From contig JAPYXD010000680.1 in assembly GCA_030998225.1 (NCBI GenBank), positions 7,316,001-7,380,000 of the forward strand: DNA of 64,000 nt, in the 5' to 3' direction. How positions within the stretch are numbered: the stretch's first letter is position 1; each line of letters begins with the position of its first letter. Below the pieces are notes generated by a model. The model did not search any database, had not been told where the DNA came from, and saw nothing but the letters and a program-made list of their open reading frames with translations. This document shows, in pieces, positions 1 through 64,000 of this stretch. A program made the position numbers and the translations under genes. This DNA is from Diplolepis rosae (taxonomy: Eukaryota; Arthropoda; Insecta; Hymenoptera; Diplolepididae).

Positions 1-274
1 ATCACCAAACCCAATCGATTCTGATTTTTCGCAGATTATGTATCCTGATTATTCAAAGAATAGATCATAGCGAGCTTTCTTCTTGTGAAACGACGAAAGA
101 TATTGGATCTATAACTTAATTCGTGCAGTTTGCTAAGAGATGGAGTAACTTGATTATTATTCCATCGTTTCAATATTCCGAACGTGGGTTGGAAAGCTAC
201 TGTCATTGTGCGTCTTTTTCAGTATATGTCATTCATTTGTAGCGTAAACAACAATAATTTTTTTTCACTCAAAT

Positions 275-1552
275 ATGTCTAATTTTGTGCCTGAAAAAGT
301 GTTTTTGCGGGGAGTTCTTCTTCATAACTTTAATATGAAGAAAACTGCTGCCGAAAGTCATCGTATTTTGGTGGAAGTTTATGGTGAACATGCTCTAGCT
401 GAGCGAACGTGCCAAAAGTGGTTTGCACGATTTAAAAGTGGTGATTTTGGCTTGGAAGACGAAGAACGTCCTGGGCAGCCGAAAAAGTTTGAAAATAAAG
501 AACTGGAAGCATTACTCGATGAATTTGAACATTAAAGTGAATGGCAATTAAAGGCCAAATTAAAGGCCATTCACTTTAATGTTCAAATTATAATACCGGT
601 AACAACATATCTACAAACTAATTATCAGGCCTAAAACCTTTATTACATCGAAACATGGAGAACATACAAGGATTCTACGACAATCTACGAAATGAATAAA
701 GGCCATTCACTTTAATGTTCAAATTATAATACCGGTAACAACATATCTACAAATTACTCGATGAAGATTGTTGCTAACCACAAGAAGAGCTCGCAGAATC
801 TTTGGGAGTCACTCAAGCAGCCATTTCAAAACCTTTAAAAGCAGCCGGATACATTCAAAAGCAAGGAAATTGGGTTCCACATGAACTCAAGCCGAGAGAT
901 TTTAAAAGGCGGTTTTGCATGTCCGAAATGCTGCTGGAACGCCACAAAATGAAGTCATTTTTGCATCGGATTGTTACTGGTGATGAAAAATAGATCCATT
1001 ACGACAACCCCAAGCGCAAAAAATGATATGTGAAACCCGGCCAACCAGCCAAATCAACGGCAAAGCCGAATATCCATGACGCGAAGGTAATGCTCTGTAT
1101 TTGGTGAGTTCAGAAGGGTGTGCTGTATTATGAGCTGCTAAAACCGGGTGAAACCATCAATGGAGAACGTTACCGAACACAATTAATCCGTTTGAAGAGA
1201 GCAATAGCGGAAAAACGCCCGGAATATGCGACCAGACACGAGGCAATAATTTTCCATCATGACAACGCTCGGCCCCATGTTGCTATTCCGGTTAAGAACT
1301 CTTTGGAAAACAGTGGATGGCAAGTTTTACCCCACCCGCCTTATAGCCCAGACCTTGCCCCTTCTAAATACCATTTGTCCCGGTCGATGCAGAACGCCCT
1401 CACTGGAATACGGTTCACATCAGAACAGGGTATCAAAAATTGGCTTGATTCATTCTTGGCCGCCAAGCCGGCGCAGTTGTTTTGGGATGGAATCCACAAA
1501 TCGCCAGAAATATGGAAAAAAGTCATATCTTCAGATGGGCAATACTTTGAAT
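275..1552 (+). pseudogene. mariner transposase pseudogene (SETMAR-like)
   Basis: The transposase would bind the element ends and cut and paste them. The N-terminal helix-turn-helix half is readable from ATG 275 (FARFKSGDFGLEDEERPGQP region). After the nested insertion the frame resumes near 766 through SLGVTQAAISK and WVPHELKPRDF to the catalytic domain. The first catalytic Asp (TGDEK) and second (HHDNARPH) remain. The third position, exactly 34 residues later, is Lys (LAPSKYHL), so the D,D34D triad is broken. In-frame stops occur just after the insertion (TAA in place of a Gln codon), at 991-993 (Trp to TAG), in the KRKK linker (TGA near 1024) and at 1105-1107 (Trp to TGA). The C-terminus (WKKVISSDGQYFE) is preserved. 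It cannot encode an active enzyme. Confidence 0.92.
524..752. mobile_element. nested 229-bp insertion inside mariner, 13-bp target duplication
   Basis: The mariner segment ATTACTCGATGAA occurs at 511-523 and again at 753-765. Removing 524-765 restores the continuous transposase reading frame (EALLDEDCC), so this is an insertion with a 13-bp target-site duplication. A duplication of that length points to target-primed (LINE- or SINE-like) integration rather than cut-and-paste. Inside, a 57-bp segment is directly repeated (561-617 and 697-753), and the first ~22 bases are an inverted copy of part of it. No coding capacity or poly(A) tail is visible. The family is not recognised. Confidence 0.75.
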
Positions 1553-1633
1553 AATACTATTGTACATGTTTTTCTTAAATAAACGTTCAAATTTTGAAAA
1601 AAAAACCGCACGAATTAAGTTATAGATCCAATA

Positions 1634-2560
1634 TAAACATTATAGATAGTAGTTCTCCTATAATTAATTGACTCCCAGTAAATATTTCTCAATCAGTTAA
1701 TGGTTCATCTTCTAATGGTTTAGTGAATTATGATAAGACGTGATGTTAGGAATGTTCTACTTTTCTTTAACTGTTGCGTTTGAAAGGTGTTTGAAGTAAA
1801 CTGTTTTGTTTATTGTTTAATAGCACAATTCTAAAATCGAGCAGCACCGAAATCGTAAAATTGATTTCTTGCCAGGATTTATCATCGCATTAGAAGAAGC
1901 CTGGTATGCACACATGTAAAGAAAACAAAGCTATAGGTCGATTGTAAAGGAAAATAGTGTTGGGCGTGGTCGCGGAATCTACGGTAGCGGTAACCCAAGT
2001 CCAAGCATGTTTATTTGCGTGCAAAAGAGAAAGAAGGAACAGAAAAAAGAAGGTGGAACGAGTCGATGAACTGGTTCACTACGATCGGCGGCTTAACTGC
2101 CGGTTTGATACAAGTATGCTCGCTTGCTATTTCTTACGGTTCTTCTTATACTCACCGCCGATTTGCGCATTCTTATGACCTAAGAGTATATACATTTGCA
2201 AAAGGAAGCTCCACCTGCAGGTTTATGACAATTTATAATTTCTTGGTCAAATGTACAGCATCCGTGGGTTTTCTGACAGGTTTTTCTGTCATAGTTTTTC
2301 CCGTTCATTGATATTGAGAGCAAGGAGTTTTAACAAGCATTCCTAGCATTAGCTGAACTAAAACTAGCGAAAAAATCTGACGGTCATTCGAACATCGTAA
2401 CACGATGATGACTGTAATATCTTTGACTGATATAATCGCAGAAGATGGTGAATACTGAATGCATAAGGAATGTCTGGATTTTGAGAATGTGCCTACCGTT
2501 AGATATTGCTCCTAAAAAACTGTATTAACTATTTCTGGAAATGAATGGAAATGAAACAAC
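1634..2560. other. unique-looking block with short coding-like patch
   Basis: A GC-richer patch at about 1955-2190 carries two overlapping plus-strand open frames (from about 1957 and 2015). Neither starts convincingly nor matches a family I know. It could be an exon or 5' UTR of an unseen gene. The remainder is AT-rich with no recognised feature. Confidence 0.25.
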
Positions 2561-3510
2561 AAAATCCACGCCAATTTTTTTCTATCTCTTTTCAAATATA
2601 CAGTTATGCCGATATTTTTTAATCCTTATCTTTCTATCCGGGTCTATCCTACGTATAATTATTTCAATCTCGTTTCAAAGGCACTGCTGCAGCTATCTTT
2701 TTCAATCTTTCTCAGTCATTTACCTACTTATGTAAATATTTTCCATCCTGTTGGGAATGTATTGTGATACCGCTTCTACGTTTTTAAATAATTTTCTTCC
2801 CATATGAGTCTATTTACCGTCTATCCATAGAAATCAATAAAAAAGATAAAAATTCATAAAATCGCGTGGAGTGTTTATATCTCTACCTTTCTATCCATGT
2901 CTATCCTTCACGTAACATTCTTAATATTTTTCTATCTTTGCTATAATCCACTATATATCCTATATTCGACTGCTATATTTCTATCCAAGTTTATTCTTTG
3001 TCTTATTATTTCAATTGTTCCGTATCTCTTAAAATCTACATAATAGATCTATCTTCTTCAATTCCCTACCTTTTTATTGAATGAAATTGATAGACTAAGA
3101 ATAAAATTGTATGGCACGATAAAAATTGAAACAGGTAGACGCGGTATTATTTTACTAACAGGATAGAAAATAATGTCTATGGACAAGTGAAGGACTGAGA
3201 AAGACTGAAAAAAATACTTACTATACAATATTCCAAAAGAGATGGAAAATAATTTTCATGGATAAAAAAACCTCGATAAAAAACAATTTTTACACATGAA
3301 AAATTGACTCAATTTTTCAAAAAGATGAATACTATAAATTTCGGTGGATAAGCTCAGAGATATAATTTCCTATATATGGTAGATAAACTCAGATAGAAAA
3401 GTATAGATCCTAGTGAACACAACATAAACACACATGAATCCTAAAAGATAGTTAAAGAATGCAAAGCGTGTACTTAGCAGATAGAAAATCTCCATCCTTT
3501 TCTATAGAAA
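2560..3510. repeat. fold-back repeat rich in TCTATCC motifs
   Basis: The left half repeatedly contains TCTATCC on the plus strand and the right half contains its complement. A clear inverted match joins 2690-2800 (CCATCCTGTTGGGAATG, TACCGCTTCTACG) to 3110-3250 (complement of CTATCCTGTTAGTAAAAT, TACCGCGTCTACC). It is a diverged inverted-repeat element; its ends are approximate and no coding region is visible. Confidence 0.5.
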
Positions 3511-3514
3511 AATA

Positions 3515-3795
3515 TCTATAGAATTTTTGTTAATTTTTCGTTATTTTGGCATAGAGTCAGTTTCTTCTTATTTTCTTTGATTAAAATTATCACTATTAGA
3601 TTTAAAAATGCGCAAAAAGAAAGAAAAGCAAACGTTTCGGCCACATATGGGGGCCCTTTTCAGTGCCATAAATTCAAAGTTGCCTTTTTTTTTTTTGCGC
3701 ATTTTTAAATGTAATAGTGATAATTTTAATCAAAGAAAATAAGAAGAAACTGACCGTATGCCAAAATAACGAGAAATGAACAAAAATTCTATGAA
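3515..3795. repeat. fold-back element with hammerhead-like loop
   Basis: Two arms of about 95-100 bp, nearly perfect inverted copies (left around 3520-3615, right around 3690-3790; shared CAGTTTCTTCTTATTTTC), enclose a short centre holding GGCCGAAACGTTT on the minus strand. Flanking text such as TAGACATGTTATGAAACATGTC recurs near 19440. It is a non-coding palindromic repeat; partial relatives lie at 19205-19480 and 55020-55190. Confidence 0.7.
3628..3670 (-). ncRNA. hammerhead-like motif, second sequence type, degenerate
   Basis: On the minus strand CTGAAAA is followed by GGGCC, a short loop ending CATATGT, GGCC and then GAAACGTT. A GCA/TGC stem I can form across it. The core differs from CTGATGA at two positions including G8, so cleavage is unlikely. 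The layout (stem II, GAAAC, GTT with no helix III loop) matches the better copies elsewhere in the window. Confidence 0.45.
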
Positions 3796-4362
3796 TTTGG
3801 GTCAATACAATAATAGACATGTTATGAAACATGTCACTTTGAGAAATATCTATCCTTGAACTCTTTTCAAGGCCACCTTCATTACGTTCCAAAATTCAAT
3901 ATGATGTTTCCTTATAAACGCTAACAATAATTCGGAGTTGAGAACAAATTTCCCTAGGGTACAAGAGAAGATGCTATGAATTAAAATAAATTTTTCTCCC
4001 GCGGAAAAATAAAGAGAAGGCTTTATTCTTTTAAAAATTTTAGTGGATCAATATGAAACATGTTATTTATGCAAATAAACTGCAAGAAATTCAATATTAA
4101 AGTTCAAGTTTTATATAAATATTTCCTTATAGCTTAACTATTTGCGGATATTACATTTCCTTTGACGAGAGGAAATACCTTAATAGAATCTAATCAACGC
4201 AAATCGTTATTAGAGAACGCGAGGATCCTACAAGATATATAAACACAATAAATGTTTATTGAAACTACAGTGAGGATATCTCTTAACACAAATTCGCTTT
4301 ATCGAGACATGAATTAAATAAAAGTATGTTTAGTACATATATCTGACATCAGTGAAACAGTT

Positions 4363-4640
4363 AGATACGGCCCAACACTGGCCCAGCATCGGCAAAAATA
4401 TTGCCATAGATCGGTTGCTAATATCGTGCAATTGTTTGAATAATAACAATTGGCTTGGTATAGGGCCCATACTGGGCCAAGTTTCGGCTGAAAATTGGTA
4501 AATTTAAACAGTCGACAAAGGCGGCCGTCGTCGGCCCAGCACTTGACCAATGCAAACAGTGACGCTGGCCCAATAACAATTGCCGACTCTTGGCTGCCGA
4601 GATTGGGCCAATATTGTGCCCTATTAACAGCTTCAGCAAT
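4363..4640. repeat. modular GGCCCA/TGGGCC repeat
   Basis: Roughly periodic modules share CGGCCCA, TGGCCCA, GGGCCAA and ATTGGGCC, with interspersed CAATTG- and TTGCCGA-type words, in a block far more GC-rich than its surroundings. Open frames across it on both strands are a by-product of the repeats. The family and borders are not recognised. Confidence 0.5.
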
Positions 4641-4649
4641 TCGCACTCG

Positions 4650-5418
4650 GGGAAAGTATTTCGTAAAAAATATGCATGGAATTGTTTGGCGGTGACAAAA
4701 ATGGACGTCGTTAAAGATTCAAGGCAATTAATCGGTAGCTTTTGCGATCGACCTCTTATGGTTTACCAACCCACAAGCTATAAATCAGAGTCGATTGCGT
4801 ATCGTTCTTGCCTACATCACCATTCGTAAGACTAGAAATCTATTGTTCCTTGGACTTTCCATCTCAAGGCGTAGGTTACTATTACTTTGTTTCTTGGTCT
4901 GCGACTTAGGGAAATGATGCAGCTTGCCTAACGACGAGACGAAAAAAATCACAAAACTGTTGTTTAGATACATCTATGAATAAAACACAATTCAGTGTTG
5001 GATAGATCTTAACTGTTGTTGGCCATGTTTTTACGACTTCGATCTTGTCCATAGGGAAGTACAAGCATAAAGTTGATAAAATTACTAGTTGTGGAAATAA
5101 CATCTTGAAAAAAGTAGTTTCTGCAAAAAGCGAACAGATATTTTTCGTTAAATCAAGCATTAACTGAAGAGCGATAAAATATCAGTATTGAAATACTAAA
5201 GTTTCAAAATTCCTAACAGCGAATTTTGATAACTGTTATAAATAATTTTCAATGTTTTTAAAATTCTAGTTCTCGGTGTTTGTAATATCTGCTCTATGTC
5301 AGATTACAAATCATTAATTAAGATTGGAATTCAATGGAAAAGTTGGTATAATAGATAAATATATTCAGAAATTACTGAATTCTTTGAAAGTATTATGTAT
5401 TAACATTTTTTTCAAACA
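4650..5418. other. AT-rich intergenic DNA
   Basis: No gene, RNA or clear repeat boundary seen. Confidence 0.4.
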
Positions 5419-5832
5419 AAATATGCTTTGTCGCGTTCTATGTTTAAAAATAATCGACACGTATTTTTTTTCAATATGATATTTGAAAATTTCGAGAAAT
5501 GAATCTTCAAAATTTTGAAATCGAAAAAATTGATGTTTTTTCAATAGGAACGGTAAAAAAAGTTTTCGATATACAAATTTTTTGTCATACAGAAAATGTG
5601 TCTAGCCCCCCAAGCTTTTCAAAGTGATGTCCTGCACGTCCTGTTAATTTTTTTAAAATAACAAAATGTTGAAGTTTTATAAACAATTATCTTTTTATTA
5701 AATTTGAAAAAATTTTTTTTTCGTTTTTTCAATTCTAAAATATTTGTATAAGGTTCTTGGTGATATTCAAATATTGCTGATGTTCTTAGTTGGCTTTAGG
5801 GTCCAGAAAAAATGTAACTCAAAGTTTCATGT

Positions 5833-5875
5833 TTTCAAACGTTTCGACTCACATTGGAGTCCTCATCAGTGAGAG
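5833..5875 (-). ncRNA. hammerhead ribozyme, intact core
   Basis: Minus strand: CTGATGA, G, stem II GACTC-CAATGT-GAGTC, then GAAAC directly followed by GTT. Stem I is short (TCA before the core, TGA after). Helix III is only the self-complementary ACGT, so a closed fold needs two molecules. The catalytic nucleotides CUGAUGA...GAA are all present. Predicted cleavage is after GTT. Activity is inferred, not shown. Confidence 0.7.
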
Positions 5876-5904
5876 TTTATTTTTATAAAAAATACAAAGG
5901 AAGA

Positions 5905-6190
5905 AACTTAAAAATTGCCCATGTGACGGATAAACAATGTGGTAAGAAATTATATAAAGGAATTACAAGTGTGAAAATATAAAATTGGTCTAAACTGAAT
6001 TTGCAAAAAAGTAAAACTGTACAAAAAATTGTTCATGTAAAAATTCTAGGGGGGGGGGGGACTTAAAAACTAGCACAGGTGACGGATAAACATTGTGGTA
6101 AGAACGATATAAATGAATTGTACATGTGAAAACTATAGATTTGGTCTAAACTAAATTTATAAAAAATAAAACTGTACCAAAATGATACTG
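5905..6190. repeat. two-unit tandem duplication
   Basis: Both units share ACTTAAAAA, GTGACGGATAAAC, TGTGGTAAGAA and TTGGTCTAAACT in the same order. A 12-G homopolymer at 6049-6060 separates them. The same unit occurs inverted near 49930-50030. Confidence 0.7.
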
Positions 6191-6503
6191 TGACAATTTG
6201 AGAATGGAGAAATCAAAACACTATTTTTCCGATTTCAAAATTTTGAAGATTCATTTCTCGAAATGTTCAAATATCATATTAAAAAAAAATACGCCTCGAT
6301 TATTTTTAAACATAGAACGCGACAAAACATATTTTATCCGACAAAAAATTTTAGGTTGTAAATTAGGCATAGAATGACCCATATGCCCTACTAAAAAATA
6401 GGTTGAACTGAATATATAAAAATTATGGAAATTACTCTAATACGGCCTGAAATTATGAGCAACCTTTATGATAATTTATTCACCCAAAGGATATGGATTA
6501 GTG

Positions 6504-6710
6504 TCAATTGGATGAGTCTTTTAGTATTTCTTTTACGAGGTCGTATTTTTCAGGATCAAGAAAGGAAGGTTGAAGAGGAGCTTCCGGTTCCATCGGTTTC
6601 TTCCTCGATTTAGGGTAGACATCACCTGGCGATGAGTCAGAGAAGTAAAGTAACTTCCCGAATACACCTGCTGCTTGAACCCGAATCGCGAAGCAGGTTC
6701 CATTCGCCAT
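6504..6710 (-). CDS. small 68-aa protein gene, unrecognised
   Basis: An ATG-initiated frame on the minus strand from 6710 to TGA at 6504 encodes 68 residues, with no transmembrane segment. The N-terminal half is weakly amphipathic with few acids (RVQAAGVFGKLLYF); the C-terminal half is charged (YPKSRKKPMEPEAP, DPEKYDLVKEIL). A TATAAAG box lies about 55 bp upstream of the ATG (6765-6771), and AATAAA lies about 25 bp after the stop, giving a compact intronless gene layout. The DNA is GC-richer than its surroundings, and a CCAAT-type box (CCAATCAGG, minus strand) lies further upstream near 6915. I do not recognise the family. A small nuclear-encoded mitochondrial protein is one possibility; a processed copy or the 3' exon of a larger gene are others. 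Confidence 0.5.
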   Translation of the reverse strand: MANGTCFAIRVQAAGVFGKLLYFSDSSPGDVYPKSRKKPMEPEAPLQPSFLDPEKYDLVKEILKDSSN

Positions 6711-6764
6711 TAGACAGCACGCTTCGCTTTCTTACAACTCGAAGAGACGTGGCAGTTGAACTCT

Positions 6765-6770
6765 CTTTAT

Positions 6771-6771
<1 letters not shown>
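6765..6771 (-). promoter_or_regulatory. TATA box of the small minus-strand gene
   Basis: TATAAAG on the minus strand, about 55 bp before ATG 6710. It directly abuts the TA microsatellite, so part of the match may be chance. Confidence 0.4.

Positions 6772-6773
<2 letters not shown>

Positions 6774-6813
<40 letters not shown>
6774..6813. repeat. (TA)n microsatellite
   Basis: About 20 uninterrupted TA dinucleotides. Confidence 0.95.
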
Positions 6814-6815
<2 letters not shown>

Positions 6816-7319
6816 CACTTGCCGTAAAAAGGGGGACGAGTCTTCCTTTATTGTGTCTGAAACAAGTCCCGGATTCATGGCCCAGCGACTTGTGACATCA
6901 CGGGACACTCCTGATTGGTCTCCTAGATTTTAATTTATTCCCGGGGTTGTGACCGAGTGAAAAAGTGATTCAACGAACTGTTAAGGTTGAGGAATTGAAT
7001 ACTGTTTCATAAAAGTAGTGAATTTTCAACAACTTTTCTCAATGATCAGTGATTTTGTTTCTTTGAATTTCTTTATAATTTTACTGCAATGCAACGAAAA
7101 AACATATGTAAGTGATATTTTGGAGAAAAATGACTTTTTAGTTCCAGTGGAATTATGAGAAAGTTTCGCCAGACATAATTTAAGTCATAATTATTGATAA
7201 TATTCATAATATTTTGACTTGTATCAACCCTTAGTTGATGAATTGTAGATATTTTTACATTCTCATCATATAAGGTATTGGTTTTATGTGAAAAATCACT
7301 TTCCGAATTTTCATCAAAT
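6814..7319. other. GC-richer flank then AT-rich DNA
   Basis: 6814-6960 is GC-rich with TGACATCA and ATTGGT words, plausible promoter elements for the minus-strand gene. Beyond that nothing is recognised. Confidence 0.3.
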
Positions 7320-8310
7320 CTTTACGTTTTTAGACCCCTTGAGTCAGAGTAACGGTTTTTACAAAAGTTTCTGGCTGTCTGTCGTTTTTCCGTTAGTCCA
7401 CCCGGTGTCTGTGGACACAATAACTCTCGATAGAATAATCGGATTCGATTGAAATTTGGCACACCTCTTGAGGGCCCAACAAGAAAGGACGAGTTCGTTA
7501 CCAGCCACATCCGACCGAAATTGTGAAAATAAAATCATTTTTTGCTTTAGACTTCTTTTTTTTTTGGAAAAAACAAGCAATATAATATTGGTTTCTGATA
7601 ATGCTTATGAATCTCTACTAATTAACCTCATGAGATTTTTCGATTAAACAAAAAATAGGAAAGTTACAGTATTTTAAAACTTGAAAAAGTCAATATCTAA
7701 ATTCTATTTCCATAGTTAAATTATAGAAGATACGAAAAAACGTTATGATACAAAATTAGCTACTACAAAAAGATCTACAAATTTGAATCGCATCATTTTT
7801 TATAAGATGTATATATTTTATCTTAAATTTAAAAAATACTATTGAAAAACGAAAATTCAATTTTTTAACCATAATATGTGAAATACAAAAAAAATCTAAG
7901 AATGCAACATTGTTCGCTTCAATAAAGTCTAAGAATTTTGTCTGACACAGTTTCTAATAATATGTATATTTTTCGTTTCAATTTCCAAAAATACGACTGA
8001 AATTCAAAAATTCCATTTCTTAAACAAAATATTTGAGATGCGAAAAAAACGTGATGGGAAATTATTTGCATGAATGAGGTCTGTAAACTCTCATTAGAAG
8101 ATTTCTTCAAAAGAGTTTTGATTTTAAAAAACACTTTCGAAAATTAAAAATTACGTCTTTTAACAAAAATGAGTTTGCGTTTACGATTGTTTTCTCTTTG
8201 AGATATTTGGACGAAAATAAATTATTTTGATCATATAATTTATTATAAAATTACGAAATGTATACAGAAGATGGAGCGTGAATGTCATGATGAGAAACGG
8301 TGCTATTAAA
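7320..8310. repeat. interspersed repeat with ~150-bp internal units (copy 1)
   Basis: A head segment at about 7456-7690 (AACAAGAAAGGACGAG, CAGCCACATCCGACCG) is followed by about four degenerate units of roughly 150 bp. Each contains AAAAGATCTACAAATTTG, ATAAGATGTATATTTT, AAAATACTATTGAAAA, AAATTCAATTTTTTAAC and GAAATACGAAAAAA. Related copies lie at 29460-30000, 33960-34510 (head inverted) and 39590-40030. Non-coding; the unit structure resembles a dispersed satellite-like element. Confidence 0.65.
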
Positions 8311-8436
8311 TTATACTAATTTTTTCCTAGATTCTAAAGAAGTCTAAACTCAAAACAAAAAAGGCGTAAAAATCCAAACTTGCAGAACTATTCATAAAAA
8401 AATACTAAAAATGATTATATTAAATTTTCAAGAAAA

Positions 8437-8472
8437 CGAAAGACCTGGGCTCGAATCCCAGCGCAGTCGAAA
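8437..8472 (+). repeat. tRNA-like T-arm fragment
   Basis: A perfect 5-bp T stem, CTGGG-CTCGAAT-CCCAG, with a 7-base loop, followed by CGCAGTCGA. It is the same tail as the tRNA-like palindrome at 9998-10195. Only the 3' part of a tRNA-like sequence is present, so it is a repeat fragment and not a tRNA gene. Confidence 0.6.
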
Positions 8473-8859
8473 ATCAATCATTTCAGGAATCACTCATAAT
8501 TTAAGAAAAGTTTCGAATTTGGACTTATTTCACAATATCTTTCTCGAAAATTGACAGACACTTCATCCTGAGGTTGTTTTATGCATAATTTTGACGTCTT
8601 CCATATTATTTTCAGAGAAGAACTTCAATATATGTATTTTCAATATCAAGAGATTTTATGCGACTTAAAAACACAAAGTGAGTATAATAAGATGGCCAGG
8701 GACTGTAATAGCTGTCAATTATTAATTCACTGATTTATTGCTCAATATGAAAGAACATATGAGTTTCACGTTTTTCTATTGTACGGAAGAATGATTTGAC
8801 TCATTCTTACACTGGCACACACAAGGGTGACTTTCTTGATATACTATCGGGCTCGAATT

Positions 8860-9123
8860 TCAGGTAGTAAACAAGGTCATTAAATTGAGATGACGAAATT
8901 CATCTGCGTCATATGGACTATGCAAGAGCAGCTGCATAATAGATGATAGCACGTGCCGCAGTTCAACCAAAAGAAGGAAGAAATCTTGGAGGATCAGGTC
9001 AGGTGCGAATAAGTTACATAAAGCAGCTGCATGTCTTGATCCCTCTGAAATTCCGCCCACAAGTCCTTTGTCAACTCTGACTGCTTCACAAAAACGCTTT
9101 CCAGCATATGTGTCACCTGACAC
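8860..9123 (-). CDS. coding-like open frame, possible exon, unrecognised
   Basis: An 87-codon minus-strand frame in GC-richer DNA with protein-like composition (GLVGGISEGSRHAAALCNLF; LILQDFFLLLVELRHVL; HSPYDADEFRHLNLM). It has no ATG near its start, and a plausible splice acceptor (TTACTAG or TGTCAG) sits at its upstream edge, so an internal or terminal exon is more likely than a whole gene. It ends at a TGA just past FTT. The middle looks helical and hydrophobic. I cannot assign a family; a relic of a transposon-encoded protein is equally possible. Confidence 0.35.
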   Translation of the reverse strand: MSGDTYAGKRFCEAVRVDKGLVGGISEGSRHAAALCNLFAPDLILQDFFLLLVELRHVLSSIMQLLLHSPYDADEFRHLNLMTLFTT

Positions 9124-9199
9124 TAGTAAATGTTCTTCAATTATATTTTACCACAATAACTATGAAACTCAGATAGAAAGTTTAAGAAAAAGTTTTATG

Positions 9200-9865
9200 T
9201 GAAAAAATGTATTTCAATAATAAAAGACGTGACAAATTGATGAAAGACTCGTTTGGCAAACAAATAAAAGATTTTTTGATTGAATGCTACAGATAGTAAT
9301 CAGGATGAGTCAATTTTTTAATGGTGCAGGGAAGAGAGGAGACAGTTTTAATAGATTTTCGGCGACACTATGAAAACGTGGGAGGTCGTACACAAAGTGG
9401 GCGAAACAACTGCTAGACATTACCCAGGTCTTCTAGATGCTTGAATTGCTGATGACTCACTAGAAAATGCATTACACCTTATTTGTACTGCAACCGCAAA
9501 AGGCTTTATATGGATATGTGTACAATTTCTTTGAATAACCTGAATCTAAATAAATTACATAAGCGACTAATTGTTTTAAATTACTAATAAGACTCATTAG
9601 TTTCTTTAGCTTATAGAACAAATGACTTGTCTGGATCTATCAATTTTATATTTCTTATAAGGAAAGAAATAGGCGCTTCACTAACACTACACTGTTAGAA
9701 ATTTCTGTATTAAACTTCCATTACATGTAATATTTTTTCAGTACAAGGTACACTAGTTTTAATTAACGTATGTTAAAATTAAAATACTTCCATCTTAAAA
9801 AATTCAAACTTTTATTTGAATTTTTATACAGATATGTATATATTTTAATAATTTCACATTAAGTG
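9200..9865. other. AT-rich intergenic DNA
   Basis: No gene seen. ACACTGTTAGAAATTTCT at about 9690 recurs near 45650 and may be the end of a MITE family, but its partner end was not found. Confidence 0.35.
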
Positions 9866-10195
9866 GTCGAGTTTGAAATTTTTGCCACTGCTTACATTAT
9901 TGGAGGATCATTAGTCGCGTATCAGATAGGATACGTTGCCAACAGGTGTCCTTGTAGACAATTTCAAATTCTTATTTCGCAATAATGCAAATAAATTTAT
10001 ATTTAAAGAATTTGAAATCGTTCTGTGAAAAAAGAAACGCTTTCGACTGCACCGGGATTCGAGCCCGGGTCTTTCGACTGTTTTAACCTAGCTCAGTTGG
10101 TTAGAGCAGTAGACAGGCAATCGAAAGACCCGGGCTCGAATCCAGGCGCAGTCGAAAGCGTCTCTTTTTCCACAGACAGATTTCAAATTCTTTAC
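9866..10195. repeat. tRNA-like palindromic element
   Basis: Left arm 9998-10080 and right arm 10119-10195 are inverted copies (AAGAATTTGAAATC, CTTTCGACTGC, GAGCCCGGGTCTTTCGA and complements). The centre reads TAGCTCAGTTGGTTAGAGC, a textbook A-box and D-arm with a 4-bp GCTC/GAGC stem. It is followed by a T-arm-like GGGCTCGAATCC B-box. A further part, 9866-9935, matches 41315-41390 inverted. Acceptor and anticodon stems do not fold properly, so this is a tRNA-derived (SINE-like) repeat organised as a fold-back, not a functional tRNA. Confidence 0.65.
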
Positions 10196-10199
10196 ATAT

Positions 10200-11283
10200 T
10201 TTAATAATGTTTGTTAATTCTAATATATTATGATTGAAAAGTTATTACATTTAATATGTATTTATATTAATTTTACATGGTATACTAATCTATTGTATTA
10301 ATTTTAGTTTACCACTTTTATATTAAAATCTATTAAAATTAATAAGATTTTTAACAAAGTAGAGTAATCCCAGATCAGGCGGAAATTGTAATTAGAGTAA
10401 ACCATGATCAAAAAATAGGCTTGCAGTTAAAGGTGCAAATTACATCAGTAACAATGTAACAAGAACACGATTGCGGAGTAAATGTGATTAAAAACAGCTT
10501 TTCTTCCCTCGGTGGTATTATACCAATTACAATAAGAAATCCGTTCTGTATACTTTGCTAATTATATCGTAGACGGGTCTTTGTATATATGTAAAGGTCT
10601 GACAATGAGACGATAAAATGAGAAATCTCCACTAATTGCAAAATCCAATTTAGTCAGTAGTGAGCACTGAAGTTTGGAACTTTTTTTTTCTACAAACAAA
10701 AATCTTTGAAAATATCTTAAGTAAGAACTTGAACCTTTTATTTTTCAACATATACAAAGACATTTCGATACATGTGCTCTTGAAGTTTCACGTACGTTTA
10801 TGTATGTTTGAAAGTAAAATTATTGAGTTATAAACTTGAAATATTTAAAAACATATCTGCTATTATATTGACAAATTTTGGACCGTGGATTCGTTTTCGA
10901 ATACATTTGACGGAATATTACTACATTCGATAAAACTGCTGTTGGATAATGGGCTAAAAAATTTATAATTGGTTCAAAGATATTCTCGTGATATCACCTT
11001 AAAGAAGAAGATTTATACTTTCCATTCGTAAATAAATTATTGACTAAAATGCTTAATTGTCAGGAAGAATGGAACTAAGTGCCACTTTAATAAGCACTAG
11101 ATGAAAGGAAGTTAATTTTTGGAATGTTTTCCAACATGGAAATTCTTCACTATTGAAGGTATAGTTAAATCATACGTCACTTACATAGTAAGAATATGAA
11201 GCTTTCATAGAATGGTGGAATGAAACACGAAAAATTATTCATAGACGATTTATTGTGAAATTGGTATGTGACAAACACTACAA
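10200..11283. other. AT-rich intergenic DNA
   Basis: No gene or bounded repeat recognised. Confidence 0.4.
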
Positions 11284-11652
11284 ATGAAAGCAACACACAT
11301 CTTTAGCCACTCGCCAAAAATTATTAAAAGGCTTGGTTGGGAAGTGATGTTACATCCACCATATAGCCCTGACCTTGCACCATCAAATTACTATTCATTT
11401 CCATCTTTGCAGAACTCCTTGACTGGTAAAACTTTCAATGATGATGAAGCTGTGAAATCGCACTTGGTGCAGTTTTTTGCCGATAAAGTCCAGAAGTTCT
11501 ATGAGCGTAGAATTATAAAGTTACCAGAAAGATGGCAAAAGGTCATTGAACAAAATGGAAAATATATCATTGATTACATTTCATTCCCTGTATTTAAAAA
11601 AATGTGTTTAATTTTTATGTAAAAATCGGCAATTACTTCTGGGACAACCCAA
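11284..11652 (+). pseudogene. 3' fragment of a second mariner transposase
   Basis: C-terminal catalytic part only: LHPPYSPDLAPSNYYSF (third catalytic position Asn instead of Asp), SLQNSLTGKTF, then KLPERWQKVIEQNGKYI. Just upstream another frame reads HTSLATRQKLL, so at least one frameshift separates it from the preceding transposase segment. The element ends at 11652 with GAAGTAATTGCCGATTTT (minus strand) behind TTGGGTTGTCCC, a typical mariner terminus, followed by TA. No 5' end or N-terminal region is present. It is a different mariner lineage from the copy at 103-1631. Confidence 0.85.
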
Positions 11653-11654
11653 TA

Positions 11655-12418
11655 GTTGCATATTACTGCCCTGCTCTGTAACTTTCCTGATATTACCATT
11701 TTCCTCTTTCCAAACATACCATTTTATTTCTTTCCTATTTTGCATCTGGTTGACATCTTTTCACCTCCTTTCCAATTTGTTTTTGCAGATAGAAAATTTC
11801 CCACGTTAAAAATATTCATGATATTTGCACAAACTTACATTTTTTTATGTTTGGCAACTGAGAAAGACGTGTTCTGGTCGTAATTCAGCAAATTTGCTTT
11901 GCCGATGATGATTACAAATTCTTTGCAAAAAAGCATGTGTTTCTATCACAGAATGGTACAAATGTCCAACTTGCATTTTTCTTTTTTAGTACCATCTTTG
12001 AGTCTGATCATTAGATGTTTTTCTAGTGAAATACGTAGGATTTTTTTAAAAATTGATATTTTCATTTTTTATGCAACTTTAAGTAACGAAATTTAGGGCT
12101 AATTACGTATCTTTTACTTTAAATCGATGTCATTTTATTTAAAATGTATATTTTTGAAAATGGCTAGGTGTTTTGCTAGTTTTTGAACTAAAGAAACTAT
12201 TTTTTTATTTCACTGTTCTAGCTTGAATCTGGCCCGAGTTATCGTGTCCTCCGTACGACCATCTATTTTTGCAGCGCTTCAGTACATCGCCTGTCAAACC
12301 GTTATTTTTGCAAAAAAAAAAATCATTTTCTAGTTTAATAGTAGTATAATACATTAATGTACTTCAATTTAAATGAAAAAGTTTTATCACTTCAATAAAT
12401 ATTCTTGAAAAAGGATAA
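11655..12418. other. AT-rich intergenic DNA
   Basis: No gene recognised; open frames are low-complexity and hydrophobic by composition. Confidence 0.4.
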
Positions 12419-12643
12419 TACTTTGGTGGGGCAAAGTGGTGTAACCCCTTAATATTTACATACGACGAGAAAGTTCACTTATACGCGAGAAGTCAATGTA
12501 ACGAACCGTTTCACCTGAACCTTGAACCCTATGATGAAGGCGGGGGTGAAGAAAACTGGGATGTGCACGAAGGACAATCTCAACGTCCTGTGCCCTCATT
12601 TTACAACGACTCTCAACCTTTAGATTTTCCAATTACTCCATAA
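12419..12643 (+). CDS. possible 3' coding exon, unrecognised
   Basis: A 74-codon frame without an internal ATG opens after TAA 12416-12418 and ends at TAA 12641-12643, in DNA distinctly GC-richer than both flanks. The translation is protein-like and hydrophilic: TYDEKVHLYARSQCNEPFHL, then LEPYDEGGGEENWDV, and a tail RPVPSFYNDSQPLDFPITP. Lack of a start suggests a terminal exon or the 3' end of a decayed gene. No splice acceptor is convincing; CTTGAAAAAG and GGCAAAG at its start are weak candidates. No family is recognised. Confidence 0.3.
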   Translation, partial: YFGGAKWCNPLIFTYDEKVHLYARSQCNEPFHLNLEPYDEGGGEENWDVHEGQSQRPVPSFYNDSQPLDFPITP

Positions 12644-12649
12644 ATGTTC

Positions 12650-13591
12650 CTTTAAGAGCCATATTTTATAAATAAAATCAATAAACTAATCAATAAAAGC
12701 TTATATAGGTATTTGGGAATTCAAGTTATGATTTTTTAAAATAGATCGTGAATCATTATTATTGGACGTCTACTAGTTTCTTGCAAGAGGAAATGATGTT
12801 CTACATTCTATACTTTGGCCACTCATAAATTTTTTCTTAAACCGAGATATATTACAGAAAGATCATCATTGGACCGAAACACGTGAATTTTATTTCTTTG
12901 CCTGGCTGCTAAGGCGATAAAAATCAGCACTCATAACAAATTGATGAGGTGTTGTAATTACAACTAAAGAAAATTTATTAGTTACAACCCAATCTAGAAC
13001 CTTGTTTTGATTTATACGAATTATTACTAATAAATATTTTAGTATTATTAGATGGTATATAAAAACTGCTTTTTACACTCGGAAGACATTTTTTAAATTC
13101 AAAGAACTTTTTATTATTCAAACGGATCTTCCGCAATGTTTAGAATAATTATTTTTGAATTTAAAACACCATAATTTTAAGAATGAGTTTGTTCTATTCA
13201 TATTCGTTATTTTGAAAACCAAACCTTTTTTTGTAACATAAGGCACATCAATAATTTTACTTTTTATTATATTACCCTTCATTTTGACTATTTTTGATAA
13301 TCCATGTTACTAAATTGTATTATTAGTTCTTGTAAAATACTCCATTTAACATTATTTTTAAATATATCGTCAAATTTAAGAAATAAAATTACGATTACTG
13401 AAACATTGAAATGAGAGTAAACAAACCATTTTTTAAATTTAAACAAAAGTCTTCTCTGACTGTATTCTTCTCTTAAAATTGTATACTAATTAATTTATTT
13501 GGTCAATTCAATCTTGAAAATTACTAGATTGAAACATACATTTTAAAAATTATTGTATATAATTGGCAGTTTTGTGTACAAAGGGCACGAG

Positions 13592-13592
<1 letters not shown>
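12650..13592. other. AT-rich intergenic DNA
   Basis: No supported feature. Confidence 0.4.
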
Positions 13593-13650
<58 letters not shown>

Positions 13651-13677
13651 AATATATATAATAATAATAATAATAAT
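13593..13677. repeat. (TA)n/(ATA)n microsatellite
   Basis: A long TA run interrupted by TTA and AAT, grading into ATA trinucleotides. Confidence 0.95.
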
Positions 13678-13679
13678 AG

Positions 13680-16441
13680 CACAGTAAAAAGATGATTTGC
13701 GCCCATGGCACGACAGTGAAAGCAAAACCACAATAATTCATAATCAGGAGGGAACCGTAGCAGATTGGACATCCGCAGTTCTGAGCGTATTTAATTGTTA
13801 CCGGAAGTCTAGACGTAGGTTTAACAGGTCCCTCTCGTTTTCGTGGCAGGTGTTACAAGAACAATGACTGGGGTTCTTCATTATGTCTACTATACCTAAT
13901 TCCTACTCTATTTAGTCATGAATCATTCTTATCTCTGATGTGCAATATAGCACCTTATGTCAACCGAAACCCCAAATTATTTTATTTCAATTGGAAATAT
14001 TTCTTTACGCACAAAACAATCTTATGTATGTCGAAGAAACTCTCAATTTTATACTGACTGAATAGAAATTATATTTAGTCAATATTACACACAAATAAGA
14101 GTTCACTTGCAAAGAGAAATTTATTGTGAACATTATTTTAGAATCCAAAAATTAAGAAAGAAAATTTACAGAAATTTTTAATCAAAATCAATTAAAATTT
14201 TGGATTTCGAATCTATCATATTTTATCAAAAATAAGATTCAAAATGTTAAGTATATCAAATGCAACTTTTAGATTGCAAACCTTTTGAATGTTGTCAACA
14301 GTTTTGACATAGAAATTCAATTCAATACAAAGAAAAGTTAAATTTCGGTGTACTAAAAAAATCATTGGATATTCCAGCTACTCTATTAGAAACAATTTTT
14401 CCATAAATTATTCTTGTTTTTTGTAATTATTCCATTGTTTGAATTAGACACTTCTTGTGTCTTTATACAGCCACGAAACATTGACTTTTTCATAGAAGTG
14501 TAATAAAAAATTAATTTTCCCAAGGAAAATATTTAATCGTGAAATATTACTCTAAATAAAATTTAAATTCAAGTCTAAAAATTATCTAACTTCAAAGATG
14601 TAATATAAACTAAACTATTAGACATTTAAATTTTCAGCTAAATTTAAGCCAAAAGCGTTTATTAGACTTTCTTTTTTCTGTGAATAACGAATAGCTTAGT
14701 AAAATGGGGATAGATTGAAATTTTGATAGTCATCAAAACATTGGGATATAGAGGGTGAGATTTTTATCTTTAGACATCAAAATATCTCAAGAAATACGCA
14801 TCATACGGAAAAAATGTCCACAATAAAACATTCGAATGTTTTAAATATTAACATATCATCTTATTTCCCTTTTACCAAAAAATTTCTCTATTTGTTAATA
14901 TTTCACAAATAAAATTTCTCCATGCAGTAAAAAGCATATCAATGAAAATACTCATTGAAATCAAATAAAACTTCTATTTGTAAATTGACCAAAAACTAAC
15001 GTAATCACTGTAGATATGTTTTTTATTTTTTCAAACAACATTTTTGTTTAAATTGAATAACATTTCCATGTTGTCAGTATAGAACGTTTTAAATAAATCG
15101 TATATCATATTTTATCTCATTCAGATTCCTTGCATTGTTTTTCGCTAAAAACTGTAAAATATAATACTACTATTACTACTACTGGAATTCTATACTGAAA
15201 GAGATAACAGAGAGAGTCGACTCAAGCACTCAAGTGGGTATCGCTTGTCTTTCTACGCTTTACTCCAAAGATAACGTGCTCTCCTGTGAGTATTTTACTT
15301 GTGAACTATCACTACTTGACTTCATTTTATCTTCAGACTACAGATTGTACTTTTTGTTCCAATAAAAAAGCTTATTTAAACACGGAAAATAGAAATAATC
15401 CCTTAAAAAAACTCTTTTTGTTACCCTTATCCATGTGCTCAAAATTTCTGCAAGTACTAATTTATCAAAGAATTCATTTCATAGAATTTTCTGTAACACG
15501 ATTCATCCATACTCGTATCTAAAAAACCTTGAAATAGAAAAAACACTGTACAATAATATTTTAGAAGTGAGAGATAGAAACTGCAAGGCACATGATCGTA
15601 AAAATGAAAAGCAATTTTCCTATAACCTACTTTCAACTTCAAAACGTGTTCCATAGAACAATAACTTTTATTTTTTTCTTGACTATTATTTTTGAAAGTG
15701 GCACTGGATAGCCTTGAGGCTAAAAGAAAATTAGAGTTCAACTGAGGTCATACGCAGATTTTATTTCTACTTCTTGTGTAGCCATATGTGTAATGAGCGT
15801 GAAGAACGTTCGTCACTGTTGACCTATCGACATACGTGGAGTCAATTTTGAAAATACCGTAAGCCAAAAAAACTCAAGTCACTTAAAAAGCCTCATCGTT
15901 CTGAATTTCCCCCTCGACAATAAGTAGTCATCATAATTTTGTAGTTTTAAATTTTCTACGAGATATTCTACGAACGGTACATTTTCAGTGTTGGCTATAT
16001 TATTATTTTCTAATGCTCGTTTGCAACCAGAGAACAATATAAAAAAAAAATTTCTCATCGAAAATATTAAAGGTATTGAATTACTAGAATCTACAGACCA
16101 AATATCAGTCGGGGGAAACGCAGAGTTTTTTTTTTATAAACAAATATATATTTATACTGATTTATACTGTTGCTAAAATCCCATAGTTTTAATTAATAAT
16201 TTAATAATTATTTAATTTTCATTTAATAACAGTTAATTTAATAATAGTTTTAATTTAATAATTATTAAGTCATTTCGATTTTAAACTGGTAATTTAACAG
16301 AAATATAACAAAGCTAAAGATTAAAAATTTCAAATTATATTTTGTGTTTGTTTATTTCATTTAATCAATCAGGCTCTTTTTAATATATTATAAACCTATA
16401 ATATGTCATTTTCTTCAAAACTGATTTAATTATTACTTTAA
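13680..16441. other. intergenic DNA
   Basis: A mildly GC-richer patch at 13740-13880 and one at 15210-15300 could be exons or promoters (the latter ends in CTCCT|GTGAGT, a good splice donor), but no reading frame supports either. The remainder is AT-rich with nothing recognised. Confidence 0.3.
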
Positions 16442-16803
16442 GGCCATGGATCAACCAGATCACGTGACCAAATTCTTGTAAAAGTTCGTGTAAGATAACT
16501 TTTATATTTTACAAAATGTCTTCCTGGAAATTTGGAAAATACTACAGAACACGATAGAGAACGCGTCTGTCAAATTCGTTTGAGTGAAAATTTTGCATAA
16601 AATTGTACAATTAACTGTAATTGTTGATAAGTTTTCGAGTCTTTTCAAAAATTTTACTAAAAAAAAGTTAGCAGACGTGCTTTGTTGTTTTTTGTTACGT
16701 TTCCCGCATTTTCAAAAAGATACTTTGTAAATTAAAAAAGTTATCTTACATGAACGAATAAATGTATAATTTATAGTCACGTGGTCCGATTGACTACACG
16801 GCC
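16442..16803. mobile_element. TTAA-flanked MITE, GGCCATGGATCA-ended
   Basis: TTAA at 16438-16441 and 16804-16807 flanks inverted ends. The left end is GGCCATGGATCAACCAGATC...CACGTGACC. The right end, reversed, is GGCCGTGTAGTCAATCGGAC...CACGTGACT. Subterminal inverted stretches (GTAAGATAACTTTT and complement) follow. TTAA duplication suggests piggyBac-type mobilisation. Diverged relatives: 26330-26525, 58868-59076 and an internal fragment near 56160-56340. Confidence 0.7.
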
Positions 16804-17280
16804 TTAAAAATACATTAATTCAATTATATTCCTTATATATAATCTTCTTACAGTTGAAGCAATGCCATCTTGATCTAGTAAAACCACACAGAGAAACTTT
16901 TTATAGCAAAATATGTTTTATTTTATAATAATAATTTTAAAAAATATTAGAAATCTAGGGAAAATCGAGGTGCAATGGTAATTATTCCTAGCGGATTGGA
17001 AATTTTTCGCAGTCAAAATACTAAAGATTCGAAAAATGATATGAAACTTTGGTAAGGTTATAGAAAAGTTTGATACAATCTATAGTAAATTATCATATTG
17101 CTTATCTAAAGTTCAGTATTTCGCTGCGATAAATTCTTACTATTACACGTTTTTCTCTGAATTGAAACGTAGTTTAGCAAAAATTGTAAACTTGGGTTTC
17201 TCCGTGCAGATTAAAAAGTAGACAAAATGATTTTCACATTTTTTAGATAATGATTTTAAATTTTAAACAAGTTTGTTGCT

Positions 17281-17516
17281 AATAATTGGCTTTAGGGTGC
17301 AGAAATAATAATTCAGAAGGTTAGATACTTTCAAACGTTTCAACTCTGATCGGAGTCCTCATCAGTGATCTTTATTTCTAAAATATTGGTACAATAAATA
17401 AAATATTACACATATGAGCCCTATTTTGGAGTAAACTTTGGTAATGTAAAAAATTATGAAAACTGTGAGAAAATTTACATAAAATTGTACAGAAAACATC
17501 TAAATATTACTGAATA
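17281..17516 (-). mobile_element. hammerhead-bearing repeat, left part, split by THAP transposon
   Basis: Starts at TTGGCTTTAGGGTGCAGAAA, contains the ribozyme at 17328-17371, then the body (CACATATGAGCCCTATTTTG, GTGAGAAAATTTACATAAAA). The body resumes at 19001 after the THAP transposon (AGATGCAATTACAT...AGTATAAAATTA). A paralogous copy at 45225-45640 is uninterrupted, which shows the join directly. Confidence 0.8.
17328..17371 (-). ncRNA. hammerhead ribozyme, intact core
   Basis: Minus strand: CTGATGA, G, stem II GACTC-CGATCA-GAGTT (closing G-U), GAAAC, GTT. Stem I pairs TCA with TGA only. No helix III loop beyond ACGT. Core nucleotides are all present; the short stem I makes activity uncertain. 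Confidence 0.65.
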
Positions 17517-17673
17517 TATAGGCACCGTGCGAAGTCATGGTAGGGAGAGTTAAATCGACGCCAGCGCACGCAGTGGATAATTTAGGCGTTAAAGGAGGCT
17601 GTTTTATATTTCCGAGCAATCAAAATACATGTGCAAATCTAAATTTTGTTTTAATTTAAAAAATATAGCTGAA

Positions 17674-17880
17674 ATGAGCCACCGAAGTTGTTGTGTTGTG
17701 AATTGTAAAAATACAAGCAGCAAAAGTGAGTGTAAATTTTATAAATTTCCAACGTCTAAATGGAAAATAAATCAAAGGAATAAGTGGGTATAGTTGCAGT
17801 AAGAAGGCAAAAGTTATTATTTCTACGGAACTCTTGGACATCTCGTACATGTTCTGATAGAACAAGATTTTTACCTTTAA
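17674..17880 (+). pseudogene. THAP zinc-finger remnant of transposase
   Basis: From ATG 17674 the frame gives MSHRSCCVVNCKN, then CKFYKFPTSKW and RNKW, matching the THAP layout: C-x2-4-C near the N-terminus and an FxxFP motif. It is then broken. After RNKWV a stop appears, while shifting the frame restores VAVRRQK, and a further shift gives NSWTSRTCSD, the expected W-T-P/S region and second ligand pair. At least two frameshifts make it non-functional. The catalytic part of the transposase is not recognisable, partly because the palindrome at 18079-18744 replaced or disrupted it. Confidence 0.75.
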
Positions 17881-18078
17881 TTTTCGTTTGTGTTTGAAAT
17901 TCTATTGTATGTTTAATTGATTGAAAACTTGTTTTAATAATTATATCCATGATGAATTTGAATCTGAAAATAAACAATTAATATTTATTCACTCAACAAG
18001 TGCCTAAAACTGTCATCATGAATTTACAATTTAATTCTTTATCATTTTTCTAGTCTGTTTTGATCTGTCATTAACTTA

Positions 18079-18744
18079 AAGTAGTCGTTATGTCAAAAAA
18101 CAGTCTCTGGAAAAAGAAGTTTTTCTATGATTTCAAGACTGAGAATTATATCATCAGCCGTGTCATATGTAAGAAAAGACACTCTTTTTAATGAAAAAAT
18201 TTAAAAATTACTAAAAATAATATTTTAATAATGTTTTTTATAATAGGATATTTCTTTACTATCGCTTCTTACCAATTTGTTGAAAATGATTGAAGTTTCT
18301 TAAATCATAGCTTATTTTTTCGGGGGAAATATTCTCTACAACTTAACCGTTTCCAATTTTTGAAAATAAATCAATTATTATCAAATACAGCAATTTGTTT
18401 ATAAAAAATTTGTTTTGGAAAATTGATTTTTAATTATACCAGCCATTAAAGAATTTATTATCAAAAATTGGAAACGGTCAAGTTGTAGAGAATATTTTCC
18501 CCGAAAAAATAAGCAATGATTTAAGAAACTTCAATCATTTTTTAAAAATTGGTAAGAAGCAATAGTAAGGAAAAATCCTATTACAAAAAACATTATTAAA
18601 AAATTATTTTTCGTAATTTTTAAATTTTTTCATTAAAAAGAGTGTCTTTCCTTACATATGACACGGCTGATGTTATAATTTTCAGTCTTGAAATCATAGA
18701 AAAACTTCTTTTTCCAGAGACTGATTTTTGGCACGACAACTACC
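18079..18744. mobile_element. TTAA palindrome, divergent member, nested in THAP transposon
   Basis: Flanked by TTAA (18075-18078, 18745-18748). Ends AGTAGTCGTTATGTC (left) and GGTAGTTGTCGTGCC (right, reversed). Both halves are nearly complete inverted copies, with the shared centre TCTACAACTTAACCGTTTCC and its complement. Same length and centre as the five other members but diverged ends. Confidence 0.8.
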
Positions 18745-19000
18745 TTAACCTTATATTTACTGGTTTCTATATAATTTTTATCATGGAAAATACTTACTTT
18801 TTACTGCTGATTTCACACAAATACTTCACAAGGAAAAACAATCGAATTTTAAAGTGAATCAAATTGTTTTTTTGTTTGCTTTTTTATTGATAATAAACAT
18901 TTTTATAACTAAGTCCCATTATAATACATTATAAAAGTTCTCGAACAGCCTCCTTTAGTTCACTCATGCTATGGCGCTGCAGTCACGCACGGTGCCTATA

Positions 19001-19110
19001 GATGCAATTACATACCTAGTATAAAATTACAAAGAATTATTTATGAAAAAATAGCTAAGAATGAAAGAACAAAAATGTCATCAAAGGATACAACTACCAT
19101 TCTTGAATAT
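19001..19110 (-). mobile_element. hammerhead-bearing repeat, continuation
   Basis: AGATGCAATTACAT through AGTATAAAATTA and AGCTAAGAAT matches the uninterrupted copy at about 45570-45640 and continues the piece ending at 17516. Confidence 0.7.
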
Positions 19111-19204
19111 ATTTTGACATTTTAAATCCCTAAGGTAGGTTTACAAAAAGGCAGAAAGTAAAAAGTACAGTGACAGAAGTCCAAACATAATTCAAAAGAA
19201 TTTG

Positions 19205-19303
19205 TATTCATTTTTTTATTTTAGCATAGGGTCACACTCTTTTTATTTTCACATTACATATAGAATTAGAATATAGAATATATAAATATATATATATATA
19301 TAT

Positions 19304-19373
<70 letters not shown>

Positions 19374-19480
19374 TACATATAGAAGATTATTAAAATGTGG
19401 AAAGGCATAAAAATAAAAAACTTATCTCTTCAATATAATAGCAGACATGTTCTAAAACATGTCATATCATATATATAATT
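19205..19480. repeat. diverged relative of the 3515-3795 fold-back, with (TA)n
   Basis: TTTTAGCATAGGGTCACACT and AGACATGTTCTAAAACATGT match the flanks of the 3515-3795 element. Between them a TA microsatellite (about 19282-19367) has expanded. Confidence 0.5.
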
Positions 19481-22400
19481 CAAGAGACCGTTTGAATAGA
19501 GCCGTTAATTTGTCACAACTCACATTTTAAGTGAACTCAAAGAAGTTTTGTGACTATGAAATAAAGGCAATCACATGTCTAACGATGATGGTTGCCTCGT
19601 TTCATTCTTTCCGGAGTGGAAAGATCGTCTCGACGGAAATTTACTTTGACCAGGTCGACCGTAACGAAGGTCAGTTTCTCACTGGCTTTCCTTACTAGCG
19701 TAAATTCTCTAGAACGAGATTAAGCACTATCACATGGTGTCGGTCTCTTCATATGCGAATTAAACTCTTTTTTTACATTCAATCGTACTGGAGGCGAGTC
19801 AATAAGATAAATGTTATAATTATTGTATAAATCCTGGATGTATGCATGAGAACTCTGAGTTCTTAGATCTATTATAGGTTTTACGATGTAACAGCAAATT
19901 ACAGAGTCAGCTCATTCAGAAACTGGGAAATCGAATCTTTGGCCATTCGCTTCTTTTAAATTCCAAAACAGATATTCAAAGGAGTTTCTATATGATTCCC
20001 TGATATGTAAAATTATTTTGATGAGAGTAACTAGTTACCTATGAAATTAATTATAGATTAAAAACTCGATTGAGAAAGTGGTATTTAAATTTAAATTGAC
20101 AGTGAAGGAATATTCAGTTCTTTAATTACAAGACCTATAGCGCAAGAATAGTTTTTGAATATTGATTTCCGAAGTCCATATAGAAAATCTCTTGAATATA
20201 TCTATTACTGAAGAACCTAAAGAAATTTTGAGCCGGTATGACTACAAAATTGTCAAAAATCTAGTGATTTTCGAGAAAGTATTGTGCTTTTTGAGAGATT
20301 TTGAAAATTTTCAGTTCTTTCTGTTCCCATCTATTTTTTAAAGGACAAAGGGTTATTATCGGTCATCGGTAGATGAGATGAGAGTATTTTCGCGCGTATG
20401 TATGAACATTCGGACGCGGTGTACTGCATCAATTCCTAATATAATATTATTACTCAACACACAATGAGAAAATGCATAACACCTAATGAAAGAGCAGGAA
20501 TTTTTTTATCGAATAGGCTTATGTACAAGCAATTAAAGTATTTTCTTAACGGAAGTGCAACTATCACCCAGCGCGTAACGTACGGATTCCAAAGATACGC
20601 ATTTTGAATGCCTTGTATCCTCATTCGAAACTGCGGAATTTTATCAATTATATCTTTTAAGGTCGTATGATGTACTGAAAAAAGATACCATTCACGATTT
20701 AACCTTCGATTACCTTGTTTTATCAATATTTACGGAAATACTTTGAAATACACACGTAACGTACGGACGTTTTCTCGTTACGTGTCGTTACGACGGAAGG
20801 AAAAATGGACTTTATTACATTTCTTATAAATGAAATATTTCATTATTATTATTATATTATATTAATATATCTTATTATTAATTAGCTATTTAAATAAACT
20901 TCAGCACCAAATTCCGCTTCAAGGTATCCGAAATGCATAACAATTTATAACCTGAAGGCATCTGATTCGTATTAGCGATTCCGGTTACATGGAATTTCGA
21001 GATGAAAATCGTGCCTCTTTATAATTAGACGCCTCTGATGCGATGTCAATTACTTGATTATATATAAAGTCGCAGTCTTGCGTCGGCGTGTGCTAATAAA
21101 TTATTAAATGTAACCCTCTCCTAATAATATTATAAACGTAATTAGACACTACTCTTTTATTAAAAATGTTCTTTTCGTGTCCACGTCTTGCGAAAATGCT
21201 CAAGATTCAAAAATAAAAAATTCGAATAAAGTATATTTTGCTAGTAAAAAAATATTAAAATGTAATATGCAAAATAATTATGTTAATAGAATATTAACTG
21301 AATTTTTTTCTGGTTCATCTGGTATGATTAATTTGAAACTTTGTCCAAATATTTAAATTGTTAGTTTTGCCTCAAAAGGACCATCATTATCACTTTTTAC
21401 TGTTTCTATTTATTGATACAATATTAATTGCTATTTGACGCCTCTAAAGATATAAAATCTAGTGACAAGTTCGTGAATTGTCTATCTTATAGTTTGAATG
21501 TTTTTTGGTGATTTTTCAAGCGCTTGGTTGGGATTTTATATTTAAATTTGTTCGCCACTCTGGATGATTGAAATAATCCTATTTAAAAAACTGGAAGTTG
21601 AGTAAAATCCGGATTTTATATGACGGAAAAGGAGGATTTATTTTATAAATGTTTCGTACGGAAAATATGTACATTCGGCGAGAAGAGCTTGTAAGTGGTA
21701 ATAATGACAGAATGGGGAAGATTTTTCTACATTTTATGTATGACGATAAGCTCAGTAGCGTGACGTGTACGATTATCACGGTTTATGGGATTCCGAAACT
21801 TGGTAAAGAAGGAAAGGAGGTGAAATAAAATCGTATACGTATCATAAATATACATTACCTACAACATACATATTTAAATTTTGAACTATCCAACTTGCAC
21901 TAGTTTGTTCCTTGCTTCATCGACTGTTTGGGAGACTCAAATACTTTACATGTTACTATTTATATTGAAGGGAGTTTAATACAGATGATAATCCTTACAA
22001 TATTTACTTACGGATTACTATCTGTATTTTATTGGGTCAAATACACTTGATAACGTACATTTCGAAAACAGACTCAACTGGTTTGATATTATAAAGTGAG
22101 CAATTTTGTATTAGATGAAAACTTAAATAACATAATAAAAAATGTCTTTTGCTATGAAAATTTAAATAATAAAATGACGAAAAAGATAACCAATCCTTCC
22201 TTTTGGAAAAACATTATTCTGAAATAGCTTACATGTATAATTTGACTGTAATTTGAATATTCTGTACACAAATATTTTCCAGAAAACATTCAAGATGATA
22301 TGTAATAAAAGTCAGGTTGTTAGTACGATCAGGAATTCATTTTATTTTCATCCCGAATTATTGAGCTGACAGTGTTGAATTTAGATTGATAATTATCGAC

Positions 22401-22735
22401 CACGTTAAACCTTGGTATAGCCATTGACGAATTGGCTGATTTTGAATTAGAAAGTATATAACGAGAGATTTATTGTCTGCGAACTTGATTCGAGGAATCT
22501 AAGGACATAACAGCATGAAAGGGCCTGAATTTATTTAAAAAACGAAGATAGAAACTAAATAATATTTCACTGGTATAATCCTAGATTATTTCTTTATTAA
22601 AAATTAAAAAATCATTCACTCTAAAAGAAAAAAAGAAAACGTTACTACCGTAAATCTCATACTAGAAGCTCCAGACTAAATGGATGCAGTAATAAAAAGA
22701 TTTTGGAACTCTTTAAATTTATTCTTTGTCTGGCT
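19480..22735. other. intergenic DNA
   Basis: GC-richer patches at 19480-19760 and 20340-20830 (the latter with repeated CGTAACGTACGG words in both orientations) show no convincing reading frame. A TATATAAAGTCGCAGTC string at 21060 resembles a TATA promoter but no gene follows. The rest is AT-rich. Confidence 0.3.
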
Positions 22736-22739
22736 TTAA

Positions 22740-23404
22740 GGTAGTTGATCCACGAAAATTAGACCTTAGGCAAAAATAGATAATTTTGCTTTCAAGACTA
22801 GCAATATTATTATTGAAGGGCTATTTTGGAAAAGAAAAGATTAATTTCCATGAAAAAAATTTGAAATATAGAAAAATAATTTTATTAATAAATTTTATTT
22901 TTGCCCCAACTTTTTTTCTTATCGCTTCTTACCAAATTTTAAAAAATTATGCGATTTTAATAAATTACAAATCAGTTTTTCAAGAAAAAGATTCCCTACA
23001 ACTTAACCATTTCCAATTTTCGAAAATGAATAAACTATTATCAAATTCAGCAATTTGTTTATAAAAATGTCGTTTTGGAAAATTTTTTTAAATGTTTTCA
23101 GCCATTAAAGAATTTATTTTTAAAAATCAGAAACGGTGAAGTTGTGGGAAATCTTTTCTCTGTAAAAATGATTCATGATTTATTAGAATCGCATAATTTT
23201 TTAAAATTTGGTAAGAAGCGATAAGAAAAAAGTTGGGTCAAAAATAAAATTTATTAATAAAATTATTTTTCTGTGTTTCAAATTTTTTTCATGTAAAATA
23301 ATATTTTCTCTTTCAAAATAGCCCTTCAATAATAATATTGCTATTCTTGAAAGCAAAATTATCTATTTTTGCCTGAGGTTTAATTTTCGTGGATGAAAAC
23401 TACC
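22740..23404. mobile_element. TTAA palindrome (665 bp)
   Basis: TTAA at 22736-22739 and 23405-23408. Ends GGTAGTTGATCCACGAAAAT and its complement, then TTAGGCAAAAATAGATAATT. The whole element is a fold-back with arms of about 300 bp around a short centre. There is no protein; its long open frame is a translation of the repeat. Confidence 0.9.
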
Positions 23405-23409
23405 TTAAA

Positions 23410-23796
23410 GATCATATAAAGATTATAAAGGATCATTTCATAACGCAAAATTGGTTAACCTCGACCGTGGTCTCTTTTCCATTCGAATCATTGCACCGCA
23501 CAAAGCACTCACCACACCTTCTTTCGTTTGCTTCATGTTCAAAACAGTCCTCTCACGTGTCTTGAGACTTGTAACACGCGGACTACGCGTGCCTCATGTC
23601 AATCGTTTTCCAAGCAGGGACATTCTCAAAAAATTAAATCTCTTCTTTTGATCTTTCTGCTTCGCACCTTAATTTCTTACCTCTATAGAAAAGGAAGAAA
23701 TCTATTCTACCAGTCTTAGGATTAGTGAGAGGTATTTCACGAGATTTCAACTAATTAAAAGTAGAATAAGTTGTATTGACCCTCAATTTTTATAAA
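23410..23796. other. GC-richer patch, possible exon or promoter
   Basis: 23450-23640 is markedly less AT-rich and contains GTGTGGTGAGTG on the minus strand (possible donor after an ATGAAGCAAACG start). Too short to call. Confidence 0.2.
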
Positions 23797-23880
23797 ATGG
23801 TACGTTGTTGGAAAAAAATGGCTTTAGGGTCCAAAAAAGATTAAGTCGATTTAATCAGACGTTTCGGCTCAGATCTTATA

Positions 23881-24637
23881 AAGGGTTTCCCAATAAGGGT
23901 GATATGTTTTGAAATTGAAAAAAAACACTGAATATTCATTCGGAATTGATCGAAATCTTTTTTATTATATTGGATATTCTATGCCATTTATGATTTAAAC
24001 AATATATCGGCCAAATGTCCCCCGAGACTTGAGCCAAAAATGCGCCTCATCAGAGAAGATGATTTTTTGATGAAAATTGGGATCATTTTCAATTGATTCC
24101 AGAGCCCAATCCGCGAACTCCCGACGCAAACGATGATCATTAGGCTTCAGTTCTTGGGCCAGAATCATCTTATAGGGATGCAGGCCAAGATCCAATCGCA
24201 AAATACGCCAGGTAGTCATCCTGGACAGGCCCAATTCCTGAGATCGGCGTGGCACGGACAATTCACGGTTTTCCTCGATACTGGCGTGTACGGCGGCTAT
24301 ATTCTGTGTAGAACGTGCGGTACGCATACGATTTTTAGGCTTAGTATCCAATAGAGTAAATTCACTCTCCAACTTATCGATTATTCGGCGAATTGAGAGC
24401 GCGGATGGAGCAGAATGACGACCATATTTTGCACGATATGCTCTTTCAACACCGACAAAACTTCTCGAATTTTTATAAAATAATTGGACAATTTCCAAAC
24501 GTTGTGGAAGCGTGAAACTACTCATGATTAAATGGCAAACCTTACTGATGACAACTGACAGCAGACGTCAAAAATTTTAGTTCAAATGAGCCCGATAGGG
24601 ACATTCAAAATCATATCACCCCTATTGGGAAACCCTT
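23881..24637 (-). mobile_element. Tc1/mariner-superfamily transposon, internally deleted
   Basis: Inverted ends of about 28 bp: AAGGGTTTCCCAATAAGGGT on the left and the complement of AAGGGTTTCCCAATAGGGGT on the right, each flanked by TA (23879-23880, 24638-24639). The 757-bp element carries only the N-terminal half of its transposase. Confidence 0.88.
23995..24525 (-). pseudogene. truncated transposase (DUF4817-type HTH, partial DDE)
   Basis: 176 codons from ATG 24525. Residues 1-50 form the helix-turn-helix common in insect Tc1/mariner-like proteins (FTLPQRLEIVQLFYKNSRS, KYGRHSAPSALSIRRIIDKL). Residues about 75-130 hold a second DNA-binding helix region (ENRELSVPRRSQELGLSRMT, WRILRLDLGLHPYKM). 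Residues 155-170 reach the first catalytic Asp (KIIFSDEAHFWL). It ends nine residues later (KSRGTFGRYIV), where about half of the catalytic domain is missing, including the second and third acidic residues. The frame is otherwise open with no stops, which suggests a fairly young deletion derivative. It may still bind DNA but cannot transpose. Confidence 0.88.
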
Positions 24638-24723
24638 TATTATATGTTTAAGTGTTACAGTTATTTCTAAAAATGTGAAATTAGCGCCACCTCTTTTTTT
24701 GTATTTTTTAGATTTTAATAAAT

Positions 24724-24763
24724 ATCACTGATGAGGGCTCCGATCTGAGCCGAAACGTCTGAT
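24724..24763 (+). ncRNA. hammerhead ribozyme, intact core
   Basis: CTGATGA (24728-24734), G, stem II GGCTC (24736-24740)-CGATCT-GAGCC (24747-24751), GAA, ACGTC with cleavage predicted after C24759. Stem I pairs ATCA with TGAT. Every core position matches the hammerhead consensus. Helix III is the palindromic ACGT only, implying a dimer. Confidence 0.8.
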
Positions 24764-24810
24764 TAAGTCGACTTCATCTTTTTTGGACCCGAAAACCAAT
24801 TTTTTCCAAC

Positions 24811-26329
24811 AACGTACTATTTTATTTCAACTAATCTTGCACAGAGAGAAAAATACAATAACGATTCACTGTTATAATACTTCTTCCCATTTAAAGAATA
24901 ACATATTTTATGGGCTATTATCTAAATTATACATAATACAATGCAAATAGTAACAAGTAGATAACAAATGTAAAAATTACCATCTATATATTGTAGTGGT
25001 TACAGTACAAATGGCAATCATTAAAATTCTTATGTACATGTTGAAATGAATTTATTACGTTTGAAAGAAACTATGTTCTGAATAAAGTCGAATTTCTCGA
25101 AAAAACTGTGTTTTTCTTAGTTAGACTGGAAACTTATGGAACTTATTGCACTGTGTACAATAGAGATGGCCAGGGTGACCGTTTTCATCGAAGAAAATAA
25201 TTCACGGTCATTTCCCGGTCATCGAAAATTTTTTCCTGATCATTAGAAAAATAGTTTCCAATGAATAACAGTTAATGCAATGGGTTTTCAAAGTTTTAAA
25301 ATATTTTTTACTTAATATTCTTGAATGAAATTTCTCCTGGTATACCGAAATCATGAAATCATACGAAATGGACAATAAGGCGGGAATTTCGAAATGCATA
25401 ATATAATATATAAGTAAATCACTTTATGTAACACATTTAAAACAAATTAAAATCGTTTTTTATTTAAAATTTTTTAAAAATTCCCGGTCATTTCTCGGTT
25501 TGATGGTAATTTCCCTGAGATGGTAATAACCTGTACAATATTTTATGAGATAAGATAAAATAATAAAATAAACTTTTAAAATACTTTATTTTTCGAATGG
25601 GCATTAGCATCTTGATAATAATCGATAGCATATTTTTTCATATATTATTTTAATATACGTGCAATAGTGTCAAATCCAGAAGACTTAAAATAATTTCATT
25701 TTCGTTTGAACAAAATTGAATAGTGAATATGATAAATGAAGATTCGCCAGCCAAAATGAAACATATCTTTTTGCTATGTATGTAAATTCTGCTGAACAGT
25801 CTATTCAACGATAACCACCAACGGACGTCGTTTTACTTTGACAAAAGCTCTGACTAGAAACTCGACAATCCCCTTGGGGAAAGGAAAATCAACCTTTCCC
25901 AACCATAGATCTACATAATTTACAAAATCATTCACGATTGATGCACGACTATAGAAATTATTTAACTGAAATTGTGTTTAGTTTAACCAAGAGTTTTACT
26001 AAACGCATTTACAACTTTCTTGTCGACAGGGAAACATCCCTCTCCGAATAGATTCCACTTCAGTACTTAAAAAATATTTTTTAACCTAAAGAATCGTGGC
26101 CAGATAAAATGTTATGCAATGCATTTTATTCTATACCAAAAAATTAATTACCCGACATCTTTGTTCAATATTTTTATTTATCCCAATCATTACCTCATGT
26201 AGGTAATTGCTATTTTTACGATTGACTATTCAACGTAATTTGTATTAATCCAAATTTTTATATTGGGTAATTTTTATATTTCTGAATCTCCATTTACCAT
26301 CGTATGTCTTTATTTTAATTTACATTCAA
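24811..26329. other. AT-rich intergenic DNA
   Basis: No supported gene. TTCCCGGTCATTT-type words recur near 25200 and 25480 in a possible diverged repeat. Confidence 0.35.
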
Positions 26330-26525
26330 GGCCATGGATCAACTGTGTGGAAGGTTGATAAAAAAATAATAATTGAAGTAGATTTCCGCTATTAGACAGA
26401 CGTGAACAATAGAGTCAAAAAGGTCTGTTTGGTACGAAAAATCTATTTTAATTATTCATTTTTGAATAACCTTACATACTATAATTGCAATTTCCGACGT
26501 CAAGTGATCCACTTAATCCATAGCC
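26330..26525. mobile_element. MITE related to 16442-16803
   Basis: Ends GGCCATGGATCAACTGTGTG and (reversed) GGCTATGGATTAAGTGGATC, flanked by TCAA and TTGA rather than TTAA. The interior is short and unrelated at base level. Confidence 0.55.
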
Positions 26526-26975
26526 TTGATTGATTTCGAAAAAATGAAAATGATTTGAAATGATAATTCGGGTAAATAAAAATTCTGATCAATTTGGAAA
26601 AATAAAAACTTTGTAAAACAAAAATTAAAACACAGTAAATCCAAAAAACATTTTCTTATGTGTATAAATAAACGAGAAAGTTGAAATATGAAATTTCTCT
26701 TAACAAATCGTAATACATCACCTTTAACTTTTTTTAAATTTATCAAAATTATTTTACTTATCAGAATACATAAAAATCATAAAGCTCTAAACACTTTGTC
26801 TATCGGGTTTTAAAAAAGAAAATAGGTATTTTTGAAGGCTTCATCCATATGTTACTTAACATATTTTCAGAAAATTTGGACCCCCCTTCCTCCTATGTAA
26901 TCAAATGTTTGGACCATCCCCTCCCCAACCCTACATTGCCGGTCGAAATTATTTGTTCACTTGTTGTTTCATTCA

Positions 26976-27222
26976 AAATTTCAAGAATTCAAATCCTCAA
27001 AATACAAAAAACACGACCAAATTTGGACCAAAATCACCACCATAAACAAACAACTATGAGAAAACAAACAAAAAAAGAAGGCAACCTTCCAAAGCCCCTT
27101 CCTTCATTTACTTTCTTTCGTCCTCTTTTGTGTTTACCTCCCACAACCATCTACTTAAGATGATTTTGGTCTAAATTTGGTCGTGTTTTTTGTATTTTGA
27201 GGATTTGAATTCTTGAAATTTC
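26976..27222. repeat. inverted repeat with ~61-bp arms
   Basis: Arms 26976-27036 and 27161-27222 are nearly exact inverted copies (TTCAAGAATTCAAATCCTCA and complement). They enclose about 124 bp of C- and A-rich sequence. The transcript would form a strong hairpin. Borders and family unknown. Confidence 0.75.
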
Positions 27223-27224
27223 GA

Positions 27225-28609
27225 ATTATACTTTTGTTTGGACGTTGGGATTTTATAGTGACACGGGTTCGAGTTCAGGTTTTACTTGTTGTTTCGGTTA
27301 TTCCTCAAGTGTCTTAATTTTTATAAAAACTTTTATAAAAAATTTTAATAAAATTTAGGATTATTTATGAAAATAATAATATTTTGGATTTTTAAAATTG
27401 ATTCATAGATTACTGTCTTTATTTGAAATTTTACGATATCTTGAGTGGGATCCAAAAATAAAAATTCTTTAAATATCTAGATAAGTTAGCAAAATACTTT
27501 GAAGACTCACCAGTAAAAAGAGACCAAAAACTTTTTTAAATCTCAGTTAATTTCAAAGCTATTAATATTTTTCAAAAAGACCGAAATTTTATTAACTTTC
27601 ATGCTATCATTGGAAAAAAAAAAATTTTCTGTGAAAAAAGGAACGCTTTTACTCCGCTAGGTGAATTTTTTTTCAAAATATATTAGAAATTCCATCTAGT
27701 CTTAAATGACGTTAAGTTAATTTTAAATCACAGGTTGTGGTATAGTGTAATATACTAGAGTTCCGTTATCGCGGTGAGTGATACACTTTTCTAATGATCG
27801 ACATAATCGACGAATCGGTCGAAAAAATTTGTAAATAGTTCATTTCTATCAATCATCTTTACTTTTAAAACATCAAAAAAAGAACTCAATAATAAAAAAT
27901 ACAAGTTTATATATATATATTTAAATAAAATTATATGTAACACAAAACATATTTGGTACATTTATTCAAATCCTTCAACACAAATATTTTACATTACGTT
28001 AAAAAAAATTACGTGACAATATCGATTAATCCTCCATCCCGTAATAGGTCGCAACATTTTTCCCAAAACCTTTTCTCCCGAAAGTTGTTACGTAATTTAT
28101 GGATAGCTCTACGAAAAAATCAAGTAGAATAAAGGGACCATCCTCTTTAAGTTAAAATACATGTTGACGGCGCGCCTTACCCGAAAAGTGCGTGCAAACA
28201 CGCCTGAAGGTCAGGTTGCCTGCAGAAAGGCGCCTTCGATAAATACTCAATCTGTTCCTCCCTTCCAATATCTATCTCCTATTATCCTTCACTTTTTCAA
28301 TCATAAATCGACCGCCCTACACATAAAACCAATCGAGAAAGGGGGGAAAAAATATTTCTTTTTTCCCTGCAATATGGAGACACAGAAATTCAAGTCATCA
28401 CTCCTAAATTGATTGCAAGTTAATGATTTTGCAAGTTGATGATAACAATGACGAAAATCGATTACTTTTTATAATATTCGTCAAGAGAGTCATAATCGAC
28501 AAAATATGAAGGCAAGATGGTCCCTCTAACCTTCAGCAGACCGAAAATCCGTCGTAAAAAGAATAACGTTGATACCACTTACGTTTATAAAATTGTTAAG
28601 GTCACTCAC
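27225..28609. other. intergenic or intronic DNA
   Basis: If the USP exon at 28610 is real, this is the start of its next intron. A GC-rich patch at 28160-28250 has an acceptor-like TTTCTGCAG and a donor-like CGGGTAAGG on the minus strand but does not encode the next part of a USP domain. A SINE-like head (GTGAAAAAAGGAACGCTTTT) is at 27630. Confidence 0.3.
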
Positions 28610-28871
28610 CTGAACAGCGCTGTTGAGAAAACAATTGTTCTGTCCGGGAGCATTTAGCAAGCCCTTTGTGCTTGTGACGCTGGTGTTGAGGTCCTTAGCC
28701 AATAATTTTTGACCACCTTGGAGTTGTTGTCTTTCCGACTGCTTGCTGTGGATCTGATGACTGTGGGATTGTAAATAGCCTGCATAATCAACGGTGTCCT
28801 GGGGTGCTGCCTGCGTCTGCTGACGCAAACCCGTAATAGGAGCCATCGCGTTACAACTACATTTGTACAGC
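28610..28871 (-). CDS. ec: 5' coding exon of USP53/USP54/echinus-like deubiquitinase
   Basis: From ATG 28846 the minus strand encodes 79 codons, ending exactly at CAG|GTGAGT (exon end 28610, phase 0). Residues 1-55 are a Gln/Ser-rich leader (LRQQTQAAPQD, QSERQQLQGGQKLL). Residues 59-79 read STKGLLNAPGQNNCFLNSAVQ, which is the USP Cys box as found in USP53, USP54 and Drosophila echinus (N-x-PGQNxCFLNSAVQ); Cys72 is the catalytic-box cysteine. An acceptor (TTGCAG) at 28872-28877 keeps the frame open upstream, so the ATG could be internal to a longer exon. Echinus acts in Drosophila eye patterning. The next exon, beginning with Val-Leu-Trp, was not found in the window, so introns are long or the gene continues through divergent exons. 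The symbol is by homology only. Confidence 0.75.
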
Positions 28872-29075
28872 CTGCAACATCAATAAAATAACATAATAAT
28901 TTTAGTAAACAAACATTTAACGATTTTTTGTCATTTTTAATAGAATATTAATAAAGCTTTTAGAAATCAGGCTGATTACGATGCAATATAGACTACTGAA
29001 CTTTTGCATAATTTGAATACACGAGGATAGATCGAAATAGGTACAATTTTGTGATCATAAAGGTTGCATCCCTTC
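28872..29075. other. AT-rich DNA upstream of the USP exon
   Basis: No feature besides the probable splice acceptor. Confidence 0.3.
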
Positions 29076-29288
29076 ATGTACTTACAGTTTTGAACGTTCA
29101 TTGAACGATAGAAAATTTTTTCTTTCAAACTAAATGAGTAGTTTTTGGTCCAGAAAATTAAAAAATAGTGTACTGTTCATGAACGATTGTATATTTGAAG
29201 GGCCCTAAATATAAATATAATAATTAATTTTTTTTTGGAAAAAAAAATTTTGTCATCGTTCAATGAACGTTCAAAACTGTAAGTACAT
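29076..29288. mobile_element. MITE with 9-bp target duplication
   Basis: Ends ATGTACTTACAGTTTTGAAC and exact complement, continuing through GTTCATTGAACGAT for about 40 bp. CATCCCTTC is duplicated at 29067-29075 and 29289-29297. A 9-bp duplication is typical of Mutator-like elements. Alternatively, TA next to CAGT would suggest Tc1, with the longer flanking repeat coincidental. Confidence 0.75.
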
Positions 29289-29459
29289 CATCCCTTCAGT
29301 TATATACCCTGTCAAAAAATGCGAAAATTATGAAAAACTAAAAAATGAGCATAACTTTGATGAAAATTTCTTCTTTCGTTGGTATTTCAATTACTTGTTT
29401 TGAAATTTCATCAAGAATATGTATATAAGTTACGTGCAACTTACCTATGAATTGCGAAT

Positions 29460-30000
29460 GTTAAAACTTGAAAAAAGTCAATATCTAAATTCCATTTTCC
29501 AGCTAAATTATACGAGATACGAAAAACGTTATCATACATAATTGTTTACTACAAAAAGATCTACAAGTTTGAAAAGCAACATTTTTCTATAAGATGTATA
29601 TTTTTCTTTTTAATACGAAAAAATACTATTGAAAATCGAAAATTCAATTTTTTAACTAGAATATGTGAAATACGAATAAAAACGTAAGAATGTAAAATTA
29701 TTAGCTTGAATAAGATCTACAAATTTTCTCCGAAACAGTTTCTAATAAGATGTATATTTTTCGTTTTAATTTTCAAAAATACGATTAAAATTCAAAAATT
29801 CCATTTTTTAAAAAAAACATGTGAGATACTAGGAAAACGTTGAGATAGAAAATTATTTGCCTAAATGAGGTCTATAAATTCTCATCAGGACATTTTTGAC
29901 AAGATGTATATTTTATGGTTTGATTTTAAAAACAGATATTGAAAATAAAAAATTCCATTTCTTAACCAAAATGTATGAGATACGAAATTTTTCTGTATTT
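29460..30000. repeat. ~150-bp-unit repeat (copy 2)
   Basis: The same unit order as 7660-8160: AAAAAGTCAATATCTAAATT, AAAAAGATCTACAAGTTTG, ATAAGATGTATATTTTTC, AAATTCAATTTTTTAAC, repeated about four times with decay. Confidence 0.65.
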
Positions 30001-32369
30001 TTTTCTTCATTTTTGAAAAAGTAAAATATAAATTAGTTCGTTCATTCTAGCATTTTAAAGCTTATAAAATTCCTTGCAAAATAGCTTATTAATTTTAAAA
30101 ATTCTGCACAAAGAATTCCGGCAATCACCAAAACTAGAGTCGGTTTCCCACAATAGGAGACTCTTTTGTAGTATTCGGTATAATAATATTGGTTAAAGAT
30201 GCTATATTAGTGTTTACCATGTTACAGTCAAAAGGAATGCGTTACCTTGCGGTTATTTTTTTTAATAAAATTTTAATACATAATTTTATTTTCTCATGTT
30301 AAATTTAAAATACTTTTTTTTTTAAAGTCGTTATGCGCAAGTTAGTTTAACACTGGAAAAACAATCATTTACCATTTTAAATAAATAATGGTAGTGCCAT
30401 GTTCAAAATATATATGATTATTAGAGGAATATTTTAAGTTTAATAAGGGAAAAATAAACAATGCACGTTTACATGAAAAAAATATGTTTCCAGTTGGTAT
30501 TCTGTTTGTTTAAAACAGAAATATAATATTATTAAGTAAATACGTCTTCTGGTTGGTTTTCGTGGAATTTGATGAAACACTAAGTGTCATTTGATATTTT
30601 CATAATGTAAGCTACAGGTAACGTTTCCTTTTCCGTCCCCATCACAAAAAAAAAGTAACTTTTTTGGTAACAAATGATATCGTCGAATATACAAGATGTT
30701 ATCCATTTTATCTGGACAAACCGGTACAATATTTTTTATTTCGTCAAGTAATTGAAAGAATTTTGCTAAGATAAAAGATAAAAATCACAATAAAATGTCT
30801 TTAATGTATTACGTCTAATAGATAATTTTGGCTTAAATTTAGCCATCCAGCGTATAAGCGCATAAGAAGTCTATCCTTTTCTGATGATCCAGTTTATATT
30901 GCATCTTGAAGTTGGCCGATTTTTCGACTTGAATTAAAACTTTTTTTCCACATGATCGATCGAGGGGTTGTGATATTTTATAATTTTAGGTAATCCTACC
31001 TGTTTTGCAATAATAAGAAATCTGGTCTATTTGTCATCGTATCGTAAATTATAATTAAAATGGTAAATTGTAGCCTTTGGTACAAAATTGAGCATAAACT
31101 TGTTTCTTACGCAACAACCTTAGAACAATAGAAAAGGCAGCTTTACTTTGCTTTCATATATTTATATCAAAGCTATATTGATCGCCTTACAAGTAGTTCA
31201 TTGTTTCCAGTACCGTCTCAACATCGTTTAATGAACCGCAATTGTGTTACTCAGAACTCAACGCTGTTTTTACTCACAGACAGAATCATCAATAAAATAA
31301 ACATAAAAATAATTTTTAATTATCAGTAATTGAATGAAAAAGTGAGAAGATTTGATACATGTACTTAAAAGAAGAATATTATAACTTAATTTGGAAGCTA
31401 CATATCATAATCACTTTAAGTACTCAATGTACGTCTGTTCAAAATAATGAACGATTCATTTGGAAATTGGAGATAAAAATATTTCCATCCCTACAATCTT
31501 ATCTCTTTTCTTGAATATCGAAATGACTGGCAATTAACAATACCATTTAAAAACTTATCAAACAACTATTGTTAATGAAATGTCTCCAGGCACGAACAGT
31601 TTTCTCGATAGCCGACAAGCTGCTCTTTCTCTTTTTAAATCAAGTTTTTAGATTCCTGCCGCCCATATTGTATTTTATAGACACTTAGTATCAATTTAAT
31701 ATCATCCTATTGCTTTAACAAAAACAAAAAATAGTTGCACAATCTCCCTAGTTGTCCAGCGAGTTATTCGCAATGTAACCTACATTGTATCACAACATAA
31801 AGTCTATTATTAATTGAAAGCGTAAGCTGAGAACACAACACCTCATGCAAAATGTATAGCATCACATACATTGGCTAAAGTGATTAAAAACTTTATTGCA
31901 TTACGAAAAATTTGAAGAGATCAATTCAAAATGCATATTCTGAAATACTAATTATTTATCAAATTATTGGTTTCGCTAGCATGCCACGCTATTTGACTGT
32001 GATCAACACTTAGGTGTACCATTAACATGAAAATAGTTGACCTCGTTCAGAGCCGTGTGAACGAGTGATAAATGGTACTCTGGAGTTTTACTTCGTCATT
32101 TGTAAACCGTATTTTCTAACTTTTCAACAACCATTGGTTGCTTTATTTTTTTCTACTCACACCTTTCGCAATTCTGAGACAATAAATGCGATCAGGGTCA
32201 ATTCAGAGTTCATGGCGTTTCACTATAGAGAAATTACCTTCTAATCTAGAGTTGATGATTTATTTCTATACTAATGATCATATGCATATGAGTCACTTTT
32301 AGCACAAATCTAATAATTTTCAAAAGCGTGTTGGGAATTTATCAGAAATTGTTACAAGTTTTAGTGATT
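30000..32369. other. AT-rich intergenic or intronic DNA
   Basis: No gene, RNA or bounded repeat recognised over 2.3 kb. Confidence 0.4.
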
Positions 32370-32373
32370 CTTA

Positions 32374-33213
32374 AGGCCATTGTTATTTTGCTGGACATTG
32401 TTTCGTTATATTGGAAAAAAGGTTTTGTTGATATTTGTGCAACCAAATTTTTCGGTCCTGAAAAAATATTTTGTTGAATTAACCTAATTTTGATTATTTC
32501 AACAGCATTTTTTGATAAGGAGATCTGCCACCTTTAATATTTTTATTTTCTGAGTTTAGACCTTTCATATTATTTTTTTTATGTTTAATAGCTTTATTTA
32601 GAAAGTTTTTGGATTTTTAAAAAATTTTAGCACCTTTATATATTTTTAAACTAAAAATTTTGAGTTTCTTGGGCATTTTTTTGAAATTTTTTACTTTGAA
32701 TAAAATTTTTGGTTTTTAACCAATTGTCATGATTCATTTTTCATTTTGTTCCTTGCAATGTGTAGCAAATTTTTTGGTGTGGAAAACAAGGTAACATGAC
32801 TGAAAAAATTTGCAAATAAAATTTAGAAAAGAATAAAAATACCCCAAAATATTTAAAAAAATGTTTGTAGTTATTTCTTTAGCCAGAGTGCTTTCCATGC
32901 CCAAAAATTTGCTGCACATTGCAAGGACCAAAATGAAAAAAGAATCATGAAAATTGGTTGAAAACAAAAAATTTTATTCAAAGTAAAAAATTTCAAAAAA
33001 ATGCCTAAAAAACTCAAAATGTTTAGTTTGAAAATACATGAAAGTGCTGGAATTTAAAAAAAGCCCAAAACCTGTCTAATTAAAGGTACTAAACATAAAA
33101 AAAATTATATGGAAGGTCTAAACTCAAGAAATAAAAATATCAAAGGTGACGGATCCCCTTAAGACTATAAAATTTCGGTTGCACACATTTTGTTCAGTAA
33201 AACTGTAAAATTG
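32374..33213. mobile_element. long palindromic element
   Basis: Arms of about 350 bp, inverted and about 80 percent alike by eye. Landmarks are GATAAGGAGATCTGCCACCT against AAAGGTGACGGATCCCCTT, and GTGCAACCAAATTTTTCGG against the complement near 33170. The left border carries TTAAGGCC (TTAA 32370-32373); the right border is TTAA 33214-33217. No coding capacity. Confidence 0.6.
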
Positions 33214-33219
33214 TTAAGT

Positions 33220-33959
33220 TAAGGACTGTTTACTATCAGATGCACTCCATATGCACTCCATATGAAATAGATTTAAATAGATTGTAATTTATGTTTCTCA
33301 GTCAGGATTTATATAAATGTTCACCTCGTGAGTATTTTTCTGCGTAACCAATAATGTACCGCATGCCTATAGAAACTAAGAATGCGTATGTAATGTCGAT
33401 TGACATTGTTCTGAGTAGCAATGGGTATCGATTAATTGATAGAAAAAATCGTAGATGATAGTAGTCCTTCCCATATTGGCACACCATGGGAAACTGCAAC
33501 CTCGATCAAGACGCGGCTTTTTCAAGGAAAACAACATATTTTATAATTTTTCTGATCCTTTACAATTCCGCAGCACCAGAATGAAATAACCTCATACACG
33601 CGTTGGTAATCATCCACGAATACTTCATTCATTCTTGACGACCTTGATGAGTGAACAAAATGCTCATTGGAGTCCACAACACGAAATTTAAATTAATGGC
33701 CGAAAATAAACCGCTCTTTCGTAATGAAAAGGTATTAAAGATTATTCAATTCGTATGTAACTGAAAGGGATAGACGAAATCACGTTTTAACGATGATAAA
33801 TGTTGACGTTTTATTATTTGCTTTAAAAAAAGTTTTTTTAGAAGGATACCTATTGTCCAATGCGAAATCGCGCCAAGAATGTATCTGACTAAAGCTCGCA
33901 ACATTTTTTACCAGAAATAAACAATAAAATGACCTAATGTTCCCGCTTGATTTTGTATC
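33220..33959. other. intergenic DNA
   Basis: No supported feature; CACTCCATATG is tandemly doubled at 33244-33266. Confidence 0.35.
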
Positions 33960-34510
33960 ATAACTTTTTTTTCGCATTTCGTAAAATTTAACTGAAAAAT
34001 GGAATTTAGATATTGACTTTTTTTAAGTTTTAAAATACTGTAACTTTTCTAATTTTATTTTAATCGAAAATTGTTATTAGAATATTTAGTAGAGATTTAT
34101 GAGAAATATCAGAAACCAGTATTGCAATTTTTGATATTTTCCAAAAAGAACTTTCAAAAAAACAAAAAATTTTTGTCGGATGTGGCTGCCTTATTTTTTC
34201 GACTCCCATAAAGTATGCCAAATCTCAATAAAATCCGATAAAAAATCCGATAAAAAAAGTGTTTGTTTCATGAAGATCTACAAATTTGCTGTTGTTTTTT
34301 TTCTTCAAAAAAAGCAATATATTTTCATTTATTCATCAAAAACGTTTTTTAAAAATCAAAAATTCAATTCGTCCCCCAAAATATACGAAATACGGAAAAT
34401 ATGTTAAGAAACAAAATTGTTTATCTAAAAAAGATCTACAAATTTTTATTTGATGTTAATGTGGCTCCAGTGTATATAAAGTAAAAATTAAGTGCGAGCA
34501 ATATGATAAG
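33960..34510 (-). repeat. ~150-bp-unit repeat (copy 3, rearranged)
   Basis: 33960-34200 is the reverse complement of the head segment 7456-7690. From 34230 units run forward (AGATCTACAAATTTG). The arrangement is head-to-head compared with copy 1. Confidence 0.6.
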
Positions 34511-34541
34511 AATGTGTTTCTTAAGGACGACAGAGCCTTAA

Positions 34542-35206
34542 GGTAGTTCGTTCACGAAAATTAGACCTCAGGCAAAAATAGATAATTTTGCTTTCAAGAA
34601 TAGCAATAACATTATTGAAGGTCTAATTTGAAAGAGAAAAGATTATTTCACATGAAAAAAATTTGAAAGACAAAAAAATAATTTTATTAATAAATTTAAT
34701 TTTTTACCCAACTTTTTTTCTTATCGCTTCGAGTCAAATTTTTAAAAATGATACGATTCTAATAAATCACGGTTCATATTTTTAGTAAAAAGATTCTCTA
34801 CAACTTGACCATTTCCAATTTTTGAAAATGAATTCTTTAATGTCTGAGATTATAAAAAAACAATTTTTCAAAACAAAATGTTTATAAACAAATTGCTGTA
34901 TTTGATAATAATTAATTCAATTTCAAAAATAGGAAACGGTCATGTTGTAGAGAATCTTTTTCCTAAAAAAATGAACCGTGATTTATTAGAATCGCATCGT
35001 TTTTAAAAATTTGGCTCGAAGCGATAAGAAAATAAGTTCAGGCAAAAATAAAATTTACAAATAAAATTATTTTTATGTGTTTCAAATTTTTTTCATGAAA
35101 AATAATCTTTTCTCTTTAAAAAGAGCCCTTCAATATTAATATTGCTATTCTTGAAAGCAAAATTATCTATTTTTGCCTGAGGTCTAATTTTCGTGAACGA
35201 TCTACC
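34542..35206. mobile_element. TTAA palindrome (665 bp) with known empty site
   Basis: Ends GGTAGTTCGTTCACGAAAAT / complement, TTAA 34538-34541 and 35207-35210. The flanks CAGAGCC|TTAA|GTAAATTGAATTTCC match an uninterrupted paralogue at 39955-39990 (TAGAGCCTTAAGTAAATTGA), which proves both borders and the TTAA target. Confidence 0.93.
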
Positions 35207-35210
35207 TTAA

Positions 35211-36139
35211 GTAAATTGAATTTCCTTTTTCATTTGAAATAAAGAACAAATTTAGTAACTTGTATGCAAAGAACATAAGAGCGGGTGCGAAGCGGGCAGA
35301 TTTTTCAAATAAAAAGTATGAATTTTACTTATTTTTCCGATTTCTCTTCCACTTTTAAAAGCTTAACATATGATGAACAATTTCTATGAAAGAAGCTCCT
35401 CAAGCATGAAAGAACGCCAAAAAGTTTTTTATTGAAGCATTTTATTAAAGGGGGGTCTTGCAACTTCGACCCAAGTTACCAATTTTAACAGAGCTTGTCC
35501 ACATATTTGTAGAGTAGATTCGCGTAGTTTGTTCGTACGTGAGTGCTGTGAGATCTCTTGCAGTCTTGGAAAAATACGTTAAAATGAAAAGGAAGGAAGG
35601 AATGAAAAAGAAAAGCGAATGAGAAAAGAGAGGCTGGTATTGAGAGAAAAAGAATTCAGTGTATGACTTCTGCGACGATTGAAGCTCATTCCAAAACGTC
35701 AACTCAGATACGGACGACACGACACTTTTTGGGACCAAGATACTGACATCTCTAAGATTAAGAGAGGTGTATCTCAAGAGTGATTTAGAAGGCCGTTATG
35801 AAACATTACAAATGAAGAATTTCTCTTCACTTTAAGTGTATATGACAAGATATTTGACGCGTCAACCTATATATAATACGTGCAATGTCATTCTAGCAAT
35901 AAAAGAAGTTATGAATCAAACTTGAAGAAGAAGGATTAAATGACATTAATGGGTTGGAGATTTTTCACCAAATTGTTACTAAGGACTAGCATCACTTTGG
36001 AAACAAATTTCAAGTCAATTCGAGATTTTCTAGAACAAAAGAATTTATTTTTTCAAAAATCGCCTTCTAAGTGTTTTCGCGATTTTCTCACTGTTTATAA
36101 TTTTAACATTGAATGATAATATTTTTTTATATTTGAAAA
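35211..36139. other. intergenic DNA
   Basis: 35280-35300 holds a GCGAAGCGGGCAGA word also seen at 40110-40260. A purine-rich GC-richer block at 35460-35760 has an open minus-strand frame of 110 codons with no recognisable domain. Confidence 0.3.
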
Positions 36140-36250
36140 ACATTCTCTGCGAAAAAGGGAACGCTTTAACTCCGCTGGGTATTGCGCCGAGGAGTTTTTA
36201 ATTGTCGGTCAATGCTCTATCATCTGAGCTATGGAGGTTCCACACAACTT
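36140..36250 (-). repeat. tRNA-like SINE-type fragment
   Basis: Minus strand: CTCCATAGCTCAGATGATAG carries a good A-box with GCTC/GAGC D stem. A weak B-box (GGCGCAATACCC) follows, then CGGAGTTAAAGCGTTCC and a T-rich tail. The head CTGCGAAAAAGGGAACGCTT is shared with 27630 and 10030. Not a functional tRNA. Confidence 0.55.
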
Positions 36251-36403
36251 TTCTCACAGAATCTCTTTACGCCTCATTCGACTAAGAATATGCCATGAAC
36301 TAATTAGTAATTTTTTCAAATATATTGAAAATTCTATCTTGTTATAAAATGACGTTGAAGTTAATTCTATTGATTGACATAATCGACTAAAATGATACAT
36401 TAA

Positions 36404-37010
36404 GGTAGTTCGACCACAAAAATTAGGCCTCAGGCAAAAATAGATAATTTTGCTTTCAAGAATAGCAATATTATTATTGAAAGGATCATTTAAAAAAGAA
36501 AAGATTATTTTCTGTAAAAACCATTTGAAACATAGAATAGTAATGTATTTAACAAATTCGAAAAACGATTCTAATAAATCGTGGATCATTTTTTCAGGGA
36601 AAAGAATCTTTACAACTTGACCGTTTCCAATATTTGAAAATAAATTTTTTAATGGCTAAAACTAATAAAAAAAATTTTAAAACAACATTTTTATAAACAA
36701 ATTGTTGAATTTTATAATTATTGATTCATTTTCGAAAATTGGAAACGGTCAAGTTGTAGAGATTCTTTTCTCTAGAAAAATGATCCATGATTCATCAGAA
36801 TCGCACCATTTTTAAACATTTTTAAAAAAAATATATGAAAATAAGCATTGAAGATAAAATTTGTTAAATATGTTATTATTCTATGTTAACATTTTTTTTT
36901 AGAAATAAGCTTTTTTATTTTCAATAATCCCTCAAATAACAATATTGGTATTCTTGAAAGCAAAATTATGTATTTTTGCCTGAGGCTTAATTTTTCGTGA
37001 CCGAATTATC
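36404..37010. mobile_element. TTAA palindrome (607 bp)
   Basis: TTAA 36400-36403 and 37011-37014. Left end GGTAGTTCGACCACAAAAAT. Fold-back with the common centre (CAACTTGACCGTTTCCAAT and complement). Right end decayed (GAATTATC). Confidence 0.85.
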
Positions 37011-37192
37011 TTAATTTCCTGTGTATAAGAATGTGATTTTAATTCTTTCATTGTGATTACAAATATATTTTACTGCTTCGAATTTAGTGGAATATTACAA
37101 ACATGAGTAAAGTTAGTAGAAAACTACTAATTTGGAAACTTACATATGCATCAATGAGGAGAATTCAATACTCTTATTTTCATAAATTTAAA

Positions 37193-37646
37193 CAAGTACA
37201 CATTTTATAAATTTTAATTTTGTTTCGACTTTTTGATAGAATTATGTTTTGAAATTGACAGTTTGCAGTTCAAAGTCATGTTTTACTTAACCGATCCCTA
37301 CCTTGCTGACATTTTCTTTTCGTCCTTCGCATTCCCACATTAGTTGGGATATCGAGTTGAAATTTCAATTTATTAGGTAAAAAGTCCTAAGTTTTTATAA
37401 TTAAACAAAAAACATTTTCTAAAATTAATTTGTCTATAATTATGAATATTTAGGAGCACATAAACGTTCTTTAATATTTTTTTACTCGATCACTCAAAGT
37501 TTCAATTCGATATCTTAAATGATGTGGAAATGCAAAGAACAAAAGGAAAGTGTCGGTAAGGTAGGGTTCGGTTAAGTAAAACATGGGTTTAAAATGAAAA
37601 ATGTAAATTAAAAAAAAATAAATAAAAATTTGTAAAATGTGTATTT
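37193..37646. mobile_element. inverted-repeat element, ~190-bp arms
   Basis: Left arm landmarks TACTTAACCGATCCCTACCT and GTTGGGATATCGAGTTGAAA are matched inverted by AGGTAGGGTTCGGTTAAGTA and TTTCAATTCGATATCTTAAA. The centre is about 90 bp. Non-coding. Confidence 0.7.
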
Positions 37647-37649
37647 TTT

Positions 37650-38345
37650 AAAATTCTATTTTCCCGATATTCAAATTCTCTAGGCTTCTAATTTCTTACC
37701 TTTTAGATGTTTTAAATCACATTAAAGTTTTGATAAATTCGAAGTTTTTAGGATTTAAAAATTGAAAATCTCTTGACAATGAAAGAATTAGAAATACACC
37801 TTTATACATGGGACATTAATGTATTTGAAGCTAGCGAAAGAATAAAAACAAAAGAAATTTAATGCTAACTTGACTTATAACAGCAATTTCTGCCACTGAA
37901 TGAAATCCTTACGACTTTCTAGGTTCATGAGCATCACAAGGATATGTGTAGGTTCCAACAACTATAATTTACAGGATTCTGCGAATTCCATTAGAAAAAT
38001 GTTGCTCTTGAACGCAGGAAAGCCGCGAGTCAACAAAAAGCTAAGCTCGCTAAGCTACAATTATTAAAGAGAGGAGAGAGAGCGAAAGGAGAGAGGTTTA
38101 TCGTATCTACTACATTTTATACTAACATAGTAAAGGTGGAAAGTATTCAGTAATGTCGAGTCCATTCAAGTACGAAGCTATAGTGGCATTGGTATCTTTA
38201 TTTCCATGACAGCTACTCTGATATGACGTCCTGAATCTTTCACTTTATAAATTTGGAGCATAAATTACATTTTTTAAACGCACCACAATATTTCGTTATT
38301 GTATTCTACAAAACTTATTCATTCAATAATTTTCTGAATTTAAAT
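37650..38345. other. intergenic DNA
   Basis: A GAGA-rich patch at 38070-38095; nothing else recognised. Confidence 0.3.
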
Positions 38346-39367
38346 TTAGGCCAGTTAAATTAAGCCCAAAAGGCTGAGTTTTTTACGAAAATTCCAAAAA
38401 ATAAGTTTGAGGGCTTAAATAGTTCGGATATATGTGTAAAGACATTAATTTAACAACTGGAAATTTGGATTTCAGCATTTTTTTTCATATTTAGCTCTGC
38501 GGTTTGAAAAGTACTGATTTTAGCGGAAAAAGTTGTCAATAAAAGTCAATGAGGGCACACCCCTCTAAGTCCATTAGTTTACTTGTAAATTGAGAACATC
38601 AGTTTCGCATTTGCACGATACAAATTCTAGTTTGTTATCTGGAATTAGACCATAGCTGTTGTATATATAGAGGTTTTAAGCCCGTTGTGGTTGGTTATAA
38701 TATATTGTACTTAATTATAATATACTAATTATAAAATACACAAATAATTACATTTACTTAATTTTCAGTCAATAAAACATGACAAAATAAAAAGTTTGTT
38801 GAAATATAACTCTTCTAGATCACGTTCAAGCACGGACAACCAAATTTTCCAATTTTTTACATTTTGCCAGTACTGTGAAAATAAAAAAATTTCAAAATAT
38901 TGGTACCATTTAAACAAAAACTATGATTAATAGACGCTTGAAATTTGGCATGCTATTTTCGACTATTAAGTACTACCTTTTCCTAATATATCAATGTAAA
39001 AAAGTGATTTTCTCAAAAGTTATTAACGATTTGCGATTTTTACGAATTTTGTGCTACTTCTCAATTTATAAATAAATTAATGAACTTAAAGGGGTGCCCT
39101 CACTGACTTTATTGCAGATAATTTAATAAAAGACCACTTTTATTCACAAATTTTTTCCGCTAAAATCAGTATTTTTCAAACCGTAGAGCTAAAGATGAAA
39201 AAAAATTCTGAAATCCAACTTCAATTGTTTATTGCTGATTTAATTTTAAAAACTGGTGGTTCTAATTGTTGAATTATTGTTCTACACACATATCCGAACG
39301 ATATAACCCTCAAACTTATTTGTTGAAATTTTTGTAACACAAAAAAGCTAATTTGACTGTCCTAATT
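38346..39367. mobile_element. ~1-kb element with ~240-bp inverted ends
   Basis: Left TTAGGCCAGTTAAATTAAGC matches right (reversed) TTAGGACAGTCAAATTAGCT. Further in, AATAAGTTTGAGGG, CGGATATRTGTGTA, TTTAGCTCTGCGGTTTGAAA and AATGAGGGCACACCCCT all have inverted partners. The centre (38600-39050) is AT-rich with no frame. Confidence 0.75.
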
Positions 39368-39589
39368 AGTGAGCGACTTTTTCTGCTTGTTAAGCAATAA
39401 AAGATGACTGCATGCAAATAAAAGTCATTTACTATTTTTGATTCGGTATTTTATAAGTGATTTGAATTCAAAAAGAATTTTTTATACTCCTTATAATTAT
39501 CTACGAGTTTGACAGTCGCTTTAGTTTATATAAATAAGAATACATTGACTTCAAGGACAAGATTGATAAATGACTTATCAAAATTTCGT

Positions 39590-40030
39590 TGATAAATAGA
39601 AATAGCTACGAGATACGAAAAAACGTTATGATACAATATTATTTTCTACATAAAGACCTACAAATTTGAATTGTAATATTTTTTCATAAGATGCATATTT
39701 TTCTTTTTAATTTAAAAAAAAACTATTGAAAATCCAAAATTCAATTTTTTAACAATAATATGTGAAATACGAAATAAGCGTTGTTCTGCAAAATCGTTTC
39801 CTTAAATAAAGTCTACGATTGTTTTTTCTTTTTGATATATTTGGAAGAAAATAAATAAATTATTTTAATCATGTAATTTATTAAAAAGTTACTGAAATGT
39901 ATATAGAAAATCGAGCGCGAAGCATGAGTGTCATGATGAGAATGTGTTCCTTAAGGCCGATAGAGCCTTAAGTAAATTGAATTTCCTGTTTCACTTAAAT
40001 TCAAAAAGAAATTTAGTGAATTTGAGAAAA
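39590..40030. repeat. ~150-bp-unit repeat (copy 4) with empty TTAA site
   Basis: Units at 39600-39800, then the tail GATATATTTGGAAGAAAATA, TGAGTGTCATGATGAGAATG and GAGCCTTAAGTAAATTGAAT. The TTAA at 39969-39972 corresponds to the insertion point of the palindrome at 34542-35206. Confidence 0.65.
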
Positions 40031-40109
40031 TGAGTAATTTACATCATCTTTAATATTATAAAATTGGTTTGAGCTTCAGTGTTAAATTATAAAAAATAAA
40101 CTTAAATAT

Positions 40110-40260
40110 ATGCGAAGAGCACAAGACCGAGCGCGAAGCGCGAGGTCCACAAAGAACGGAGCGCGCAGCGCGACGATTAAATCGCGCGTCCCAGGCGCGC
40201 TCAAACTTGCGAGCGAAGCGAGCTGCGTGCGATGACAATGTACCCGCGAAGCGAGCAGAT
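40110..40260. repeat. GC-rich GCGAAGCG palindromic cluster
   Basis: GAGCGCGAAGCGCGAG, GAGCGCGCAGCGCGAC, GCGAGCGAAGCGAGC and CGCGAAGCGAGCAG occur within 150 bp in otherwise AT-rich DNA. Each is a small imperfect palindrome. Single words recur at 35285 and 39915. Function unknown; the high CpG content suggests recent origin or weak methylation. Confidence 0.6.
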
Positions 40261-40269
40261 TTTTTTTAC

Positions 40270-41224
40270 TGTTTATATAATGACCAATTAGCAGGAAATT
40301 TTCGCTATGGATTAGTTGAATGTTCTTTTTAAATTTTAGTAAGTAAAAATTGAACTGAATTAAAATTAGTTATTCTTTACTGATTTTCAGTAAAGAATGA
40401 CAGAATTCTTAGCCAGGTATGGGTCACTAATTTCAATTTATTCGAATTTTCACTTATTCAGATTTGAAAAGTTACTGAAAATTAGTAAATTTTTTCACTC
40501 ATTGGAAGCAAACGAATTCTTATTAATTCGAAATCTAGAGAGTATACTCTAAATTATAATAAATGAAATATAAGTTAATGATTCAAATCAGTAACAAGTT
40601 TTACTGTTCTGCTAAAACAGTGAGACTGATTCGCCAATTCAATATACCAATGAGACAGTGAAATTCCTTATTGATTCTTTTTCTTTCAAACTTAAATTTA
40701 AAAATCAATGAGAATAAAAATTTTAAATAGAGAATTAATTTAAAAAATCAGGAAGATTATAAAAAGTATTTCTGGGAAACACATTACTTCCCACCACACG
40801 AACACTGTATGCGAACGTGTTACGAGTGCCAACATAACGAATATGCATTGGTGGAATGATAATGCACAAGTGTGTAATTTATAATCAAACGAGCATCTTC
40901 TACTTCATTCACAGAACGTATAGCACAATTTATTGAAGCAACTGACCAGTTTAGAATATGCAAGCTATAAATAAAACTTAAGCTTTAATGTTGAACCTTA
41001 AAATACTCTTTAACTTTTCTTTTGAGTTAGCAAAAATAAAAAATCACATTAAAATTAAAACTATATTAATTTTAGCGAGTTCAAATGATCAATCCTTTTT
41101 TCTATTCCTAAATGTTTATGAGCTTCATAAAAAAATAACATGTTCAATAAATTTTCTAATGAAATTTTAAAATTTTAATTTTCAGCATTGGAACATTTAT
41201 TTGAATGATATAAAAACAATTTGA
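40270..41224. other. AT-rich DNA with degenerate CAGTGA words
   Basis: TCACTAAT, AAAATTAGTAAAT and CAGTGAGAC-type words at 40320-40680 resemble those at 42010-42600 and 62380-62520, possibly an old diverged repeat. No gene seen. Confidence 0.3.
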
Positions 41225-41390
41225 TTTAAATTTAAAGAATTTGAAATCTTTCTGTGGAAAAAAAGACGCTTTCGACTGCGCTGGGATTCGAGCCCAGGTC
41301 TTTCGATTCGTATTCTATCTGATATACGCGACTAGTGATTCTCCAATAATGTAGGCAGTGGCAGAAATTTCAAACTCAACTAATTAATTT
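41225..41390 (-). repeat. tRNA-like repeat, single arm
   Basis: Minus strand: a perfect T-arm CTGGG-CTCGAAT-CCCAG followed by CGCAGTCGAAAGCGTC and TTTCCACAGAAAGATTTC. Upstream is CACTGCCTACATTATTGGAG, shared with 9880-9910. The 5' D-arm half is absent. Confidence 0.6.
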
Positions 41391-44300
41391 GAAACAATTT
41401 TGATATTATTATTTATAATTTAGTGAAATATTAAGAAATTTGCACATCAAGTCCGTGGAACAACGAGACCTTACGATCGATATGCTAATTTTTTTGTCAG
41501 TAAACTTTTGTCCATGCAAAATAAGATATCAAGTCCAAATTTTATGAAATCACAGAAAAGCCACTAAGGAAGGTCTGTCAACTTTCAGATTTTTCAAATT
41601 GAATAAAAAAAATATTTGAAATATATTTTTTTCTATAATTATAAAAATTCGTCACCATATCGATCATAGGGTTCACATTTGTTTACTTTTCGTAATTCAA
41701 GTGATGGCATGGAAATATTTAATTTCGGAGATTGATGCAAATCTCGATATATTAAAAAAATTGCGTGTATCGCGATGTGATCGCGGTTCTAAATTTATAT
41801 TGCTAGGCTATTTCCGTGCGTTTTCTACGTCGCCTTGAGAAAAACCATGTGGCGTCGCGACGCCCATTGCCAGGATAAATCCGATCAAATTGGGACGCGT
41901 GCTCTCAATCCTATAATAATCATGCAATAGGACCAGTCCTCACTATTCAATATTCAAGACAAATATTAATATTCCAATAAGAAGCTCAATAAGAGAATAT
42001 TTTAATATTGAACCATTAGAATTTAATTTCAGAACTGAAGTAGGTCTATCTCCACAAAAATGACTACGTACTTTCTCAATCTGAATCAGTCAAATATTTA
42101 CTAAACTGAAATCAGTTAACCATTTTACTATGCAAACAGTCATTTTTGACTGATTTTAGGTCCATTTCCATCAAATATCAGTGAAAACCTACTGATTTCA
42201 TAGTGAAAAATAGGTTATAATCCAGTCAAATTATGCTTGATTCAGATTTGGAAAGCATCTTTAAAATAGCAATAAAAAGAACAAATAAATAATGGCAGAT
42301 CAGAATCTTCTTCGACAAAGATTATCACTTAGACATTATTTCTTCCTGATCAGTAAAGGCTAACCTTTCTCTTAGTACAAATACGAACAATGATGAAAAT
42401 TTACAATAAAAGGTCAAGTCATTAATTGATTGAAACAAATCGTCAATGTTCTTAAAATCAACAAGTATGTTTTTTACTAATTGCAATTAGTGACTTGATT
42501 ATAAATCGTTAAAAAGTTGATTTTGACTGTTTATTCAGTGAATGTGAGTCAAAATCTGGGTGTATAGCCCAAAATGAATTGCTAAGTGAGATCAGTAAAA
42601 AAATATTGTTTACACTATTCTAATTAATTGTTTTCTTGTAATTCACAATTGGAGAGTACTATTACAATGTAAACCCTGTAAATAATATTGGTTCCAATTG
42701 AATAAATTACTGGCTGATCCAGATTCATAGTCATGACGTAATAATAAAAAAAGTAATTAGTTATTATATATTGTCAAAGGCTAAGATTATGAAAATCATA
42801 ATGAAATATTTTTAACTTTTAAAAGCTATTTCAAATTTGAAAAATCAGGCCCTAATTGAATTGTTCAAATGGAAAAACATGTATTATTCAAATTTGTCTG
42901 AACTCTTAATTAGGAAAAGCAGAATAAGAACGATATGCAAAGTACGTATTGGAATTCGAATATCGCATAAATTGACAAGCGATGATATTGTCTATGTCAC
43001 CTTAATTAAATGTTAATTGTGTACTCCGATAATGAAAATGGTAATCAAGCCCCTTCTAATTAGAGTGATGTTAGTATAAAGGATATCCACGTTTCAAATG
43101 CCTCAGGAGAAATTGCTTCGTCAGTTATATATTTCCCAATTAGACGATCTTACTTCAATCTTTTGTCAGAAGTGTTGCTCCTGTTCTGTGAAATCGCAGT
43201 TTCTTGATCTTGAATTTACAGAAGGATTCGTCTAACAAAGATACCATTTCTTATTCCTTCTTTTATTTTACGTTGCCATTGCTATGTAATTGAATTACTG
43301 TTATCCGTTTATTACGAACTGAAATAATGTTTTTTCTTCTAATTATTGCGTTTTTTGTGAATTGTTATTTGTTTTTCTAGACATTTATCCGATATAGCAG
43401 TTACAAATAGCAAGAACTAATTGCTACTATGATCCTGCAGTGAATTCAACGAGATTTCCCGCAGCTCCGGTGCTCGTTTTTCCCTCAACTTCCGGTTTTA
43501 CGCAAATCTACACTTAAAGCGATTGACGCTATTAACAGGAAATTCCTCACTACACATGAAGTACTTTATGTCGAAATCCGTTACCTTAATTTCAATACTT
43601 TTACGGATATCGATCAAATAGTTCGAAAAGAGTTAAAAATAGTATCTAGAAACCATAAATATTGCATAAATTTTTGGTGCTTGTGGTTCAAATTCAGAAA
43701 ACAGATTTCATTAAAAATGTAACAGTTATTGATCGAAATAACACAATTTCCGAAAACAGAACGTCTGAAAATAATTTCTAGTTGCAGGTGTTATAAAGAT
43801 ACAAAGAAATGTCAAAGTGCTGACCGAAAGAGCTCATTTATTTTGAGATCAGTGCTAATTTGCGATGAAAATTGAAGCTAAGGTTTTAAAAATAAATCCA
43901 AATTTATGAATACTAAAGTAGAACAGAAAATTATAAATAGGAGCATACCTGCTTTTCAAATAGAATTTTATGTTAATTTAATAATTTCAAATTAATGAGT
44001 ACTGAAGCTCAGTAAGTTGTCTCTAAATAACTTGTAGGATAAGCAAAACTTATTATATTAGACGAGTTACCAAGTAAAATAAAACTTTTTGAAAGGTTTA
44101 GTAAATATACTTCAGTTCAATTTAAATAGAGAATTAAAAAGATTCAAAATTAATGTCGCGTGTGTATTCTTCCTCCTAATGTACTTTTGCTGTCAAACTC
44201 ACATGACAAATAATAATTTCTGGTCTGAGGCGCCACAATATTCTTCAGTTGACTCTTAAAGTCTGAGATGGAGAGAAGAAGTAGCTTAAATATAATCCCG

Positions 44301-44606
44301 ACGAATATTCATGAGCACGAAGAGCTACATAGCGGTAACTTCGATGTTTTTTCTTCCCACCTTCTATTCTTGCATCCACGACAATGGCGACTTTTAAGTG
44401 TTTTTATTACAAGTTATGTTTCAATTAAGACTATGTACCAAGTTTGTCACCTAAAATAATTCAAGTTCACTTCCTTTTGACTTCTTGACAAATGTTTCTT
44501 GATGAAATTTTGGAATATGATAAAAAAAACATTCTAAGACAGGTGCAGTTAATTCCGTTTGGCTTGCTTAATTGAAAAAAATTAATTATTGCAATACTGA
44601 ATGAGT
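41391..44606. other. intergenic DNA
   Basis: GC-richer patch at 41760-41900 and short patches near 43440 and 44220-44400 show no convincing frame. Diverged CAGTGA-word repeat at 42010-42600. No RNA genes seen. Confidence 0.3.
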
Positions 44607-44610
44607 TTAA

Positions 44611-45196
44611 GGTTACATTTGGGAAAATTAGACCTTAGGCAAAAATAAATTATTTTGTTTTCAAGAATAGCAATATTATTATTGAAGGAATCATTTAAAA
44701 GAGAAAATATTATTTTCCAAGAAAAAAATTTGAATCACGGAAAAATAATTTTATTAATCAATTTCATTTTTGTCCAAACTTTTTTTATTATTGCTTCGAG
44801 ACAAATTTTTGAAAATTATGCGATTCTAATAAATTACGGATCATTTTTTCAGGGAAAAGATTCTCTACAACTTGACCGTTTTTAATGGTTTCAGCCATTA
44901 AAAAATTTATTTAAAAAAATTGGAAACAGTCAAGTTGTAAAGAATCTTTTTTCAGAAAGAGTGATTCGTGATTTATTAGAATCGCATGAAGTTTGAAAAT
45001 TTGGCTCGAAGCGACAAGAAAAAAAGTTCAAGCAAAAATAAAATTGATTAATAAAATTGTTTTTCTGGTTTTCAAATTTTTCTCTCGAAAAATAATCTTT
45101 CCTATTTTAAGTGATACCTTTAATAATACTATTGCTATTCTTGGAAACAAAATTATCTACTTTTGCCTGAGGCCTAATTTTCGCGTGTGTACTGCC
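44611..45196. mobile_element. TTAA palindrome (586 bp)
   Basis: TTAA 44607-44610 and 45197-45200. Left end GGTTACATTTGGGAAAATTA is mutated relative to the GGTAG consensus. Internal fold-back has a deletion in the centre. Confidence 0.85.
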
Positions 45197-45224
45197 TTAA
45201 GTATTACATTTCATACGATGTTGT

Positions 45225-45640
45225 TGTTAATAATTGTTTTTAGGGTCCAGAAATATAATAATAACTCAGAAAGTTACATACTTTCAAACGTTTCAATTCT
45301 GATCGGAGTCCTATTCAGTGATCTTTATTTCGAAAATATCAAAACAATATTAAAATATTGCACATATGAGCCCTATTTTGGATTAAACTTTGGTAATGTG
45401 AAAAAATGTAAAAACCGTGAGAAAATGTACATAAAATTGTACAGAAAGCATCGATGAAATACCTAAAACTTCCTTAGGAATAACAATAAAATTCTAACAC
45501 ATAACTTCCAGATACCTAAACGAAAAAACGAGTATATATTTGTGTCTAAATGTTACTGAAGATATAGATGCAAGTACATATATAGTATAAAATTATAATA
45601 ATTATGAAAAATAACTAAGAATTGCTAATACGAATTATAC
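45225..45640 (-). mobile_element. hammerhead-bearing repeat, uninterrupted copy
   Basis: Starts GTTTTTAGGGTCCAGAAATA and includes CACATATGAGCCCTATTTTG and GTGAGAAAATGTACATAAAA. It runs through GAAGATATAGATGCAAGT to AATAACTAAGAATTGC. It supplies the empty-site reference for the THAP transposon at 17521-18996. Confidence 0.75.
45290..45332 (-). ncRNA. hammerhead motif, mutated core
   Basis: Minus strand: CTGAATA in place of CTGATGA, stem II GACTC-CGATCA-GAATT weakened, GAAACGTT retained. Probably inactive. Confidence 0.5.
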
Positions 45641-47450
45641 ACTGTTAGAAATTTCTACAGCAATTTCCTGAAACATGTGACTGGAGTTTTATTCAGATAC
45701 AGTTTCGTAAAATTAAGATAGAATTTCAGAAAATTCAGTTACTTTTTAGTAAATTTAGGAAACAATTTCTCAATTTTCAGTTAGGAAGTGTTGAATATTC
45801 GATACTTGTATCTGGAAATTCTGAAACTTGCATCAGGAAAAATTTCACGTCTTGGGTAACTGAAGTTTAATGCAGTTACAAATAACTAACAATTTTGTTA
45901 GTTTCGTAATTTTATGATAAATTTCATAAAAAATCGATTACAGTTTGGTAATTTTAAGATACATTTTATGAAAATTCAGTTGAGTTTCAAAATATTAAGA
46001 AAAACTTTTAGAAATAAAACGAACTAAAAAGAACTAGCTGGACCTGTGTTTCTATGTCCTCTATCATATCCAAAACTTTCAGCAACAAGTGATTATCATT
46101 TTGAAAATAAGTTGGAGGAAACGAAAGTTTTCCTTGATAGTCATGTGATAAATTTCATAAAAGGCAGGCATTTCTTTTCATGTAAACTCATGATCGTGCG
46201 AAATGAGGCATTAAATTAAAATTTTTGAAATCAAATAAAAGGCTTTCATAATCACAAACGAAATATCGAAAATTATTATTTTTTTCCAACTATAAACTTT
46301 TAGGACTAGAGAGATCTTTTTTAGTGATTTTAATTCAATTCTAGACATTTTGAATTTTAATAATGAAGAAATGTTTATTTATCCAGAACGAAAATAATAT
46401 ATCTACGCCTATTTCCATATTCTTTACCTTTTCTCATATTTTAAGATAAAATTTTCTTCATTTTGGAAAAAAACAAGAGAAGCTTGAATCGGTCAAATTT
46501 TTTAATATCCTCAATATCATATACCCTTAAGTTTTCTAAATACTCAAAAGTTAATATTCATCATATTGAAATTGAATTCTCCACATGAAAATTAAATGAA
46601 GAGAAATTAATTATTAATTAAAAGATAGCAATTCGAAATTCATAAGTTATGTATGAAGAAAATCACTATGAAGAATTGTATTATGAAATTTGGATGATGG
46701 TAGACATTCCACAGATTAAATATTCAAACCCAAATGACAATTAAAGCCTCAAGGGGAGAAGACCAGCAACCTTATTGCATATATATTACTTTCTAGGCAC
46801 ATAAGATTAATATCTACTGGGTACATTTTCCCAATATAATCAATAAATTTCCTCGGAGAATTCGGTACAAGGTTTTCTGCTTTGAAAAACTTTACTTTTT
46901 ACTAAAAGATCTTTACAATGAAAGAAACTATAGTAATAGATTACCTCGAAACCATAAAAAATTACGTACTTCTTTTATAAGCGGAATCCACAATTCATTA
47001 ATTTCATCAGCGGATTATTTTTCATTGCTTTTTTCGATTTATGATAATAATTATGGGTATACATTTTTATTACTTTCCTATATATGCAGCCTTGTAAAAA
47101 ACATCAGAAAAAAATCAGTAATATCAATTCTACTATTTTTCTTATAACGAAGTTAATATTATTAATTGTAATTAATTTTGTTATTGAAAGTGAATACGAA
47201 CTTCAGATGGAAACTTCTATCCAATAATATTTTTTCAGTATTCTGTGTGTTATTCAGTTCCATAAATCACATTTCATAATTCTCTTTTTTAAATGAAGAT
47301 AACAAGTAAAGATACTTAAAGTTTTTTCAAGAAATAAATATAGAAATCAATTATCAGATGGATATATTTATATCTACTTTGAATTATAATTTTATACAAC
47401 ATATTGTTGGTAAAAATATTCTGTAAGAGATTTTGATCAAGATATTCAAA
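45640..47450. other. AT-rich intergenic DNA
   Basis: 45650-46010 has loosely repeated AAATTTCAGAAAATTCAGTT-type words and starts with CACTGTTAGAAATTTCT (also near 9690). 46150-46260 resembles the inverted repeat at 59110-59392. No gene. Confidence 0.3.
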
Positions 47451-47451
47451 A

Positions 47452-47703
47452 TTGTTTTCTGTTCAGCCAATTGTGGACACGCGATTAAATGGTAAGCCTT
47501 TTCGAAGGGCAATCTGTGCACACTACAAGCTACCGGGCCTTGTCCCAGAAAAAGATCGAAACCGGTTCGATGAGGCCGGTTTCGTGCATGTCGAGGATTC
47601 GAGCGCGAAAGAAGAAACCCGTAATTATTTTGGGCCAGCCGGACTCAATTGTCTGCAGCTGCAGCTGGCCCTACTTCGCGGTTTACTAACTAGTTTCAGT
47701 TAG
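47452..47703 (+). CDS. GC-rich open frame, possible exon or promoter
   Basis: This block (47450-47710) is the most GC-rich in the 10 kb around it. A plus-strand frame of 83 codons (LNGKPFRRAICAHYKLPGLV; EKDRNRFDEAGFVHVEDSS; GPAGLNCLQLQLALLRGLL) lacks an ATG and begins at TTTTCTGTTCAG, a good splice acceptor. GTAAGC at 47492 is a possible early donor. The CTGCAGCTGCAGCTGG tract is palindromic. It could be a real exon, a 5' UTR or promoter island of the minus-strand gene at 28610, or a repeat fragment. No domain is recognised. Confidence 0.3.
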   Translation: MFSVQPIVDTRLNGKPFRRAICAHYKLPGLVPEKDRNRFDEAGFVHVEDSSAKEETRNYFGPAGLNCLQLQLALLRGLLTSFS

Positions 47704-47719
47704 GCTTCCTTCGCTTAAT

Positions 47720-48151
47720 ACCAAATCGAAATTCGCGATTTGTACCATTTTTATTTTTTACCTCAAAGCCCAAGGGCACTTTGTCCAAGTGGCAAATTAC
47801 ATGGCAAAAGGCAGAAGAGAAAATTATGCTTAAAATGTGTAATTCACTTTGCATATTCAACTCACTTAAAAATAATAATTTAACGTTTTTCCAGGTTTTA
47901 TTAAATTTATTTCAGATAGTTTTTTTTCTTAATAAATAAATTATTTTCACTTTTAATTTGCAATTTTTCAGATTTGACAGCTTTTCAATTTGGAATTCTG
48001 AAAAATGTAAGCCTTTAAAATTCTGTATGATTGTAAACACAAATAAACATAAAATTCCAAACAAATTTGTATTGAATAAGAGATCTATTCAATAAGAATA
48101 ATCAAGAGACTTAAAAAAATAAATCTCTTATTTTATACGAATAAGATTTAT
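47720..48151. other. AT-rich intergenic DNA
   Basis: No supported feature. Confidence 0.35.
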
Positions 48152-48155
48152 TTAA

Positions 48156-48822
48156 GGTAGGTTTCATCCACGAAAATTAGACTTCAGGCAAAAATAGATA
48201 ATTTTGCTTTCAACAATAGCAATATTATTACTGACGGGCTATTTTAGAATAGAAAAAATTTTTTTACATGAAAAAAATTTGAAACACAGAAAAATAATTT
48301 TATTAATAAATTTTATTTTTTACCCAACTTTTTTTCTTATCGCTTCTTACCAAATTTTAAAAAATTATGCGATTCTGATAAATCATGAATCATTTTTTCA
48401 GAAAAAAGATTTCTCACAACTTCACCGTTTCTGATTTTTAAAAATAAATTCTTTAATGGCTGAAACCATTAAAAAAACATTTTCCAAAACGAAATTTTTA
48501 TGAACAAATTGCTGAATTTGATAATAATTTATTCATTTCCGAAAATTGTAAATGGTTAAGTTATAGGGAACCTATTCCTTGAAAAAGTGATTTGTAATTT
48601 ATTAAAATCGCATAATTTTTTAAAATTTGGTAAGAAGCGATGAGAAAAAAATTTGGGGTAAAAATAAAATTTAATAATAAAATTATTTTTCTGTATTTCA
48701 AATTTTTTTCATCGGAATTAATCTTTTCTCTTCCAAAATAGCCCTTCAATAATAATATTGTTATTCTTGAAAGCAAAATTATCTATTTTTGCCTGAGGTC
48801 TAATTTTCGTGAATCATCTACC
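48156..48822. mobile_element. TTAA palindrome (667 bp)
   Basis: TTAA 48152-48155 and 48823-48826. Ends GGTAGGTTTCATCCACGAAA and complement of GGTAGATGATTCACGAAAAT. Nearly complete fold-back with both arms well preserved. Confidence 0.9.
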
Positions 48823-48834
48823 TTAATATGAATA

Positions 48835-49022
48835 CACTGAGAAAAAAATGCTATTGAATCAAAAGCATTTCTTTCCAAAAGCATGTATACTATTAATTCA
48901 TAAAAATATACTACAAGAACCAATAAATATGTTACTAATTCTATAGCATATTGATTTGAATCCATGATATACATGCTTTTGGAAAGAAATGCTTTTGATT
49001 CAATAGCATTTTTTTCTCAGTG
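48835..49022. mobile_element. CACTGAG MITE (188 bp)
   Basis: Inverted ends of about 55 bp: CACTGAGAAAAAAATGCTAT and complement, continuing through TCAAAAGCATTTCTTTCC. TA duplicated at 48833-48834 and 49023-49024. It sits 8 bp after the preceding palindrome. Probably a Tc1/mariner-superfamily MITE. Confidence 0.88.
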
Positions 49023-49024
49023 TA

Positions 49025-49890
49025 GGATTTTTCTCTGAAGGTAATTACAAAAGGTCATCTTCCTCGAAATTCAAGACGTCATCCACACCTGGAAGATGCG
49101 TTTCGAAATTAAATGATCACAACCCAAGATTCCATCATTCTTGAGATTCATCCAACAACCAATAGGCACAGTGAAAAGCACATTTAAGAATTGTCGTTGA
49201 TGCGTTTAAAAGTGTCATCCTATGATACATTGCCATCTGAGTGGAATGAAAGTGCAACAGGCACCTGTGGGCTCGTGAAACTGATTTATGCCAGTGTGAA
49301 TAAATGTTCGCGAAAATGGTATTATCAAAAGTTGTGAATAATAACTGGGTAGGTCGTGTTGCAATGATTATGCCGTCAAGAAAAGTGAGACTAAATCTTC
49401 ACGTTACTTGCACATGCTCATACAAAATTACATATTATAATGGAGTTAAAATAATGGCAATTTACTCCCTTCTGACTCTACAAAAGTCAAACTCTTTTTT
49501 TTCAACAGAGCGATGCTAAATATTATAACATTATTCGATTATTTAAACAGTTATTCGAGTCAGATATGTTTATTTCATTTCTAAATAAAGTTTTACTTGG
49601 CTGAAATAAATATTTATTTAACGCAGATTTGAATTAGATTTAAATTAAATACAATTTGAATCTAGTTATCAGAAAAAGGTTTATTCGGGAATAATTATTG
49701 GGAAATTTTTATTCAGCTAACATATATAAACAAATTTTTCAACAACATTTAAATACATTTTTTCTTTTGGTGTAATTGAATTCTTGTAAGTGTCAAAATA
49801 AGTAAACCTGGTCATTTAGTATAGCCAAAAATTTCGGGTTAGAAAGTTAATTCGATTTATGTCAGGTTTAATTTATAAAAAACTTTATTC
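49025..49890. other. intergenic DNA
   Basis: 49030-49330 is slightly GC-richer without a usable frame. Otherwise AT-rich. Confidence 0.3.
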
Positions 49891-49899
49891 AAAATTTGG

Positions 49900-50150
49900 A
49901 CAAAATATTTTTTATAGAAGCATATATTTTATTCTATAATTATAAATAACTGTTCACAAGTGCAATTCATTTATATCGTTTGTCAACACAATGTTTATCC
50001 GTCACACGTGCAATTTTTTATTCTTTTCTTTCTTTGTATTTTTATAGAAATAAATCTCACTGATGAGGACTCCAATCTGAGTCGAAACGTTTGAGGAAAA
50101 AATGAAACCCTGAGTTTACATTATTTCTAGACCCTAAAGCCAAAGTAAAA
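49900..50150 (+). mobile_element. hammerhead-bearing repeat
   Basis: Inverted relative to the 5.8-kb copy: ACACAATGTTTATCCGTCAC, TTTCTTTGTATTTTTATAGA, ribozyme, then TTCTAGACCCTAAAGCCA at 50125-50142. Only one internal unit is present, unlike the duplicated 5905-6190 arrangement. Confidence 0.75.
50055..50096 (+). ncRNA. hammerhead ribozyme, intact core, covarying stems
   Basis: CTGATGA 50060-50066, G, stem II GACTC (50068-50072)-CAATCT-GAGTC (50079-50083), GAA, ACGTT with cleavage predicted after T50091. Stem I TCTCA/TGAGG makes four Watson-Crick pairs plus one G-U. Compared with 24724-24763 and 62926-62967, both stem I (AATCA/TGATT) and stem II (GGCTC/GAGCC) differ by compensating changes. 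This is the strongest evidence that the fold is or was selected. Confidence 0.8.
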
Positions 50151-50200
50151 AATCATCTATCTATTAATTTTATTCTATATTTATAATTTTGAAAAATACA

Positions 50201-50540
50201 CACCGGGAAAAAATATTTGAACGAATGAAAGAAAATAATTTGTTTGAAATGCTTTTTTTATTTAAACAAAAGATTTATTTCAATTAAGTAACATTTGTTT
50301 AATTCAAATAGATGTTTCTTCAAAACAAAGAAATTAATGCATTAATATATAGTCGAAAATACAATTTGTTTGATTTAAAGAAGAAATTTATTTGAATTGA
50401 ACAAATTTTTATTTGGTTCAAAAATACTTTGTTTGAATCTAACAAATTTTATTTTATTTAAATAAATCATTTCTTTGAATCAAAGAAAGTCTTTCAAACA
50501 AATAATTTAATTTGATCCAATCAAATCTCTTTTCTGAGTA
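50201..50540. mobile_element. CACTGAG-type MITE, diverged
   Basis: Left CACCGGGAAAAAATATTTGA and right (reversed) ACTCAGAAAAGAGATTTGA. The interior is built from TTTGTTTGAA / TTCAAACAAA words in both orientations. Confidence 0.6.
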
Positions 50541-50544
50541 TAAG

Positions 50545-51480
50545 AATTAGGAAAAAACGTGGAGTAAGGATAATTATTCCTAGTAGACTCGAAATTTTTC
50601 CTAAATTGAAATACAGTTTAGTAGACATCATAAACTTGAGACTTTCCATGTGCGAAATTGCAGGTCAAAATGTAATTTTCAGCTCTGAAAAAATGTCATT
50701 TTAAAAATCTCATATTGAAACTATATTTTCTGTTAAGTTACACGTGATCAAACAAGATTATACGTTAATTTTCGAATGCACCTGCTGCTCAATGACATTT
50801 ATGGAAGTTAAAAAAAACTGGATGGCACTAGCGAACAAGATGCATTAAATTTTTTAGGGTTAGCCTTGTGGTCGCAAAAGTATCAGATTTGTCCAGTTGC
50901 AGTAAGTTCGTGGTCTTAAGGAAATACTCGCAGGACCGGTCGCACGTGAAGTATCTTGAATCTCGAGTAAGAGAAAGAGAGGAGGAAGGGAAGAAAAATA
51001 AGAGAATGAATACTTTAAAAAATTGGCAAAGGCACGAGGACTGCAGTAATTCTTGCTTTCCCCTTGACTCCTCACTACCTTTGCAAATCGATCTATAAAC
51101 ACCACAGGTAGTTCATTTATGTGCGTAATTTAAAAAAAACGCGTCATTGCGTGGGTAAACATAACGGATTTTAAAATCGTATAATATTTGCGAAGAACAA
51201 TTAATCACTATAATCACGCTAGGAAATAAAAAAAATAAAAAAATTTAGAGATAGCCATTTGTCTTCCAATATGTAAATTTGCTGACTAAGAAAACAAGAT
51301 AGAAAAATTTTAATTAAATCAATAGATTTATACTTTTGGATGAAACCAATCATATTTTGAAATTCCATTTTAGTGCTATCATCAGCTTTACATATATAAT
51401 TATTTCCATTTCATTAATTTGTCAACCATCTACTAAACACGTGTTTAGAAAATTAGTATCTTGTGAGTATATTGCAGAAT
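50545..51480. other. intergenic DNA
   Basis: GC-richer purine-rich patch at 50860-51110 with open frames on both strands, none recognised; ends in CGATCTATAAACACC. The remainder is AT-rich. Confidence 0.3.
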
Positions 51481-51483
51481 CTA

Positions 51484-51728
51484 TTCTGAGGAATATTTCT
51501 ATTAGGATAATTTTAACTAATACATTTCAATTAATTGCTTTTAGTAAAAGTTACTGAAATTTTGATTAGTTTAACTAAGACGATGTGGTTAATTCGTATA
51601 AATATATAACAAATTAGCTACTTTAACCACACGGTCTTAGTAAAAATAATCAAATTTTTAGTACCTTTTACTAAAAGCCATTAGTTGGGACGCATTAGTC
51701 AAAATTACTATGTATATTCCTCTCAGTG
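51484..51728. mobile_element. palindromic MITE, CTGAGGAATAT-ended
   Basis: Left CTGAGGAATATTTCTATTAG, right (reversed) CTGAGAGGAATATACATAGT. Inner inverted pairs are TGCTTTTAGTAAAAGTTACT and TTAACTAAGACGATGTGGTT with complements. Right side abuts TGTA as in the CACTGAG family. Confidence 0.65.
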
Positions 51729-51729
51729 T

Positions 51730-52560
51730 AGTTAATAAATTTAAATGTATTAATACCGTAGAATAATTATAATCTAAAGATAGCTTTGCTTTCAACAGCA
51801 GCTAAATTCAGTTTTAAATATATAATCAACCATAACTGTTCAAATAGAATTGTGCTTCTTTCCCTGTATAAAATTTGTACACATAATTTTGTAGTGCATA
51901 AATTTAGAGGAAGAATTCCAGGTATAATTTGGAGTTTAAGTTAGAAGGTTTCTCCTAAAGTGGTTCTGCTTATTAAGGTCTGCAAAAAAACTTTCGAGAC
52001 GAGCTTTCTGATCCTGAGGAGAACGAAAAACGTAGATTGAGTCATTAGGGACGTAGAACACGTATCATTATATTATACGTCCCAAGAAAACTGCAATCAG
52101 TGGCAACCATGAAAAGGGCTTCGTTGTGCCTTGACAGGGTTTGGCTTAGCAATGGGTCAAATGTCAACAGTTAACAAATGCGACATGAAACAGGTCGAAC
52201 AGGTGTTACAGGTGGCCAAGAGAGTGTTTGTCGATTCAGTAAATATCCCAACCAGTCGCTTCCAGCTGACAACATTTACCAACCGAGTGGCTGCTATACA
52301 TTGGGGACAATGACCTGACCTATTAGAACCCAATGCATTACCTAAAACCGGTAAACACTTTGAGGAAGCTTTTTTAAATTTTTAACAATTGTTTTCTCTC
52401 AAAAGTAAAATAACTATGGGAAATACGTTACATTAAATAATGGTTCGAGTCGGATACAAAAAAATTAAAAACTAGGAAGTAAGATCTTGATTCTCAATTT
52501 CATCAAATGAACACCAAGTTCGGAGACAATTAAAACATCGCGAATAATCGCAATTTACAA
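51730..52560. other. intergenic DNA
   Basis: 51960-52340 is GC-richer and has an ATG-less 60-codon frame (QVLQVAKRVFVDSVNIPTSR) of unknown meaning. No other feature. Confidence 0.25.
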
Positions 52561-52563
52561 TTA

Positions 52564-52691
52564 CTGGAAAAATATGCTATTGAATCTATAGCATTTTTTG
52601 CAAAAGCATATATATCATATTGATTTGAATAAATCATACACATGCTTTTGGCAGAAATGCTATATATTCAATAGCATTTTTTTTCTCAGTG
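52564..52691. mobile_element. CACTGAG MITE, second copy, shortened
   Basis: TATGCTATTGAATC...AAAGCATATAT on the left and its complement on the right, ending TTTTTTCTCAGTG then TA. The left end is mutated (TACTGGAAAAAT). Confidence 0.7.
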
Positions 52692-52768
52692 TAAGAAAAT
52701 AAATGAAAAATTGTACATTTACGAATCTCCTGCGTAGATGCATTACGCTAATTATTTTTAATTAATTT

Positions 52769-52910
52769 ATTTATTTATTTCTAAAATATGAAAAAAGTAA
52801 CTAGTAATATTGCACATATGAGTCCTATTTTTGAGTAGAACTTCGATATTGTGTAAAGAGTAAAAAATGAGAAAATTTACATAAAATTATAGACAAACAT
52901 TTTTTTAAGA
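52769..52910 (-). repeat. hammerhead-bearing repeat, body only
   Basis: TTTATTTCTAAAATATG through CACATATGAGTCCTATTTTT and GAGAAAATTTACATAAAATT. Matches 17375-17495 but lacks the ribozyme and everything beyond it. Confidence 0.6.
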
Positions 52911-53184
52911 ACACAAGAAAATTCTTAAGAATTAATATTGAACACAGACACATAAATTTTGAGATAAATTCAAATTTTAAAGAATTATAAAATAAAACAT
53001 ATATTTTGCTATAAAAATTTTTCCTATTGTATTTAGAGTTGAGATTGGAAGGAAAAAAATTGAAGGATATGCTCAAGATATTCATATTTTGGACTTTTAT
53101 TAACCCTTAATTAATAATTGAAGATATATGATGATGTTGATAGTTGGTTTTAGAATCCAAGGTCAATGAAAAACCTCAAGTTTT

Positions 53185-53230
53185 ACGAAATAAAACGTTT
53201 TGGCTCTGATCAGAACCCTTATCATTGATT
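53185..53230 (-). ncRNA. hammerhead motif, degenerate
   Basis: Minus strand: core ATGATAA, GGGTTCTGATCAGAGCC stem II region, CAAAACGTTTT. Several core bases changed; inactive. Confidence 0.4.
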
Positions 53231-53649
53231 TAATTTGAATCTAAAAAATATATATGAAACAATTTTGCTATATCTCAGGGATTCTTTGCTAAAGAATTGT
53301 AGAATTTACGTTTTACATATGAAATGATAAAAAATTAAAATTGCTTCAGAATAAAATACTTTGAAACAAGAAATTGGACGAATTTGGAAAAATGTTTTGT
53401 CTCGATAAAAACTAAAAATATTTGTTTAAATAAGTAAGTGTAAAATTCTACCTAGTTTTATGCACGAAATTATAAATCAAAATTACTTTGGGATATAGAA
53501 GAATTTGGCGTGCATTTTGTGTTTTCGTGCATTTCGAAGCAATTTTAAATTTTCATCGGCTCATATGTAAAAGCGTAAATTCTAACATTCTCCGTCAAAG
53601 AAACCCTGAGTTAGCAAAATTGTTTTATGTATTTTGTTATATTCAAAAT

Positions 53650-53692
53650 AAATCACTAATGAGGGCTCCGGTTAGAACCAAAACGTCTGATT
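53650..53692 (+). ncRNA. hammerhead motif, degenerate
   Basis: CTAATGA (G5 changed), GGCTCCGGTTAGAACC, AAAACGTC (G12 changed). Stem I AATCA/TGATT still perfect. Confidence 0.45.
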
Positions 53693-53774
53693 ACGTAAAA
53701 CTTGAAATTTTTTTAATAACCTTCGACCTTAAAACCAACTATCAACATCAACATATATCTTCAATTATAAGACT

Positions 53775-54889
53775 GGATGTGTTATTAAATAATATTCAAC
53801 TCAGTAGACTATACGGAAAGGAATGTAACAAAAAGCATCTGGAGCTTGTTATACTATAGTTACAAACAGATTCCCGAATAGATTTTTAGAGGCATATTAA
53901 AATTGAGAACTCGATGATACTATGCGGTAACCAAAGACATAAAAAGTCAAAGAAGCAACGCATCATAAACTTCTCTAGAACTTTCCCAACTGTAGGATAA
54001 CCTCGTACTACAAAAAGTTCTTACTAGCATAATCACCTCATTTTTCATCCATACCGATTATTTTTCCTCTGCACCTTTAATACTCTTGCCACTGGATTCC
54101 ATAAGTAACTCGCTCTTAATGACTAATTTGATAGTTTATACAAAACGTAGTTTTCAAGGTACGTTTAAGATGATTTAGCGGATGCTAGTATTACTAGCTT
54201 ACGTTCAGGAAGAAGAACAAATGTCTGCTGATAACTCGACATGATTGCCACAAGGGGCAACCTCAGGGTCGTAACTATAGTCCTAATTGTAGGCAAGTTC
54301 CAGAGGGAACAAAAAAAAGTAAACAAAAAGTATTCGTTTAACTTTAATTTCTTTGCCGGGCGTGATCCAATGTGCCGCTAATTTTCGAAGCCCCTTGCAG
54401 TTTTTTGAAATTATTTTTCTTTTGTCGATGCATCGCTTTTGCATTGGGGAGCAAAGTAAGGCCTTGGGCCACAACCGGTTCGTCGCCGAAGGGCTGTAAC
54501 TACGTAACTCAAACGATTTCCTTGAAGGAGATTCTAAGCCCCAGGGTAATCTCAGAAGGTGGTATAATGCTTTGTGTTTTGTCGAGATATGGTCCCAAAA
54601 GGTAGCTTTACTTTGGGCGAAGGTAAGAGATATTTATAGAAGACACATCATCTTTACATTCATTTCATGCAGTTTAAAGGGTCATGCTCGGTCAGCATAC
54701 CAAAAACGTGATTTTCGGGTTTCCTCACTAAAAATACCAATGGAATTTAGTTTAATAATTATTTTTTATTCCAAATTATATATGTAATTATGAACTTGTA
54801 CTCATTTTTTGCAGTAAAATGTTAAAAAATCACAGTAATGGTCATTGTAGCGGATGCCGTAATTCTAAAAACAAAAATTACAAAATTCC
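53775..54889. other. intergenic DNA
   Basis: 54240-54620 is GC-richer (GCCGGGCGTGATCC, GGCCACAACCGGTTCG) with only short frames on both strands. Nothing recognised. Confidence 0.25.
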
Positions 54890-54948
54890 GCATTAAGGAA
54901 ACCCTAAGTTAGCGAAAATTGTTTTATGTATTTTTTAGATTCAATATA

Positions 54949-54990
54949 AATCATTGATGAAGGCTCCGATTAGAGCCGAAATGTCTGATT
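54949..54990 (+). ncRNA. hammerhead motif, C3 mutated
   Basis: AATCA then TTGATGA (C3 to T), AGGCTC-CGATTA-GAGCC, GAAATGTC, TGATT. Stems fully paired; core C3 and C15.2 changed, so probably inactive. Confidence 0.5.
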
Positions 54991-55041
54991 ACGTAAAACA
55001 TTTTAATCTTTCACAAAAATTTTGAATTCATTTGATAATTT

Positions 55042-55085
55042 ATGGTACTGAAGAGGGCCCTCATATGTGGCCGAAACGTTTTCCT
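55042..55085 (+). ncRNA. hammerhead-like motif, second type
   Basis: CTGAAGA, GGGCCC-TCATATGT-GGCC, GAAACGTT. Core differs only at position 7, which tolerates change in hammerheads, but stem I is nearly unpaired here (GTA/TTC). Confidence 0.45.
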
Positions 55086-55299
55086 TCCTTTTTTACCTTT
55101 TTTACCTTTTTTACGATTTATTATAGCTATCATTGATCATTTTTAAATGAAGAAAATAAGAAGAAACTGACCCTATGCCAAAACAATAACAAATTAATAA
55201 AATTAATATTTTTATTAACCTTAGACCCTAAAGCCAACTATCAACATCAACATATATCATCAATTATTTGTTATGGGCCAATACAAGTCCAGAATATAC

Positions 55300-58123
55300 A
55301 TACTTAGAATAAGATTATCTGGAAGAAAAAAATCAAAACTATTTTATTGGTATATATCAACCATGTGTCCTTGAACGAATTTTTTTTTAAATTGTTAAAG
55401 AAGGAAAAAAAATTATTCAGGAAAATGGTGTTTTTTTGTTAAGCATCCGCATATTTAAGAAAAATTAATTTTTCAAAAACGTTTTCGTTCAAGGATATGG
55501 AATTAATACACTTTAAAAAAGGACACACTTATACGTTTAAACACTTGGCAACTGATTTTAAGACAAAATTTTCTATAGGATGTAACCAATTTGAAACTTT
55601 CTTTTTTCTCTGGATACAATCATAGAAGCTCTTCGAATTTGTTATTTTAGATAATTTTTTTCCGAGTTATCAGAGAAAAGGCTTCCAGAACGATAACTGT
55701 TGCTTAATCAGTTGTGATTTCGAATAAAAAATTATTCGCAAACAAGAGTCCAATGCTATTTTTAACAACAAATCCGAAAATCATGTTCTTTCTTAGCATG
55801 ATTACTTAACATGTCCCTTTAAAATACGTTCATATTCTGATTATATCTGACCTATATTTTGAAGTTTGAACTTTCATGTCATTGTCTAATCTAGAAGAGA
55901 AGGTTTAAAGGAAGAAACTAGCTTTAAAGGAATTCAAGTTACCGAATGAGTTTCTATTTTCCACAGCCTGATTTTTTCATTGATAAGTAATACCCAACTT
56001 TATTTTTTACAGCTATAAAAATAAAATAATATTAATTCAAACGCAAGTATTTCCTATTCGAAGGTCATGTATTGGATCATGTAACTGAATTATGGGTTTA
56101 TTCAATTATGATAATTGTTTGTTGCAAAATAACTTTCTGAAAATCTGAAAAAGGATAAATAAACGCCTGTCAACTTCGTTTCAGTAAAAATTCTACTGTC
56201 ATCTGTGATTGTTAATAAATTTTCCCGTTATATTTTCAATAAAAAAATTTGTTGCCAAATCTTTTACAAAAACGAAGTTGACAAGGGTTCTTTATTGTTT
56301 TCTATTATATTTCCAAAATTTTCAAAAAGATATTAAATAGATCGAAAATGAATTAATTATTCCATAACACTAGATAACAAGGTTTTTGTATGAAACGCAT
56401 TGAATCATTTTAATAGGTTTCTTTTCGTAGAATTCGTATCCGAAAATGAAAATTTTGAATTAGCTCTAAATTTTGAGAAAAACAGGATCAAAAATGTCAA
56501 AAAACGAGTTTTTGATGATTTAAAAATCCTTGTGCTCGAACTTGACCTACTAGTAACTTCTGGTAGGGCTCAGATTGAAGGTCGAGCTGTAAACTACAAC
56601 TCTTTAACACTGGTAGCCCAGATACATTATCCAAATTTTGGAAAAACCACTTGTGGATGACATATAGAGAATGACAATTTTCATCTCTTACAACATAACG
56701 CAAGGATTGTTAACTCACATTTACTATGAAGGAAATTAAAATGCTTACGGGGTGGCAAGGGGAAAATTTTGACTAAACAATTGTCAAGCTCTGTCCTTCA
56801 TCTTTAAAATGACTCTTCATTTTTAAAAAATTTCCAATTGAGGGTATGCACCAAAGTTCAAGGGATAGTCTATTTTCGTTGAATGCATTGGATCATGAAA
56901 ATCAGAGCTGAAAAAAACTAAAATCATTTGTTTTTTTCGAACGAAAATTAATAAAGTTTAATTATTTTGAAAACAGATACAAATTAAAATGATTTTTTGG
57001 TTACCCAGTGTAATCTTATCACCTTAAGATAACAATTATTTTTAAACAATGTCTCGAGAAGGATAGCAATATTGTAAATATACGTCACGAACATAACTAA
57101 AAGGCATCAAAACGGAATTTCGGAAAAAATTGCTATAAAATTGCGTTGTGCTCAGCTTAATCAAAAATCTTCCATTCGTAGATTTTATGCGTTTTGCAGA
57201 CTCGTACCTTTATAGTTACGAGCAAAACAGCTGAATCGCTCATAAAACTTTGGGAAATGATTCGAGAGAGCAGAAATTTCTCGCAATGAATTCGTAAGTC
57301 AACTCCACCCCATTATCACAGTAAAAAGTCATAAACTTGAAGAAAGAGGACTACGACTCGCAATTATTCTTCGTTTCATCTGTATTTCCAAAAATTTTAT
57401 ATTGGTCAGCGTGATCGACAACCGTCAATACTATAAATCAATCAAACGTGGAATCAAGGCCTGGTCGATTTTTCACTCACGTTCATTTACCAAGAAGAGG
57501 TAAATGGCATACCACTGTTTTTGAATGCAAAAGCTTCCAGATAAATAAGCTCGATAAGCTCTTGATTTACAATTTCAAAGCTTTTTTGAGATCGTACAAT
57601 ATGGAAATGAAGCTCAATTCTTGATAGGAATTCGTAAGAAATAAATATTTCAATAAACGTAACGCAAATAACTTTGAAAAGAATCTAAATTTAGAGGGGC
57701 AAGTTTTTCAAGTCTACATTTTCATGACACATTAAATTAAATTTACTAGACTAAATTTAATCGTTACGTGGAGAAAAAATGGGTGTGTGATTTTATGAAC
57801 CACCACCCAACTTCCATAGGGAATAAATATCAGAAGATTAAAAAAATACACATGCGAACTTGCGACTTTCGAGTTCTGTATTTAGTTTAACATGAACCGA
57901 CGAACAGAAAACATCCTCAAAAAATATCCCAGCGAATAATAAAATTTATCCTTAAACAGGTAGAAAATTTCGAATAAAAGTACCAGATTTCTTGCCAGAA
58001 GAATGGAAAAGTTAACAAAGGAAATGAGATCAAAGAAGTTGTTTTAAAATTCCGGGTGGTGTTTTATCTTCACAATTATTATTATTCAGGAATGTTTTAT
58101 GTTAAAAACGATATTTAGTGACA
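55300..58123. other. intergenic DNA 5' of the GPCR
   Basis: 56160-56340 matches the interior of the 16442-16803 MITE (GTCAACTTCGTTT...). Near 56930-57012, TTACCCAGTG followed by TA may be the end of a further MITE. No promoter for the GPCR is evident and no other gene is supported. Confidence 0.35.
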
Positions 58124-60164
58124 ATGCTTTCGAAATATGAACTACCAAATAATCCGAACAATCTCTTCGTGATGAATCAGCAAATGAAGCCTCCTCAACA
58201 AAACAACACAACAGGAAAGATCTCACTTAGAATTGAAATTGAAGTAATCACAAACCATTTGCTCCTAATTTTGGGATTTGTCTTCAACCTGTTTACAATT
58301 ATAGTAATTGTTTTTAATACGTCATTGCACAAGTCTAGCAGTTTCTACATCCTAAGTTTGGTCTTCTCAAACATAATTCTCCTTCTAGATACTTTGAGAA
58401 GTGTTTTAGCATGGTGGTACAATCTGGACATGTATTTAGACATACAATACATAATCAATTTGACTTTTAAAGCATCTATTTTGTCTCTAGCAATGCTCAC
58501 CATTGACAGATATATCTCAATCTGGAGTAGAAACTGTATACACAAGTCTATAAACATAATTGTTCTAAAATGTGAAACAGCAGCGAAGAGTGTTCTGGTT
58601 ATTTGGATCATGACATGTGTGATCACTGCTATGGAACTTCACCTCTATGCTCAATTTGCATGGGATGTTCCCTACGAACATAATGTTGACCCAGTCATTG
58701 AAATTTTCCTTATTTCCACTTTTATCTTCCTAGTTTTACCATCGATTCTCATTTTATATTTGGGGACTTTGATTATCTATGAGCTAAAGAAACTTCAAGT
58801 GATTGAGGCTCTTAGGGATAAAGATGTAGAAAGTTTTCGAGTACTAGGTGAGTTTTCAATTTTTTGAGGCCATAGATCAACTGGGCCACATTACCAAATT
58901 TCAGTAAATGTTCATGTAAGATTATTTTTTCATTTTACAGAATATATTTTTTTAATTTATAAAATACAAAAGAATATTTTTCTGAAAATTTTGGAAACAT
59001 GAGCAAAAAAGTGTAAAAAAATCATCTTACATGAATATAAACTATAATTTAGTCACATGGTCTGAATAATGCTTGATTTTCACCTATAAATCCGTACATT
59101 ACCAACATTGTTTTGCATGTGAACTCATGCTAATAAAGATGAGATATTAAATTAAAAACTGGTGGAGTCAAATAGATGAAATTAAGAAAGGTCTTCCTAC
59201 CCTGAATGTTAATAATTAAAAATAATTAGGCCCGTTTACTCATCAATGTTTTTAATCATGAGACAAACTTTTTCTAAATATAAACATTTCAAAATAAAAA
59301 AACTTTCCTTAGTATCTTTTATTTGATTTGGAAAACTGTGAACTTAATAACTCATTTCGCATAGACATTAGTTTACATAAAAAAGAAAAAAAGGCCCACG
59401 TGGGTCTTGCCCCACGCCCCAAAATGTCTAACGGCATCCCTGTAGAATTAATATTTATTTATAAGCCTTTGTGGATGGGATGTTGCAAAAAGGGTCGATT
59501 ATAGAAGACTCAAAATTTTAGGGGATTTCAAGATCGATAAATTCAAGTTTGACTTTATAATTTCGAAATTTTGTAATCCAAAATTGCAGATTTAATATGC
59601 CAGTTTTTGATGGTGTTTTTTAAAAATATTATGATACCAAATATTCAAAATTTACCATCTACACCCAATATGACATGTTGAAATGGTCAAAAGTTGCAAA
59701 TATTATTCAATTTTAATTAAACTCATTTTAAATTTGAAATTTGTAGCATCAGAATCCGAAAGTGAGTCATTCAAAATCTTTGTAAATGACGGACGATAAA
59801 TGCAAAAATCAAAATAATTTCAGCTGGCCTTACTACTGGATTCTTCATTACTGTGGTACCCTATAAAATAGCCTTAATCTTGACTTACACTATGCCAAAA
59901 ATGTGTTGCACGAAGAACACCATGAAAATTCACTTTACTGTAATTAAAACATCTATTATCGTTATGCCACTTATTTGTTTTATAACTTCAAGACAAATGA
60001 GAATAATTTTCAAGGTATGACAACCAATAAAATCTCATAAATTTCCAATCCTTGAATCGAATAGAAAATGAGTTTTAATCAATACTATGTTTCAGAATAC
60101 AATTTTCTGTTGTCGATGCAGCTTGAAAAAACGTGGGAGATCAAATGATATTGAATTTCAATAA
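58124..60164 (+). CDS. divergent class A (rhodopsin-like) GPCR, three coding exons
   Basis: Exons 58124-58847 (ends CTAG|GTGAGT, phase 1), 59824-60014 (after TTTCAG, ends AAG|GTATGA, phase 0) and 60096-60164 (after TTTCAG, TAA stop overlapping AATAAA) encode 327 aa. ATG 58124 is the first ATG after an in-frame TAA. The N-terminus has N-glycosylation sites at 27-28. Seven membrane segments lie at about 44-65, 73-93, 105-130, 155-172, 191-217, 242-262 and 278-298. Class A marks seen: N1.50 (GFVFNLF), DRY at 128-130, W4.50 (W161), P5.50 (P206), P6.50 (VVPY), P7.50 (MPLIC), and a C-terminal CCRC likely palmitoylated. Missing: the Cys3.25-ECL2 disulfide (Tyr and no Cys), D2.50 (Asn83), W6.48 (Val), N7.49 (Met) and Y7.53 (Cys). 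The ligand cannot be assigned. It is probably a fast-evolving peptide-receptor-like orphan. All splice sites and frames are intact. Confidence 0.85.
58868..59076. mobile_element. MITE of the GGCCAT family in GPCR intron 1
   Basis: GGCCATAGATCAACTGGGCC on the left, TAGTCACATGGTCTGAATAA on the right, with inverted CATGTAAGAT/ATCTTACATG inside. Right terminus decayed. Begins 20 bp after the exon 1 donor. Confidence 0.6.
59110..59392. repeat. inverted repeat in GPCR intron 1
   Basis: TTGCATGTGAACTCATGCTA...GAGATATTAAATT pairs inverted with the segment near 59290-59390 (complement of ATGTAAACTAATGTCTATGC). A relative is at 46150-46260. Confidence 0.55.
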
Positions 60165-60296
60165 AGACAATTGATTGCGAAAGCAAACTATAAACGTTGA
60201 CTATAAATTAAGAAAGTGCAAGTTGTTCATGAAGCATTTTTCGGAGCATGAATATTTAATTCGTGCAACTTGAGACAATTTATCACTTCGGAGTAA

Positions 60297-60596
60297 AAAA
60301 AGAGAATTGACAATAGACTGTGCAGTACGATTGTCGGTTCTACTTGTTCATCGATTACGTATTCTTCTCACAACCGACCCTTTCAGCATCCACGGGAGGA
60401 TTTTATCCAAAGAAACAAGTTTACCAACCGTGGAAGCATCGAAGGAAGATGCGTCGTACGTGCTAATGAAGGCACCGTGAAACAGGAAATCAGTGAAGTG
60501 GAAAGTAGTCACTCCAGACAGGACTTCCGGTTCAGAGATCCTACATTACATTGTCTTTCAATCATTTCAATTTCGCACAAAATCTCTGCTTAAACG
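60297..60596 (+). other. open frame without ATG downstream of the GPCR
   Basis: About 100 codons open from a TAA at 60294 to TAA near 60594, GC-richer than the flanks, protein-like in the middle (DFIQRNKFTNRGSIEGRCVV; NEGTVKQEISEVESSHSRQD). It has no ATG in frame and no recognised domain. It may be a chance frame, a distal 3' UTR or an exon of another gene. Confidence 0.2.
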
Positions 60597-60599
60597 GTA

Positions 60600-61170
60600 G
60601 TAATACCAAATTCTTATTGAAAGAGACTATATGTTAGGAATAAAATAATTTATAATTCGCTATAATTTAATTATAGCCTTAATTTATCATAATTATGAAA
60701 AATGTAATTGTTCTATCAGTGAAATTAGTAAATGACAATAACAGAACCTTTTCTGTTCAAATTTGCGAATAAAAAATTCCGAGAATTTTTGTTCAATCAT
60801 GTGTATGGATTCTACGTGCTTCAATAAGGTGTGACGTTTCGTAAAAACAGAATAAAGAGAGCACGTAGTAGATTACAGGCACATGAAATCTTCTTAGAAT
60901 ATAAAAATAATGCCTCAGAAAGATTGAATAAAAATATCTCATCTGTTTTTTTTGTCTATAAAATTTATGGATTGTTTACAATGATTTTCAGGAAACATAA
61001 GATAAACTCAGAGCTAAATTTGAAAATTGACCATTTGCCAAATTCCGATTCTACTTTATCTTCAATATTTCAAATCCATGAGATATTTTTATATATAATT
61101 ATTCTAAGATTTAATTTAACTATTAAAAATCAAAATGTTTTATAAAATAATGTAAAATGTTGTTATACTT
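60600..61170. other. AT-rich intergenic DNA
   Basis: No supported feature; a 104-codon frame from 60831 is compositionally spurious. Confidence 0.35.
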
Positions 61171-61375
61171 AATATACATATTCTGGACTTGTATTAACCC
61201 TTAATTCAAAGAAACTCAATATTAGCAAAATTGTTTTATGTATTTTTTAGATTCCGAATAAATCACTTATGAGGGTTCAAATCAGAGACAAAACGTCTGA
61301 TTACGTAAAGCTTCAAGTTTTTTTTATCAATCTTGGACCCTAAAGCCAATTATCAACATCAACATGTATCTTCAA
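61171..61375 (+). mobile_element. hammerhead-bearing repeat, collapsed copy
   Basis: Begins ATTCTGGACTTGTATTAACC (the inverted end sequence). It jumps directly into the AGCAAAATTGTTTTATGTAT lead, then the ribozyme region and GGACCCTAAAGCCAATTATC to CATCAACATGTATCTTC. Most of one arm is missing. Confidence 0.7.
61261..61302 (+). ncRNA. hammerhead motif, degenerate
   Basis: AATCA, CTTATGA, GGGTTC-AAATCA-GAGAC, AAAACGTC, TGATT. Stem I is perfect but G5 and G12 are changed; inactive. Confidence 0.45.
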
Positions 61376-61563
61376 TACTTAATATATTAAATAATTAGAA
61401 GTGAAAGTTGTATTGACCTTCAAATTGAAATAAAAACTGGTAGTTGTTGGAAAAAATTGGCTTTTATTGCGGAATTCACATTTTCTGCAAAATATTTTTA
61501 TAACCATATAGAAGACTATTAGGCATTTTCACTTTCATAAACAGATAACTTCACTGCGTTGAG

Positions 61564-61893
61564 CACTGAGGGAATTGATTTCATTGGAAATATAGAGGCA
61601 GGGATCTTATTTTGCATTTATTGCAATAAAGAAGCGTTTTTTGAGGAAATTTTACTGGTGAAAATATGTTTTATTACACAAAAGAAGTTGAACTAAACAA
61701 TAAATTTGACTAATTATGACAAATTTTTTTATTTCAATAATTTTATTATTCAGTTTAATTCCTTTTGCATAATAAAACATATTTTCAACAGTAAAATTTT
61801 ATAAATAAATGTTTCTTTATTTTAATAAATGAAAAATAAGATCCCTTTTTGTACATTCCCATTTCTAGTGAAAACAATTTCATTCTCTCAGTG
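61564..61893. mobile_element. CACTGAG-type MITE (330 bp)
   Basis: Left CACTGAGGGAATTGATTTCA, right (reversed) CACTGAGAGAATGAAATTGT. Inner inverted pairs are GGGATCTTATTTTGCATTTA and GAAAATATGTTTTATTA. No clear TA duplication at the borders. Confidence 0.7.
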
Positions 61894-61894
61894 T

Positions 61895-62875
61895 TCGACG
61901 AGTTGAAGTTAGCTGCTAATGAAGTGAAAATAACTAATTAGATTTTTATCTTCAACAAATAATGGATATACATCGTTATAGCACCGATATAATTATATTT
62001 ACTCTTATACAAAGAAATCAAGATCAAGCATAATATTAATTTCAGTAAAATGGGGAATTTATTCAATTTGAATATAAAATATAACTTTACTAAATTAATA
62101 TTGATTAAGAGATTACTATAAAATTACGTTAAAATCCACCATAGAATACTTCTTTTTCGCGTTTTTTACGCTTTTATTAAAAAATTTCCTATCTAATGTA
62201 AATCCAAAATGTTAACTCATTTCAAAATTCTTTTATATACCAAAGAAATTTCGATGTACAATTTCGGGCACAAAGCTAGGCAGGATTTTATGCTTTTTTC
62301 TCAAAGTAATTAATTCAAAAGCAATGTTATCTCTAAAACATTTTTTATACTAAGGAAATATTTAGTAGAGTACTCTGAAGTTTTAAATCAGTGAGTATTG
62401 GTTTTTTGCTGATTGTCGCTAGAAATCGTTACTGATTTCATTCAGTGACCCATTTCCAGCTATTGGAATCGGTGAGGTTTCACTGGTTGTCAGTAATATT
62501 TCACTGTTTAACGGTAAAAAATCTTTACTATTTCCGTTTAATTTATACCGAAATAATTTTTATATTTTTCCAAATTTCTACTTTATTCCAAAAAAATTTC
62601 AATCTACAATTTCATGCACAAATTTCAATTAATTAAAAAAAATTCTATGCTTGGATATTTAATCCAAAACTGTTAGCTTCTTCAAGTTGTTTAAGTATTA
62701 ATTCTGAAGCAATGTCATTTTGAATTTGTTATAATACCAAAGAAATATTTACTGACACATATTTAAGAAAGAATTGTTAATTTTCTTCCAACTTCTTTTT
62801 CAAAAATATTTTTCTGTTATTCAAAGATTTGTGTTATGTGAAAGAAATGTTAATTACTTAAAATTTTTTTATGAA
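61895..62875. other. AT-rich intergenic DNA
   Basis: Degenerate CAGTGA/TCACTG words at 62380-62520 as at 40320 and 42010. No gene. Confidence 0.3.
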
Positions 62876-62879
62876 AGAA

Positions 62880-63080
62880 ATACTATGTTAGCAACCTTTT
62901 TTCTGTATTTTTTAGATTAAAAATAAATCACTGATGAGGTCTCCGTTTAGAGCCGAAACGTCTGATTATGTAAAACTTTGAGTTTTTATTAACCTTGGAC
63001 TCTAAAGCCAACTATCAACATCAATATATATCTTCAATTAATAATTAAGGGCCAATACAAGTCCAGAATATGAATATTAA
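62880..63080 (+). mobile_element. hammerhead-bearing repeat
   Basis: GTATTTTTTAGATTAAAAAT, ribozyme, TTAACCTTGGACTCTAAAGC, CAACATCAATATATATCTTC, ending GGGCCAATACAAGTCCAGAA at about 63050-63072. Best-preserved right half of the family. Confidence 0.75.
62926..62967 (+). ncRNA. hammerhead ribozyme, intact core
   Basis: Stem I AATCA (62926-62930)/TGATT (62963-62967) is fully paired. CTGATGA 62931-62937, stem II GGTCTC-CGTTTA-GAGCC with one bulge or mismatch, GAAAC, GTC with cleavage predicted after C62962. Helix III is ACGT only. Confidence 0.8.
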
Positions 63081-64000
63081 TATTTATTTCTTACAAATTA
63101 AGAAAATCAAATACAAAATTTAATTTGGTCAATATACAATCAAAATTTCTATCATCATAGCATGCAAGATTGTTTTAATAGAAAAAATTTCCAAAATTAA
63201 AACGAAAAGATCTTCAATATTTAAAGTGCATCAAAGAAAGTAATTATTTCTAATTACTACTGTTTTATTAATAAGACAAATGGTGATGAATGTTATTAAA
63301 TGAGAGAGTCGCTCATTGTTCATTATTAAAATAAACATAAATTTCTAATATTATATTATGAATCAATATATTACTTTCACCATAAAGCAATTGTTCATGG
63401 TTAAAATAACATTATGGATACAAATAACATAAATGAATCGTGAATTTAAAAAATACAAGCGAATGAATGAACTGGTTTAGAAATAGAAACAGCATTGACG
63501 AATACAGAAAGTACGTTTCGTCTAATGTATGATTATAATATCCCTCAAACACACAAAGCTTTGTTGGTGTTACGAAGGGGGGTGTTCGGAACTCTTGTGG
63601 CTAGTGTAGTTGAAATTTCCAAGACTGAAGATCGTAAATTCAAAACTATACGACAGGCACATGAATGCATATAGATCTAGAAGCTAAACCATAACTTCCT
63701 CTATTTTCACACCAACAGTACAAACATCGCCAAAGCATAAAAGTTGAACTCAGCTTACAGAATGAAAATATTTTATCACGTGAGAGTCTTAGATTTTACA
63801 TCTAATTGTCAAGGGTTGAAATTAATATTTTTAAAACTGAAAAAGATAATATATTTCACCAAAGATAAAACAATTGAAAATTGTTTCATCATGCTTCTCC
63901 AGATATTCAAGTAAAAAGAGAGGCAATAACTTTGAGAATAGAACCAACTACAGGATTTACAGGCCAGGAACTTTAAAAGCTCTATAATCTTAACTAAAAT
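63080..64000. other. AT-rich intergenic DNA
   Basis: No gene, RNA or bounded repeat recognised. Confidence 0.4.

Follow-up and report, generated by a model that had tools for sequence, protein, structure and literature searches.

Minimal hammerhead motifs in a Penelope-like element of Diplolepis rosae and its paired, one-tailed insertions

Introduction

Short motifs with the core of the hammerhead ribozyme are scattered over both strands of a 64-kb stretch of the Diplolepis rosae genome (the window), raising the question of which element carries them and what a hammerhead without its own helix III might do there. An earlier interpretation made from the letters alone, here called the sequence-only reading, assigned them to a non-autonomous, Penelope- or retrozyme-like repeat. 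Exact cores occur at 3189 places in the 758-Mb genome, with none for the reversed control. With thousands of copies at hand, what hammerheads do in Penelope-like elements (PLEs) becomes a counting problem, in which insertion ends, tails and breakpoints at the cleavage site are the quantities of interest.

Hammerhead motifs in the window

The pattern CTGATGA-N(4-30)-GAAAC was observed five times in the window against 0.21 expected in dinucleotide shuffles, and five or more were reached in 0 of 100 shuffles. These intact cores lie where the sequence-only reading had placed them, at 5841-5869 and 17337-17365 on the minus strand and at 24728-24756, 50060-50088 and 62931-62959 on the plus strand, and GTC or GTT directly follows GAAAC in all five, as it had stated. 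A scan with a 42-nt query (at most 14 mismatches) returned exactly ten copies, comprising the five intact ones and the five decayed ones reported near 45290, 53185, 53650, 54949 and 61261; the same query found no copies in five first-order random sequences. A covariance-model search, proposed as a check, gave a divided answer: the Rfam hammerhead models had no match in the window even at E<=10, the gathering cut-off not being reached, whereas a model made from copies outside the window recovered all ten, each at E<1e-6. Rfam hammerhead models expect a helix III, and for this reason their null result is not counted as a refutation.

The motifs lie at ends of PLE copies, some of which carry a tail. 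Those with an intact core span 5833..5874 (minus, E 1.8e-14) in a subfamily D-like end (5763-6155), 17329..17370 (minus, E 4.6e-16) in a subfamily E-like end (17259-17506), 24723..24764 (plus, E 1.6e-17), 50055..50096 (plus, subfamily A, E 2.2e-18) in an untailed end (49884-50174), and 62926..62967 (plus, subfamily C, E 4.1e-14) in a tailed end (62848-63086). Decayed hammerheads were located at 45282..45323 (minus, subfamily E-like, E 1.1e-10), 53189..53230 (minus, E 5.7e-7), 53651..53692 (plus, E 4.6e-10), 61261..61302 (plus, E 7.7e-10) and 54949..54990 (plus, E 5.5e-13), the last with ATGT replacing ACGT in a PLE copy that is split and continues at 55209. A second family of minimal hammerheads, CTGAAGA...GAAACGTT, had been overlooked. 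One of its copies (55048..55080, plus; N7=A) has an intact core (55048-55077) and sits within the split PLE copy 54949/55209, and a decayed one (CTGAAAA; ~3631..3663, minus) belongs to an upstream inverted arm.

Stems and predicted fold

The pairing claimed for these motifs, a stem I from flanking bases and a 5-bp stem II, exists but is less regular than was described. In the aligned rows, the copies at 62926 and 50055 have a stem I of 5 bp, with one G-U in the latter; that at 24723 has 4 bp, with U-U at the outer position, and those at 17329 and 5833 have 3 continuous bp each. Stem II comprises 5 bp in the intact copies, the exceptions being 62926, with a U-C mismatch, and 17337, with a G-U; among the five, both stems are in good order at 50055 and 24723 only. 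Between A9 and stem II stands a single unpaired base, which is G in 38 of the 39 aligned rows. The view that helix III is not closed was upheld, the self-complementary ACGT being contiguous in 37 of the 39 rows (ATGT and ACAT in the remaining two). Judged by their sequence, the window motifs are minimal type I hammerheads, none of which would be able to close helix III, and cleavage as dimers would follow from this anatomy.

Conservation of the pairing was assessed beyond the window. The one stem II pair on which the search pattern set no condition is A-U in 50, G-C in 46, G-U in 1 and non-pairing in 3 of the first 100 of the 3189 places, and 88.7% of cells are paired in the 39-row alignment, whose covariation score is higher than that of any of 500 shuffles or any slid version. 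In the same 39 rows, neither pairs changed on both sides (equalled or exceeded by 359 of 500 shuffles) nor further pair types (498 of 500) rise above shuffles, and these counts take in related sequences.

Alternatively, the conserved stretch might serve as a hairpin for protein binding or packaging, without ribozyme activity. The minimum-energy fold predicted for single motifs is indeed one long hairpin that buries core bases, GAUG of the core pairing with CGUC/CGUU, and in the six motifs that were folded this inactive form is more stable than the hammerhead by 0.8-4.2 kcal/mol. Moreover, subfamilies also agree (93%) in the adjoining box GGACCCTAAAGCCAA, and the stem I of only 3 bp in subfamily E counts against the hammerhead explanation. 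However, the full hammerhead core is matched, including U16.1 and C/U at position 17 in 39/39 rows, both of which the genome search pattern leaves unspecified; since loci were selected by their core, its identity among subfamily representatives is in part built in. Cleavage of PLE hammerheads as dimers is also known. The relative in the anole cleaves with its protein (PMC11167929). Altogether, a mere binding or packaging hairpin appears unlikely, and the motifs are better regarded as hammerheads.

The host element

The Penelope-like association that had been suggested is borne out, as the copies followed up sit in the pseudo-LTRs (pLTRs) of PLEs. In the element L049, direct pLTRs of 734 bp, 99.5% identical and with one hammerhead in each, enclose an open frame of 847 aa that matches RVT_1 above cut-off (E 3.8e-9). 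The best relative of this protein is 46% identical over its full length. A GIY-YIG match at residues 741-775 is below cut-off (E 0.034), and the closest relative of L049, P0001, has GIY-YIG at E 1.2e-6. In both L049 and L043 the whole motif precedes the ORF, and several elements contain reverse transcriptase (RT) ORFs or pieces thereof. Because a complete copy with an open 847-aa RT frame exists, the source element is autonomous and not basically retrozyme-like; the proposal of a non-autonomous element thus fails, although short deletion derivatives do exist. The window itself has no RT remnant, as the sequence-only reading noted: tblastn with three element proteins, which do match fetched loci, gave nothing there at E 0.01 (best E 2.1). 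The core pattern had no match in viral and prokaryote contigs, and a search of the PDB by sequence gave none. Very probably, the motifs belong to the pLTRs of a PLE that is abundant in this animal genome, has been active recently and comprises several subfamilies. PLEs are a known home of minimal hammerheads.

Head-to-head pairs with one tail

Among the first 100 of the 3189 places, neighbours within 10 kb are head to head in 22 of 25 cases, the others being one ++ (the pLTR-ORF-pLTR element L049), one -- and one +-. Clustered copies are arranged head to head with hammerheads outward, mostly between direct repeats of 11-18 nt, lengths to which bases common to repeat and element end may contribute. 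Such repeats flank 14 of 15 exploratory and 17 of 19 fresh pairs, and the target is AT-rich with a short duplication, its base composition being judged by eye.

Two head-to-head pairs are found among the PLE ends of the window. The first is a single insertion (23744..24835) with a tailed left arm, which holds a partial hammerhead (match 23753-23875), and an untailed right arm with the intact hammerhead at 24723; a 12-nt direct repeat, ATTTCAACTAAT, stands at 23744-23755 and 24824-24835, and a 190-aa frame with DUF4817 lies between the arms (23998-24567, minus). The second (53078..53768) is a palindromic insertion with 72% inverted identity over 722 nt, whose tailed left and untailed right arms carry the decayed hammerheads at 53189 and 53651, respectively; no clear direct repeat was found at its ends.

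Two end points of the element come shortly after the motif, ~61-86 nt (untailed) and ~104-125 nt (tailed) beyond the cleavage site. Exactly one end carries the ~35-nt Penelope tail in all 19 fresh pairs and in 18 of 23 exploratory pairs. As for the exploratory exceptions, L042 has no tail and one end cut further in, both ends of L034 run into similar AT-rich flank, and L045 and the second pair of L032 are tailed at both ends, with a palindrome that extends >500 bp outside; in L043 the right copy is not an end, since it continues into an ORF. The fresh set was taken from neighbours <=10 kb apart within the genome-search list of exact places, leaving out the already fetched L038, L039, L040 and L043 as well as C28:892276 and C58:4269435, where the left copy was known to enter an ORF; C58:2519764 and C94:1841066 are represented by their outermost copy. 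In five elements with a clear long copy, no rule was found for which arm carries the tail: it is on the short arm in L036, L038, L041 and L047 and on the long copy in L046. The rule of one long and one short end in paired insertions is new here, and less expected than the PLE identity.

Head-to-head copies could also arise by self-priming (snap-back) copying, as proposed for the rotifer Penelope (PMC3846280). Inverted arms measure 205-4089 bp and many are 97-100% alike, and the differences between the arms of a pair are mostly private, indicating that both come from the same source sequence, as snap-back would have it. This comparison fits one RNA or two sister RNAs alike and cannot tell them apart. 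Simple copying of one arm should, by our own reasoning, give equal outer end points, yet each fresh pair has one tail, which argues against simple snap-back and favours priming of the two ends of the target separately. Snap-back is accordingly considered improbable.

Inner ends and short derivatives

In 73 sampled C arms (a fetched subset of the listed exact places), 34 reach the end of the stretch, 13 share a junction at -48 and 26 stop elsewhere, the latter spread over 200 nt with at least two sharing a flank (L142, L143). One of these 26, C55:1152747, has its inner end exactly at the predicted cleavage site; another, C89:1256021, is a 16-nt duplication beginning there; and the second-family arm at 3631..3663 has its inner end <=1 nt from its predicted site. 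These three inner ends at or within 1 nt of the site were noticed post hoc, most others are not there, and the coincidence is suggestive only. A cleavage footprint was also sought in ORF-bearing copies whose alignment begins after the first base of the query. Alignment starts fall within 2 nt of the cleavage site in 0 of 9 copies of subfamily E and 1 of 19 of subfamily C, and some starts are variants common to more than one copy rather than independent breaks, such as the two at 102, whose flanks are identical. Genome counts drop from 1095 to 974 with 8 nt more upstream, a drop without a yardstick.

The short derivative C2, in which a stretch 3' of the ORF in element C is joined to the hammerhead end, would suit a non-autonomous retrozyme, in which ~300-nt units repeated in tandem give rise, through their hammerheads, to circular RNAs that a PLE RT copies. 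Its upstream junction is common to 13 of the 73 sampled arms, and internally deleted derivatives exist. However, no retrozyme-like tandem arrays occur among the first 100 of the 3189 places, where close neighbours are mainly head to head, and ORF-bearing copies of subfamilies E and C extend across the hammerhead region, making a retrozyme very unlikely. A DNA transposon or fold-back MITE with the motif in its terminal inverted repeats by chance is scarcely credible: it would explain the long, similar inverted arms and the flanking direct repeats, but the arms are of freely varying length, every fresh pair has one end extended by the tail, several elements hold RT sequence and truncation occurs at many inner points.

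Proposed mechanism

For insertion of an autonomous PLE, a protein of the element would make a staggered cut in AT-rich DNA, each end of the target would prime reverse transcription, the two using different start sites ~35 nt apart, and the two cDNAs, ended at different points, would join 5' to 5'. Without its own helix III, the hammerhead would cut when two copies pair through ACGU, either as the two pLTRs of one transcript or as two RNAs. Cleavage probably trims or separates unit transcripts and would not be the usual source of insertion 5' ends. A bolder version, to which we give little weight, places two template RNAs in a dimeric complex, one per end of the target DNA, with different start sites accounting for the head-to-head arrangement and the one tail; the open, self-complementary helix III would be the RNA-RNA contact that pairs the templates, and dimer cleavage would occasionally trim one of them, leaving inner ends at the cleavage site. 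Two findings on the anole PLE count against the main hammerhead explanation: hammerhead mutants leave insertion in vitro unchanged, and no RNA-seq reads start or stop at the cleavage site (PMC11167929). If the strict one-tail rule holds more widely, it would be a constraint on any model of PLE integration.

Comparison with known systems

Minimal PLE hammerheads, which reportedly cleave as dimers, share with the present motifs the type I order, the reduction of helix III to a short self-complementary stretch, and dispersal in thousands of copies, part of them within PLE pLTRs. The motifs described here are set apart by their own sequence and subfamilies and by the unpaired base, nearly always G, after A9. 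Metazoan non-LTR retrozymes likewise have type I hammerheads, some needing dimers, but form tandem repeats and circular RNAs (PMC7229834), whereas no tandem array is seen here in the first 100 of 3189 places.

In the Penelope families of Adineta vaga (PMC3846280), an inverted pLTR is shared, head to head being the usual inverted arrangement; the tail is optional on one inverted pLTR, and unrelated DNA can be captured between pLTRs. Their target site duplications are 8-10 bp, compared with direct repeats of 11-18 nt here, and their copy number is low, unlike that in the present genome. The Poseidon PLE of Anolis carolinensis, PAc, has an ORF with RT plus GIY-YIG, the latter only putative in L049, and shares pLTRs, AT-rich targets and two RT start sites that define the tail, including internal starts (PMC11167929). 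It is also similar in that its hammerhead cut site lies some 85-92 nt before the main RT start (our own sum from the text). Its hammerhead overlaps the ORF start, whereas in L049 and L043 the motif is wholly before the ORF. Moreover, start-site choice is equal between strands in vitro in PAc (PMC11167929), whereas each fresh pair here has one end of each kind.

The hammerhead motif and its stems

All ten motifs of the sequence-only reading, five intact and five decayed, were found where it had placed them. Their spacing is invariant: CTGATGA is followed by a single base (G in 38 of the 39 rows of an alignment), a 5-bp stem II, GAAAC, GT, C or T, and then a strand pairing with the bases that precede CTGATGA. 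In hammerhead numbering, the motif has type I order with A15.1-C15.2-G16.2-U16.1 contiguous, leaving helix III without a loop, so that this helix could form only between two motifs, as had been proposed. U16.1 and a C or U at position 17, both outside the pattern used for the genome search, are kept in 39/39 rows.

A search of the window with Rfam gave no hammerhead match, whereas a covariance model built from 30 non-window rows matched all ten copies (E 2.2e-18 to 5.7e-7). It also gave three further, weaker matches, at 3620 (-), 55040 (+) and 23847 (-). Because these rows were collected via the core motif, the E-values indicate family membership and not activity. In the 39-row alignment, 88.7% of cells are paired, and both-side-changed cells and the covariation score lie above all 500 shuffles and every slid version, but the counts of double-change pairs (3) and of further pair types (10) were not above the shuffles, and versions slid by +1 and +2 had more double-change pairs (5 and 4, vs 3 in true register). 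Among the 100 genome places listed, the stem II pair left free by the pattern is A-U in 50, G-C in 46, G-U in one and non-pairing in three. Since the rows are related, covariation supports the stems without proving them. RNAalifold and single-motif folds favour a predicted hairpin in which the core GAUG pairs with CGUC or CGUU.

The element and its genomic copies

The window is a piece of the 758-Mb assembly (428 contigs) that was searched, in which a 30-nt core pattern had 3189 exact matches and its reversed control none. At one locus (L049), direct 734-bp repeats, 99.5% identical and each with a hammerhead, enclose an 847-aa open frame with RVT_1 above cut-off. GIY-YIG is a weak match in this protein (E 0.034) and is clear in its closest relative, which shares 46% identity across the whole length; relatives named among 120 of 208 matches include proteins from ants, a sand fly, a weevil and a coral. 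Taken with mariner-like transposase remnants in the window, these suggest an insect host. The earlier statement that no reverse transcriptase was seen in the window holds, as element proteins have no match there at E 0.01 and the same proteins match fetched loci. Beyond the motif, ten subfamily representatives are strongly diverged, with 45-49% identity over the two measured outer stretches; they have in common the box GGACCCTAAAGCCAA (93%) and, partly by construction, a core of 100% identity. A short derivative, C2, joins a stretch 3' of the element C ORF to a point lying 48 nt before the cleavage site, and occurs in small palindromic insertions (L134, L137, L151, L040).

Paired insertions and their ends

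At the first 100 of the 3189 places, there are 25 neighbours no more than 10 kb apart, and 22 of these are arranged head to head, their hammerheads pointing outward (p 6e-11 for an expectation of one quarter). The inverted arms span 205-4089 bp, many being 97-100% identical, and both arms of a pair derive from a common source sequence. Ends of this Penelope-like element (PLE) cluster around two points after the cleavage site, ~61-86 nt untailed and 104-125 nt with a tail, as mapped with a query that stopped at 125 nt. Exactly one end was tailed in 18/23 exploratory pairs, with five exceptions, and in 19/19 fresh young pairs of subfamily C (left 8, right 11). A direct repeat of 11-18 nt, a length that may count bases common to the element, adjoins both ends in 14/15 pairs. 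In the fresh set, an exact repeat of at least 12 nt was present at both ends in 17/19 pairs (16 scripted; L089/L090, with an AT-rich flank, by eye) and absent in L095/L096 and L109/L110.

In the window, head-to-head insertions at 23753-24825 (with a 12-nt repeat) and 53078-53768 (without a clear repeat) each have one tailed end. Most of the space between the arms of the former, repeat-bearing insertion is taken by a 190-aa frame with DUF4817 (transposase-like; 23998-24567, -), which is either captured DNA or a later insertion. At two other loci (L032:4209-8017 and L045:549-7922), PLE ends are tailed on both sides within a larger palindrome that goes >500 bp beyond, into flanks similar at both loci.

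A second minimal hammerhead family lies at 55048-55080 (+) and ~3631-3663 (-), and also in L002, L030 (three copies) and L043. Its core is CTGAAGA, with GGCA/TGCC as stem I, GGCC/GGCC as stem II, and ACGT; its downstream box, TGACCCTATGCCAAA, resembles by eye that of the first family. Its insertion at ~3.5-3.8 kb also has, by eye, a single tailed end.

Self-priming has been proposed for rotifer Penelope (PMC3846280). Simple snap-back copying, one form of it, would be expected to give matching ends; the paired ends here differ, so it does not fit. That every insertion combines the two kinds of start is consistent with priming at both target ends. The anole PLE protein cuts and extends both strands, and it begins reverse transcription at two internal sites separated by 30-40 nt (PMC11167929). 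A tail may occur on one of the inverted pseudo-LTRs (PMC3846280); no statement of an exactly-one-tail rule for all head-to-head insertions was found in mostly open literature, including parts of PMC11167929, PMC3846280 and PMC12910113.

Other repeats in the window

Mariner-like transposase remnants are present, among them a broken element at 248-1554 (Transposase_1 at 1108-1551) with a 60-nt stretch duplicated at 561 and 697. Hairpin-forming inverted repeats with ~300-bp arms constitute a separate family (22736-23409, 34537-35211, 44605-45201, 48151-48826 and others). A repeat at 9988-10139 and 41217-41306 resembles a tRNA over part of its length (21.4 bits with the Rfam tRNA model, below cut-off) and may be a SINE; a PLE copy (L053) has a similar stretch in its flank.

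Cleavage and the role of the hammerhead

ORF-bearing copies begin at scattered positions, no more than 2 nt from the cleavage site in 0/9 and 1/19 cases, and starts recur near the tail/ORF junction (382-384 in three subfamily E copies; 302, 302 and 311 in three subfamily C copies). With so few starts at the cleavage site, its cutting is not the usual source of insertion ends. Three inner ends at the predicted cleavage site or at most 1 nt away hint at occasional cleavage in vivo. A PLE copy at G000:C89:1256021-1256200 (L091, L114) carries a 16-nt tandem duplication whose start coincides exactly with the base that follows the predicted site, as would result if the enzyme had run to the end of a cleaved RNA and continued on a second one.

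According to two reviews, PLEs carry minimal type I hammerheads without helix III in thousands of dispersed copies, perhaps dimeric in action and of unknown role (PMC7761336, PMC6155905). In the anole PLE, insertion was unaffected by hammerhead mutants, and the ribozyme required the protein (PMC11167929), in agreement with cleavage not being the usual maker of insertion ends here.
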